In this document: in pieces, positions 1-64,000 of the stretch
Numbering within the stretch: the first letter of the stretch is position 1
Layout of the letters: each line of letters opens with the position of its first letter
Assembly (NCBI GenBank): GCA_963969495.1
Contig: OZ018333.1
Span: forward strand, 90,821,865 to 90,885,864
DNA from: Ceratothoa steindachneri
Taxonomy: Eukaryota; Arthropoda; Malacostraca; Isopoda; Cymothoidae
Reading direction: 5' to 3'
DNA length: 64,000 nucleotides
Made by a program: the position numbers and the translations under genes
Notes under the pieces: generated by a model
Databases searched by the model: none
Told to the model about the DNA's origin: nothing
What the model saw: only the letters and a program-made list of their open reading frames with translations

Positions 1-1060
1 TTGGGTGCACACCGACTGGGGGCCATGAAATTCTTCTTGCGAGAGAGCCTTGTTCTTACTGCTGTTCCAAGGCGGCTAAGGGGTCTAAGTATGGAGAGTC
101 TCCTCATACGGAAGATGCGGAACAACTCCCACTTTGGGGAATTCTCTGGAGGCAGCTGAGGCGCTAAACCGTCGGCGATAAACAGTTCTTTAACCCCCAC
201 TCTCTATCTCCGCGGGGGAACTGCTGGAATTTACGACCGCCTAAGGGATGGTCTCCACACTTTACTTGGATCGTACGATGGGGAGGGGGGCATCCGGGCT
301 TGCTTCGCCGTGCGACTCTCGACCACATGGAGTCTGGCAAACAACGTGGCTTCCTGCAACGGTGAGGCGGGCCTCAGATATCGGAATGTTGGATGGCTGG
401 ATTTGTTTTTATCGTGAATCCTTTAGGGCAGCACCCCAGCCGCATTCAAAGACGCAATAGAACAGCCGAATTCATTGGAGAACCGACTGGCGCTCGTCGG
501 CTCTTAAGTGTTGTCGATGTCGGAATAAGATGAGAAGTTAAGTGACCTCTTCTCTTGGTGGTAACATTCGGGATATTCATCGTCAGATCCCTTACCACTA
601 TGAACCAACGGGTCGTTTCTCCCTAGGTGGTAATCTAGCGGCTAATTCCCTCGGTTCACTCCGAGGTGTTGGTGTTAATTGTTGCTGCAATGGAAAGGCG
701 ACCGGAGTGTGTATTCACGATGGAGTATTGCTTGGAGAGCGTGATCAATCTTCCGATGATTGCCTTCTCGAAGCCGGAGAGTACCAGGTTGCCACCTCCT
801 GGGCCGCTTTGGCTGCCTGCTCAAGGCTTCGCGGAGTTCATTTCGCCGGTGTGGTACCAAGTAAATCGGTATGTACGCAGGAATAGGGGGTGTCTTCAAG
901 ATCTTCACATATTTCTTCCCTCCCTGTGGGCAGGATGACCAGACGTCCCGTATTTATAGCATTTGTCTCGCGTCCCGTATCGAACTTACCCGGGACGCCT
1001 TTTTTCCAGTATTTTCAATACTTGGAGAGCTTATCAACTCAGAGCTACAGATAATGTGCA
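1..1060. other. Unassigned GC-rich sequence
   Basis: About 1 kb of comparatively GC-rich DNA with only short, overlapping open frames and no motif I recognise. I see no reverse transcriptase, RNase H, zinc-knuckle or finger signature and no terminal repeats. Its composition resembles the 5' parts of the LINEs further in and the last 600 bases of the window, so a decayed TE 5' region is possible. This is a guess. Confidence 0.3.
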
Positions 1061-1650
1061 AAGTATGACAAATGAAATGACATACTAACAACAATGGGGA
1101 AACTAATTTTGAAGGGATTATGGAAAGGTTTTAATCATATGCATTTTATTTTCTCTAATTTACTCAATAAATTATGGCAAGTCAATTTAGTTATAAAGGG
1201 ACTCGATGCAAAATATGCATGAATGCAATATGTCAATGCTTTGACATATATAAAGAACAGACGTTTATAACAAGATCTACAATGAGCAGACCTTAAAACA
1301 AAAGAAAGGTTAGAGAAGTAGGTCCTATGCAATCTGGACCCAAGGTAAGAGAGACTTCACTCTGCGTGCATAACATTACGTAAGTTGTATGGGTCCGGTA
1401 TATTGCTTAATTACCTCTCCAATATAGGTGTTCCATATTTCATTATTGAAAAGCTGGCGACCATGCCTATGGGTGCATTACCAGCACCTTCCGACGTTGC
1501 GTACTGAGTAACAGGGAGCTTTTCATGCATCTCAGTCTTTCGGTTCACCTTCACGAGTACCAAAGTTACTACTTTGGTACGGTAAGAAAGGTATATAAAA
1601 TTAATAGATCTTCCGAATCGAATAATTTCGCCATAGGTTGTATCTACCAT
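1061..1650. other. Unassigned AT-richer stretch
   Basis: No recognisable gene. A minus-strand open frame at 1,411-1,650 (79 codons) matches no family I know, and no splice sites or repeats support it as an exon. Confidence 0.25.
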
Positions 1651-1930
1651 TCATATGGCATCGGCAACCATGCCACGATACAGCAGAAGTTGCCCGCGTG
1701 GAACTTGACTGACGGGGTGAATGTACATAGAAATTACAGCAGGCCTCTGATCCAGGTGTAACTGCACTGCCACAGCCACAAAGGAGGTATCGGAATTAAA
1801 GGAACGGAGCCACCATGTCGTCTGCAAATGGCACATCCTCCTCCCGAACCCCATCCCGTAGTGGTAGGGTTTCAAAACCCTTGTACCTTGTGAGAGTGGA
1901 CAGGGGCAATCGTTCAATACCCCCAAGATC
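1651..1930 (-). mobile_element. LINE family A endonuclease fragment
   Basis: The minus-strand translation contains a segment like DTSFVAVAVQLHLDQRP followed by an ISxYIxP-like stretch. This matches the middle of the apurinic-like endonuclease domain of the family A copies at 23.9 kb and 17.0 kb. It lies on the 3' side of the RNase H part of copy A1, which is the wrong order for one collinear element. It is therefore a separate truncated fragment or a rearrangement. Confidence 0.6.
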
Positions 1931-1944
1931 GCTTAAGACGTTTT

Positions 1945-4900
1945 GAGTAGTTATAGATCACAATACTATTTCAGAACCGGGCACGATGCATTATCTTCCC
2001 TACTGAGCCATGTATTGCAACCAGCACGCCATGGTGACTTCAAACACAGGGCAAACGGCGTGAAGAGCGGCCTTCTCATGGGACTTGGATTCATCCGTAT
2101 CAACGACACGGTTACAATGTGAGACGGAGTGTGCTCTAAAAAAGGCTGAACGTAATACTCCCGGCGCTGTAGAAGCTTTGAGAGAAGAGGTGTGGCGACA
2201 AATAGTCAAAGGTGGTTCCCTCCGGGGTGGCGTTTTGGGTAGACTCAGGGAATCCATATCCCCGAGAGCTACACCAAGCTCTCGAAGGAGTTTGCTAGGC
2301 CTAAGCCCAAATGGCTTATTGTATGACTGGCGTCTCTTATCGATATAGGCAGCGTCGAGATCTGCGGATAAGTTAGAGCCGTTGGCGCCTGCAGGAGTTG
2401 CCAGGTTTGCAGGGCCCCTCTTCCTGCTCCATTAGGCCGGAGAGGGCTTCCATCACCCGTACGCGGAATCGAGGATCTCGAAAAAAAACACATATAAAGA
2501 TCGAGACGAGTCCCACGCCCCCATCGTCTCCATGATACCGTATCGCCATGTGGTATCATAGGCCTTCTCCAGATCGAAAAACACCGTAGCGTAGTGCTGG
2601 CTAAGAAGAAAGACCTGGCAGACGGCATTTTCCGGGGGAGCAGAGCATCCGACGAGGAGTGCAACTTGCGGAAGCCACACTGTGCATAAGACAGATGGTC
2701 TCCGCTGTCCAGAAAAAAAGCTAATCTAACATTTACCAATTTCTCCATCAACTTGCACCCGCAGGAAGTTAGAGAGATTAGGCGGAAACCGGTTGGTGTA
2801 GAGTGATCTCTTTCAGGTTTGCGAAAGGCGAGAACAGTAGCGATTCACCAGGAATCTGGGAGATGCGATATAATCAGATCCTGTTGAACAAATCTAGCAG
2901 AAAGGCCATAACTCGCACACCCTGGTGATGAGGCATGGAGTACAGGAGATGGTCTTGACCAGGGACAGTGTCCGCGCACGAAGCAAGAGCGGAACGCGAC
3001 TCACTCAGCGTGAACCTGTCGTTTAAGGGTTTTTCCCCTCTGGAGGTAAAGTCCAGTTGGCGACCTTCCGCGATATCACAACGCGCAATGTATACTGGCG
3101 AAGCAGCATCCCGACTAGAGAATGCGGAGAAAACGGTCGCGGGAAAATGCCTTGTCAACCGTGCCACGACGCTGCGGAAGTCCCCCCCGTCGAAATCGGC
3201 TAACGGTGGAAGGTTCGCGGAAATACAGTATAGCTCCTATCTAGGTGCAGGTGCACAGCTACTGTCTAAGAGGAGGTATCTAAAACGAAGAGAAGAACGG
3301 AGATATTCTGCCGGATGTAAAATGCGAATCCTCCCACCCGGGCCCCATCCCGCGGTGGTGGGGTCGCAAAACTCTTATACCCTGGGAGGGTGGGCAGGGG
3401 GAACAGGCCTAGCATGGTTTCCTGCAAAAATATAGCTAATGGGGAACGGAAGGAGACGAGCCTCCGCAGCTCCTCCCAGTTTGCCCAGAGTCCACAGAAA
3501 TTCCATTGAAGGAATATGCACTAGTCATAGCTCGGAGAAGACGTAGGTGCCGTCTTCGAAGAGAAGACCTTCAAGGAATTGGCCGTACGTTTCCCGGAGG
3601 CAGAATTCCGGGCGCTGTTGGATCGACGAGAAAAGACTCGCCATGCCAGTCTTTTCCTCCCTTCGCCATAGGCGGGCGGGGCTGGTTCTTTTGGAAAACC
3701 CACCGTCTCCGAGCCACCCATCCTACCACTCGGTGCGAGCGAAGGAGTCAAACTTCCTTAGTGCTCTCCACCTTTCGGCGGGAATATTTGGTAACCCCAG
3801 AAAATGGCCTCACGACCCTCTACAGGGTTGTTGCCTCCGGTGAGTCTAAAGACTCGGTAGAGGCGCGCGGCCGTTTCGACTTAAGCGAAACCATCACGCT
3901 GGGGGAAGGGAGGGAAGCCCTGTTCTTACCCGAGCCTGGGTGTGAACCCTTTGTGCCGCCAGCTTTACCAGGGTAGCAACCGGGGTGGGTAGAACCCGCA
4001 GAAGGGTTTCGAATGGGCACGGAAACGACCGTGCTCGTAATACTGGATGGACCAGGAGCAGGCGATGTCTTTTTCAACATTGAGGCATAGGACGTCCATG
4101 GTGGCGCCGGGCACGCCAGGGTCAAGTCTATGTGACCATCCCCACACGGACATCACAGATCTCATTGGTCAGTGTGTCTTTTGTCGGCGAAAAGAGGGGG
4201 GCACGTATGGTAACCCCCTATAAGATCATTACGCGATCTCGCAGGTCTTTAGAGGGAAGGGGCCGACAAGGCCTATCTTCCTCCTCCCCCTAAAAGGGTT
4301 GGCTCCATCGTGCCGCTCCCACCAAGAGCGGTTGATTATAGGCCGCCTGCCTTTCTTGGCAGTCCCCTTTGAAAGTAAAGTGGAGACTGCCCCTGATAAG
4401 AGGGAGGCACCAGAGGGCACCTCCAGAAAAGTGGGTGGGGGGAATCCCCCCCTTCTCCGGTTTGGAGGGTCCCCTGCGAAAGCATAGGAGGGAGGAAAAC
4501 TTGCATTTTCTCAAGAGCTGCTCGAAGGTGGCTCCATCGATGGTGAAGGGGAAGTAAAAGGGGAGATATCGTTTTTTTTTTCATTCATGGGCATGGTGTC
4601 CCTGGTCTTTTTTCCGGGACGCAAACGCTAATCACTCCACGCAATAGCCCGCTCTGGGAAAGGTGAACACCGGGCCAGCAGAGTCAGCTGCCGCCATTTG
4701 AGGTCACTACTCCCGCCTAGTGACCTGGCAGTCTATCGTTATGGCGGCTCCACCTTGGCCACGGCGTAAAATGGATAGAGAATGAAAGGAGAAAGAAAGG
4801 GGAACTGAGGAAGGTGTGGATGGGGATGAAACAGGTTGTTAAAGCCCACCACCCCAGACCAGAGCTCAGAGGTGAGGGAACGTTGTCCCCTCCCCTGTCG

Positions 4901-5120
4901 ACCGTGATAGTTGGGTGAGAGGAAGCTGGTCGGCATCTACCCTGTGAAATTAGAGGCCGACCAGAGAAGGTTGTGGGAGAGGTTGTAGGGAGAGTGACGA
5001 AGTAGGGTAGAAAACACAAGCTATCAGAAAGAAGGAGAAGAGACTAAGCTGGGGAAGGACGGGGCCCTGAGTCCCGTCAGCACGGCGGCCAGAAAGGAAA
5101 AGGCCGCGCCCCTTACGGGG
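1945..5120 (-). mobile_element. LINE family A, copy A1 (I/Jockey-like with RNase H), decayed
   Basis: Non-LTR retrotransposon remnant on the minus strand. From 5' to 3' it holds a 5'UTR (about 5,120-4,560), an N-terminal ORF1 remnant (about 4,560-4,217), the ORF1 C-terminal tail (about 4,165-3,820), an endonuclease piece (about 3,500-3,170), the reverse-transcriptase N-terminus (3,167-2,874), a palm fragment with motif A as FFDLEKAYDTTWRYG (2,680-2,453), and an RNase H fragment (2,340-1,945). The zinc-knuckle half of ORF1 and the RT thumb are missing relative to copy A3, and many stops and frameshifts are present. The 5' boundary at 5,120 (…CCTTACGGGG) is the same as in A3. It abuts family B RNase H sequence, so A1 probably inserted there. 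Confidence 0.8.
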
Positions 5121-6735
5121 CATATCTCGTGTCAGAGAGGCTAATGCAAAGAGAATCGACAGCAAATCCGCGGTATACACCGAGGCCACTGCAGGTAGTT
5201 TGCGCAATATAGTTCTGTTCGGGTAAACTGCAGCGCTCAGCTTCATCGAAACTCTTTGATCCATCAGTATACACTGGTAGGCTCAGGGTGGGTGTCCGAG
5301 TGACAATAAAAATGATCTCTTTATATCTATCGGGGTATCAGAAGAAGCCTCCAACATCACACTCGGACATAAATTTCTCAGGGGTAACAAATAAGGTGGA
5401 ACAGAGTAAGAACTCGACTTCATCACAAGTAGATCAGGCACCTGAAGGCTTTCAAGAAGATCACGATCCTATATCCAAATGATTTATGGAGGCGTGAATA
5501 GGCAGCATAGATGCGATCAGGGCTTCGATTCGTAATCGCACGGTAAGCTGAGGTATGCGGCATAGCGAGTAAAAGCTGTTCAACTGGAGACAGAGCTTGT
5601 CTCGTCTATCACTGACAAATGATTCCCCGTTCTCCGTATACAGACTCACCACCGGTGAGGTGCGAAACGCCCCCTTTGCCAGACGGATACCCTGATGGTG
5701 AACGGTATCTAGCATCTTGAGAGACGTTGCTGTCGCTGACGAATAGATTTGGCATCCATAATTGAGTTGGGACCGCACCAGGGATCGATAAATCCGCAAG
5801 TGTGTCACTCTGTCTGCACCCCACGAGAGAAGCGTCAAGCACTTCAAAAGGTCCAGGCTTTTTATGCATCTGGTTCGCAGAGATTCGAGGTGAGGTAGCC
5901 ACGTGAGTTTCGAGTCAAATATCATTCTCAGCAATTTCGTTTCCGGAACATGCAGGATTTGGGTGGACCCATCCATCACTAGGGTTAAGTTGGGAAGTGT
6001 GCCTCGGATACGTGTAAAGGCCTCACTCTAGTCTTAAATGGCGAAAAGGTGAAGCCGTGTGTATTTGCCCACTGAACTGATTTGTTGACGGCAAGTTGTA
6101 CCCTCCTCTCAGCAGCAGGAAGACTTGAGGAACGAGTGAATATGGCGAAGTCGTCGACGCATAACGAACTCTCCACATACTGCGGTATGCAGGGTGGAAG
6201 GCTATTGATGGCAAGGGCAAACAGAATACAGCTCGGGACGCTTCCTTGCGGGACGCCCTCATTCTGGGGAACGGGATCAGAATGTTTGTTGCCAACTTTG
6301 ATTTACATATATCATCTCAGAATTTTTTTTAGGAATTTTGGTAGAAGTCCTAAATATTTATTGTTGGATAGAATTTTCAAAATGAGGTACCTCCACGTTT
6401 TATCCTAAGCTTTTTCCAAATCAAAGAACACAGCCACCACCTGTTGTTTCTCGGCAAATCCCGCCTTGATGAATGTATCGAACCTGGCTAACACATCTGT
6501 TGTGCTGCGCATCGTAGGAAACGATATTGATCGGAATGGAACACGCATTGTTCTTCTAAATGCCACACGAGCCTAGCGTTGACCATCCGTTCAAAAAGTT
6601 TACACATACAACTTGTAAGTGCTATGGGCGGTAATGCAGCAGATGTGTTCCCTCTTTACCAGGCTTCTGGAAAGACAGCACAGTCGACATTCTCAAAACT
6701 GTCGGAAAGGAGTCCTTCATCGATTTGCGGTTATA
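5121..6735 (-). mobile_element. LINE family B, ORF2 remnant (copy B3): RT and start of RNase H
   Basis: A second non-LTR family distinct from A. On the minus strand I read an RT palm piece at 6,735-6,400, motif C as VDDFAIF near 6,160, an RT thumb at 5,979-5,461 with LTWLPHLESLRTRCIKSL and LVRSQLNYGCQIY, and then an RNase H start with VYTDGSKS and VYTADLLSILFALASL at about 5,290-5,125. RNase H downstream of RT points to an I/Jockey-superfamily element. Frameshifts and an AT-rich scar (6,290-6,400) show decay. The 3' remainder is cut off by A1. Confidence 0.75.
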
Positions 6736-7205
6736 CAAAGATAAAATGAATCGCAGAGATAAAGGGGAAGAAAGCCGGCCTCCCCCAAAGTCTATAAGTC
6801 TACCAGTCAATGTGCACGAACTCGTCCCGATACAAGGGACAGGCGTTAGCGACCCCGCCCATCCCCGTACCGGGAAAGGTAACGTACGCGGAGATTGCCC
6901 AGACTGGAACATCCAACAAGAATGTGCCGAACAGTCTGGGGGACAACGCAGTCTTCATAGTAGGGCGCTGGCGAGGGCTGCATCAAATGGCAGTGCTTCC
7001 CGCAAGTGTGTCCAATTCGGAGACGACAGAAAGCAGCCTAAAGCCTTAGCGGCATTGGTGGGGGTAGTTCTATGGGAACAGTGGCGGCGCAAAAATGGCA
7101 CGCAACTTTAGGTTCCCCTTGACAGTCTTCCATATTCTTTGCCAAGCAGCCCGTATTCCTGGAATGTGTTGGTGTGAGAAAGAGCGAAACGCTGGTTTGA
7201 TAGCC
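6735..7205 (-). mobile_element. LINE family A 3'-end fragment
   Basis: Nucleotide-level match to the 3' part of family A at 20.98-21.45 kb and 13.93-14.27 kb: the 3'UTR start, the terminal Cys/His-rich segment and the end of RNase H. It adjoins the upstream side of family B RT sequence, as another nested or recombined insertion would. Confidence 0.65.
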
Positions 7206-8148
7206 CATTTCTCGCTGACTATTTGGCGCAATGCGGCAATGTCTAAACTTCGCCCGGTTAAAATCTAGGGTCATGTTGTAAGCTGCAAGTAACTGGTCCT
7301 ACAATATGAAATAATCGATAGTTGCCTCTGACGGGAGTGGAATAAAGATATCCCTTAGTTGGGTGTTAGGTAGAAGCAAGAATTTAGCTATGACGCCTGT
7401 TTCGATGTCCAATGATTCACTTCAAAGTTCTTTTCGAAGAGGGTTAGATATGGACCAAAATTTTCCCATCCCTTGAAGACAAGCAATTTGATAAGATGCG
7501 GGTTGTTGTATCCGAGTTCCTTAATTGATAGTGTTTCGTTACTTGCCCTTGTCATTTCTAATTCGTACAAAGGTTTTTTTCCCTTTCTTCTCTTCCCTTC
7601 TTTCTTTACGTTTTTCTGTTCTTTCCGCTCTTACTGTTCTCTCATCTTCTTGAGTATAGGACATTAGTTTTTTTCCAGTCAGAGCCGGAGATTTTCCTCG
7701 TGCCTTAAGGGTTTCGAATGAAGTCATGGTGTCGTATCAACTGTTCGCACAAAAAAATAGATAAACGCACAACAAAAAAATGTAGCGGTTTGTAGTACCC
7801 GAAATAACCGTATTTTACTTAACAGCACTTAGAAATACTGACGGAATTGCCACTGGGTTTGAAACGAAAAGCCTCAGGGCCTACCCCTTACGTACGCAAA
7901 ACAAAACCGTATACAATTCTTACTGAATCTTTCAAGTGGCAGAGTATACGAGGCCGAAAGAAACAAATATAAACTCAAATAGTCAATGAAAACGTGTATC
8001 AAACTTTTCTGGGTAGCCTTGCAAGAAAATTATTGTTTCACGAGTTCCTCGATAGCCAGAACCAACAACCTTTCTTATCAAAGCCCTTAAGACTAAAAAA
8101 AAAAATCCTTTTAAGAACCCTTAAAAACCTGACACCAGTTTCATTAAG
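7206..8148. other. Unassigned interval
   Basis: Mixed-composition sequence with short open frames on both strands (for example 7,570-7,388 minus) but no recognisable domain. A pyrimidine-rich tract sits near 7,575-7,660. No terminal repeats or splice-bounded exon were convincing. Confidence 0.25.

Positions 8149-8177
<29 letters not shown>
8149..8177. repeat. (TA)n microsatellite
   Basis: About 14 uninterrupted TA dinucleotides. Confidence 0.95.
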
Positions 8178-8179
<2 letters not shown>

Positions 8180-8870
8180 TAAGTCGTAGGTCAGGTATAA
8201 GCTCCCTGACCTTCGCTTGCCTACCTGGATGCGGGGAAATGAGGCATACGAGTGCTTATTCTACCTTTGGCCAATTTCTGTCAAATGGCTGTTAGGTGGT
8301 TCTGGGAATCAAACACTAGAACCAGTAATAATATTTACTACTATACATCAATAAAATTTAAAAACAAAGGAGACACTATTGGAAATACACTAGTTTAATT
8401 CATTTAAATGAATGCTTTGGCACGCGCCGCGAACATGAACAAACGACTAATCGACAGAGAACGAGAGGAGGGGATCATGGGTGAATCTTCGAGATGGAAT
8501 AGCGTAGCGTCTCTTCGAAGTTGATAAAGAAAACGTAATTGTCTTAAAATTTCCGTGGTGAGCCTAGAAGTGAGTGAGTATTTTCGCAGGAAGGAGCTGA
8601 GCTGGTTATTTCAGAATGACGAGTCTTCACGTTGTTTGGCTATCGTTAATTCTGAATGTTTCTTGCCTGCGAGCCGTTAGGGTGCGGCAGTCGCTTGAGA
8701 ATTTGCGCGTCGTTTCCTCGTCTGATTCGGGCGAATACTGAGTTTCTCCTGCCCGTGCTGGAAATTATATACGGGGTCGTCGGAAGCGGGTCCCACTCTA
8801 TCTGAAGGGGCGCGGCGGACGTGAACTTCGCACCCTCTCGCCTATCTTTTCCCGGGCCCCAGTTTGGCTC
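8178..8870. other. Unassigned interval
   Basis: No recognisable coding sequence or repeat ends. GC content rises towards 8,870, where family B ORF1 begins, so part of it may be decayed TE. Confidence 0.25.
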
Positions 8871-10860
8871 GTCTTATCGCCCCGGAACTTTACCCAAAGA
8901 TGCCGATCGAAGGTCTTCTAGTATATGAGATGCTCCCTTGGCCTTTGCGCCCACGTGACTCTCTCTTTCTCTCTGATGTTTGAAGTGCGTCTTAAAAATC
9001 TTGGGGGGCGAAGAGCCTGCTATTACAGGATAAGAGATCCTCGAAAGGGTAGTGACAGGTGACATGTCCGTTGGTTTCAAAGAACCGGCCGAGGTCCCTG
9101 CCTGTAATTGGGACAAACAGCCCGGCATCAGCGGTGGGTCAAGAAGAGATTTTGGGACGGTAGATCCGGAAGCATGGGCCAAGGGCGCTTTTGATGTCCG
9201 AGGGCTTGATCCAACAACTGCAGCTGACGATGATTGAATATTACCGATTTTTTCCACCGGATCATGAGTGAGTGGGTGGAGCAGGCGATCAGGATAAAGT
9301 ACAGGGAACTGGGTGGAGCAGGCAATCTAGGTACAGTACAGGGAACTGGGTGGATTTCTGCTACCGTTCGGACCGATAAGGGGCCTAGACCCTATGAATA
9401 GCTTGATGACAGAGAATATTCAGGAACAGGGAAAGAGTCTATTAAAATTCGCGATACTCGACCGAATCAGTTCCAGAGGCTGCCTGATTACTGGTGGCCG
9501 ATAACCCAGGCAAGAGTCCCCCCACTTACTACGGGTAAAAGAACATTCACCGGTCAATATAGAAGATTCTTTCAGATAACGTCTGATGTCAGCAAGTGTT
9601 TCATCCGGAGCGGCAGTCCCGGGTTGAGCTGCCGTGGAGAGGGAAGCAACATTAAGTATCTCGGTATGAGATAGATGCTTGGACGGTATATCGAGAATAC
9701 GTCTGACACTAATGGTAGATGGGCGATGAGATGCTTGGGGCGTGTATTAACTCGAAGGAGACGGTCAGTTTCGTTCACCGTCACGTAAAACATCTGATAT
9801 GAGACGGCCAAGAAGCGAGGTTTGTGCTCGAGCACGTTGGCGAGCCTTTCTCAAGTCCATACGCAGGGTCGAAAAAGCGAGAACCTCTTTCATACAAGAA
9901 TATTGGGCAGATTTTCGACGCACGATGGTTTGGCGCATTCAGGGCAATGGTTATCACAAGCACAATTCACACAGGAACTGGAGTACCTACAGGAACGACC
10001 AATTGAAGCAACTATGTGTAGTTGCTAAAATAAATGTGGCAGTTGAGGCTCTAGCAGAACCTACAGTTTTAGTCACCCTGTATTTATGTGTGAATCTTTG
10101 GGTATTAACCTTACTCTTGCGACGGGTGAGGTTGTGGTTCCTTAATTTGTTTGAATGAATGGCAACTTTGGCAATATTCAGACGTGGATGGGGCAAAACG
10201 GTTAAGCGAACTTGTGCTATGGAAGACTGAGTTCGCAAAAGATTGTGTTGAGTGTGTTGAGTGTGAGATGACACCTCGACTACGATATCACCACTACCTC
10301 ATGGCCACATCCGGCTAGGTTCACCACAACGGGACTCAAATATTTGGTTGACGTCGAACACGTCCACTTTTGCAAGTGGGGTGTCAGATGACGAACAAGA
10401 CCAGAAAGCGGGAATAATCTGAATACAGGTCCACATAGTTGGCATTAGGATCTAACGAGCGAGGAAAGGCTGAAGAATGTTTGGCAGTAAGAGAAATAGT
10501 GAGAGGCATTAAAAGTGTAGTTCACAGCATCAGGGGACACCAAGGGCCTTGGAGAGGACTCCCTCACAACGAGAAAGTCAGAACCTCTCTGGAACCAACA
10601 CCTGAAATAAGAAAAGAATCCAGAGAGGGAAAGGAAGGGAACGAGAGGAAAGGGGGGCTGGAGATATAGGGGTCAAGGAGATCATGAATGCCATGACAAT
10701 GATACTATGAATAAAGGTAGAGGAGCGGGCGGAGCCCCTTCTCCACCGAAAAGGAAAGAACACTGTGGCGGTGAGCCTCTGGAAACATCGTGAGCGAGGA
10801 GGGGTGGGTGCTCTTAATGACATTAAATCTAACCACCCCATATATGCCATATTAAGCAAA
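8870..10860 (-). mobile_element. LINE family B, ORF1 and 5'UTR remnant (copy B1)
   Basis: Minus-strand sequence collinear with 17.64-20.03 kb. It has the 3' half of a gag-like ORF1 (9,257-8,874), a Cys/His knuckle region (about 10,020-9,830), the N-terminal half (about 10,400-10,130) and a purine-rich 5'UTR (10,850-10,430). The gag assignment rests on comparison with copy B2, where CCHC-like residues are clearer. Reading frames are broken throughout. The element stops near 8,870 without its ORF2. Confidence 0.65.
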
Positions 10861-11662
10861 AGGACACTGATAACTTTAATATAATACAGTTACCGAGGCA
10901 TGAGAGATAATCTGGATTTGATGAACTTTGTCTTCGTTAAAGCCCATATCTGAGTGGTTTTCTTAAAAGGAAATGGCGTGGGCTTGAATTGACATTTTGA
11001 GATCAAGACGATGAAAGAAAAAGAAAATTAGGCCATTATTTTTAAGGTGGATCCCGGGGAGTTTATCCATCATCAGGTTGGTTGTTTGAGAAGGGAGTTT
11101 AGTAATGTGCATTTTTCTTGTATGTGGGCCACGAAGACTACTCATATCGACTTCAGACGAGTGTCGTGAAAAGCTGCTAAACCCAGTTAGGGGTCGAGCA
11201 ACAGAATTTTCGCTTCTGTGAGCGATATAATGGGAAGGGATGTCGCGGACATCACCATTCATAGCAGTAGTGGCGATGATGCGCACCAGCACCATCTTTT
11301 GGGAAAGTGCTTTCAATGACATGATTGTGTACGTCTTGTCATCCTTTGTGTATTAAGGTTCATATTTTTATTCAAAGTTCTAACAGCGCCTCATAGTATC
11401 ACCTTTCATTGACAGCTGTTTATTTTCAAAACTTCTTTAGCAAAGACATTCTCTTGTTTTTCACCCGGCTGCTCTTCCCCCCCCCCCGGAAATTGCGACC
11501 ACCGCCAAAAAGTCAAATAAAATGGAGTAGGGCAGCATTCTTCTGCTCTCGGGATCCTTCACACCCGGCTGACCAATACGGAAGCGCTCGATGAATTCAT
11601 CCAGAGTGCAAAAGAATCAGGCGACGCTTGTAGCGAATTAACATTTTGCTTCTCTTTAAGGT
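10861..11662. other. Downstream flank of the zinc-finger gene; unassigned ORF
   Basis: A minus-strand open frame at 11,322-10,963 (119 codons) lies 340 bases 3' of the finger gene stop. It matches nothing I know and has no obvious splice acceptor. A C-run occurs near 11,477. The interval may hold the 3' end of the host transcript, but I see no clear downstream poly(A) signal other than the one overlapping the stop codon. Confidence 0.3.
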
Positions 11663-12895
11663 TTATTTATCACCAGTGTGGGTTCTTAAATGTACAACAA
11701 GATTGTCCTTCCTCTGACCCTGATAAGGGCAAAGACTGCATTTGAAAGGCTTCTCACCTGTGTGAGTAAGTGAATGCCTCTGAACTAGTCCTTTCTTTGC
11801 AGCCTGATAGGGACAAATGCTGCATTTAAAAGGCTTCTCGCCTGAGTGAGTAAATAAATGGCTTTTAAGATTACCTATTGTTGCAGTCAGATAAGGGCAA
11901 AGGTCACATTTGAAAGGCTTAACACCAGTGTGGGTTCTTAAATGTGCTACAAGATTGTGCTTTCTCTGACCCTGATAAGGGCAAAGACTGCATTTAAACG
12001 GCTTCTCACCTGTGTGAGTATATGAATGGCTTTTAAGCTGACCTTTACTTGCAGCTTGGTAAGGGCAAAGGCTGCATTTGAAAGGCTTCTCTCCTGTGTG
12101 AGTCCTTGCATGTATTCTAACATCTCGTTTCGTTACAGCCTGATAAGAACAAAGGCTGCATTTGATAGGCTTCTCATCTGTGTGAATATATGAATGGTTT
12201 TTAAGATAAACTTTCGTTGCAGCCTGATAAGGGCAAAGACTGCATTTGAAAGGCTTCTCTCCTGTGTGAGTCCTTGCATGTATTCTAACATCTCGTTTCG
12301 CTACAGCCTGATAAGAACAAAGGTTGCATTTGAAAGGCTTCTCATCCGTGTGAGTATATGAATGGTTTTTAAGATGAACTTGCGTTGCAGCCTGATAAGG
12401 GCAAAGACTGCATTTGAAAGGCTTCTTACTTGTGTGAGTATATGAATGGCTTTTAAGATGATCTTTCCTTGCAGCTTGGTAAGGGCAAACGCTGCATTTG
12501 AAAGGCTTCTCATCTATGTGAGTAAGTGAATGGCTCTGAACTTGTACTTTCTTTGCAGCCTGATAGGGGCAAATGCTACATTCGAAAGGTTTCTCACCTG
12601 AGTAAGTATATGAATTGTTTTTAAGATGAACTTTCGTGGCAGCTTGATAAGGGCAAAGGTCGCATTTGGGATGCTTCTCTCCTGTGTGAGTCCTTGCATG
12701 TCTTCTAGCATCTGTTTTTGTTACAAATTGATAAGGGCAAACGTTGCATTTGAACGGCTTTTCACCAGTGTGATTATATGAATGTATCTTAATATCTTTT
12801 ATGGCAGCCTGATTAGGGCAAAGGGCTTGAGGTGGTGATATCATACCACTAAATTGTGGAATAACCTTAAGGTTACTGGACGAACCCAATTTCAT
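11663..12895 (-). CDS. C2H2 zinc-finger protein, terminal exon (fingers 0-13)
   Basis: This 411-codon exon, stop included, encodes a tandem array of C2H2 fingers (C-x2-C-x12-H-x3-H) joined by TGEKPFKC-type linkers, so a sequence-specific DNA-binding nuclear protein is expected. I count 14 units. Twelve have all four ligands. The first lacks its first Cys, and the third has both His replaced (N and Y). The second position of most units reads C-P-Y-Q-A. A two-finger block is duplicated: fingers 5-6 and 7-8 are nearly the same. The exon starts directly after a strong acceptor (pyrimidine tract plus TTTTCAG, rc of 12,896-12,910), and its first codon happens to be ATG. That favours an internal exon entered in phase 0 over a true start, and four phase-0 exons lie upstream at 28.7-34.9 kb. 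An AATAAA overlaps the stop codon (11,667-11,662). The array itself is certain. The linkage to the upstream exons is inferred. Confidence 0.92.
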   Translation of the reverse strand: MKLGSSSNLKVIPQFSGMISPPQALCPNQAAIKDIKIHSYNHTGEKPFKCNVCPYQFVTKTDARRHARTHTGEKHPKCDLCPYQAATKVHLKNNSYTYSGEKPFECSICPYQAAKKVQVQSHSLTHIDEKPFKCSVCPYQAARKDHLKSHSYTHTSKKPFKCSLCPYQAATQVHLKNHSYTHTDEKPFKCNLCSYQAVAKRDVRIHARTHTGEKPFKCSLCPYQAATKVYLKNHSYIHTDEKPIKCSLCSYQAVTKRDVRIHARTHTGEKPFKCSLCPYQAASKGQLKSHSYTHTGEKPFKCSLCPYQGQRKHNLVAHLRTHTGVKPFKCDLCPYLTATIGNLKSHLFTHSGEKPFKCSICPYQAAKKGLVQRHSLTHTGEKPFKCSLCPYQGQRKDNLVVHLRTHTGDK

Positions 12896-13683
12896 CTGAA
12901 AAGGAAAAAAATAGAAATTTTAAAATCTCTCGTTCACGATCTTTATGGTGTACAAGAGAGCATATCTGCAATAGGAAGAAAGGGTATGGACCCCACCCAT
13001 CCCAAATTCCTTCTTTAGGACTCCCACCTCATTATGACCTCAACAACGTGATATTATAACCTGAGGCATTCCGCATCGGACACCCACAAATTTCGTAGAC
13101 AAAGGGATAAGAAGAGCCGAAAGAACGAAGGGATTCCAAAAGATCTAGAATCAGTATGGATAATAAAATTGTGAAAAGTAGAAATAAGGCGGAAATTTAA
13201 AAGAATGTGATAATTCAACAGTCAAATAGAGGATATCATATGCAAGGTTAGCTGCAGTGATGACTGATACACCACTGATGCGCTAAAATTGCGCCTCGAC
13301 TTTGTATGGATTGAGAATGGGATCTATTTTTTTAATTGGTGGTCAAAACCGAGGGCATGATCACTGAGACATGTTTCAGAAAGAAAAACCAGAGTTGAAC
13401 ACGGTCACCGGATCCTTTTTGAACATCCCATATTCCTCTATATATGTTGGAAGAGAGGACCAATAGGTTAGACATATTAATGGAAGAGAGCGCACGGCAG
13501 GGGCACAAACACGATATATGGTCACCTTTTCTGTGTCCTACAGGTTTGGCGATAGAGTGTAGCCTATCAGAGAGCGCTGGTGAGGAAATTGCAAAAGGGA
13601 GTGAGTTGTATGGCCAAAATGATGGTAGTAATAGCATCTCTGCAGCAGTGGCACGAATGCCTTCAAGCAGTAGCGATACCATA
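12896..13683 (-). other. Intron of the zinc-finger gene with a small family A ORF1 fragment
   Basis: Intronic sequence upstream of the finger exon. At about 13,600-13,683 the minus strand encodes a decayed version of the family A zinc-knuckle entry (KAFVPLLQRCYYYHHFGH), in which the second knuckle Cys is now Tyr. The rest shows nothing recognisable. Confidence 0.5.
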
Positions 13684-16600
13684 TTTTTTTCTTTTTGGAG
13701 CCCATCAGGCGACTGACTGCTTGGGCATAAGTCGCCGTAAACTACACAACTTACTACTAGGCTATATTAAGAAACAAATAAAAATATGTAAATAATAAAT
13801 AACAACGCTAAAAAGGACAAGAGCTTAAAAAATATATAAAAGAAAACAAAGCAAAAACCAAGAAGGAGACCCGCTCCGGGTCCCCCCAGCGCAGGAACAT
13901 GCAACCTTAAAAAAAACAACAGTCAAATAAAGGGGAAGAAGCTGGCCTCATCCAAAAAATCGTAAAGTCCACAAGTCAGTGCGCACGAAACAGACCCGAT
14001 ACGGGGAGTGGTAATGTGCACGAAGATCGCCGAGATTGGGACAACGCAGTCTTCACAGTATGGCGCAGGAGTTGTGTCCCGCGAGTGTGTCCAATTCGGA
14101 GATGACAGAAAGCAACCCTAAGCCGTTGCGGCATTGGGGGGTAGGTCCATAGGAACAGTTGCGGCGCAATGGCACGCAACTTTAAGTTACCCTCGACCGT
14201 CCCCCATCTTCTTTGCTAAGCAGCCCGCATTCCTGCCATGTAATGGGTGTGAGGAAGAGCGAAACACTAGTATGGTCAGCCCAGTCTTCGAGGACTCTTT
14301 GTCGCCCTCATTCCCCGCAATTCCTACATGTCCAGGAACCCAAAACAAGATAATATCGACATCCGCCCGGCACGCCAAAACGGTGGCGTCACGGATATCG
14401 CGAAGCAGGGGATGGAGTAAACTTCCGTACTGAGTGGTGTATTGCCACCAGCTCGGCAATAAAGACAGGCGCAGAACCTGGCAGAGCCCAACTGACTTCA
14501 AACAGAGGGAATACGTTGTGGAGCCCACCCCGCTCTTGGGACTTAGGGCCATCAGTATACACCGTCGCGGTTCCAGCGTGACAAAAAGTATGCTCCAAAA
14601 ACACAATACTCCCACTGTTGTAGAAGCTTTGTGAGCATAAGCGTGGCGACAAATGGTCAACGGTGGTGCACCCCTAGGATAGCGCCATGGGCAGAACCAA
14701 AGACACCGCCGGCCAGAGAGTTATAGGGAGCTCCCAGAGGCGTTTTCTGGCCCTAAACACGAAGGGCCTAGGGTATAAATGGCGTCTATCGGCGGCAGAC
14801 CAACCGGTGACATCATCTGGGAATGCAGTGAGAGCTGGAGGCACTGGGATCACGCGTGGCGAATAATGAACTGTGCATGGCGCTGAGGGAGTGGCATCTC
14901 CCCAACGTCAACAAGTAGGCTCTCAATGGGGAAAGTGTGGAAGGTATCGGTCGCCAGGCGAAGGCAGGTGTGGTAGATCGACTCCACCTTCCGCAATACA
15001 CGCTCGGCTGCTGATGCCTAAAACTCACATCCGTTGTCGAACTTCGAACGAACAAAGGATCGATAAAAAGTGAGGCATCAGTCACGGAACGAAGAATATC
15101 CATGGCGCGGGTAGAAGAGACCAAAAGGCTGCGAATATGAGCCTCCCAGGTGAGACGTCGATCAAATGAAAGACCAAGGAAACGGTGCGATTCAACCACT
15201 TCCAGGCGCAACCCATTTAGAAACGAGTCTGGGTCAGGGTGGAACCGTGGTTGGCGGCAGAAGTGCACCACCTTAGTCTTGGCAAAGGAAAACCAAGACC
15301 TGTGCGCTTCAGAATTGTGAGAGACGTGGTTCAATGCCTGTTGGAGTCGACGTTCAAAAGTTGGTATCTGGGCAGCGCCAAAAGAGATCGAAAGGTCGTC
15401 CACGTAGAGCGTAGTGAGAATATCATCCGGCAACACCGATGTGATGCCGTTGATGCCCAGTGCAAAGAGTGTGACACTGAGGACACTTTCCTGCGGAACA
15501 CCCTCTTCTTGCTCCATTGGGCCGGAGAGCCCCCCCCCCCACCCGTACGAGGAATCGACGATCTCACAAAATTCAGATATAAACATTGGGAGGCGTCCCC
15601 TCGCCCCCATCGTGTGGAGAGTCTCCATGATACCGTATCGCCATGCGGTATCATAGGCCTTCTCCAGATCGAAAAACACCGTGGCGTAGTGCTGTCTACG
15701 AAGGAAGGCCTTGCAGACGGCATTTCCCAGTCGCAGCAGAGCATCTGACGTGGAGTGGAACTTGCGGAATACTGTGTAGAACACAGATTGGGCGGAAACT
15801 GGCAGGGGTAGAGTGATCTCTCCCCGGCTAGCGAAAAGCTAGCACAGTAGCGATTGCAAGGAATCTGGGAGGTTATCCTCTACCGAGATCCTGTTTAACA
15901 AATCTAACAGAAAGGCCATGTCTCGCTCACCAAGGTGTAGAAGAATCGTCTGGACCAGGTCAGGTGTCCACGGTCGAAGCAAGAGCAGAACGCAAATCAC
16001 TCACAGAAAACCTGTCGTTGAAGGGTTCTCCGCCTCTGGAGGTAAAGTCCAGTCGGCGGCTTTCGGCAACATCAAGACGTGCTTCGAATGCTAGCGGAGC
16101 AGCAGCCCGGCTAGAGAATGCGGAAAAAGCGGTCGCGAAGGATTCCGCGACAGAAGCGGGATCCGAGATTGCGCTCCCATTTTCCTGGAGAACAGGAAGG
16201 GGGTCCTGCGAGACCTTGCCCCTAATCTTTTTGACTCACTTCTACACCTCTGCTAGAAGGGTCTTCCAGTTAAGTGAAGACAAGTATGCCCGCCAAGAAA
16301 AGCGACAGGCGTGCTTCGAAATATAACGGAACCTAGCGCTAGCTCTATGAAATTAACAGATAATAAAATCGTTCGGCGGCGCTTATATCCCGTGTAGGTA
16401 TAACGCTTCTACTTGACGGCCGTCTCACACTCAGCTGACCACCACGGGAGTGGTCGGCGTGCAAAACGACCAGATCTTCTAGGAATAGTAGTTAGGCCCG
16501 CGGCGATGAGGTTGCCGGAGAAGAATTCAACAGCCTCATCAACCGACCTAAACTCCTCGACTGAGATAGAGAAATCAGTCATTTCCCAGAATGAAGACCA

Positions 16601-17205
16601 CCACGGCCGCGCCAACCACCACCGCGGCGGGCTCTCGGACGGCAGCGGCCCAGAAAATGAGAGTTGCATGGGAAAGTGATCCCTACCATGTAGGTCATCA
16701 TAAAGATAGATCGATATAGGAAAATGAAGCGGTTCTCGGGCAGTGATGCGTAAACTTATCCACATTTAGACACCTATCACCAGCTGCTCGATTAGGTCGT
16801 CAAGGAATCTACGCCTGGGAATAATCGTGAAGTCTCCCCAGAGCGGGTGTCTACGGTTCAAATCTCAGAGCAATAGAAAAGGCCTCGGCAACCTTGCCAC
16901 GACAGGGCGGAAGTCCCCGGCTTCAATATTTGCTGACGGTGGAATGTAGGGGAAATAAAAGTATAGCTCCTATCCAGGTGCAGCTGCCCAGCTACTGTCT
17001 GAAAGGAGGTATATAAAGCGAAGAGAAGAACGGAGACATCATGCCGGATATAAACTGCACTTACTCCCGCCCGTCTCCCAATTTCATGGTGATTGAGTCT
17101 CAAAAACCTCATATCCTGGGACGGTAGACACGGGGCACGCGCCCAGCATGGTCTTCTGAAAAAGATAGCTAACAGGGAACGGGGAGAGACGAGCCTCCGC
17201 AGCTT
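13684..17205 (-). mobile_element. LINE family A, copy A2 (5'-truncated in the endonuclease)
   Basis: Minus-strand non-LTR element. It contains an endonuclease remnant (17,205-16,858), the EN end with GRDHFPMQLSFSG (about 16,690), the linker PWWSAECETAV, the RT N-terminus (16,330-15,900), the RT palm and thumb (15,784-14,813), RNase H (14,660-14,187) and a 3'UTR ending in an A-rich tail at about 13,690. RT motifs are visible as FFDLEKAYDTAW (A), GVPQESVLSVTLF (B, with E for the usual G), LYVDDLSISF (C) and FLGLSFDRRLTW (E). The 5' end stops inside EN and abuts family B sequence, consistent with incomplete reverse transcription. Confidence 0.82.
14813..15784 (-). pseudogene. Family A ORF2: reverse-transcriptase palm/thumb, longest open piece
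   Basis: This 323-codon open segment is part of ORF2 of copy A2. The catalytic aspartates are present in motif A (FFDLEKAYD) and motif C (YVDD), so the polymerase core is readable here, unlike in copy A3. Motif B has GVPQES instead of the canonical GVPQGS. The C-terminal third leaves the expected thumb sequence after a frameshift near 15,030. The ATG is incidental. The true ORF2 start lay in the missing endonuclease region. Confidence 0.8.
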
Positions 17206-17209
17206 ATTA

Positions 17210-20030
17210 TTATTGTATCCGTAAGCAATGGAGAGGTGTAAAATTGCCAATGTTTAAAACACAAAGAAAGTCAGATAATGAAGAGACTAAAACACTGCCT
17301 TTGGCATTTCGAGTGATGTCAACCCAGTATGGGAGACGGGCATTAAAATCTCGTAGTAATAAGAATGGGGAGGGCAACTGGTTTATAAGTTCTAAAAAGT
17401 CGGGTCTTGACAATGATAAACAAGGAGATAGGTAAATAGAGCAAACGGTAAAAAGCTTAGTATGAAAAACCCTCACCGCAACAGCTTGGAGGATAGTATG
17501 TAGGGGGATGGGAGAAACATGGTGGGATGAAGATACCATGATTGACACCACACCCCATTAGATGGGCTTCCAGCAGGAGCCATACAGTTAAAAGTGAGAA
17601 AGCCGGGTACTCGCGTGCGGAAAGGGCCGTATACTCAGTTTATTCTCCTGAGGACAAATAACGGCGGGGTGGAGAATCGTCAAAAGAATTTTGAGTTCTT
17701 CCCACTTTGGAAGAACGCCTTGACAATTCCATTGTAAAATGGAAGATGTGTGGGACGGTTAGATACCACTGTGGATATCTTTTTCTCTTTTGTGGCCGAT
17801 ATTGTATTTGAGGTTCGTCCCAAAGAGCTTGGGAGACGGAGAGCAGATCTTGAGGAGCCTGCTTTTTCCTGGGGGCTGAGACCCTAGAGGGACCAGTAAA
17901 TGGGGCTCTTTTCGAGGTTTTTGGAGAACCGACCGAGGCCCTTGATTGTAATTCCGGCTCACAACCTGGCCGAAAAAGAAGAGCAAGAACGGATTTTCGG
18001 CCCATATATCCGGATTGATGGGTCGAGGGTATTTTCGGTCTCTGAGGAGTTGGTCCATCCGCCGCGATTTTGATGTTGGAGTATCATCTGCTTGCATCGG
18101 ATCATGGGTAGAAGGGTGAGTGGAACGAACAGGCGATCTGAGCGAGGTGTGTGGAGCTGGGTGTATATCTGCCATCGTTTGGATCAGGATGGGGCCTAAG
18201 TCCTGTGAAGGGCGGGACGGACTTAAGTGAATAGAATGTTCAGCCATCGGGGAAGACTCCATTGAAGATTCTCGGGGTTCGGTCGAGTCAGTTCCAGAGG
18301 CTGCCCGCTTATTGGTGGTCGATGAGCCAGGTGAGGAATCCTTTCTCTTACCACTGGGCTTTGGGTCTCGGAGTCGGGTGGATGAACCTTCACTGGTCGA
18401 TGTCGAGGATTCTTTCAAATAGCATCTGTTGTCTTCAAGCGTCTCTCCCAGCAAGAGCTGTTGGAGAGAGGGGAGCTACATTGGTTATCTCGGTGTGAGA
18501 GCGATGCTTCAGCTGCATATCCTGAATGTTTCCGACGCTGCGAGTAGATGTAGGATGAAGTGCTTCAGGCTGGTCGGAACTCGAGCGTGATGGTCGGTTT
18601 CGTCCAGCGTCACGTAAAACGTCAGAGAAGAGCCTGCTGAGTGGCGATGTTTGTGCTCGAGCACGCTGGCGGGCATCTCTTATATCTAGATGTAGAGATT
18701 CGTGAAAAGCGAGCACCTCCTTTCCATATAAAAATATAGAGCAGAGTTTTGACGCAGCACTGTATGTACTTCCGCATTTGGCACAGCGAGGTATTTTGGT
18801 GCATTCTGGGCATGGTAGTAAGAGTTACAATTCACGCAGGAGCGTGGGTGCCGACAGGCACGGCCAACATGTCCAAATTAATTGAAATTGAAGCAGCGTC
18901 TGGGTAGTTCGATGTAGGGACTTACCGGGACACGAAGGTACCCAGCTTTAATATAATGCGGCAGTTCTTGTCGTTCGAATGTTAAAATCAGTCTGGCGGT
19001 TGGGACTCTAGTGGCGCCTAATGTTAAGTTACCCTGTGTACGTGTGTGACACATTGGGTACTAAGTTACTCTGAAGGCGGGTGGGGTCGTAGTCCTTTAG
19101 TTCGTTTGAACGGATGATAACTTTGACGAAATTCAGACGCGGATGGGGCGAGACAGTTATTGGAATTTCAGCTATCGAAGATAGATTTCGCACAAGGTTG
19201 AGTTGTTTTGAGAGTGGGATGACACCTCGACTACGACATCACCATTACCTCTTGACCACATCCGGCGGGGTTCACCACAGCGGGACTCAAAAGATTCATT
19301 GACGTCAAACACATCGACTTTTGCAAGTGGGATGTCAGATGATAAATTCATGACAAGAAAGCAAGGATAATCAAGATCTGGGTCTACTTTGTTGGAATAG
19401 GGGTCCAACGAGCGAGGGAAGGCTGAAAGGGGAGCTAAGGAGCATTTGGCACGAGAACCCTTACGAGAAGGGAAAGTTTTTGGTTTATGGCTAGCCATTG
19501 CAAAAAGAAGAAAAACTGCGCATTCTCCCTCGGGACTCCCCACCATGGAGGCCTACAAGGTCCCGGCACTGCTGCAACTCTACAAACAGTTACGTCCGGT
19601 ATGTCCTTTTAAAGAATGGATACGGATCCACCACACCATCTTTAGAAACCTAAGAGGCTGCCCGAATTCTCCTACGCACGGAGAAAAGGGGCCAACGATG
19701 GGTTTCTCCTTGGGCATTCGGCAGACGAAGGCGGTGGAGATGCTGAGCCTCTTCCACCTTCATGAAAGAACAATTCGGGATCAATCCATAAGAAGAGCAG
19801 AGATCGGGTATCCATAAGGACCACTAGATAGGTGAAGGAAGAGGGGGAAATAAAGGGCAGTGGAAGAACGTAATAGGGGGGGTGGGAAAGAAAGAGGGGC
19901 ATGTTAAAAGTCTTGTTGGCAGCACCATGAGACCTCTAAGGGACCCAGGGCTGACCCCCTTCGCCATGAGAATGCCAGTCTCTCTCTGGGAACAACCCTT
20001 GAAGAAAAGATACCAGAGAGGGAGGGGGTA
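17210..20030 (-). mobile_element. LINE family B, copy B2: 5'UTR, ORF1 (gag) and start of ORF2
   Basis: Minus strand. The purine-rich 5'UTR spans about 20,030-19,500. ORF1 begins at 19,498 (MASHKPKTFPSRKG…) and runs with frameshifts to about 17,640. CCHC-type knuckle residues are readable in broken frame at 18,900-18,780 (RCFNFN…FGH…C and SCVNC). The endonuclease start is at 17,551-17,210 and includes LPSPFLLLRDFNARLPYW, with the catalytic DFNA block present but R for the usual G before it. The downstream part is cut by copy A2. RNA-binding gag plus EN plus RNase H (copy B3) fits the I/Jockey superfamily. Confidence 0.72.
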
Positions 20031-20036
20031 TTATTA

Positions 20037-20612
20037 TTGATGAATCTTCATCTGATTTTAGTGATGAAGAATCAAACAACATAGGTACTGTACTTCTAAA
20101 CAATAAACAACGTAGCAGCAATGATAGCATAGCAAATGTTTCTCAATGTTTGAAAGGTAAGGATGGTTTTTCTTGGCAGTTTGAAGTTCTATCTCACCAT
20201 GCATGTGACCGTTTCCCGCAATATAATGTGCTAAAATTTCAGTCAGGCCCTACCACATACGCTACAACACGAGTAATCAGAGATAGTCCTCTTCCTTCCT
20301 TTAGAATTTTGTTCAATGAGTCAATACTTGGAAATATTCAGAACTGTACAATTGACGAGGGTCAGAGTTTCTGGCAACAAAGACTGGTCTGTTAGTTTAG
20401 ATGAATTAGAAAAATTTATTGGTCATATAATTGTTAGTGGCGTTATTGGGGGAAGAATCTAACATATCAAAAGTATATGGAATTGCTCTTGAGGATGCCC
20501 TTTGTTCAGTAAAATTATGACCCGCAATAGATTTCTGTAAATAATGAAATGTATCCACTTTGATAAAAAATGTGAGAGGAAAAGGAATCTGGTTCAAAAT
20601 AAGTTTTGCTTA
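20037..20612 (+). mobile_element. piggyBac transposase, N-terminal part
   Basis: Plus-strand remnant. The acidic N-terminus (IIDESSSDFSDEES) is followed, with frameshifts and stops, by the piggyBac core start (SLDELEKFIGHIIVSGVI, GGR, NRF). In this family that region precedes the DDE catalytic domain. The sequence breaks at 20,612, where a family C LINE 3' tail begins, and resumes at about 27,535. I see no terminal inverted repeat on this side. Confidence 0.75.
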
Positions 20613-20807
20613 ACATAACATAACATAATTTCACGGATGACAAAAGCCACAAGGGCCTATCAAAGGTCATCGGCATCTGTCAAAACCCACCCACAAAATG
20701 CATCCATAGGATTGTGTCTGATTATGCATCTACAATATACAATTCAAACCATACACAAGAATGTGTCAAAAAAAAAGGGCATCAGAAATCCAGACTCGTC
20801 AAAATCC
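20612..20807 (-). mobile_element. LINE family C (CR1/L2-like) 3' end, left half (copy C4)
   Basis: Minus strand 3'UTR of family C, ending in (TTATG)n, seen here as CATAACATAACATAA. It is preceded by the family's 3' hairpin (GGATGAC…GTCATCC type, 20,634-20,676). It continues at 27,147 after interruption by copy A3. The 12 bases 20,796-20,807 are one copy of A3's target-site duplication. Confidence 0.85.
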
Positions 20808-21018
20808 TTTTTTTTTAAGGGGGTATCTGGCGACTGCCCACTTAGGCATAAGTCGACGTAAACAAACAGCCTAGTTCTAGGCTACTTTAAAAAATTTGAA
20901 CAGGAAACAACAATAAAAAGAAATAACAATAACAAAAGAATAACAAAAACAACAACTAAACCTGGTTAAATGAAAGGGAGAAGGCCGGGCTCCCCCAAAA
21001 AGTCCTTAAGTCCACCAG

Positions 21019-21924
21019 TCAATGTGCACGCACTCGTCCCGAGTACAAAGGACAGGCGGTAGCGACTCCGCCTATCCTGGTACCGGGACAGGTAACGTGC
21101 GCGAAGATCACCCAGACTGGGACATTCGACAAGAATGTGCCGAACAGTCTGGGGGACGACGCAGGCGAGTGCTCAATCAAATAGCGATGCGTAACACGAG
21201 TGTGTCCGATTCGGAGACGACAGAAAGCGACCTGCAGCCGTCGCGGCATTGGGGGATAGGTCCATGGGAACAGTCGCGGCGCAATGGCACGCAACTTTAA
21301 GTTCCCTTCGACCGTCTCCCATCTTCTTTGCCAATAAGTCCGAAGAGCTGCCCGTATTCCTGCCATGTAGTCGGTGTGAGGAAGAGCGAAACGCTGGTCC
21401 GGTCGCAGAGTCCTCGCGGACTCTTTGGCGCGCTCATTCCCCGAAATTCCTACATGTCCAGAAACCCAGCAGAAGATAATCTCGACATCTGCCCGGCTCG
21501 CCATAACCGTGGCGTCACTGATATCAAGAATCAGGGGATGCGGAGATTCCAATGCCCCGAGAGCACTCAGGGCGCCTTGTGAGTTGATATAGATCACAAT
21601 CCGGTCTCCGAACCGGGCACGTCGCGTGATCTCCCGTACCGAGTGGTGTATTGCCACCAGCTCGGCCGTGAAGACAGACGCAGCGCCCGGTAGAGCCCAG
21701 CTGACTTCAAAAAGAGGGGATACGGCGTGGAAGCCGACCCCCTCTTCGGACTTGGAGCCATCCGTATACACTGGCACGGTTCCAGCGTGACACGATGTGT
21801 GCTCCAAAAAGGTCAAACGCAATACTCCCGGCACCGTACAAGCTTTGGAAGCAGAGGCGTGGCGACAAATAGCCAAATGTGGTACCCTCCAGGGTGGCGT
21901 CCTGGGCAGAACCGGGGGCGCCAC
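21019..21924 (-). pseudogene. Family A ORF2: RNase H domain and Cys/His tail
   Basis: 301-codon open piece. RNase H motifs: VYTDGSKSEEGVG (first Asp), FTAELVAIHHS (Glu), IVIYINSQGALSAL (canonical IYTDSQGAL, so the third acidic residue is Asn) and GHVGISGNERAKESA (the usual Asp of NERAD is absent). Two of four catalytic residues are therefore lost in this copy. After RNase H the sequence RLRIGHTRVTH, typical of the C-terminus of I/Jockey-type ORF2, is followed by a short Cys-bearing tail. Confidence 0.82.
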
Positions 21925-22352
21925 CGGCCCGAGAGCTATATCGGGCTCTCGAAGGAGTTTCCTGGCCCTAAACCCAAAGGGCTTAGGGTATGACTGGCGT
22001 CTCTCGGCGGCATAGGCACCATCGAGATCAGCTGCGGATGCAGTGAGAGCTGTTGGCGACTAAGGGAGGCGACGGCCTCGCGCGTACAGGCGAGTGATGC
22101 ACTGCACGCGGCGCAGAGCGAGTGGCATCTCCCCAGCATCGGCCAGCAAGCTATCAATGGGGAAAGTGCGGAAGGCAATAAACGCTCGGCTGCGGATGCA
22201 TAAAACTCGCATCCGTAGTCGAGCTTTGAACGAACAAAGGATCAATAAAAAAGTAGGGCAGTAGCCCTATCAGCGCCCCAAACGCTGAACGTCACCGAAC
22301 GGAGAATGTCCATGGCGCGGGTACAAGAGACCCAAAGGCTGCGAATATGAGC

Positions 22353-23475
22353 CTACCAGGTGAGGCGTCGGTCGAATACAAGACCAAGGAAACGGTGCGC
22401 TTCCACCACATCCAGGCGCACCCCCATTAAGAAACAAATCTGAATCGGGGTTAAGCCTGGATGGCGGCAGAAGTGCACCACCTTAGTCTTGGCCAAAGAA
22501 AACCGAAATCTGTGCACTTCGGCATAGCGAGCGACGCGGTTCAATGCCTGTTGGAGTCGACGCTCCAAAGTTGGCATCTGGGCCGCGCCAAAAGAGATCG
22601 AAAGGTCGTCCACGTAGAGCGTATCGAGAACATCTTCCGGAAGCACCGAGGTGATGCCGTTGATGCTCAGGGCAAAGAGTGTGACACTGAGGACAATTTC
22701 CTGCGTGACACCCTCTTCCTGCTCCTTTGGACCGCCAGGAGTCTGGGAGAAGACCCTCGACCCAGATCCTGTTGAACAAATCTAACAGAAAGGCCATGCC
22801 TCGCTTACCCAGGTGTCGAAGCATGGCGTACGAGACATCGTCTGGACCATGGGCGGTGTCCGCGCACGAAGCGAGAGCGGAGCGGAACTCACTCACAGTA
22901 AACTTGTCGTTGAAGGGTTCTCCGCCTCTGGAGGTATAGTCCAGTCGGCGGCCTTCCGCGACATCACGACGTACATTATATGCTAGCGGAGCAGCACCCC
23001 CGCTAGAGAATGCAGAAAAAGCGGTCGCTAAGGATTCCGCCATGGACGCGGGGTCCGAGATTGCGGTCTCATTCTCCTGGAGAACGGGAAGGAGGTCATG
23101 CGAGAACTTGCCGCGAATCCTTTTGACTCGCTTCCACACCTTTACTAAAGGGGTCTTCCCGTTAAGTAAAGACACGTATGCCCGCCAAGAAGAGCGGCGG
23201 CCGTACTTCGAAATATACCGGAACCTAGCCCTAGCCCGACGAAATTCAGCGACAGTGAAATCGTTCGGGCGGCGCTTATAGCGCATGTAGGCATAACGCT
23301 TCTGTTTGAGGGCCGTCTCACACTCGTCCGACCACCATGGGAGTGGTCGGCGTGCAAAACGGCCAGACGTCCTAAGAATAGTAGTCAGACCCCCAGCGAT
23401 GAGGTTGCCGGAGAAGAACTCAACGGCCTCGTCTACCGACCTAAACTCCTCGACTGAGATAGAGAATTCAGTCAT
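22353..23475 (-). pseudogene. Family A ORF2: reverse transcriptase lacking motif A
   Basis: The N-terminal RT region (MTEFSISVEEFRSVDEAVEF, PWWSDECETALK) runs to LLPDSWR at about 22,750 and then jumps straight into sequence that in copy A2 lies after FFDLEKAYDTAW. Motif C (LYVDDLSISF) and the following SLAKTKVVHFC are in another frame at 22,646-22,353. Loss of motif A removes a catalytic Asp, so this RT cannot have been active after the deletion. Confidence 0.82.
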
Positions 23476-24285
23476 TTCCTGAAATGCAGGCCACCGCGCC
23501 CGCGCAAAGCACCACCGAGGTGGGCTCTGAGGCGGCAGTTGCCCTGAAAATGATATTTGAATGGGAAAGTAATGACTACCAAAAGGTCATCGACCACCCC
23601 CCAATCAAAATCAGGCTGTGAATCCGAAGAGCAAAAAGATAGGTCAAGGCAAGAAAATGAAGCGGTTCTCGGACAGTGATGCGCAAACTTACCCACGTTT
23701 AGGACACCCATCTCAAGCTCTTCGATCAGATCGGCAAGGACTTGTCCCCTGGCATTTATGGAGTAATCTTCCCAGAGAGGATGCCCGCCCTTCAGATCTC
23801 CAAGCAAGAGATAGGGCCTCGGCAACCGTGCCACGACGCGGCAGAAGTCCCCCGCGTCGAAGTCAGCTGACGGTGGAATGTAGGCAGAAATGATAGTATA
23901 CCTCCTATCCAGGTGCAGCTGCACAGCCACTGCCTGAAAGGAGGTATCTAAAGAGAAAGGAAGAACGGAGACATCATGCTGGGGTGTAAACTGCGCATCC
24001 CCCAGCCCGGCCATCCCGCGGTGGTGGGGTCGCGAGACCCTTATACCCCGGTAGGGAGGGCAGGGGGCACGCGCCTAGCATGGTCTCCTGCAAAAAGATA
24101 GCTAACGGAGAACCCGAGGAGACGAGCCTCCGCAGCTCCTCCCAGTTGGCCCGGAGTCCACGGCAATTCCATTGAAGGAATATGCCCTCCAGGCCTAGCT
24201 CGGAGGGGACGCGGGGACCCTCCTCGAACTGAAGAACCTCACGGGAATGGCCGTACGCTTCCCGGGGGTGCTGTTGGCCGGACAA
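23472..24285 (-). pseudogene. Family A ORF2: apurinic-like endonuclease domain
   Basis: The domain starts with GIFLQWNCRGLRANW (catalytic Asn) and IFLQETML (catalytic Glu), frameshifts at about 23,995, and continues with LDRRYTIISAYIPPS and LLLGDLKGGHPLW. The canonical block is GDFNAHH, so the metal-site Asn is replaced here (DLK). The usual terminal SDHFP is also eroded to ITFPF. This copy should not nick DNA. In an intact element the enzyme nicks the target to prime reverse transcription. Confidence 0.82.
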
Positions 24286-24875
24286 AGCGTTGTCGCCTTC
24301 GAGGACTTATTGGGGGAGGTTGGGCTCGCCATGAGAGTCTTTTCCTCCCTCCGCCTCGAAACCTTAGGCAGGCGTTGCGGCTTCGCAGGCGGGGGGGGCC
24401 CTCTTTTCGAGAATCCACCGTCTTCGAGCCACTCGCTCCACCTCGGGGCGTGGGCGAAGGAGCCGAAGCTCCTTTGTTGCTGTCCTCCGAAACGGAGGAC
24501 AGCTTTAGGAACCCCGGAAGATGGCCTAGCGACCATCTTCAGGGGTGTTGCCTCCTGTGAGTAACGACTCGGTGGAGGCGCGTGGCCGTTTCGCCTTACG
24601 GGAAACGGTCATGCTGGGACAAGAGGGGGGAGACCTGGTTTTAGCCGGGGCTGGGTGTGAGCCCTTTTTGCCGCCAGCTTTACCAGGAGGGCCCCGGGAT
24701 GAGTAGAGCCCGCAGAAGGGCTCCGAATGGGCGCGGAAACAACCATTCTTGTTGGCTTGGATGAGCCATGAGCAGAGTGTGCCTTTCTAACTATTGAGGC
24801 ATATGACGTCCCAGGCAGAGCCGGGCGCGCCAGGACCAAGTCCTTGGCCTCGCGGAATGAGAGTCGATCCTGGTC

Positions 24876-26525
24876 CTAAACGGCCAGGATTTCCTTATCA
24901 AGAAGATATACACCACATTGCTTCGAAGAAGCAGGGTGCGGCTCTCCGCAATTGACACACTTGGCCACACACGATTTGGACTTATCGTGTGCGGCCTTGG
25001 AGCAATTTACACAAACTTCGGGTGACCCCGACTTTGCACGTCGACAGGAGCGATTAGTATGGCCGAAGCGGTGACAGTAATAGCACCGCCGTGGCAGTGG
25101 CACGAATGCCTTCACGCGGTAGCGGTACCAACCGGCACGCACCGACTCAGGGAGCTTGTCACAGTCAAACGTGACAAAGAGTGTAGGGGTGGGTCTCGAG
25201 GCCCCTCCCTGTTTTCTCATCACACATTCGAACTTGACCGCCCCATGGTCGGCCAGCTCTAGGGTGATGTCCTCCATGTAGTAGTTCACAAGTTCCCTCG
25301 CATAAACTACTCCTTTCACAAAGTTCATGGTAGAGTGCGGCGTCACACACACCGGGGTGCCATGAAGTGTCCGAAGAGCACTTATCTTGGCCGCCTCGGC
25401 GGGATTCGCCGCATTCGCCAGAAGGCTCCCGTCCGAGAAACGGGTAACCTTGGCCTCTCTACCAATTGCACTAGCTAATCCTCTCCTCTGATGGATCATG
25501 TTGCCCTTGGCCAACATGGTGCCAACAGTGGAGCGAATAACGAAGAAGCGTTTGAAGCCAGCGGGCTCGAAAACGCCATGTAACCTATGAATAAGGGGCC
25601 CCGATGTCATCGAGGCTCCACCCTGTGCACTTTTAGTTTTAGTCAGTGGCTCCGCAACCGGAGGGGCAGAGGGGCCGGATGTGCCGATCTTGGCTTGGTC
25701 GCTTGCCAAAGTGGCAGCAGACCCATCAGACCCCGTAGCCCCCGCGGGTGGAGAGGAGCCCCAAGTCTTCCTAGTCTTTGTCTTTTTCGTCTTTTTCTTT
25801 TTTGGAGAGGAGGGAGGGGAATAAACCCGCTTCTCACCTCCGCCGGCAGAAGCCCCCATGCCAGATGGACCGGCCTCAACCAGGTCCCTCTCCGAAATGG
25901 AGAAGGTCCTGGTAGTCGTAGGGGCACCTGTAAGAGGAGATCCCTCCCCTCCTTGTACTGCCTCAGGGCCCTCAGCCGTTTGAGGAGGCCCTTGCATAGG
26001 GGCAGATTTGGGTTCGGTGCTTGGCGCCGAGCCCAGATTCAGCCCCATGTAAGTCCCTACCGTCTGAGGCTGGGTTTCCTCAAGAACCATGTCTATCACA
26101 GGAGGGGCCTCCAGTTGGCCATCCCCTCCCAGGACATCGAAAGTTTCCTTGGTAGTGTCGCCAGTCTTGTGTGGGAAGGCACAGGCCTTGACCCCGGCAA
26201 GGTTTAATATTCTTGCCAGCAGGTCTTTTGAGGGAAGCGACTGAAGGGGCCTGGCTTCCCTCTCTTCCCTAAGGGGGTTTGCCCTACCGAGCCGCTTACA
26301 CGAGGGGCGGTCGGCAATGGGCTGCCTGCTGGCTTTCTTGGCAGTCCCCTTAGAAAGAAAAGGAGGGATTCCTGCTGGAAATAGGGAGGTGCCCGAAAGC
26401 ACCTCCAGAGAAGGGGGTGAGGGGGAGTTCCCTTCACCCGTAGGCGTAGGAGAGGAGTAAGCCTCCTCTCCGGTTAAAGAAATATGGAGGGTACCCTGCG
26501 CAAGCACAGGGGAGGAGACCTCCAT
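24876..26525 (-). CDS. LINE family A ORF1: gag-like protein with three zinc knuckles
   Basis: 549 residues. The N-terminal 330 are Pro/Ser-rich and probably disordered, with a Lys-rich patch (KKKKTKKTKTRK) near residue 240. A folded region follows (about 340-480), and then the C-terminal array CYYCHRFGHTNRSC, CVNCSKAAHDKSKSC and CVNCGEPHPASSKQC. These are CCHC-type knuckles that in this protein family bind element RNA. The frame ends at a TAG (24,876-24,878) where the equivalent of copy A4 reads Gln. The same frame stays open to 24,609, so the ancestral protein was about 90 residues longer. The start at 26,525 is the first Met in frame. Copy A1 has an alternative N-terminus further upstream. 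Confidence 0.85.
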   Translation of the reverse strand: MEVSSPVLAQGTLHISLTGEEAYSSPTPTGEGNSPSPPSLEVLSGTSLFPAGIPPFLSKGTAKKASRQPIADRPSCKRLGRANPLREEREARPLQSLPSKDLLARILNLAGVKACAFPHKTGDTTKETFDVLGGDGQLEAPPVIDMVLEETQPQTVGTYMGLNLGSAPSTEPKSAPMQGPPQTAEGPEAVQGGEGSPLTGAPTTTRTFSISERDLVEAGPSGMGASAGGGEKRVYSPPSSPKKKKTKKTKTRKTWGSSPPAGATGSDGSAATLASDQAKIGTSGPSAPPVAEPLTKTKSAQGGASMTSGPLIHRLHGVFEPAGFKRFFVIRSTVGTMLAKGNMIHQRRGLASAIGREAKVTRFSDGSLLANAANPAEAAKISALRTLHGTPVCVTPHSTMNFVKGVVYARELVNYYMEDITLELADHGAVKFECVMRKQGGASRPTPTLFVTFDCDKLPESVRAGWYRYRVKAFVPLPRRCYYCHRFGHTNRSCRRAKSGSPEVCVNCSKAAHDKSKSCVAKCVNCGEPHPASSKQCGVYLLDKEILAV

Positions 26526-27146
26526 TTTTTCGGTGGAGCTGCCCGAGAGCGGTTCCGTCGATGAGCAAGGGGGAATTAGGGGTTGTTTTTTTTTACATCA
26601 TTGGGCATGGTGACCCTAAATTTTCTGCGGGACGCAATAGCTCACCACCTCTCACAGTTACCCGCACTGCAAGAGGTGCTTACAGGCCTGGCAGAGCCAG
26701 GCGCCGCCATTTGTGACCACCCCTCCCGCCTGGTGGCCTGGTGGCCTGGCAGTCCATCAGCATAGTGGCTCCACCTTGAACACAGCGTAAAAGGATAGAT
26801 TGTGAAGAGGAAAGGAAAAGGATGTGAGCAAGGTATGGGTGGGGATGAAGCAGGTTGTTAAAAAAAACAACATCCCAAACCGGAGCTCAGGGGTCAGGGA
26901 ACGTTGTCCCCTCCCCCCTCAGACCCGATCTGGGACGGTTGGCTTGAGAAGAAGGTCAGCATCTACCCTGTGAAATTAGAGGCTGACCAGAGAAAGTTGT
27001 GGGAGAGGTATGAAAAGCGAGGAAACATGTGTTTTGAAGGAAGGAAGGAGAAGAGGCTAAGCTGGGGTCGGACAGGGTGCTGAGTCCCGTCAGCACGGCG
27101 GCCAAGATGGCAAATCGCTGCGCCTCTTACGGGGTCGTCAAAATCC

Positions 27147-27534
27147 AAATCAATTGTAATATACAATAATAAATAACTGCATCCACAGGAATGGGTCCAG
27201 AATACCCCCAAAAATTAACCCTCCCTTCCCATATAATTATCTAATCTGCGTTTGAAAACATTCAAGTTTAGACAGTCTACCATCTCAGATGGCAAACTAT
27301 TTTAGTAATCGACCACTGTATTTTTAAGTGGTGACCCCTAGTCCTATTACTACCTTCCAACTTAAACAACTTGCTAAAATCCAACTTATCCATCCCAGAG
27401 CAGATTTTTAAAAGCTCAATCATATCTCCCCTCACACATCTTCTCCCAAATGTGAACATATTTAGGACCCTCAGTCTATCTTCATATTCAAGGTGCTTCA
27501 AAGAAGGTATTATTTCTGTTGCCCTCCTTTATAT
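27147..27534 (-). mobile_element. LINE family C, copy C4, right half (RT thumb)
   Basis: Minus-strand continuation of the family C copy that starts at 20,612. It has the 3'UTR with CTGCATCCACAGGAAT on the plus strand, then the ORF2 C-terminus (YEDRLRVLNMFTFGRRCVRG, KLDFSKLFKLEGSNRTRG). The copy is 5'-truncated at about 27,534, where piggyBac sequence resumes. The complete copy would be about 580 bp. Confidence 0.82.
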
Positions 27535-28005
27535 GGACTCTAGCATCAGAAATATGGATCCATTCATTCAAAACTGCCAGAAAGCATTTCCTGCAGCACA
27601 TATTACAGTTGATGAACAATTACTGCCATGCAAAGCACGTTGCAAATTCATACAGTATATACCAAATAAACCAGACAAATTTGGCTTGAAATTCTGGATG
27701 GCCGTCGGTGTTGAAAACAAGTATTTGTTCAAGGGAATTTTATATGTGCAAAGAAGTAACGATGTTAGTGTGCCTAAAAGTGTAGTCCTAAAACTGATGG
27801 CTCCTCTATTAAAAAAGGCTACAATGTCAATTGTGATAATTATTTTACTTCTTTAGGCCTTTGTTGGAACAATTCACCAGAACAGAGAGAACTACCAGAA
27901 GTGGTAAGAAAGGTAAAACCAATGCATGAAACTCTGGTTTTGAAATCTACAGAGAAGCCTACGGTCACACTAAAATCACACCAGTGCAAAATCTTAATTT
28001 AATTC
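27535..28005 (+). mobile_element. piggyBac transposase, catalytic part
   Basis: Resumes the transposase broken at 20,612. DPFIQNCQKAFPAAHITVDE and QYIPNKPDKFGLKFWMAVG hold the first catalytic Asp block (TVDEQ) of the DDE domain. NCDNYFTSLGL at about 27,825-27,855 holds the second, in a shifted frame. The frame ends soon after TEKPTVTL, so the region of the third Asp and the C-terminal Cys-rich domain are missing. The element is inactive. Confidence 0.85.
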
Positions 28006-28686
28006 ATATTTGTTAAAATTATGAACATAAATATGAATTTTGAATAAAATAATGATAAGTAGCATTCATTTCTTGAAAAAAAAAAGAAAGTAATTTTGCA
28101 AAAACAAAACGAACCCAGATATTAAAAATTTCCCTTGAAAAAGCAAAAAAAAAACCCTGTTTTTTTTATTTATTCGCCAACCCTGTGGGTCAATGCTTGC
28201 GTGCTGTGGATCTGCGAGGATATGCTGCTCTACCGGATAGAACAGAAATGAAAGGGTTGTGTTTCTCCTCCAACTTTCAGTTGTAGCTAGGGTTTCTCCC
28301 CGAGCTACAACATCCGCCTTATTGCGGGTAGACAAAGAATTGATAAGATAGTAAAGAAGGAAAGATAGGTGCTGAGAGAGACAAAAAGGGGGGGGGGGGT
28401 GTACCAGTGTCCTCAGGCCTCATCAAAGAGTTCAAGTAAATCAGGTGAGTGGGGTCTTCCCTATTTGCACTCAGGCCTGGAGAACATACTGCTGATCCTC
28501 CAGGTACCAAGTGTAGCATATTTTAATCCTTATCTGGCATCTGTGCCAAGTGTATGTCTATACCCAATAAGTACCCCACTTTGGAAGCTTCTCAAATTGA
28601 TTGTAGATCAGTGGTAAACCACTTATCATTTAAAAACAAATATTAAAATGGGAAAATTGTGCCACTATAATATAGATTGTAATTAC
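28006..28686. other. Intronic interval, no gene
   Basis: Between piggyBac and exon 4 of the zinc-finger gene. It holds A- and T-runs (28,075-28,165), a G12-type tract near 28,390 and otherwise unassigned sequence. There is no recognisable TE core. Confidence 0.4.
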
Positions 28687-29140
28687 CTTTTCTTGGATGG
28701 AGTCTTGTTGCAACAACTTACTGGGTGTGTTTGGTAGAGAATTTACAGATTTTGTACATGGTCCATCAACATCAGGACAAGAGCCCGTCTCTGTATCAAA
28801 GAATTCTTCACTGATTTCTTCCTTCAATGAAATCTCTCCAAAGTCCTGCTTAAAGAAGTACAAAATTAAATTCCACGCAATGCAACCAGGATACGAGGTA
28901 ATAACCAATGTGACCAAATATTTTTCATGTCACTAATGGATATTGATCTTTTCATATTTTAAATACACATTATTAATAGCTTATTTTGGAGATATAGATA
29001 TGATCATTTTCATGTTAAAAGAATGAGTGATCCATCAGATTGTAAAGATTAGTGGGTGCAACTATCAGAAGTGTGCGTGTTGCTAATGGCTAAATAGCAG
29101 TGTCAAAAGTAAAGAGAGGAGACTGACTAAATAAGGAATG
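28640..29140 (-). repeat. Tandem segmental duplication, unit 1 (contains exon 4)
   Basis: This unit aligns with 30,530-30,965 not only over the exon but also over about 250 bases of upstream intron. Shared landmarks on the plus strand include AGATTGTAAAGATTAGTG (29,037 and 30,853 regions), the 'GAAGTG' run and the 'GACTGACTA/GATTGACTA' end. This shows duplication of a genomic segment rather than retroposition. Confidence 0.8.
28687..28845 (-). CDS. Zinc-finger gene, exon 4 (acidic, duplicated exon)
   Basis: 53 codons, phase 0 in and out. The acceptor is …TTTAAGCAG before GACTTTGG, and the donor is GAAAAG/GTAATT. It encodes an acidic, Ser/Pro-containing segment beginning DFGEISLKEEISEEFF, with no known fold. 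It is a clear paralogue of exon 3, 1.9 kb away, with the same splice sites. Acidic linker exons of this kind are usual upstream of finger arrays, and the same strand and phase fit splicing to the exon ending at 12,895. No homologous domain name can be given. Confidence 0.75.
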
Positions 29141-30530
29141 CCAAATGTACATTCAAGTAGAAAAAAGTTGCAATAACCAGTGTTAATTTGAGGAATTGGG
29201 TGATATTTTTGGTTGAATGGCAAAAAATCCAAATAGCTATAGTTGAGGGTGGTGTGGATGAATTGTTTGTATAGAGTGGTGAGAGGTTCCTTCTGATGTT
29301 CAAAATTAATGTTTGTTAGTGCGTGGGAGGACATTGATTTTCTTTGTGGCCTTGTTTGTAATGATTGTTGTGTGGGTTTTGAATGCCCTGTAGGTGTCCA
29401 GTGCTAAGAGGGTGGGTTTTTTGTATACTGGCAGGTGTTGTGAAATTAGTCTGAGTATGGGGTGTTTTTCGAATCATGGTAGTGTGGTATGAAAAGCAAT
29501 ACTGTTGATTTGTCTGTTGAGGCAGTCATGCAGTTTTGTGCCAGCCAGTGTGTCGCTATGGGTGTAGATCAATGAGTGATTGTGGGATGTCATGTGTGAA
29601 TAGGGGAATACTTGGTCTTTGGATGTGTGTGCTTTTGATTTTTTTTTATGGATTTGTCTGTGTTGGGAGGAAGCTAATGTTTGAGTAGTGTTTCATGCAG
29701 ATTTTACAGTTGTATTGGAGTTGTCATTTGGTAATTTCTTGTAACTCGTGAATCTTGTGTGAGAGCTGGGAAGTACATGTGTGAATTTTCTTAATGGTTC
29801 TACAGAGCTGAGTTTGTTTTGTGGTCGATTGTGTTGACATATTGTTCATTTTCTGCTTGTCGTTTCGTAATTAGGTTGGTGGTGTGAGTGTTGAGTAATT
29901 GTATATGTCATGGTTCTTGTGAGGGGGCTGTGTTTTGTTAGAGAATGTTTCTGTTTTATGCTGTCTGCTATTTCCTTTGCGAAATTGGGGTTATATGTTT
30001 ATCTTTGGCCATGAGGGATGAATTTACTGCTTGCAAGTGTGATAGTATTGGTAATGTAGTGTAGTGCTCGTCTAGCAGGGCTACTTATTTAAGGTAAAAT
30101 TGGGAACTTTGTCTTTTATGTATTATTGGGTGTAGTTTCTTCGGAAATCTAATTATTTCTTTGATAATATTTAAAATCTTTTAGTGGCTATTTTTAGATA
30201 TTTTAAAGCCTTTGAGGGATGCTTTATATTCAGATATACTAGTTAATACTTTTCAATTTGATGTTTTAATAACATTGCTAAATCACCTCAGGCCCTTCAT
30301 AAAATTCTTCAGTATGAATGGCTATGTACCCCCATCTAAAGATTACATTAGTCATGTTTTACTCTGAGTTTCCTAAAAGTGTCAATAAAAGGACAGTGGC
30401 AAAAAGTGGGGACTTTAGTCTAAAAGATGGGATGGGGGAGAGGTACTGTTTGCACAGCACTCCATTAAAAGGACATTCAAGCAAGCATGAGTAATAACAT
30501 TGGTGTGAAGCAAATAGGAAATAATGTTTG
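29140..30530. other. G/T-rich intronic interval, unassigned
   Basis: The plus strand is strikingly G/T-rich from about 29,335 to 30,080 (A/C-rich on the gene's own strand). The minus strand has fairly long open stretches broken by a few stops, which looks like a decayed TE coding region, but I recognise no motif. Confidence 0.35.
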
Positions 30531-30965
30531 CCATTATACAAATAAATTCAGTAAGAAAATAAAAATAACAGAGATTACCTTTTCTTGGTGGAATAACTCA
30601 CTTGTAGTGTTTGGTAGAGAGTTTTCAGATTTTGGACACAGTTCATCAAAAGTAAAAGAAGAACTTGTCTCTCTATGAAAGAATTCTTCACTAACTTCTT
30701 CCTTCAATGAAATCTCCCCAAAGTCCTGCTTGAAGAAGTACAAAATTTAATTCTTACAGAGCATCCAGAAATCACTGATGTGTTCTTTTCATACATCGAT
30801 ATTCAGGTTTTTAATGGCTTAATTTCGAGATTTAGATATGTTCACTTCCAGGAGATTGTAAAGATTAGTGTGTGTAGCTAGCAGAAGTGCACATGCTGAT
30901 AACAGCTAAATAGTGGTGCCAAATGTGATGATGGGAGATTGACTAGGGAATGACATCCTCAAGGG
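30530..30965 (-). repeat. Tandem segmental duplication, unit 2 (contains exon 3)
   Basis: Partner of 28,640-29,140 in the same orientation, about 1.9 kb away. The exon and flanking intron are both duplicated. The intervening sequence (29,140-30,530) is not duplicated. Confidence 0.8.
30579..30725 (-). CDS. Zinc-finger gene, exon 3 (acidic, duplicated exon)
   Basis: 49 codons, phase 0 at both ends. The acceptor is …CTTCAAGCAG, and the donor is GAAAAG/GTAATC. The product begins DFGEISLKEEVSEEFF and contains NSLPNTTSELFHQEK, closely parallel to exon 4. The reading frame is open and the differences from exon 4 are mostly conservative or in-frame length changes, as expected if both copies stay under coding constraint. 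Confidence 0.75.
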
Positions 30966-31084
30966 TTAAAACAGATAAAAAGATCTAGCAGATGACCCCA
31001 GCTACTAATGCTCTCTCATACAGTGTTATAGGGTAAAGAAACAAGATAAATAGAACCATTTTTCTACTGAAAAATGTTCTTTCC

Positions 31085-31192
31085 TAATACACCAAAAAAT
31101 CTGTTCAGGGATGAGGATCAAACTGAACACACTGAGGAGGCAAGCACCAATTTGATCTTAGTTAGAGCAATGCTTTAGACCACTCAGCTACA
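31085..31192 (-). mobile_element. tRNA-derived SINE copy 1
   Basis: The minus strand starts GTAGCTGAGTGGTCTAAAGC, which resembles a tRNA-Leu-type A box (TRGCnnAGTGG). It has a B-box-like GTTTGATCC about 60 bases on. The 3' part CATCCCTGAACAGATTTTTT is shared with the copy at 34,235-34,350. It lies in intron 2 of the zinc-finger gene, same strand. Confidence 0.6.
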
Positions 31193-31379
31193 TGTGAGGA
31201 GAAGAATTCTTACAAATAGACAGGCTTTTAAGACTTGCTTCCCGAGGTTAATTAGAAGGACCTTGAGAGAGAAATTAAATGGGAGCTCAATAGACAAACA
31301 AGAAATAGAGTTAAAGATGTGGCAAATGTACCTATATTTTATACATCTCATGGATGTGATTAAAAAAAGAAAAATTAAA

Positions 31380-34165
31380 GAACCCATCTGGCAACTTCGA
31401 ACTAGGGCAAATGTTGCTGTAATTAGCAGAAAGCCTAAGATTAGGCTATATTAAAAGAAAACAAGAACATAAAAAGGAAAACGACAATTCAAGCTAAAAA
31501 AACAAAAATTAAAAAGTAACAGGAATGAATCACTCCAGTGTTGGGGTATGCTAGGTTTCCCCGGACACAGGAATATGCAACCTACAACAGACTCAAATAA
31601 AAGGGAGGCCAACCTCCTCAAAAAAGTTGTATAGTCTGCAAGCCTGTATGCAAAAACTAGTCGTGAGGACAAGAGACAAAATGTAGTGACCCTGCTCATC
31701 CTGGCATCAGGACAGGTAATACGTACGAAGATCACCCAGACTGAGACATTAAACAAGAATGTGTAGAACAGTCTGGAGGACAATGACCACATCATTCCAC
31801 TCAATTCCTACATGTCCAGGAACTCAGCAGAAAATAATCTCAAAATCCACCTGGCTAGCCAAGTACAGGTAAACACGGATATCACATCCAGGGAGGTGGA
31901 GATTCCAATGCCCTGGGAGCACTCAGGGAGTTTTGTGAGTCGCTATGAATTACAATCCAGTCTCTGAACCGGACACATCAAGTTATCTCCTGTGCCGAGT
32001 GGTGTATTGCAACCAGCTCAGCCGTGAAGACAGATGCAGCAACTGATTTTAAACCTAAACCCAAACGTTTAGGGTGGGACTCGTGTCTCTCAGCGGTGTA
32101 AGTACCATTGAGATGAGCTGCAGATGCAATAAGATTTTTTTAGCGACTGAAGGAGTCACCGAGCTCACACATACAGGTGAATAATACACTATACACTGTG
32201 TAGAGCGGGTGGCATCTTCCAACCATCAACAAGTATGCTCTGAATGAGGGACATGAAGGCACGGGTTGCCAGGCAAATGATTGTATGATGGATCAAGTCC
32301 AGCTTCCGCAATACATGCGAGCTGTGGATGCATAAAACTCACATTTGTAGTTGAGCTTTGAACGAACAAAGATTCGATAAAAAAAGTAAGGCAGTAGCCC
32401 TATCAACGCCTAATGTACTGAACCTTGTGCAGAGAAAAATATCCATGGCACAGATACAATATCACCTAATGGTACCAATAGGAGCCTCCCAGGTGAGACA
32501 TCTATAAAATACAAGACCAAGGAAAAGGTGAGAGTCCACCACTTCTAGTCAAAACCCATTTAGAAACATGTTTGGGTCAGGGTGGAGCCATTGAGGGCAA
32601 CAGAAGTGGACCAACTTAGTCTTGGCTAAGGAAAACCAAAGCCTGTGTGCTTCGGCATAGCGACAGAGACAGCTCAATGCTTGTTAGAGTTGACATCTGC
32701 GCCACACCAAAAGAGATCGACAGTCATCCAAGAAAAGCATAGTGAGAACATCTTCCGGCAGGACCGAGGTGATGCCGTTGATGCTCAGGGCAAAGATGGT
32801 AACACTTCTGTGCAGGACCACCTTTTCCTGATCCATTGGCCCAGAGAGGGCTTCTCTAATCTGTAGGGGAAATCAAAGATCGCACAAAAATTCAGATATA
32901 ACGATTGGGAGGTGTCCCATTTCCCCAATCATGTTGAGAATCTCTATATAGGCATAAAGCTTTTGTTTGAGGGCAGTCTCACACTTGGCTAACCACAACA
33001 AAAGTGGTAGGCATGCAAAATGACCAGACATTCTAGGAATAGTAGTTAAGTCCACTGAAAAAAGGTTGCCGAAGAACTCAACAGCCTCATACAGCACCCT
33101 AAACTCCTCAACTAAGACGGATTTAACTAAATCAGTCATTTCTTGAAATGCTGATTAACACGCCTTAACCAAGCACCACCAATGTGGGAACGCAGTCGTC
33201 AGTAATCCAAAAAATATTTGAATGGGAAAGTGATCACTACCATGTAAGTCATGACTACCACCCACCCAAAATCTGGCTGTGGATCCAGAGAGGAGATAGA
33301 TAGATCAAGACAGCAAAATGAAGCTGTCCTCTGACAGTGAAGCGTAAACTCATCCAAGTCCCTAGCCTTGCAAAATGAGAGACTATCCTGGACCTGAATG
33401 GACAGAATTTCCTTTGTAGGGAGATATACACCACATTGCTTCAAAGAAGCAGGATGCAGTTATCCACAATTGACCACACACTAATTATCATGTTCAGTCT
33501 TGGAGCAACTTACACAGACTTTCGGTAACCCTGACTTTGCAAGTCTGAGTGATTTGTATGGAAGAAGAATTGGCTTCTGTACCACCTCTGCTTGGCTCAC
33601 TCCATGATGTCATCTATGGTCTAGTCCATGAGTTCCCTCATATAAACCACTCCTTTCATGACATTCAGGGTAGAGTGGGCGGTGTGACACTAAACGAGGT
33701 GCTATCAAGTTTCCAAAGGGCATTAGTAATCATGACCACCTTGGAAGTATTTTATACATTTGTCAGGAGGCTCCTGTGCAAAAGTAAAGGGTGACTGCTG
33801 GGACAGTGGCTACTTTAAGGGGCTATGACAATGGTAGAGGGGAAGGTAAAGGGGGAGTATTTAAATGAAAAACCTCATCATAGGGCACAGTGACCCTATT
33901 GTTTTCACAGGACTCAAACGCCAATCAACCCATGCAGCAACCAGCTCTGCATTTGGGACCACACCTCCTACCCAATGGCTAGACAGCCAATACCTAGTGA
34001 AATTAGAGGCTAACCAGAGAAAGTTGTAGGAGAGGTTGTAGGGAAAGTGAGGAAGCAGGATGTCAGAAAGAGGGAGGAGAGGCTAAGCTGAGGCCGAATG
34101 ATGCATCAAGTCCTGTCAGTATGGGGGCAGGAAAGGAAATCAATGTGACCCTTATGGAATAGATG
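31380..34165 (-). mobile_element. LINE family A, strongly decayed copy A4
   Basis: Minus-strand remnant within intron 2 of the zinc-finger gene. It holds the 3'UTR (31,380-31,640), the Cys/His tail and RNase H remnants (to about 32,100), the RT thumb and motif region (32,130-32,930), EN (33,140-33,350), the ORF1 C-terminus and zinc-knuckle remnant (33,350-33,790) and the 5'UTR (33,860-34,165). Large internal deletions are present: most of ORF1 and of the RT N-terminus are missing. Relative to A3, CpG sites are mostly TpG or CpA, which marks an older, formerly methylated copy. Confidence 0.78.
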
Positions 34166-34234
34166 AGAGAGAATGATTAACTAGAATGTGTCATACCATA
34201 AACAAATAAATACATGATTTTTTTGATGGAAATT

Positions 34235-34350
34235 TTTTCTTTATTACAAAAAAATTCATGCAGGGATAATGATTGAACCAAGAATGCTGAGAAGCAAGCA
34301 CCACTTTTATCTCAGTTAAAGCAGTGCCTTAGACCATATAGCTAGCTAGC
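34235..34350 (-). mobile_element. tRNA-derived SINE copy 2
   Basis: Same family as 31,085-31,192. The minus strand has TATGGTCTAAGGCACTGC, a B-box-like TTGGTTCAATC and then ATCCCTGCATGAATTTTTTT. The two copies bracket LINE copy A4 in the same intron. Confidence 0.6.
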
Positions 34351-34508
34351 ATCTGAACAAAAATTTTCATGAAATGGCTTTCAATAAAGGACTAGATAAA
34401 ATTCAACTCTCTCAACTTATTTCTCTTTAACCAACAATAGGTTGTTGTGTGATTAAGCTACCATAGGAACATCGCTAAATATTATAACAAGCACCACATT
34501 GTGACTAC

Positions 34509-34658
34509 CTCTTTGACTGGGCATTCTTTTAACAGTAATTCATTAGAACCATCAACCATTGCTGGTTCTTGACCTGTGATCAATTTTACTTCATTTCCAT
34601 GATCTGAATCAGACGACTCTTCCTTCATTTCTTTGATGGCAGTTTCTTTATAAATATC
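34509..34658 (-). CDS. Zinc-finger gene, exon 2
   Basis: 50 codons, phase 0 to phase 0. The acceptor is …TTTTATATTAG before GATATT, and the donor is AAAGAG/GTAGTC. The acidic, Ser/Asp-rich peptide starts DIYKETAIKEMKEESSDSD and ends KECPVKE. It has no recognised domain. The interval continues the acidic N-terminal region of exon 1 and keeps phase with exons 3 and 4. Confidence 0.7.
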
Positions 34659-34808
34659 CTAATATAAAAAATAGGTAATTTACTTTCTGTAACTATACAC
34701 AAGGAAAGATAAGTTAATCATTAGATAGGTAAAAGTATATTTACTAAAATGCATATAAAATAATGATGTTGAATGCCACTATATATAAGAAAATCCTGAG
34801 ATGCTTAC

Positions 34809-34893
34809 TTTTTTATTATCTAGATGAAAATTAAGTGGATATTCAATATCTTCCTCTTTCATTTCTTCCATTTTTGTAACACCTGAAGAAATC
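34809..34893 (-). CDS. Zinc-finger gene, first coding exon
   Basis: The 85-base exon has 22 noncoding bases and then ATG at 34,871 in a favourable context (A at -3, G at +4). It is followed by 21 codons starting MEEMKEEDIEYPLNFHLD and ends at AAA/GTAAGC. The acceptor …TTATTTGTTATAG at 34,894 implies a further noncoding 5' exon upstream, which I could not locate. Phase 0 at the donor matches exon 2. The promoter is not identifiable. Confidence 0.65.
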
Positions 34894-35419
34894 CTATAAC
34901 AAATAAAAGCAAAATTGCTTCAATCTCATCAAAAATTCAATTCATTGCCTCATCAGTTAATTAAATATCAGTATTTTTGTAGCATATTTGATTTGCTGGA
35001 GCTTAGTTGTGCTATAAGTGCTCTCTATGAAATGTATGGTAATTTCTCTGAATAGTGACTCATTTAGACTCATTTAGTGGTAGGTTGTTTAAGTGTCTGT
35101 GAAACCACAGGAAATTAGTTGGTGGTGATAAAGAATTTTGATACTTAAGGGAAGATTGGTTGTTGTTACCATAGGGGTTTGCTGGAGAAGCGAGGCTGGG
35201 TCAGCAAGAAGGGGATTGGGTAAATGGAATGACTTTGTCAGATACTGCCATCTTAGCTTCAGGTGGTAATGTACATTTGTGTGAATTTCTAAGCTCTTAT
35301 TTCTTGCTTATCTGATAATCTTTTAATTACTATTATTATTTACATTATTATTATAAAAAAGTACAGATGTAATAGATTATATGTAAGGATATAATCCAAA
35401 CACAATGAGCTGAAGACAC
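34894..35419. other. Upstream flank of first coding exon; nothing recognised
   Basis: AT-rich sequence expected to contain intron, 5'UTR exon or promoter of the zinc-finger gene. I see no convincing TATA/initiator pair or donor site to choose from. Confidence 0.3.
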
Positions 35420-36136
35420 TTTCACCTTTGAGGAATTCTCAGGGTTGGTTGGGCTTGCTATGCAAGTCCTATCATCCCTCTGTATCGAAACTTAGGCAGG
35501 CATGTGGGAAGGGGGGGGGGGGGGCACCTTTGGAGGATCCACCACCTTTGAGTCACCCAGCCTAGCACTAGATGTAGGCATAGAGCTGAAACTTCTTTAG
35601 TGATGTCTTCCTTTCGGGAGGCTGCTTTAGAAACTGGGAAGATGGAATCACAACAAAATTCAGGAGTGTTGCTCTTGTGAGTCTAATGATTGTGGAGGTG
35701 CATGGCTGGTTTACCTTATGGGAAACAGCTACATTGGGGGAAGGGAACCCCAAGTTTTAGCCAGGGGTGGGTGTGAATCCTTTATACCACAAGCTCTACC
35801 AGGGAAGGCCTCAGATGGGTTCAGAATGGGGGTGGAAACGACTGTACTCGTAGGCCTGGATGGGCCAGGACAAGATAGTGTGTTTCTTAATATTGAGGCT
35901 TAAGTCATCACAGGCAGCGTCAGGACCAAGTCCTTAGCCTCACAAAATTAGAGATGATCCTAGGCCTGAATGGACAGGATTTTCTTCTCAAGGAGATATG
36001 CACCACATTGCTTTGAGGAAGCAGGGTGCCGCTTTCGCAATTGACACACATGAATTGGACTCATCATGTACGGCCTCCGAGCAACTTAGACTTCAGGTAA
36101 CCATGACTTTGCACATCTATAGAAGCGATTTGTATC
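35420..36136 (-). mobile_element. LINE family A, copy A5, 3'-most segment (inter-ORF and ORF1 end)
   Basis: Matches A3 at 24,280-25,054: the start of ORF2, the inter-ORF spacer and the ORF1 C-terminus up to the zinc-knuckle codons. A hAT element interrupts it at 36,137, within the GTATGGCC of the knuckle region. It contains a G-run near 35,510. CpG-depleted. Confidence 0.75.
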
Positions 36137-37384
36137 CAGGGCTGTGGAGTTGGAACTGGAGCCAGTCAAAATGTACTAGCTCCAGCTCCATACACTAAAA
36201 GTCCAGTATAAACTTTCTTCTTTCTCAATAATAATAAAAATAATACTTTCCAAAATAAATTAACTATTTTTTTCTTTCGCATAATAATCTAAGACTAATG
36301 TTTTAATTTGTAACTTACAAAACTTGTTTTTGCTTAGCTTGTATAATTTATTTTCTTGAACCCCATTAAAATGGCTACTACATATCGCAAACAAAAGAAA
36401 AATCTGCCAGGTTTGAGCATTTTATTGTCTTGGCAAACATTTTATCTGCCATTGCAAGAAAGATGATGTTAATATTGATAAAAAATTTGATGAATCAAAA
36501 TTAGTTCGTTGATCACACCAAGCGGTACTACCAGCGCTGATCAAAAGGACTGACTATGACTGGCAAGATATCCAATTTGAAAAGGCATCTACAGAGATTT
36601 CATCCAAAGATATATGAAATTGTCAACAAGAAAGACACTTAAGTGACTATTTCAACTGAAAATATGAAACATACTGTTGGACAAATTTTACCAATAACAT
36701 GTTTTTTTGTAATAAACAAATTTACTGTCACAATGACCTCTAATAAATTTAAGAAGCATATTATAGAAATGGTAGTAAAAGACAGTATACCTCTAATTTT
36801 TTTCTCAAAACCAGCATTATTAGACATGAATGGAGAAATGGCTCAAAACTCAGAATATCTCTAGGTAAAGATAACATTAGGAAGATCATATTTAAAGAAG
36901 CTCTGCAAATAAAGAAGAACTTTGAAAAACTCCTAAGGAGTGCTTTATGTTCCTCAAAATGGATGGATGCACTAGACAGAGTTAATTATTTTGTGACTAA
37001 TGTTGATTTATTAATGACTAATAAAGTGGTGACTAAAACACTGGCAGTTAAAGATACACATGCAAACCACACAAGTGAATATCTTTCAAAATTGAAATTA
37101 AGGAAGAAAAAGTTCTATCTATGTATTATCACAGACAATGCTTCAAATATGTTGAGTACAATTGAAAAAGTTAATACAGCAAAGGTTAATGAAATGTCAA
37201 CTGATGAATACATCTCTGAAAATGATGATTTAATAACACTTGAAAACAAATTTTTAGATGATTTGATTGAAGCAGCTTGTAAATTATCTTCCATCCAACA
37301 TTAGCGTTCTGTTGTGAAGTACACTACAGTTAGCAATCAAAAATGGTTTAAAAGGACACCTTGTAGCAACTATGATCATCAGAA
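36137..37384 (+). mobile_element. hAT transposon remnant
   Basis: The left end CAGGGCTGTGGAGTTGGAAC is a hAT-type terminal repeat. Inside, on the plus strand, is a degenerate BED-finger-like start (36,370-36,560, CATTGCAAG…), an N-terminal transposase piece (36,643-36,864) and a catalytic-core piece (36,963-37,304) with TKTLAVKDTHANHTSEYL and YLCIITDNASNMLSTI, where TDNASNM is the hAT catalytic signature. The C-terminal dimerisation region and the right terminal repeat are missing. About 500 bp of the host LINE are also missing at this junction, so a deletion followed insertion. Confidence 0.78.
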
Positions 37385-37661
37385 TCACATAACCTCTGAA
37401 TGAGTGGCCCCAATGTAATCAAGGCTCCACTCTGTGCACTTTTTGTCTTAGTCTGGTGCTTGACTCCATGTTCAAGCCTATGAGAGATCCTACTGTATGG
37501 GGCTGGGTTACCTCTGGGACCATGTCCATCTCAGTGGGAGCCTCCATGTAGCCATCGCCCCCCCCCCCCCCTCAAGACATCACAGGTCCCCTTCAAGGTA
37601 CCTTTTGTCCTATTCTGGGCCAGGGAACTGACATCCGTTGGGAAAGAGAGAGGGGCACATA
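37385..37661 (-). mobile_element. LINE family A, copy A5, ORF1 middle segment
   Basis: Collinear with parts of A3 at 25,565-25,640 and 26,020-26,170, with a deletion between them. It contains a C-run at about 37,556-37,571. It ends at the TA target dinucleotide of the mariner insertion. Confidence 0.7.
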
Positions 37662-38428
37662 CAAGGGGCGGTCAATAAGTTTTGCAATTCGGCTATAAGG
37701 AAATGAGATATGAGGAAAAGTGTTTTATTATTTTTCAATATAACTACCCTCGACTTCAATGCACTTGCGCCACTTGTCCCTGAGGCTTCGAATTCCCGCA
37801 ACCACAAATCTCCTGACTGCTGTTCAAGCCAGTCCTGGACGGCTAGATGGACATCTTCATCGTCCCCAAACCATCGTCCATGCAGTGCAGCCTTGAGCTG
37901 GCAGAATAAAAAGTAGTCGCTAGTAGCCAGATCTGGACTGTAGGGGAAATGGTTGAGCTCCTCGAATCCGCACTAGTGCAGGGCAGCTTGTGCACTTCTA
38001 GCCTTGTGGACTTTGACGACGTTGAAGTCGATCATGGGGCGTGAGGTTTCACGTCTGATAGGCATCCTGGACGGGGGTCATCTTTAAGGGACTCACAACC
38101 ATGGCGGAACTCCTTATTCCAGTGAGCAATGGTTGCATAGGAAGGGGCGGTTTCGGTGTACACTGCAACCATGCGTTCATGCATCTCTTTTGCATTCTTG
38201 CCTTCCTTGGTCAAAAATTTGATCACAGCGCGGTGCTCAACCTTTTCCATTGTTGAAAAAATTGTGACTGACGATATGCGATCAGCTACTGCTTCTTAAA
38301 TAGACGAGGCAGGAGCATGCGGCTGTAGGTCCTGACTTGTCATAACTTGTCCTAACACCCCAACAAACAGCCATCCACCTTGCTCCGTTTTGCCATACCG
38401 ATTCGCAAAACTTATTGACCGCCCCTCG
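37662..38428 (-). mobile_element. mariner-family transposon, internally deleted
   Basis: 767 bp with terminal inverted repeats sharing AGGGGCGGTCAATAAGTTTT at both ends and a TA duplication on each side (37,660-37,661 and 38,429-38,430). The minus-strand transposase begins at 38,250 (MEKVEHRAVIKFLTKEGKNA…), giving the N-terminal helix-turn-helix half up to DDPRPG. It then jumps to a C-terminal part that includes YSPDLATSDYFLF, where the third catalytic Asp lies. The middle with the first two catalytic residues is deleted, so it is a non-autonomous derivative. It sits in LINE copy A5. Confidence 0.92.
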
Positions 38429-38599
38429 TACAATAAACCCCTGACCAATCCTTAAACTCTATGCACCAATCATTACTCGACCGGCCTTGATGCACACACC
38501 CCCTTGGTTCCTCATGGAACTCCATTCAAGGAGGTCTTTGATGCTCATGAATGAGAACTTGTAAAGCACGCTCCGATGGGCAGGGCACAACCAACTTTG

Positions 38600-39837
38600 C
38601 CTTGCCAATATGGGGTTGAACAGCTATTCTAGTTCTCTCCTCTGCTTTCAACACCATCGATCATACTGTCCTCCTTGATCGTTTTCGCACTTTCTTTGGT
38701 CTCTCGGGCACTGTACTTGATTGATTCCATCATACCTCTCCTCCCTCACTCATCAGTCAGTCACGCTCGATAACCTCTCCTCCGAGCCTGCGCCCATTCA
38801 TTTTGGGGGGCCTCAAGGCTCAATCCTTTGCTCCCTCCTCTTTCGCATCTACTTACTTCCTCTTGGCTCCCTTCTTTACGATTTGGGCCTGTCCTTCCAC
38901 TTCTATGCTGATGACATTCAGATATACCTTTCCTAACCCCCTGTGTCCTCTCAATCAATTACCAAGCTCCTTTCAGCCTACACCTCCATAAATGAATGGC
39001 TGTCTGCCAACTTTCTCAAACTTAACCATGATAAAACTCAAGTTTTTCTTATTCATGCCGTATCTATGGTGGAGAAATCTAAAGCTCTCTTCGCCTCCAT
39101 TAACATTGGGGAAACCAATGTCACCTTCTCTGATACCGTCAGTAATCTTTGTGTTATTTTTGATGAGCAACTCATAAAAACTGCACATCCATCAGATCTG
39201 TAAGTTTTCTCTAGGTTTCCTCTGCAACTTCTCACATGTTCGGTCCCATTTTGATCGACAAAGCCTTGAAACAGCTATTCATGCCTTTGTCACCTCACGT
39301 TTACACTACTACAATTCTCTTCTAGTGAATCTTCCTTCTTTGTCACTTCACTTCCCTGCAGCTGATTAAAAACTATGCTGCCCAGCTCCTCCTTCGGCGC
39401 CCCCTGTTTTCTCCTTCGATGACTGTTACAGGAGCTATACTAGTTACCTATTCACTTCCGTACCCACAAAAAAATTCTTCTCATCACATCAAGGCCCTAA
39501 ACCTTTAGGCTCCACCTTATCTCTCATCTACCCTCTTCCCTCATCAAACTCCTCGGGCACTCCAGTCTAACTTCATTCCCCTCCTGAGCACTCCTCATTC
39601 TGTCTTCTGCTTGATGGGTGACTGTTCCTGCTCAGTTTGTGATCCTAGACTCTGGAATGCTCTTCCTACCAAAGTCTGATCCTTTCCCTCATTGCTACTT
39701 TTAAACATCTGAAGACTCATCTTTTTAGAATTGCCTTCTCTCTACTGTAAACTTTCTCTACACTCGCTACACAACCTGCGCTCTGAGGGGGGCTAACAGC
39801 CCTAAAGGGCACATTACAAATACCTATTATTATTATA
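38600..39837 (+). mobile_element. Rex1/L2-like LINE, 5'-truncated
   Basis: Plus strand RT remnant. Motif A appears as SAFNTIDHTVLLDRF (38,645-38,690), motif B as GGPQGSILCSLLF, and motif C as FHFYADDIQIYLS (ending 38,936). The SINEWLSANFLKLNHDKTQV block and thumb follow (38,990-39,700). The sequence ends GGGCTAACAGCCCTAAAGGG…ATTACAAATA followed by an (ATT)n tail, a 3' end typical of Rex1/L2-type elements. It has stops and frameshifts. The left boundary is uncertain (38,440-38,620) because the 5' flank is not recognisable. Confidence 0.78.
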
Positions 39838-40560
39838 TGCAGCTCAGGATAAGAGGCCTGTCATCCCTAGCCACCTAAGGGGGTTGGCCCTATCGATACA
39901 CTGCAACCAGGAGCAGTCAATTATGTGCTACTGGCAGGCTTTCTTGGCAGTCCTCTGGGAAAGTACAGGGTAGAATGCCATTGTAAAGAGGAAGTCACGC
40001 TCCAGAGAAGAGGGCGAGTCTCCTGTACCCATGGGCATACAAAAGGAGTAAGCCTCCTCTCTGGTCAGAGTTTTGGAGGGTCCCCTGCGATAGCACAGGA
40101 AAAGAGAAGTAGTAATGTATATGGGTATAGTGACCTTATTTTTAGCATGACACATATGCTATTCACTCCACATTGTAGCCCTCTCTACTAGGGGTGACCA
40201 GGGGACTGGCAAAACTAGATGCTGCCATTCGACGCCACTCCTCCCACCTAGTGGCTCACCTTAAGCTCGTATAAAATCGATAGAAGCAGGTTGTTAAAAA
40301 CCTACTACCCAAAGCAGAGCTCAGGTGAAGTGGTGGTGTCACCTCCCCCATCAGCCACAATCCAGGATGGTTGGTAGAGAAGAAGCTGGTCAGCATCTAA
40401 TTAGAGGTCAACCAGAGAAATTTATATTGGAAGAGGTTGTATGGAAGTGAGCAAGCAGGGTAAAAATACAGAGTGTCAGAAAGAACGAAAAGACTAAGCT
40501 AGGCTGGAAGGGGCGCTGAGTCCAGTTGGGCATGAAGGCCAGGAAATCAAATTGATGGCC
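39838..40560 (-). mobile_element. LINE family A, copy A5, ORF1 N-terminus and 5'UTR
   Basis: Matches A3 at 26,215-27,134: the ORF1 N-terminal codons (AAGGGGGTTGGCCCTATCGA region), the pre-ORF1 stretch and the 5'UTR with CTGGTCAGCATCTA. With 35,420-36,136 and 37,385-37,661 it completes one LINE copy broken up by three later insertions. Confidence 0.75.
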
Positions 40561-40570
40561 CCATTATAGG

Positions 40571-40695
40571 ATTGGGGTGCAACTCACCACAATTAGGTGT
40601 GGGGTATTATGGGGTCAAAGCTCTTCATTGCAAAAGAACTTAAAATATATTAATTTTTAGTAGAAATGGCATAAAGTAGTCAGTGCTATCATAGT
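40571..40695 (+). repeat. Dispersed direct repeat, copy 1
   Basis: ATTGGGGTGCAACTCACCAC… to CATAAAGTAGTCAGTGCTAT. It aligns with 42,007-42,130 in the same orientation, 1.44 kb away. The function is unknown. It could be the ends of one AT-rich element or two copies of a short interspersed repeat. Confidence 0.6.
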
Positions 40696-42006
40696 CTTAA
40701 ATTAATGACTCAAAACAATGAAGCGAGGTAAAAACTAGCTAGAAAATGGCAAAGAAAATTGTATGCAAAATCCTCTGCCACTACTCTTAACAATTACAAT
40801 AAATGCTTATGATTGGTCAATCAGTGTGTTTAATACAGCTCGCTGATTAGGCAGTGGGATAGCTGAAAAACCTTTAAAAAATAGCAAAATCATCTGCTAC
40901 TAACCTTAATAATTAACTACTAATTTTTTCTTCTTTTTATAAACTATTTGTACTGCACCATTTCAACAAACATTTTTTTTCAAGGTTTTTAATTTTGAAA
41001 TTGATTCTACCTCTCCAGCCATGTGAATTGTATATATACTAAAGAACACGCTTATTTGCTAGTGTGTGTGCCGTGAGCTCTGCCTTTTTTTTAAACAATA
41101 CTCAATCTTTTCAATTTTCTTTAAGCATCAGTTAATAAACACTAAAATTAAATGCCTAAAATGATATTTGAAATTTAAAGTTAAAGATTTTCATGAAGAT
41201 TCGTTTTAACAAATAGAATGTTGTAATTTTCAAAGAGAAATGTTTTTAAATATAAAATGATGCTCATCGAAGTTATTTTTATCTTCCTGAACTGAATACT
41301 AATGTATTTATCCACTTTCCAAAAAATATTGTTATTCTGCTAAATTTGAATCTTTCTGCATCATTTTGTCCTTGTTTCCTCAACTTTTCACCTCTTTCAC
41401 CTAGACATGGCTTTTTTAGATCTGGAAGTGACCTGCATATGCCCCTGTTGGTAATATTAAACAAATACCAGTTTTTTTTTATCTGCAGGCAATCAGTGCT
41501 TGTGTCTTTTACCAATTAGCCAATAGGATTTTGTTTTAGATTCTTGTATTATCCAAACGATTTGCAGCCGTCTTATTTTTATATGGTATAATTGTATGTG
41601 GTGGCTGTGCTAGTTCTAGATAAAGGATTCGAAAGGGTGAAAACCCCAGTGCAAATTTTCTAATATCCACATTCAAACAAGTGCAACCCTGGAGCCAAGC
41701 AGTTAAAGGAGTGCGATTCTTATGCATTAAGTTTGTTCGACTTTAATATAACTGGTGACAATACCTCAATCAATTTAAGACTTTGGTATAGATCATGGCC
41801 TCATTTTAAAAGCAAAGATTTGTGACAGGTGTGGGAAAGAAGTGCAGCTTGATTATAAAGGTGAAGGTGGAGATGGTTTAGCCTTTGCAGTGAAGTGATT
41901 ATTTATTAGGTAATTTAAGTTGACAATAGTACCGCCGACATTTAGCAATTTCCTAAATGTTAACTTTTCAAATTTGGAATATTACGAGTTTTTTAAGTTG
42001 CAGGAT
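40696..42006. other. AT-rich interval, nothing recognised
   Basis: 1.3 kb of AT-rich DNA between the two direct repeats, without a domain or long credible frame. Confidence 0.35.
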
Positions 42007-42130
42007 ATTGGGGTACAATCCCCACAATTAAGTGGGGGATATAGGAGTGAAGCCCCAATTTTGGAAATAACTAAAGAATGTTACTTTTGGGGTGGAAATA
42101 GCCTAAAGTAGTGGTGCTATTGTCTTTATT
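42007..42130 (+). repeat. Dispersed direct repeat, copy 2
   Basis: Partner of 40,571-40,695: ATTGGGGTACAATCCCCACA… AGCCTAAAGTAGTGGTGCTA. Confidence 0.6.
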
Positions 42131-42233
42131 ATTTTGATAAAAGTGCAGAGCCAATTGCATTAATTGTAGTCCCAAAATAGCGCCTCCTAGTGTGCACCAC
42201 TAAACTGAAGTATTACCCCAACCTGCACCACCG

Positions 42234-42281
42234 TTTCTTAATTTTTAAGTGGTGATCCCTAGTCCTATTACTCTGTGTGTA
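42234..42281 (-). mobile_element. Small LINE family C fragment
   Basis: TTTTTAAGTGGTGATCCCTA plus GTCCTATTACT matches the thumb region of family C copies on the minus strand (compare 46,868-46,905). Confidence 0.5.
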
Positions 42282-42554
42282 AAGTTAAGCAATAGCAGAT
42301 TAAGTAACATAACATATGGATTTGTCGATTATGGGCAAAGTTTGCATCCGGCAAAAATGAGTATGTCAGATCTGAAAAGTACATATAAAACTGAATAGGA
42401 AAAACACATTAAATTACTATTCACATTTGTGTTAAAACGATTCTTTACCATAAATTATACTATCCAATTATGTTAGGGATTATAGTAGCTCACCTGATTT
42501 GCTCTCCTAAAGCATTTCAGTACTGACACAAATCAAAGATAGGAACTATGTATA

Positions 42555-43070
42555 GGGAGCACATATATGAAGGCATGCAGAGTGAGCAGAGTTGTGTGCC
42601 ACATGCATAACTCTGTACAAAACATACAAAATTATTAATTTAATCAACATATTCGTAAAGCACAGGTCTGACAGAGTCATGCAATTGTCTCTTAAAACTA
42701 TCCAAACACTCCACAGTAACAAAAGCATCTGAAACAAGGTTTCACACACCTATGCAGTGCAAGTTGAAAAATCTTCCCTTAGATTCTGTGGAGCAGTGAA
42801 TATTGTTGATCTTATACCTATGACCCCTTGTGCCCATATCGGGGAAAAATTCAAAACATCATCAGGACTAATACTGCACTTAACAAGAAATATCTTACAG
42901 AATACAAGTTCAAAGCCTCCAATCTCTCACTATAAGAATGTTTCCAACCCATCAATCTGATTAGTCCATTTACGCAGAACGTTCTCTAGAAGTATTGGTT
43001 TACCCAGATAACCTGAGTTCCATACAAAAGATGCAAACTCCATAAGTGGTTTAACATGAGAGAAACAAGG
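42555..43070 (-). mobile_element. CR1/L2-like LINE thumb fragment (another family)
   Basis: The minus-strand reading contains WKHSYSERLEALNLYSVRYF and later residues resembling the C-terminal region 'YxERLxxLxLYSLxxRR' of CR1-related reverse transcriptases. It has many stops and no linked palm domain. It is separate from families C and E. Confidence 0.5.
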
Positions 43071-43384
43071 TCATCATAAAAGGATGCAAGTAGCAAAAAG
43101 TAGAAGAAAGAATGGGTAAACATAAAGATTGGCAGCGTGCCCGAAAAAGTGTATTTTTTTTGGTATGTATGTTTTGTTCACCCGTGCATGCATATTCATG
43201 CGCATTTGTTTAATAAAAACGTTTAAAAAAATGTTAGAACATTATTCTATGATGCTACAAAGCACTGATGCCTTGATCACAACATAATAAACGACCATGG
43301 AACTTCAGTAAAGCTGAAGATCGGCAGTGCGACTGATGTGACGCAAAATATTTTGTGCCTGTTCCAATGTTTCACTTTTTTTGA

Positions 43385-43455
43385 GTAAATTCAAGGGGAC
43401 TGCTCGTGGGAAAGCTATCACTGTGGGGGAAACCCTCCCTATGGTGATCCTGAGT
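43385..43455 (+). repeat. Short dispersed repeat (R1), copy 1
   Basis: GTAAATTCAAGG…ACTGCTC…TATCACTG…GGTGATCCTGA. The same string with substitutions occurs at 57,108-57,175, same orientation, on the other side of the nested LINE block. Confidence 0.55.
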
Positions 43456-43474
43456 TTGGAAACTCAGCTACAAA

Positions 43475-43628
43475 ATGCATCCATATGATAGGTCAGATCA
43501 TACATCTACAAATAGAACCATCGACATGAATGCATCAAAAACAAAAGGCATCATCATCAAGAGACGTTAAAATCCAAATCAATCATAAATAGAATAAAAA
43601 AACTGCATTCACAGGAATGACTCCAGAG
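43475..43628 (-). mobile_element. LINE family C 3'UTR remnant (host of the next insertion)
   Basis: Minus-oriented family C 3' region up to ACTGCATTCACAGGAATG…CCAGAG. Its expected continuation (TAACCCTCCCTTCCCATATA) is found only after the insertion, at 44,207-44,266. Confidence 0.72.
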
Positions 43629-44213
43629 AAGATGTGCAAAGGAAGATATGTTTGAGCTTTTTAAAATCTGTTCTGGGATGGATAAATTGGATTTTAGCAA
43701 GTTATTTGAATTGGAAAGTAGTAATAGGACTAGGGACACCACTTAAAAATTAAAAAACACAGGTGCAGGTTGGATGATAGAAAATATTTCTTCACCCATA
43801 GATTGGTAGATTACTGGAATAGTTTGCCATCTGAGACAGTAAACAGACCAAACCTGAATGTATTCAAATGCAGATTAGATGATTTTATGGGAAAGGAGTG
43901 TTAACTTTGGGAGGTATTCTGGACTCATTCCTGTGGATGCAGTTTTTTATTATTGTATATTACGATTAATTTGGATTTTGACGAGTCTTGATGATGATGC
44001 TTTTTATTTTTTTACACATTCCTGTGTATGGTTTGAATTGTATATTGTAGATGCATGATTGGACACAATCCTATGGGTTGTTTAAATTGTAGATGCATGA
44101 TCTGACACAATCCTATGGATGCATTTTGTGGGTGGGTTTTGACAGATGCGGATGACCTTTGATAGGATCTTGTGGCTTTTGTCATCCATGAAATTATGTT
44201 ATGTAACCCTCCC
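43629..44213 (+). mobile_element. LINE family C, 5'-truncated copy C5, opposite orientation
   Basis: Plus strand RT C-terminus (EDMFELFKICSGMDKLDFSK, then decayed), a 3'UTR, the hairpin GGATGACC…GTCATCC (44,150-44,190) and the tail TTATGTTATG. It is inserted in a minus-oriented family C remnant, the same arrangement as C3 in C2. Confidence 0.8.
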
Positions 44214-44329
44214 TTCCCATATAATGATCTAATAAGCATTTGAAAACATGCAAGTTTGGACGGACTAATTTCAGAGAGGCCTAAACTTAACAATTAACGA
44301 GATTTTGATGTAATCTGGCTTACTTGTAA

Positions 44330-44394
44330 CAAAATTTTGGTAATACTATAGATTAGGGGGGCATGGTAGGTGGCGCTGTTAGTAGGCTACAATT
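44330..44394 (-). repeat. Inverted dispersed repeat, left copy
   Basis: The plus strand CATGGTAGGTGGCGCTGTTA…GGCTACAAT is the reverse complement of 57,288-57,325 (TGTAGCCTA…CAGCGCCACC), and the TTTTGGTAA neighbourhood is also shared. It could be the ends of a DNA transposon family. Confidence 0.55.
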
Positions 44395-46146
44395 TTGGGC
44401 TATAATATATCTCTTACAGATATGAATAGGAAGAGAGGAGGAGGGGTTATTATTTATATTAAAGATAATCTCCAGTGTTGTGTAAACAGTACAATTAAAT
44501 TAGATGATAACACAGAGTCATTATGGTTAAATGTAAAGGAAGGTAAAAACAAGCTTGTCATGGGATTATTATACAGACCACTAAAACTTAGTAAGGAAGC
44601 TTCAAATCTTCTGTGGCAGGAGATAGAATGGGCATGTAGAAGTAAGCATGTGTGTATAATGGGCGATTTTAATTACAGAAATATAGACTGGGAAGCTCTT
44701 GTGGGTGATCAGGAGGCTGAGGAATTTTTAAATGTTGTCCAAGATAATTTTCTGAGGCAGATTATTAACGAACCCACTAGAGGTAATAATATACTGGATT
44801 TAGTTCTGACAAATAGGGAAGAAGTTATTAAGGATACTGAGATTGGAGGAAATTTGGGTAATAGTGACCATTGTGAAATTAGATTCAAGATGAAATGGAA
44901 TGGTATTGATAGTAGCATGAACAATGTTAAAATTCCTGACTTTAGAAGAGCAAATTATAATGGGCTAAGGACTTACCTGGAGGCAGTTGTACAGAAACCA
45001 GGCAATGAAATCAAATCAGGAATAGATTCAATGATATCAGTTAGTGGAGACAATAATCACCAGGAGAAGGAGATTACAATTGAAGAGGAGTATGAAAGAA
45101 TAATTGAGCAATTAATTACAGGTCAGATGATTAACATTCCTTATAAGGAGATTAGGACTAAAAATAATGACCCAAAATGGATGACAGATAAAATTAAGCA
45201 TTATATTGGCATTAAAAAGGGCATTTATAGGAAAATAAAAAATGGAGAGGATCACTTAAGGCAGAGATATAATGAACTAGCAAGAGATGTTAAAAAGTTA
45301 GTTAGAGTAGCAAGGAGAAATTATGAAATTAAAGTGGCAAATAGGGCAAAGGAAGATCCTAAAAGTTTTTATCAATTATACAAAACTAAGGTTAGAGATA
45401 AAATAGGCCCACTTATAGATTCCAATGGAGAATTAGTGAGTGATAGGGACTCAATGGCTGGAATGCTAAATGACTTTTTTCTCTCAGTATTTACACAGGA
45501 GGATACTCTAAATATACCCGAGGTGTCAATGATCTTTCGGGGTAATGATGAAGAGAAATTAAAGGATATCTTGATCACAAAGGAGATAGTGACAAAGGAA
45601 ATTGATAAAATCAAAAGTAGTAAAGCACCCGGTCCTGATGAGGTCTTTCCTAGAATTTTGAAAGAATGTAAGGATGTGTTAAGTGAGCCCCTAGCATGCA
45701 TCTTTAGAAAATCATTGGAGAGTGGCATTGTGCCAGTGGCATGGAAGAAAGCCAATGTGATACCTATATTTAAGAAAGGGGATAAAACAAATATGTCTAA
45801 TTACAGACCAGTAAGTTTGACATCAGTGGTAGGGAAAATGATGGAATCTATTATAGCAAGGAATATTAGGGATCACTTGAAAAAGCATAAGTTGATAAAA
45901 GAATCACAGCATGGCTTTAGTAAGGGTAAATCCTGCCTGACTAATTTGCTGTCTTTCTATAGTAAGGTGTATGAAGCAGCAGATAAGGATGAAAACTATG
46001 ATATTTTATACTTGGACTTTAGTAAGGCTTTTGATCGAGTGCCACACTTACGGCTTCTGAGCAAACTAAAGCACACGGGATCGATGGCAGTATATTTAGG
46101 TGGATTCAGTCATGGCTTGGTGACAGACAGCAAAGAGTTAGTATAG
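44395..46146 (+). pseudogene. Family E ORF2: endonuclease and reverse transcriptase
   Basis: 583 codons open. The endonuclease part shows CIMGDFNYRNIDWEAL, EPTRGNNILDLVLTN and LGNSDHCEIRF (catalytic Asp, Asn and His blocks). The RT part shows SKAPGPDEVFPRILKE, VIPIFKKGD, YRPVSLTSVVGKMME, HGFSKGKSCLTNLLSF and motif [14 protein letters not shown] single frameshift near 46,080 leads into the next frame, which carries [15 protein letters not shown] (B) and SKFADDTKL (C) to 46,415. Apart from that frameshift, the 5' truncation and the insertion, the coding region is well preserved. Confidence 0.9.
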
Positions 46147-46417
46147 ATGGAGTTAAATCTGAGTGGGGGTGTGTTAGCAGTGGAGTTCCGCAAGGATCTG
46201 TTTTGGGTCCCTTGCTATTCTTAATTTATATTAATGATCTTGACATAGGTATAAGTAGTGACCTGAGTAAATTTGCTGATGATACTAAGCTAGGTAGGGC
46301 CATTAGGGCTGATTCTGATGCTGTTGTAATGCAGGAGGAATTGACCATTCTGTCCAATTGGGCCGAGAAATGGCAAATGAAGTTTAACATAGACAAATGT
46401 AGTGTATTTAGTATAAT
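44395..46417 (+). mobile_element. LINE family E (CR1-like), left part
   Basis: Plus-strand non-LTR element truncated in its endonuclease (starts at GYNI…RKRGGGVIIYIKDNL). It is broken at about 46,417 inside RT and continues at 55,813 after about 9.4 kb of nested family C LINEs. Just before the break the codons read DKCSV; just after it they read IGRNNPLNSYKM, which follow each other in this RT family. Confidence 0.9.
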
Positions 46418-46713
46418 ATAACATAACATAATTTCACAGATGACAAAAGCCACAAGGGCCTATCAAAGGTCATCCGTATCCATCAAAACCCACCCACATA
46501 ATGCATCCATAGGATTTTGTCAGATCATGCATCTACAATATACAATTTAACAATCCATAGGAATGTCCAACCATGCATCTACAATATATAATTTAAAGCC
46601 TCCATAGGAGTCTGTCAAAAAAAAAATCAAAGTCCCCCAAAATATAAAAAAAAAAGAAACTGCATCCACAGGAATAAGTCAAGAAACATATCCCCATACC
46701 AAAGAGTAAGAAA

Positions 46714-49679
46714 TTAACCCTCCATCCCCATATAATCATCTAATCTGCGCTTGGAAACATTCAAGTTTGGGCTGTCTACAGTCTCAGGTGGCAAACTATT
46801 CCAATAATCCACCACTCTGTTAGTGAAAAAATATTTTCTAACATCCAGTCTGCACCTCTTTTTTTTAATCTTTAAGTGGTGGCCTCTAGTTCTATTACTA
46901 CCTTCTAACTCAAATAACTTGCTGCAATCCAATTTATCCATCCCAGAAAATATTTTAAAAAGCTCAATCATATCTCCCCTCACACACCTTCTTTCAAATG
47001 AAAACATATTTAATACCCTCAGCCTATCTTTATATTCAAGGTGCTTCAGGGATGGTATTATTTTTGTTGCCCTCCTTTGTACTGACTCTAATAGTTTATA
47101 TCATGTCTAAAATGTGGTGACCATGCCTGTATACAGTACTCTAAATGTGGCCTGACATAAGAGTTGTATAGTTTAAGGATGACCTCCTTACTCTTGTAGC
47201 TAACATTTCTTTTAATGTAACCTAGCACCCTATTTGCTCTATTTTTTGCCTCAATACACTGCTTTGAAAACTTCAGTGACCTATCTACTACTACTCCTAA
47301 GTCCTTCTCAACTTCAACTGAATTAAGCCAATACCCATCCATCTCATAGCTAAATTCCCTATTATCTCTCCCTATGTTAATAACTTTACATTTATTAAGG
47401 TTAAAAGTCATCTGCCACTTCTGAGCCCAAGCTAACAACTTATTTAAGTCACCCTGCACTTTAAAGCTACCCTCAACCTCTTTGACTACAGCTGCCAATT
47501 TAGTGTCATCAGCAAAAATTGATACTTTGCTATTCACACCTTGCCCAAGATCATTTACATAGATTATAAATAATAAAGGGCCTAAAACTGATCCCTGAGG
47601 TACGCCACTAATAACATTCCTCCACTCTGACCTCACTCCATTCAGTACAACTCTCTGTTTCCTATTTTTCAGCCATTCACTTATCCAATTTAAAACGTTC
47701 CCACATATCCCATGCAGCTTTAATTTATGAACTAGTCTTCTATGTGGAACCTTATCAAAAGCTTTGCTGAAATCTAAGTAGATCACATCAACTTTCTCAC
47801 CCCTATCTAATTTTTTAGTTACATAATCCATAAAATCCAGTGAATTAGTTAAACACGATCTACCTTTTCTAAAACCATGCTGAGCATCATTAATTAAGCT
47901 GCTACTCTCTAGATGATCAGAAATTCCCTTCTTAACCATCTTCTCAATAATTTTACAGACTATAGAAGTTAAGCTTACTGGTCTAAAGTTATTTGGGTCC
48001 TCTTTGCTTCCCTTTTTAAAAATTGGCACTACATTTGCCAATTTCCAATCATTTGGTATTTCTCCAGACTCTAGTGATCTAATAAATATCTTCTCAAGAG
48101 CTACTGCAATACTTTCTACACCTTCTTTGAGTATCCTAGAATGAATGTTGTCAGGGCCAGATGCCTTACTAGTATTTAACTGCATTATAATCCCTTTAAT
48201 TTCTTCTCTGTCTATATTCATAGAATTTATCACTACTTCCCTTGACCTAGAATTATCATCAATTAATCTAACTGGTTTCTCTTCTGTGAATACTGAAGCA
48301 AAATGATCATTAAGGACCTCTACTATTTCCTCATCAGATTCTTTCAAAACCCTTTCATATTTAATAGGCCCTATTTTATCACTGTTAGACTTATTATTGA
48401 TTCTATAATAGCTAAAGAATTTTTTAGGATCTTTATTATTATTCTTAGCTAAATTAATTTCTGCTGTCCTTTTGGTCTTCTTAATAATCTTATTTAGTTC
48501 ATTTCTGGTTGACCTATAATGGTTTAAATTATCTAAACTACTCTCACTTTGTAATCTCTGGTATGCCCTTTTATTCTCTGAAACTTTATTAGCTATTTCT
48601 TGATTCCACCATAATGGTTTCCTACATTTCTTCCTAATAGACTTCATTGGAATACACTGTTCCTGAACCATGATTAATATAGTCTTAAAAATATCCCACA
48701 TCTCATAAGTATTCTTTCCATGGAATTCTATATCCCACCTAATCTGATTTAGCATGCTGCGCAATTTATTGTAATCTTCCCTATAAAAATTTGGAATTCT
48801 TGTAGAGTTTGTTGCTGTTCAACCCTTAACTATTTGCAAATTAAACCGAACCATCTGATGATCACTGTTTCCCAATGATTCCCCTACACTCAATCCTTGA
48901 ACTAAGTGATCATCATTTGAAAGAATTAGATCTAATATATTGGCACCCCTTGTTGGCTTATTAACAAATTGGGTCAAAAAGTTATCCTCAAAACACTCCA
49001 TAAACTTACAACTTGCTCTATCTCTTCCTATCATATTTTCCGAGTCTACAGAAGTTAAATTAAAGTCACCAAGAATAACTGCATCTTCTTTGCATCCTTT
49101 ACTTATTTCCCTAATCATTAACTCATCGATGCAATCAGTCTGTCATGGTGGTCTATAAAAAGCTCCCAAGTGTATTTTCCTATTTTTACCAACCTTAATA
49201 TCTATCCATAATGATTCACCTTCTCTTTGCTTTATAGAGTTATTTAGATTTGAAGAAATGCTATTTCTGATATAAATAATCAACCCACCACCAGTCCTAT
49301 CTCTCCTTTGACTAATGTACATAGTATAACCTGCTAGTTCAAATTCACTGACATTATCATTAAATATATTTTCATTAACCCATGATTCAACTATACATAT
49401 TATATCTATATCTTCATGAATGATATAACTAAATAATTCATCCCTCTTATTTCTAAGACTACGAGCATTTGTGTAAAGACAACTCAGTCCACCTATCCCT
49501 GAAGCACCTGAGGGCCTTTCTCCTCTGCATCTGCTTTCTCTCCTTCCCCGAACCTGTACTCTTGTATTTCCCTGACCACTATCACTACTCAAGTAATTTA
49601 ACCCTAAAGCACTTCCATTAGCCTGCCTACCTTCTACAAATCTGTGTTTGCTTTCTATCCCTGCCTCACTTTGAGCCAT
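46714..49679 (-). pseudogene. Family C ORF2, copy C1: endonuclease and reverse transcriptase
   Basis: It starts at 49,679 (MAQSEAGIESKH…), 24 bases after the ORF1 stop. Endonuclease: CLYTNARSLRNKRDEL, IICIVESWV, LGAFYRPP, ILGDFNLTSVD and [72 protein letters not shown] (A), [14 protein letters not shown] (B), [10 protein letters not shown] (C), then the thumb to 46,714. Defects: an in-frame TGA at about 49,140 (Gly in copy C2), a second stop near 48,816 and a frameshift near 47,090. The CR1 superfamily is recognised from these blocks. The element is otherwise complete. Confidence 0.92.
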
Positions 49680-49705
49680 TAAATTTCCCTGACCACTATC
49701 AAAAC

Positions 49706-50284
49706 CTAGTTTCCTGCCTCTAAAGACTTAATAACACTATCTAATTCCCGCCACAAAACCTCAACCCCATCTCGGCTCAGATGGAGTCCATCCATCGCAT
49801 ACAAACCCTTATTCCCATAAAACCCACTCCAAACATCTACAAACACCAATCCTGACTCCTCGCACAAACATTTCACATATTCATTCAACCCCATTGCATG
49901 AGACAACCATTCCATCCCCACATCCATTCTCGGAAGCACACCTGAAACAACGCCTTTTACTCTACTTTCACACATCCTTTCAATCAGCCTTTTATACCGC
50001 TGTCGTAACTCACAAGTACCCACCTTCTTTACATCGTTTACTCTGACATGTGTAATCACAACTGCTTCCCTCTCACACCCAGATATCAACCTTTCATACC
50101 TCTCCTCCCTTCCATTTACTTTCACTCAACTTCCTATCTAAATACCTAATCTGAGAGTCACCCATCACAATCACCTCAGTCATTCTCCTATTCTCTCTAG
50201 GCCTAGTATTACCCTCCCTCCTGCTCTCACTCACTCGACCTCCTATTCTACTTTCAGACACGGCCACACCAGACAAATCTCTTT
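49706..50284 (-). pseudogene. Family C ORF1, copy C1: SGNH esterase half
   Basis: C-terminal half of ORF1 with EVIVMGDSQIRYLDRKL (GDS block) before a frameshift at about 50,110, then AVVITHVRVND (block III, with R where copy C2 has G) and AMDGLHLSRDG (Asp-x-x-His block). The N-terminal Cys-rich half lies at 55,648-55,240. Esterase-type ORF1 proteins are known from CR1/L2-clade LINEs, and their role in retrotransposition is not settled. Confidence 0.85.
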
Positions 50285-52925
50285 CATAACATAACATAAC
50301 AATTACACGGATGACAAAAGCCACAAGGGCCTATCAAAAGTCATCCGCCTCCGTCAAAACCCACCCACAAAAAGCACCATCACCAGGGGAAGACAAAATC
50401 AAAGTCCCCCACAATATAATATAACAGATGACAAGAGCCACAAGGGCTCATCATAGGTCATCCGAGTCAAACGGCATCTTTTTTAAGGCACCCAAACTCC
50501 CAGGAAAACTACATCCAGAGGATTGCATCAGAAACAAGGGTATCACCAATCAAGGCTTGTCAAGAACTAAATCATGCAGCTATAGATATATACAAACAAT
50601 ATTAATATATACAAAACTTAGGAACCATCATAACCTTCCCTTCCCATAAACTCATCTAACCTACTCTTGAATACATTTAGATTTGGACTACCTACTACCC
50701 TCTGCAGCAATTTGTTCCAGAAGTCTACCACTCTATTGGTGAAAAAATATTTTCTTAAATCCAACCTACACCCTTGCTTTTTAATTTTCAAGTGGTGACC
50801 TCTAGTCCGATTTCCATCATCTAACTCAAAAAACTTGCTAACATCTAATTTATCTATCCCGGAAAAAATTTTAAAGAGCTCAATCATATCCCCTCTCACA
50901 CACCTCCTTTCGAACGAGAACATATTTAATACCCTCAGTCTATCTATATATTCAAGGTGCCTCAGGGAAGGAATAATCTTTGTTGCCCTCCATTGCACTG
51001 ACTCGAGAAGGTTAATATTGTGTCTAAAATGTGGGGACCATGCCTGTATACAGTACTCTAGATGTGGCCTAACATAAGAGTTATAGAGTTTAAGAATAAC
51101 CTCCTTACTTTTGTAACTGACATTTCTCTTAATAAAACCCAGCACTCTATTTGCCCTATTTCTTGCTTCAATACACTGCTTAGAAAACCTTAATGACTTA
51201 TCTATTACTACTCCTAGATCTTTCTCATCCTCTACTGAGCTCAGCCAATGGCCATCCATTTCATAGTTAAATTCTCTATTATCTTTTCCCATGTTAATAA
51301 CTTTGCACTTATCTAGGTTGAAAGTCATTTGCCACTTATGTGCCCAGGATAACAATTTATTTAAATCCCCCTGCACTTTCAAAATTATCATCAATATCTT
51401 TAACTACAGCTGCTAATTTGGTATCATCCGCAAAAATTGACACTTTATTATTAACTGCCTCCCCAAGATCGTTTATATAGATGACAAATAATAATGGACC
51501 GAGAACTGATCCCTGAGGAACCCCAATGATAACATCCCTCCACTTTGACTTTACACCATTTAGCACTACCCTTTGCTTCCTGTCTTTCAGCCACTCAGCT
51601 ATCCAATTTGAAACACCCCCACATATCCCAATCATTTTTAATTTATGAACTAGTCTCCTATGTGGTACCTTATCAAATGCTTTACTAAAATCCAAGTAAA
51701 TTACATCGACATTCTCTCCCTTATCTACGTGATCTGTTACAAGCTCCAGAAAGTCTAGTAAGTTAGTCAAACATGATCTACCTGATCTAAACCCATGCTG
51801 AGCATCGCTGATTAACCCCTCCCTCTCTAGATGTTGGCAAATGCCTTTTTTAACTATTTTCTCAAGAATTTTACAGACTACAGGAGTTAGGCTAACCGCT
51901 CTAAAGTTATTTGGATCCTCTTTACTACCCTTCTTAAAAATGGGGACTACATTCGCTCTCTTCCAATCATCGGGTATTTCTCCATATTCCAGTGACCTAG
52001 TATATAACTTCTCCAGAGCAATTGAGATACTTTCTACACCTTCTTTAAGTATCCTAGAATGAATATTATCAGGGCCAGAGGCCTTGGTAGTATCTAACTC
52101 ACCTATTAGTTCTTTTATCATCCTCCGATCCACACTAATGTTAGTAAACACCTCTTTCCCTGACCCATGAGTACTATACATAAGACTATTTAGTTTCTCC
52201 TTTGTAAATACTGATGCAAAATGACCATTTAGAACCTCAACTATTTCCTCATCAGTTTCTCTCACAACCCCTTCATATTTGATAGGTCCTATTTTAACTT
52301 TGCCAGACTTGTTAATAATTTTATAGTAACTAAAGAACTTTCTAGGATCTTTGTTACTATCCTGAGCTAATTTAATTTCTGACACCCTTTTGTTCTTTAT
52401 AATCTTATTTAACTCATTCCTAGCCATTCTATAATCGCTTAAATTTTGAATATTATTTTGTACCTGTAATTTTTTGTATGCCCTTTTATTCTCTGAAATT
52501 TTTCTAGCTATCTCCTGATTCCACCATAATGGTTTCCTACTTTTGTTCCTAATTGCCTTCATTGGAATACATTGTTCTTGGACTACATTTATTATATGCT
52601 TGAAAGTATCCCACATCCCATAAGCATTTTTACCTCTGAATTCTACATCCCAGTCTACCAAATTTAGCAAGCTTCGAAGTTTTACATAATCTCCCTTATG
52701 AAAATTTGGAACTTTTTCAGCATTCTCGGTTATTTTACCCTTCTCAATTCCCAAGTTAAAACGAACTATCTGATGGTCACTATTTCCCAATGCTTCCCCA
52801 ACAGTCAATTCTTGAACTAAATGATCACTGTTAGAAAGTACTAAATCTAATATATTGTATCCCCTCGTTGGCTCATTAACAAATTGATTCAAAAAATTAT
52901 CCTCAAAGCATTCCATGAACCTGCC
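50285..52925 (-). mobile_element. LINE family C, copy C2, 3' portion
   Basis: Tail CATAACATAACATAACAATT at 50,285. Two consecutive hairpin modules (50,309-50,347 and 50,425-50,463) lie about 115 bases apart, followed by the ORF2 thumb and palm up to the C3 insertion at 52,926. The rest of C2 is at 53,319 to about 55,232. Excluding C3 it is about 4.55 kb, full-length, and the least damaged LINE in the window. Confidence 0.92.
50618..52916 (-). pseudogene. Family C ORF2, copy C2: EN end, reverse transcriptase and thumb
   Basis: An open frame at 52,916-51,357 (519 codons) covers the EN end ([26 protein letters not shown]) and RT motifs [33 protein letters not shown] and [14 protein letters not shown] frameshift near 51,385 moves to 51,394-50,618 ([20 protein letters not shown], …LGVVIDKSLRFSKQC, …SYVRPHLEYCIQAWSPHFRH), which ends MGREGYDGS. 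The catalytic aspartates of motifs A and C are all present. Confidence 0.92.
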
Positions 52926-53318
52926 ACTGTATTTAAGAGTAGGTTGGATGAGTTTATGGGAAGGGAAGGTTGTGATGATTCCTAAGTTTTGTATATATTA
53001 ATATTGTTTGTATATATCTATAGCTGCATGATTTAGTTCTTGACAAGCCTTGATTGGTGATGCCCTTGTTTCTGGATGCAATCCTCTGGATGTAGTTTTC
53101 CTGGGAGTGTGGGTGCCTTAAAAAAGATGCCGTTTGACTCGGATGACCTATGATGAGCCCTTGTGGCTTTTGTCATCTGTTATATTATATTGTGGGGGAC
53201 TTTGATTTTGTCTTTCCCTGGTGATAGTACTTTTTGTGGGTGGGTTTTGACGGAGGCGGATGACCTTTGATAGGCCCTTGTGGCTTTTGTCATCCGTGTA
53301 ATTATGTTATGTTATGTT
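52926..53318 (+). mobile_element. LINE family C, 5'-truncated copy C3 inside C2
   Basis: 393 bp on the plus strand. It holds the last ORF2 codons ([14 protein letters not shown]), the 3'UTR, both hairpin modules and the TTATG tail. It is a near-identical inverted copy of 50,285-50,690. C2's endonuclease codons read through cleanly once it is removed: …GRDRT on one side and [10 protein letters not shown] on the other, as in uninterrupted copy C1. No target-site duplication longer than a few bases is visible. Confidence 0.9.
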
Positions 53319-53908
53319 GTTCTATCCCTACCTATCATATTTTCCCAGTCCACAGAGTTTAAGTTGAAGTCCCCAATAATAACTGCATCTGTTTCACATC
53401 CCTTACTTATTTCCCTTATCATTAGTTCATCCATATCATCAGTCTGCCCAGGTGGCCTGTAAAAAGCTCCCAAATGCACCATTCTATTTTTACTGAACCT
53501 AATATCTATCCAAAGTGACTCAACTCCATCCTGCTTTATTGAAGTATTTAAACTTGAAACAATGTTGTTTTTTATATAGATAATTATTCCTCTACCAATC
53601 CTACCTGTCCTTTGACTAATGTACATATTATAGCCCTGTAAATCAAATTCACTTATAGTGTCACTAAATTCTATTTCATTAACCCATGATTCAGTAATGC
53701 ATAATATATCTATATCCTCATTGCTAATATAACTAAATAGCTCATCCTTCTTGTTTCTAAGACTACGAGCATTTGTATAGAAACAATTTAACCCCCCTAT
53801 CCCTGAAGCACCTCTTTAAACTAGAATGACCTCACCTCTATCGCCTTGGAACCTATTTCTGTTATCTGCCAAGTCCATTCTACTTTCAGTACTATAATGT
53901 CCTCTCAT
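53319..53908 (-). pseudogene. Family C ORF2, copy C2: N-terminal endonuclease
   Basis: The start ATG is at 53,908 (MRGHYSTESRMDLADN…). A TAA follows at codon 31 (53,818-53,816), then RGASGIGGLNCFYTNARSLR, ILCITESWVNE, MYISQRTGR, LGAFYRPPG and IIGDFNLNSVDWENM up to the C3 junction. The stop and C3 are the two lesions in this part of ORF2. The start ATG lies 24 bases beyond the ORF1 stop, the same spacing as in C1. Confidence 0.88.
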
Positions 53909-53931
53909 AATTCCCTGACCACTATTAGTAT

Positions 53932-55092
53932 CTAGTTTCCCACCCGCAAAGACCTAATAACACGATCATACTCCTCCCACAACACATCTACCCCCTTCCT
54001 ACTCAAATGCAGTCCATCCATCGCATACATTTCTTTCATTCCAACAAACCTATCCCACACATCCACAAACATGACACCTTCCATCTCACACATCCTCCTC
54101 ACATAATCATTCAGCCCAATTGCACGAGACATCCATTCTACCCCAACATCCATTCTTGGAAGCACACCTGTCACAACACCTTTCATTCTACTTTCTTTCA
54201 CCTTTTCAATCAACCTCTTGTACCTCTCACGTAACTCACATGCACCCACTTTCTTCACATCATTCACTCCTACATGTGTAATCACAACCGCATCCCTTGC
54301 ACAGCCAGACACCAGCTCCTCATACCTATCAGACAGATCTCTCACTCCAGCACCCGGCAAACACACCCTCAAACCATTCAATCTACTTGCATTCAACTTC
54401 CTATCTAAATATCTAACTCGCGAATCACCCATCACAAGCACTTCAGTCAGACTCCTATTCCTAACCCCCACAGACCTAACCCCATCCCCACTCCTATTCT
54501 CATTCAAACTACCAGTCACTCTACCTCCACCCCCACCCCCAACAGTCATATCACTTCCAGTTACTTCCTCTCTTAGGGGACTGAATCTATTAGTCAAGCT
54601 AATAGGTTCTGTGTCCCTCTGACTCACACACCTATTCTTCCCCTGACTAACAACCTCAACAGGAGCAAGCCTATTCTCACAAAGAACAGGAGAAGCCTCC
54701 CTAGCTTCACATTTCCTAACCACTCTCCACTGTCCCCCATCCTCACTAGGCCTATTTCTAACTAATCTAAGGGGGCTAACTTCACTATCACCAGAACTAT
54801 CATATCCTACCTCCTCCACTGGCCCTCTACCTTCACCTGAAACATCTAACTGGCCTACCTCACCACCTAACCTATTCCCAGCTCTAGGCCTAACACTAAG
54901 TTCCCTCCTGAGCTCAGCAACTAACCCCTCCAGCCTACATATCCTGTCTAAATCCTGCCTTCTCATCCCCTCTAAATCTACAATGCATTCACGCAGCCCA
55001 CATACAACACATGTATACCCCTCACCTAATACACCACAACCAATGCATACATTCCGACACTCATGCTCACTTTCATCCCCAAACTCCATCAC
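53932..55092 (-). CDS. Family C ORF1 (copy C2): Cys-rich N-terminus plus SGNH-type esterase
   Basis: 386 residues, intact. Residues about 10-35 contain CIGCGVLGEGYTCVVCGLREC, a likely zinc-binding cluster, followed by a short coiled-coil-like stretch (QDLDRICRLEGLVAELRREL). A variable linker follows. The SGNH hydrolase fold starts near residue 218: GDS (Ser 224), a Gly block (LPGAG, about 246-250), GVND (Asn 277) and DGLH (Asp 359, His 362). All catalytic positions are present. CR1/L2-clade LINE ORF1 proteins of this type are thought to bind nucleic acid or lipid. The start is the first Met after a purine/AT-rich 5'UTR (55,230-55,093). An alternative start is the next codon, also Met. Confidence 0.9.
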   Translation of the reverse strand: MMEFGDESEHECRNVCIGCGVLGEGYTCVVCGLRECIVDLEGMRRQDLDRICRLEGLVAELRRELSVRPRAGNRLGGEVGQLDVSGEGRGPVEEVGYDSSGDSEVSPLRLVRNRPSEDGGQWRVVRKCEAREASPVLCENRLAPVEVVSQGKNRCVSQRDTEPISLTNRFSPLREEVTGSDMTVGGGGGGRVTGSLNENRSGDGVRSVGVRNRSLTEVLVMGDSRVRYLDRKLNASRLNGLRVCLPGAGVRDLSDRYEELVSGCARDAVVITHVGVNDVKKVGACELRERYKRLIEKVKESRMKGVVTGVLPRMDVGVEWMSRAIGLNDYVRRMCEMEGVMFVDVWDRFVGMKEMYAMDGLHLSRKGVDVLWEEYDRVIRSLRVGN

Positions 55093-55232
55093 TTATTCAA
55101 ACAAAGAAAGAACTTAAGTAGTAATAAGAAAAAAAAGAAGAGCAACTTAGCTTTCGCTGATTGTGGTGAGAAAAAACAAAACAAAAAACAAACAAACTGT
55201 AGAAAAATCTGAAAAATAGATCAACAGACTGA

Positions 55233-55812
55233 GAGCTCTATGAAACACGTGCTACCTGTTCGAAGGTAGCATCAAATCTGTTAGTTAGCCTAACAGGTTC
55301 CATGTCCCTCTCATTCACACACCTAACCTGTCCTAACTTATCTATTCTGTTCACTTTCACCCACCACTCATCATCACTTACTGCTTTCTCTCCAGTCCCT
55401 GTTCTAGGCCTAACTTCCTCCCTCCTGGTCCCAATCTGACTCTTCAAACGTACACTTGCATCTCTTCTCACTTCAGACACTAAATCGTTCAGTCTCAAGC
55501 ATTCTGCACGTAATCGACTCACCTCCTCAGTCAAAGCACATACACGGCACTCAGACACATTCACTCTCCTCTCTACACCACAGACATCGCACACTACATA
55601 CACACTACTTTCAAAAGGCATACTCTCTACATCCAAACAGTCAGCCATACTTAAACAAGAACAATAATAGAAACAAAAACTTACAAACAACAAGAATTGG
55701 ACCCAAATTTGGGCACGCAAGTTTAAAACCTGCTAATCAAGATGGCCACCAAAGTAAACAAATGTCACTTTCTCACCAAAACAAAATATCCACAATTTTT
55801 ATACAAAATATA
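55233..55812 (-). mobile_element. LINE family C, copy C1, 5' portion (5'UTR and ORF1 N-terminal half)
   Basis: Completes C1. The ORF1 start is at 55,648 (MADCLDVESMPFESSVYVVC). It is followed by the Cys-rich cluster CDVCGVERRVNVSECRVC and a coiled-coil-like EEVSRLRAECLRLNDLVSEV, and runs to RLTNRFDATFEQVARVS at the C2 junction. In C2's intact ORF1 the equivalent is SLTNRFSPLREEVTGSD, so the two halves of C1's ORF1 (here and at 50,284) line up. The frame is open upstream to 55,720, but that part resembles 5'UTR. Confidence 0.85.
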
Positions 55813-56705
55813 CAAAATAGGTAGAAATAATCCATTGAATAGTTATAAAATGGGAGAATTTTAGGGAGGACCGATTGTGAGACGGACTTGGGTATTTTGG
55901 TAAGTTCAGACCTTCGTCCTAGAAAGCAATGCCTAAATGCTAAGAATAAAGCTAATAGGATATTGGGATTCATTAGGAGTGTAAGCAATAAGAGTGCTGA
56001 AGTCATTCTAAAACTGTATATGGCGCTAGTTAGGCCTCATCTAAACTATGCAGTACAATTTTGGTCACCATTTTATAGGAAGGATATTGATTTGCTTGAG
56101 TCTGTGCAGAGAAGGATGACAAAGATGATTGGTGGGCTAAGGAACTTACCTTATGGTGAAAGGCTCTGAAAACTAAATCTACATACATTGGAAAGGAGAA
56201 GAGTCAGAGGGGAATTGATTGAAGTCTTCAAATGGGTAAAAGGATATAATAAAGGGGATCTGGGTAAGGTTCTTATACTTAGTGAACATGACAGAACACG
56301 TAGCAATGGGTTTAAGCTTGATAAGTATAGGTTTAGGAAGGAGATTGGGAGGAATTGGTTTACAAATCGTGTGGTAGATGAATGGAATAGGCTCACTAGA
56401 CATGTGATAGAAGCCTCCTCTCTGGGTAGTTTTAAGAATAGATTAGATAAATATATGGATGAAGCTGCTAGATGGGACTGACTTTTTTTTATGTACATAT
56501 GTATATATTTTTCTAAGGAGTGGGGAGATTATATTTTGCGGTTGCATGAATGGACATAATCCTCTGGATGCATTTTATGTATATTGTAGATTAGATGACT
56601 TTTCTCTGGTAAGAAATCTTTTGTGTGTTGACTGGAACAGGAGCTGCCAAGTGTAGGCCATGAATGGTCTTTTGCAGTCTCCTTTTCTTATGTTCTTTAG
56701 ATGTG
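55813..56705 (+). mobile_element. LINE family E, right part (RT thumb and 3' end)
   Basis: Continues the element broken at 46,417: IGRNNPLNSYKM, DLGILVSSDLRPRKQCLNAK, LYMALVRPHLNYAVQFWSPF, LLESVQRRMTKMIGGLRNL, then LERRRVRGELIEVFKWVKGY to MDEAARWD (stop 56,481). It has small frameshifts and one TGA. The 3'UTR ends with a stem-loop (56,639-56,683) and TTTTCTTATGTTCTT. Confidence 0.9.
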
Positions 56706-57904
56706 ACCAATACGGCATTATATTTTTTTTTGTTGTTTTGGGGATTTGTAACCTTTAGTCTGTATTATTGACTAAATATCTGCACCTCTGCTTGTTTATA
56801 GTTTTTTCTAAGCTAGGTAAGGTTTCTTGACGTCTTTTATTGTTTTTTTTTGTTTGCGTATGTTTTGTGTCACAGCGAACGGTTACAGATTCTTACTGGC
56901 AATGTCGTAACTGTTAATAGGACCCACTTTGCAGTTGTTTCTGCTGCGTTATGGCTTTTATGTGCTCTAGTTGTGCTTCTTTATTATTCAAATTCGGGTT
57001 TATTTAGCATGACCACAAAAAAGTAGGTATTGTTTGTTATTAGGTTAGGTTTTTTAGGCCAGTAAAAAGCTGTTGCCGTTTGCAGCGAAACAAAAATTGG
57101 GAAAAAACAGTAAATTCAAGAATACTGCTCATGGGGGAGATATCACTGCGGGAGGACCACCCTGCGCTGATCCTGACTTTCAATCAATTGGGGGGGTGGG
57201 GGGTCTGAGGAGCACAGGCCCCTACTCATATACAAAAAATATAACGCCGTGATTGTTCACGTCTGACGTCATAAGACCTATATTGTAGCCTATAAACAGC
57301 GCCACCTACCATCGGCTCCGAAACTGAAGTTTTACCAAAATTTTAATTTATTCAAGATGAAGATTCCACACCAAATTTTCATACACACTTAATATCTATT
57401 CAGCTTCTAAAAGGCGATATGTAGTAAACTTTGTTAGGACTCTAGTTTTTCTACCGCCATCTTTCACATCAGACACGAGGCTCACCGCTGAAAGCTATTT
57501 AAATCGGGTCATATTTTCTTTAAAAAATGATTTATATCAAATGTCCATGTCATATTTTAATTCAGAACAAAGTCTATTCAAAATGATATATAATATAATA
57601 TGGTGTGATTTAGATACTACTTTGCTAAAATTCTCTTTAGAAAAGTTATTTGTAAAGATATTTTTTTAAACCAAAGCTGAAAAAATAATATATATTAAAA
57701 AGTTAAAATTATTTGGTGTATTAAATACATTTATCAACAATAACTTTGATAATTGTATAGAATATCTAAAACATTTCCTTAAAGTACGAGTGACGTTACG
57801 GACGTGTTTGCTGAGCTCAGGTTTTGGACGTTGAATTAATTCTTTAAATTAAATCGTGACTATTGCTGCAGTTACTACGGTTGCTGCCCGATTCCAACGG
57901 TATT
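56706..57904. other. Mostly unassigned AT-rich interval with two short repeats
   Basis: Contains repeat R1 copy 2 (57,108-57,175) and the right copy of the inverted repeat (57,288-57,350). The rest shows no coding potential. Confidence 0.4.
57288..57350 (+). repeat. Inverted dispersed repeat, right copy
   Basis: TATTGTAGCCTATAAACAGC, then GCCACCTACCAT and ACCAAAATTTT. It is the reverse complement of the block at 44,330-44,394. Confidence 0.55.
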
Positions 57905-58256
57905 CATCTGCCTTGAACTCGATGCGTTTTTAATTTAGTTAGTAAACGTTTCTGGGGAACTTTATCAAAGGTCTTTTGAAAGTCGAGGTAAATCATGTCA
58001 ACTGATTTACTCTCATCAATTTCATTGCAAATGTGATTAAAAAAGTCTAATATATTCGTTAGGCAATAGGCAAAAGACTTTATTACTAAAGCCGAGTTGG
58101 GTGTTTCTAAGTAGCTTCTTTAATTCCAAGTCGATAACGAGTTCGACGCGTATAAGTGTTTCTAACATTTTGCAAAGGACAGAGGTTAAACTAATTGGGC
58201 GATAATTACTAGGTAAAGATTTGTTGGTTTTTTTTAAATATTGGTCTTACGTTAGC
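57905..58256 (-). mobile_element. CR1/L2-like LINE RT fragment, minus strand
   Basis: The minus-strand reading includes an RT motif A-like piece (…DFQKTFDKVPQKRLLTKL…) and preceding RT blocks, interrupted by stops. At 58,257 it abuts a plus-oriented family E fragment, giving a head-to-head junction. Confidence 0.6.
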
Positions 58257-59205
58257 GAGACAGGAAAAGAGTTCGAGGGGTAATTGATTTGAGTCTTCAA
58301 GTGTGAATAAGGTGATAATAGGGAAAACATAGGTAAGGTTCTTATTTTTAGTAAAGACGATAGGACACGTAGCAGTGTTTTTAAGCAGGCAAGTCTAGAA
58401 GAAGAGATTGATAGAAATTGATTTACAATCGAGTAGTAGATTAATGGAATAGGCTCAATAGTCATGCGCTAGAAGCTTCCTCATTGTCGAGTTTGAAGAA
58501 TAGATTGAATAGATTCAGGGCCGTATTTAGGATGTTGTTGACCTCGGGCCCATTTTGGTGGGGGGCCCATTGTTAGCTGTTGGGCAGTGGCGGATCACAA
58601 GATTGTTTCAGGAAGGCGGGGGGGCAATAGGGGCCCTATTGCATACACCACAGACTAGTAACCTAAATCCTTATATATAAATAGGACACTTTTACTTACG
58701 AAATACTGAACGGGGACTATTCTTCCAATGCTATAATATGTAATGCATACACACGAAATGAAATGAACACAAGTTGTTCTTAGCAAATTTATTTACACAC
58801 ATAAATTCAGTTACAATTATTTAATTTTTCATGGAAAATTATAGTATAACTAACAACTAACAAGTAAACATACTTCAAATCAGAAAATGGATGGAGTTAT
58901 AACCATTACAGTCTAGACATTTTCTCGAGTTTTGTGTTGCAAAGTAGCTGATGATGTCACTGAATTGCAATTCACGCAGTATATCTGACTCAATGCTCAA
59001 TATATTTTTGGTGGGAGGCCCCCTCTAAGTGGGTGGCCAAGGCCCCGGCCCCTTAGGCGCGATCCTTAATCCGGCTCTGAATAGATTTATGGAAGAGGAT
59101 GGTAGGTGGGACTGAACTGCGTGAGGGCGGGGGGGAACAGGAGCTGCCTCGTATAGGCTATGAATTAGCTTTATGCAGACTCCTTTTCTTATGTTCTTAG
59201 TAGTC
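58257..59205 (+). mobile_element. LINE family E, second copy (3' fragment) carrying a hAT-type MITE
   Basis: Thumb region decayed relative to 56.2-56.5 kb (KNIG…, NRVVD.WNRLNSHALEASSL). It is interrupted at 58,516-59,079, resumes with GATTTATGGAAGAGGATGG, and ends with the same 3' stem-loop (59,139-59,184) and TTTTCTTATGTTCTT tail. Confidence 0.8.
58508..59087. mobile_element. hAT-type nonautonomous element (MITE) with 8-bp target-site duplication
   Basis: The element runs from 58,516 to 59,079 (564 bp). The ends CAGGGCCGTATTTAGGAT and (reverse complement) CAGAGCCGGATTAAGGAT are hAT-like terminal inverted repeats. They are flanked by the exact 8-bp duplication AATAGATT (58,508-58,515 and 59,080-59,087). 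No transposase frame is visible inside. A second hAT-like start, CAGTGGCGGATC, occurs at about 58,586 without a visible partner. Confidence 0.9.
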
Positions 59206-60879
59206 TCCTCTTTAGATTGTTCTGACTATGTAACATCCACACTCTTTCACTTGACCAAACTTTACCCAAGTATGAACTTTTCCTGCCCATTTTGGGATTG
59301 AGATCCTAACCTTAGGTCTTAATAATAATAATAATGTTTGAATAGCGCTGTTCGAGGCCATTGGCCTTCACAGAGTGCCTCTCATCGACTTTCAGGAAGG
59401 GGGAGAGAAGAGGTTTGACTTCTCTTCAGGGCAAAGGTTCGAGCTCCGAACAGAGCTTTAGGAGGTATGTGTAGATGTGTAGGGGGGGGGGGGGGGGTTC
59501 ATTTACTTAAATCCATCATTCGCATGAGTTTGGCCTCCTGCCTCAATGCCTTCAGGAGATGTTTACTGTTATCTTCGTCTATGCTCTTTTCTTTGTTCTT
59601 CTCTTCTCTTCTTCGTTTGGGTACCCGAATGAAGGCGACCGCGTGTATTTTTCAGCGGAGGTTTTTTCTTTTTCTTCAAATTCAAATCCCCCCCCCCCGC
59701 CCCTTCCAGGAGGGCGTATCAGGGAGAGGGGTTGTAAGGAGAGATGTATAAAGAAGGAGGCAAAGATGAAGTGAAAATTGGCGAAAGATATATCGCCACA
59801 GATTCCCCTACAAGTTCTGGGGCAGGAAAGGCATGATCCTCAAGATTTCAAAATTAGAAAGGTTGCCCATGACTTCCCAGATACACCCGTGCAGACTAGT
59901 TGCTGGGGGCAACTAGCCTGCCAAACCCCCCTCCAGGCAGGCGTTTCATGGCGACGTCCTGGCGGAGATCTTCTCTTCCCTTTCGACCTCTTTGGCCGTA
60001 CCTCCAAACCGTGCAACTCACCCCGAACCCCACTGACGCCGTCTGGCCCATGGTAGAATTCAGTCAAAATTGCAGCTTTTTCCTTAGTAAAAAAAATTGT
60101 TCCCACGATACAAGGCTACAAGGTAACCCTTTTTATTGACCTCGAGGCTCCCGCTCTGGCATTTCTTTCTCACAAGTCTTCTAACCCTCCCGTTGGATGG
60201 AGAACTGGATTTTATGACACAATTTTTGGAGGACCAGCAGTGGGTCTACGCCAAGCATCTCATCCCTGCTGACGCTCTGTCTTACCAAAACACCAACCAC
60301 AGACCTCTCTTTCATGGTCAGAATGACGATTCTAACTCACGTGGCACTGTTCGAGCGCAGCTCTCCATCTCTTACCTTATACCTTCGAGGCTGTAACTGA
60401 AAATTTTCCCACCTCCTTTGAAACAGTCAAGTCTGCCCCCTGAATACTGCCCGCAAAATTCTTGGGGACTCCTCTCTATAAAACTAAAGGTCTTCATGGC
60501 CCAAACATTTAAAGAGGAAATATCTTACCTCTTTCGTTGTTTGACTCAGTCTGGTGTTAAAGTCACACTCCAATTACCAATTAATATGTGTCTGTGTAAG
60601 GGGACAAAGAATGTGTGCGATAGATAGAACGAAATAAAAGGGGTGAAAAAAGAAGGTAGTGTAAAATTTGCAAAAGTAGGCAAGGCGCCAGGTGATCAGG
60701 CCTATTGCTTTCATTATTTCTTTGTTTTGTGTATATTTGGTTGTTCTTGTTTTAGTTATATTTGATGGGAGTTCAAGCATTTTGTTTAAAAAATTTAATG
60801 TTTTTTTGGTATATGTAGTGAGCATTTGCTGTTGTTTTATGATATAATTAATTTAATACTTCAATCAATCAATCTCCTA
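59206..60879. other. Unassigned interval with low-complexity tracts
   Basis: (TAA)n near 59,320, a G-run near 59,482-59,498 and a C-run near 59,690. Plus-strand frames at 59,778-60,396 are moderately long and GC-richer than their surroundings and may be a decayed retroelement ORF1, but no motif confirms that. Confidence 0.3.
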
Positions 60880-61680
60880 TGGCATCCACGGGATGCAAAA
60901 GGCCTTTCAAAACTCTCTCCACTAGTGATTATCCTCAGCCATCTACTTCACTTCTCCATTCCAACTATCTTCTGCCTCACTCTTCAACGTCCTTATTCAT
61001 GTTTCCTTCGGTTTAACTCTTCCCTTTCTTCCAGCTGTCTCCAACTTTGGTGCATACAGCACATATTGTCCCTCTCGTCTCTAAATATTACCATCGCGAC
61101 AATCTCACATATTCGTTTACTGGTTGTACTTCCATAATTCCTCTAACACTTTGATTTGTCACTCTATCCTGCCTTTGTATAACCTAATATTCTTCTCAAA
61201 GTTTTATCTTCAAAAGCAACAAATTTTGTATCTGTGATTGCCGTACTATACCACGATTCATGTCCATATATAAGAATTGGTCTCACTACACTTTTAGAAT
61301 TTTTAATCTTAGTGTATATTTAGAAATTATTATTATTCCACACAGATTTCAACATGCCCTCTGCTTGATTAGCTTTTCTAATTCTTTCCTCAAACTCATT
61401 TTTTAAAGAACCATCCGTTGATAACATCATACCCAAGTACTTAAAATTTTCTAATTCATTAACATATTAATCATTTATTTTCCACACTATCGAGTTTTCC
61501 ATATTTATCCTTATTATTTCCGTTTTCGCACAATAAAAGAAAGAAAACTACAAAAAAACAACATAGACTGCAGTTTATCTAAACAATCTGTTACTCTTTG
61601 CATACCTTCACAGCCCTCTACAATTAAAACAATATCATCTGAGTAATCCAATCAAAATATTCCAGTATGTTTCTCTTATG
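60880..61680 (-). mobile_element. LINE reverse transcriptase fragment (RTE/Proto2-like)
   Basis: The minus strand reads DYSDDIVLIVEGCEGMQRVT (motif C, YSDD) at about 61,655-61,600. After stops it reads F-K/LGMMLSTDGSLKNEFEERI (61,440-61,380) and SVVRPILIYGHESWYSTAIT (61,290-61,230), the thumb region typical of RTE-like elements. The clade is uncertain. Heavily decayed. Confidence 0.6.
61535..61575. repeat. Inverted repeat arm (partner 61,768-61,812)
   Basis: AAGAAAGAAAACTACAAAAA, then ACATAGACTGCAGTTT. The reverse complement occurs at 61,768-61,812 with few differences and about 190 bases between the arms. Confidence 0.7.
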
Positions 61681-62262
61681 GCGTTCTTCATTACAAAAAG
61701 AATGATTTAAAAAAAATAGTAATGCAAAAAGAATTCACTCTGAATTACTCCCGATTTAACTTCAAAACTGCGGTCTATGTTTTTTTTTGTAGTTTTCTTT
61801 CTTTTATTTTCTTTATTCGTTGTCATGATCGGTGTTGTCGAGTCATAATAGGTAGTTTTGATTTTTTACCTATATTTTCTTAGTTCCGCGATTTTCATTA
61901 ATCACTAAGAGTTATTTTTCTTTTCCGGTGTTTATCTCCTTTTATCCCACGTAGGACGTCACTTCGTCTCCGTTAGCCAAAAAACGAGCAGAACATGAGA
62001 ATCTTGGGTGCCTTGCGTGTCTTCTATACTGGTTAATCATTTCGGGTATTCTGTCAGCCATTTCTTGATTAACCTTACCATTAAATGCCTGTTAATGGGA
62101 TTTATCGCCGCCTTCCTGTACAATTCTTCTTGACGTCTTCGCTCTTGCCTACGTGTACCCATAATTAGGTACACTCAGTATTCTGCACTTCCTGTAGTGT
62201 CCTCTTTTGTGTCCTCAAGACACAAGAGAGGGAGAAAGGGGTTAAGAGCAGAGTAGATCTTC

Positions 62263-63060
62263 TTATTGCTCTCCCGGAGGTTTATAAACATCAGTTTTGA
62301 CTGCGGCCGAGGCTTTCGAAATTCTATCAAAGACGTGCTTCCTGTACCCGGATGAAATAATCTTCATTCCAAGCGAAGTGAACTCCGTGAGATAGGGATA
62401 GCACCTATTCCCCACCATAACATCTAATAGTAGTTTCCTCCCAATGAGTCCCACTTGGAATTTCTCTTGTTTAGTATTTATTTTCCATTTGGCCTCGTAG
62501 ATGTTTAATCTTTCGATTTTTGCCGCCGTCATACGAGCTTGCATAGCCGCGTTCTGGAAAAGACACTGGATTATCTGGCTGAAATCATGGGGAAATTGAA
62601 TGTTGAGGGAAGCCGAGTTACATGGGGCTGGGACATCTGCGGTGTATATCAAGTAAATAATGAATAGTACACACACCACTTGTATGAGCTCTGCAGTAAG
62701 CATGAACTTTGGTCCGTCCATGCTCCCCAAAATGATATACGCCACTCTCTCCATGACGTTTTCACAGAGAGTTCTTTTCAAATTTTCACTTAGTCCCAGC
62801 CATAGTATCTTTTATTGCATTCCCGTTTGCCACAACTTATCAAATGCTTTTGATACATCCTGACATACAATGTCGATGTAACTCTCCTCGCTTTTAGCTT
62901 GGGCGAGAATTTCCGTAATGACATTTAATGCCTTTTCGCACTTCGATTTTTCTGAAAGCCAAATTGGTACGGATTTTACAGGGAGATCTCCTCTAGGTGA
63001 GACATCAGTTTTCGGCTGGCGATTTTTTCGATAAGGTTACCGTCAAATTCAAAGAAGGAA
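62263..63060 (-). mobile_element. LINE reverse transcriptase remnant (further family)
   Basis: The minus-strand order is NLIEKIASRKLMSHLEE, FGFQKNRSAKRALNVITEIL, SYIDIVCQDVSKAFDKLW (motif A, about 62,880), SENLKRTLCENVMERVAYI, LFIIYLIYTADVPAPCNS, LNIQFPHDFSQIIQC (motif C site, with FPHD where FADD is expected), and SSGYRKHVFDRISKASAAV. Motif B is replaced by unrelated residues, and one stop lies after motif A. It is a dead copy of a non-LTR element distinct from A-E. Confidence 0.75.
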
Positions 63061-63074
63061 AGTAGCCGGTAGCG

Positions 63075-64000
<926 letters not shown>

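Follow-up and report, generated by a model that had tools for sequence, protein, structure and literature searches.

Lineage-specific zinc-finger genes (ZNFs) are thought to repress mobile elements, and in KRAB-ZNFs, the front exons are followed by one exon that encodes all of the fingers. ZNF and retroelement copy numbers are correlated metazoan-wide, and zebrafish FiNZ-ZNFs show positive selection in 4 of 7 clades, with enrichment of that selection at base-contacting residues in two, according to the part of PMC10547256 available to us. The ZAD-ZNFs of insects are multi-finger transcription factors with fast turnover (PMC7655104, available part). The ZF271-like, or APEZ, proteins of Hemiptera carry many tandem C2H2 repeats and neither KRAB nor any other known domain; the criterion is 3 to 45 tandem fingers without other known domain, and the group combines fast diversification with varied exon structure (PMC6444547, in its available text). 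The same portion of that source describes aphid and Oncopeltus subfamilies with no domain besides the finger arrays, finds no correlation between the expansion of these genes within Hemiptera and repeat content, and states that insects possess no direct KAP-1 orthologue.

Here, we describe a locus of the isopod Ceratothoa steindachneri contained in a stretch of 64,000 nucleotides (contig OZ018333.1 of assembly GCA_963969495.1, positions 90,821,865 to 90,885,864), referred to below as the window. Most likely, this is an ordinary animal DNA-binding zinc-finger gene, the acidic front exons of which lie far from the finger exon because mobile elements have accumulated in the introns. On the best reading of the sequence, the gene is of a known kind rather than a new type of system, namely, a fast-evolving poly-C2H2 repressor that resembles the ZF271/APEZ class. 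As in that class (PMC6444547, available part), many tandem fingers (14 units) are accompanied by no other known domain: a Pfam search of the 173-aa N-terminus at E <= 0.001 yielded 0 families and hence neither KRAB nor ZAD. The locus differs from the class in its 173-aa acidic tail, encoded in small phase-0 exons, in a tandem exon duplication, and perhaps in the pentapeptide that links the fingers, a feature listed for the class, which here has the exact form TGEKP at just 5 of 13 junctions. The KRAB-ZNF and FiNZ-ZNF families (PMC10547256, available part) similarly possess a finger array with variable contacts amid abundant retroelements, but the N-terminus described here has no Pfam match and no detected homologue. 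The ZAD-ZNFs are comparable in their multiple fingers and fast turnover (PMC7655104, available part), and it is the lack of a ZAD in the N-terminus, at the same Pfam threshold, that sets this locus apart. The division into front exons and one finger exon resembles the KRAB-ZNF layout.

The gene probably is a host gene that consists of at least five minus-strand exons over 23 kb and encodes a DNA-binding protein. Its parts are as follows.

34809-34893, minus strand: exon 1, preceded by AG; donor GTAAGC
34509-34658, minus strand: exon 2, acidic, 150 nt, 50 codons, phase 0-0; weak donor GTAGTC
30579-30725, minus strand: exon 3, acidic, 147 nt, 49 codons, phase 0-0; donor GTAATC; duplicate of exon 4
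28687-28845, minus strand: exon 4, acidic, 159 nt, 53 codons, phase 0-0; donor GTAATT; duplicate of exon 3
11663-12895, minus strand: exon 5 (the finger exon), 1233 nt, 14 C2H2 units, 12 of them intact; stop codon TAA
11367-11424, minus strand: two AATAAA hexamers, 238 and 290 nt 3' of the stop codon

Rereading of the sequence bore out the five minus-strand segments delimited by the first-pass annotation, with AG before each and GT after the first four. The joined frame spans 583 codons plus a stop, from the ATG at 34871 to the TAA ending at 11663, with 0 stops or frameshifts, and its conceptual product of 583 aa comprises the acidic N-terminus of 173 aa and the 14 C2H2 units. The coding part of exon 1 consists of 21 codons, including 7 for D or E and 3 for K, and ends in phase 0; a second AG located between the acceptor and the ATG provides an alternative 5' end at 34882. 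The lengths of exons 2 to 5 are all divisible by 3, and exons 2, 3, and 4 are open in frame 0 alone. All boundaries had been claimed to be in phase 0, and this holds for the four internal junctions; the acceptor of exon 1, conversely, is no phase-0 coding junction because the 5' part of that exon is untranslated in the model.

The introns of the gene appear to have been enlarged by LINEs, SINE-like repeats, and a piggyBac element. The relevant features are listed here.

12896-28686, minus strand: intron 4, 15,791 nt, ~78% made up of repeats with further copies in the window
30726-34508, minus strand: intron 2, ~57% LINE A fragments, plus two SINE-like 54-nt repeats
20808-27134, minus strand: LINE A copy inside LINE C, with a 12-bp target-site duplication (20796-20807 and 27135-27146)
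27554-27820, plus strand: piggyBac-type transposase fragment (PF13843, E 1.9e-14), the matched part of an ORF at 27335-27853

Repeats were identified by self-comparison of the window, omitting matches shorter than 80 bp and matches starting in the finger exon; the coverage intervals were taken from the resulting list, minus the duplication of exons 3 and 4 described below and the pair 56191-56452/58259-58514, the members of which are 76% identical. By this measure, repeats cover ~51% of the window. The listed repeats include 0 exon bases and 0 of intron 3, partly by construction, given that the exon 3/4 duplication and the finger-exon matches were omitted. With letters assigned here after those of the first-pass annotation, LINE A occupies stretches at ~1.7 to 5.1, 13.6 to 17.2, 20.8 to 27.1, and 31.6 to 34.2 kb, LINE B lies at 9.0 to 10.6 and 17.9 to 20.0 kb, and LINE C is found around 20.6 to 20.8, 27.1 to 27.5, and 43 to 54 kb. 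The proposed nest of LINE A within LINE C within a piggyBac element is seen in part: the insertion of LINE A into LINE C is marked by the target-site duplication, and the piggyBac fragment adjoins it, whereas the ORF at ~20.0 to 20.4 kb, proposed to be the N-terminal half of the piggyBac, had no Pfam match. The piggyBac is likely the outermost layer. Large introns filled with transposable elements are common in animal genomes, so those described here are ordinary.

Several other repeats and ORFs were observed in the window. The two copies of the 54-nt repeat in intron 2 (31137-31190 and 34291-34344) are 81% alike, and we take the repeat to resemble part of a tRNA-derived SINE, given a likeness to leucine tRNA; a tRNA scan with ARAGORN and an Rfam scan were both empty. 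Within the LINE C cluster (43460-54559), presumably CR1-like, the identity between 46413-49013 and 50286-52928 is 76%, and an inverted match at 96% connects 50288-50675 with 52928-53318. ORFs at 36753-37301 (plus strand, 183 aa) and 37613-37972 (minus strand, 120 aa) had no Pfam match, the latter presumably resembling the end of a mariner-type transposase.

The finger exon is the part of the gene with recognizable relatives. Its 14 units are 28 residues long, and 12 of them have all four ligands of the tandem C-x2-C-x12-H-x3-5-H pattern typical of the C2H2 family (zf-H2C2_2, E 1.2e-84), the first unit being without a Cys and the third without both His; 12 of the 13 unit junctions end in KP. 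A protein search with the fingers returned 7853 of 7925 scored proteins, and because the matches listed (120) span several animal phyla, at 26 to 52% identity, they single out no orthologue. Among solved structures, 208 sequences were matched, the best 60 of which come from known finger proteins, such as ZNF568, CTCF, and PRDM9, or from designed finger peptides.

To describe variation among the fingers, pN/pS was pooled over 78 pairs of 13 aligned units, pairs that are not independent of each other. The ratio was 1.02 for the codons of helix positions -1, 2, 3, and 6 and 0.51 for the other 24 codons. By pN, the contact positions rank 69th among 10626 four-position sets, with the ligand positions left out; in contrast, the highest pN at any one position, 0.72, belongs to a non-contact residue between the two His. 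Two adjacent two-finger blocks (units 5-6 and 7-8 of the 13 aligned; 12421-12086, minus strand) share 96% DNA identity and differ by 1 synonymous and 6 nonsynonymous changes; the internal duplication therefore is recent. In these respects, the finger pattern resembles that of ZNFs in conflict with mobile elements. The array could instead belong to a decaying copy, that is, a recent pseudogene from a larger ZNF family that has lost translation. Such an origin would fit the 2 of 14 units without full ligands and the 8 of 13 junctions that deviate from TGEKP, and Oncopeltus is reported to have probable pseudogenes of the ZF271-like type (PMC6444547, available part). We consider it very unlikely, however: the 583 codons are free of stops and frameshifts, frame and splice sites are kept in both exons 3 and 4, and the non-contact finger codons show a pN/pS of 0.51, although selection in the past contributes to this ratio along with that in the present.

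The splice sites of the five exons were compared with all AG and GT dinucleotides in the window using a generic animal splice matrix, not trained on the species; ranks accordingly weigh more than bits. The acceptor of the finger exon at 12,895, previously noted as strong, is in the right phase and ranks first among the 4143 minus-strand AGs, and those of exons 1 to 4 rank 24, 68, 142, and 110. The donors of exons 1 to 4 rank 84, 346, 85, and 39 among 3397 minus-strand GTs, that of exon 2 being the weakest.

The window was further filtered for open phase-0 segments of 120 to 201 nt between AG and GT, with site thresholds set near the weakest of the claimed exons. Nine minus-strand segments passed, along with 2 plus-strand segments that have a common acceptor (8 and 2 at slightly tighter thresholds). 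Three of the 9 minus-strand segments are acidic, and these are exons 2, 3, and 4; neither of the plus-strand segments is. First-order simulations (n = 20) gave a mean of 0.7 open segments and 0 acidic ones. At two looser settings, 5 of 25 and 6 of 63 minus-strand segments were acidic, all of them exons 2 to 4 or variants of their ends, with none among the 7 and 19 segments, respectively, that passed on the plus strand. Because the thresholds were taken from the claimed exons, this count is partly circular and should be regarded as supportive rather than independent. Moreover, the filter alone admits false positives, since some of the segments that pass it sit in LINE copies: among the 6 minus-strand segments other than the claimed exons, three fall inside LINE A copies, and another one overlaps a copy of LINE B. 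Those 6 of 9, obtained at thresholds derived from the claim itself, speak for the alternative that the acidic exons are open by chance and that the true 5' end of the gene lies elsewhere. Nevertheless, this explanation appears extremely unlikely, considering that every acidic segment belongs to the claimed set, with none on the plus strand or in the 20 simulations, and that exons 3 and 4 have retained their frame and sites through a duplication.

That duplication, absent from the first-pass annotation, makes exons 3 and 4 tandem copies with 65% protein identity over 48 residues. In the self-comparison, it reaches into the upstream intron (28703-29178 versus 30583-30997).

28846-29178, minus strand: part of the intron upstream of exon 4, included in the duplication of the exon; partner 30726-30997

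The two exons originated by tandem duplication of one cassette along with flanking intron. In each copy, the frame has stayed open and the two splice dinucleotides are intact. They differ at 25 of 147 exon positions (0.170), at 60 of 266 positions in the upstream intron (0.226), and at 36 of 103 in the downstream stretch; the difference between exon and upstream intron is not significant (Fisher P 0.20), and P is 0.03 when the downstream stretch is included. The exon alignment has 2 gaps (of 11 nt and 1 nt, a net 12 that keeps the frame), against 12 in the upstream intron and 10 downstream, with P of 0.15 for the gap count against the upstream intron alone and 0.03 against both flanks. The Nei-Gojobori Ka/Ks for the pair is 0.43, from 9 synonymous and 18 nonsynonymous changes, which are too few to decide, compared to 0.58 in reading frame 1. 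Because this ratio alone is too weak, the survival of frame and splice sites and the appearance of stops were also simulated, with the exon decaying neutrally at the upstream-intron rates over 20,000 runs and either copy as the ancestor. Both copies kept an open frame, splice dinucleotides, and a frame-preserving length in a fraction of 0.0141 of the runs with exon 3 as the ancestor and 0.0108 with exon 4, values that overstate the case somewhat because the two exons were chosen for being open. Together, these comparisons constitute moderate evidence that both exons are under coding constraint, without tying either to the fingers.

The acidic N-terminus has no detectable relatives: searches of ~5.8 billion proteins produced no homologue of residues 1-190 at E <= 0.001 (2213 candidates) and none of residues 66-173 at E <= 10 (267 candidates). 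The 173 aa contain 6 psiKx[ED] motifs, where 1.2 are expected, a count that was matched in a fraction of 0.0006 of 5000 shuffles and is inflated by the contribution of the exon duplication. For comparison, 10 C2H2 proteins, chiefly arthropod or unnamed entries, were fetched from the 120 listed finger relatives, and the region before the first finger was shuffled 2000 times in each. The motif is enriched in 5 of the 10 (matched in 0 to 17 of 2000 shuffles), namely, two proteins from Nilaparvata, two from Periplaneta, and one from Eumeta. The other five include one intermediate case (157/2000), one without enrichment (902/2000), and three that are motif-free, two of which have N-termini of just 26 and 18 residues. 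The tail of the isopod protein is probably unstructured and is predicted to be repressive in a SUMO-dependent manner.

Whether these exons belong with the fingers bears on the claim of a single gene. The coding exons, in the proposed order and on the proposed strand, are supported by the site ranks, the count of acidic segments, the retention of frame and sites through the exon 3/4 duplication, the first-ranked acceptor of the finger exon, and the AATAAA hexamers. The single transcript is the part of that claim that we infer, above all the 28,687/12,895 junction across 15.8 kb, on the basis of exon order and strand, the matching phase, the strength of the finger-exon acceptor, and the finding of no other finger exon in the window, where tblastn with the finger exon (E <= 1) gave one other match, at E 0.66. 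The finger exon opens with an ATG directly at its acceptor, and because of this, an unspliced start is possible. Two genes might accordingly be present, with exons 1 to 4 fronting another one, e.g., a paralogous or broken finger gene, and the finger exon using its own start. The position of the ATG, the 15.8 kb of mostly repeats between the two parts, and the failure of the searches with the acidic part to reveal a relative joining both all speak for two genes. Conversely, the acceptor of the finger exon ranks best on its strand and is in the right phase, the tblastn search gave just the one other match in the window, at E 0.66, and N-termini with KxE motifs precede the fingers in five of the fetched insect proteins. 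On balance, two genes are unlikely, and one gene with acidic front exons is the preferred model.

Under the one-gene model, the last exon alone would supply the tandem C2H2 fingers for reading DNA, and the short phase-0 exons would supply an acidic tail rich in SUMO-acceptor-type motifs (psi-K-x-E/D) that recruits co-repressors. The greater variation of contact residues than of the scaffold among units and the duplication of a two-finger block are as in lineage-specific ZNFs. Expression as one transcript, SUMOylation, repression, and the presence of particular targets are all predictions of this scheme. Exons 2 to 4 could even serve as effector cassettes that are interchangeable or exclude one another, allowing a single finger array to be produced with different SUMO-motif tails. 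This arrangement is suggested by their phase 0-0 boundaries, by lengths divisible by three, and by the diverged tandem pair of exons 3 and 4, and we consider it distinctly unlikely.

If the one-gene model is correct, repeat masking or the use of short windows could reduce the gene to its last exon, with loss of the effector part, which makes it a fair lesson for annotation. Should acidic cassettes recur before other finger arrays in the same genome, they would represent the effector module of a ZNF expansion. If, in addition, the cassettes prove to be interchangeable, they might provide a KRAB-independent means of tuning ZNF repression in a lineage rich in transposable elements.
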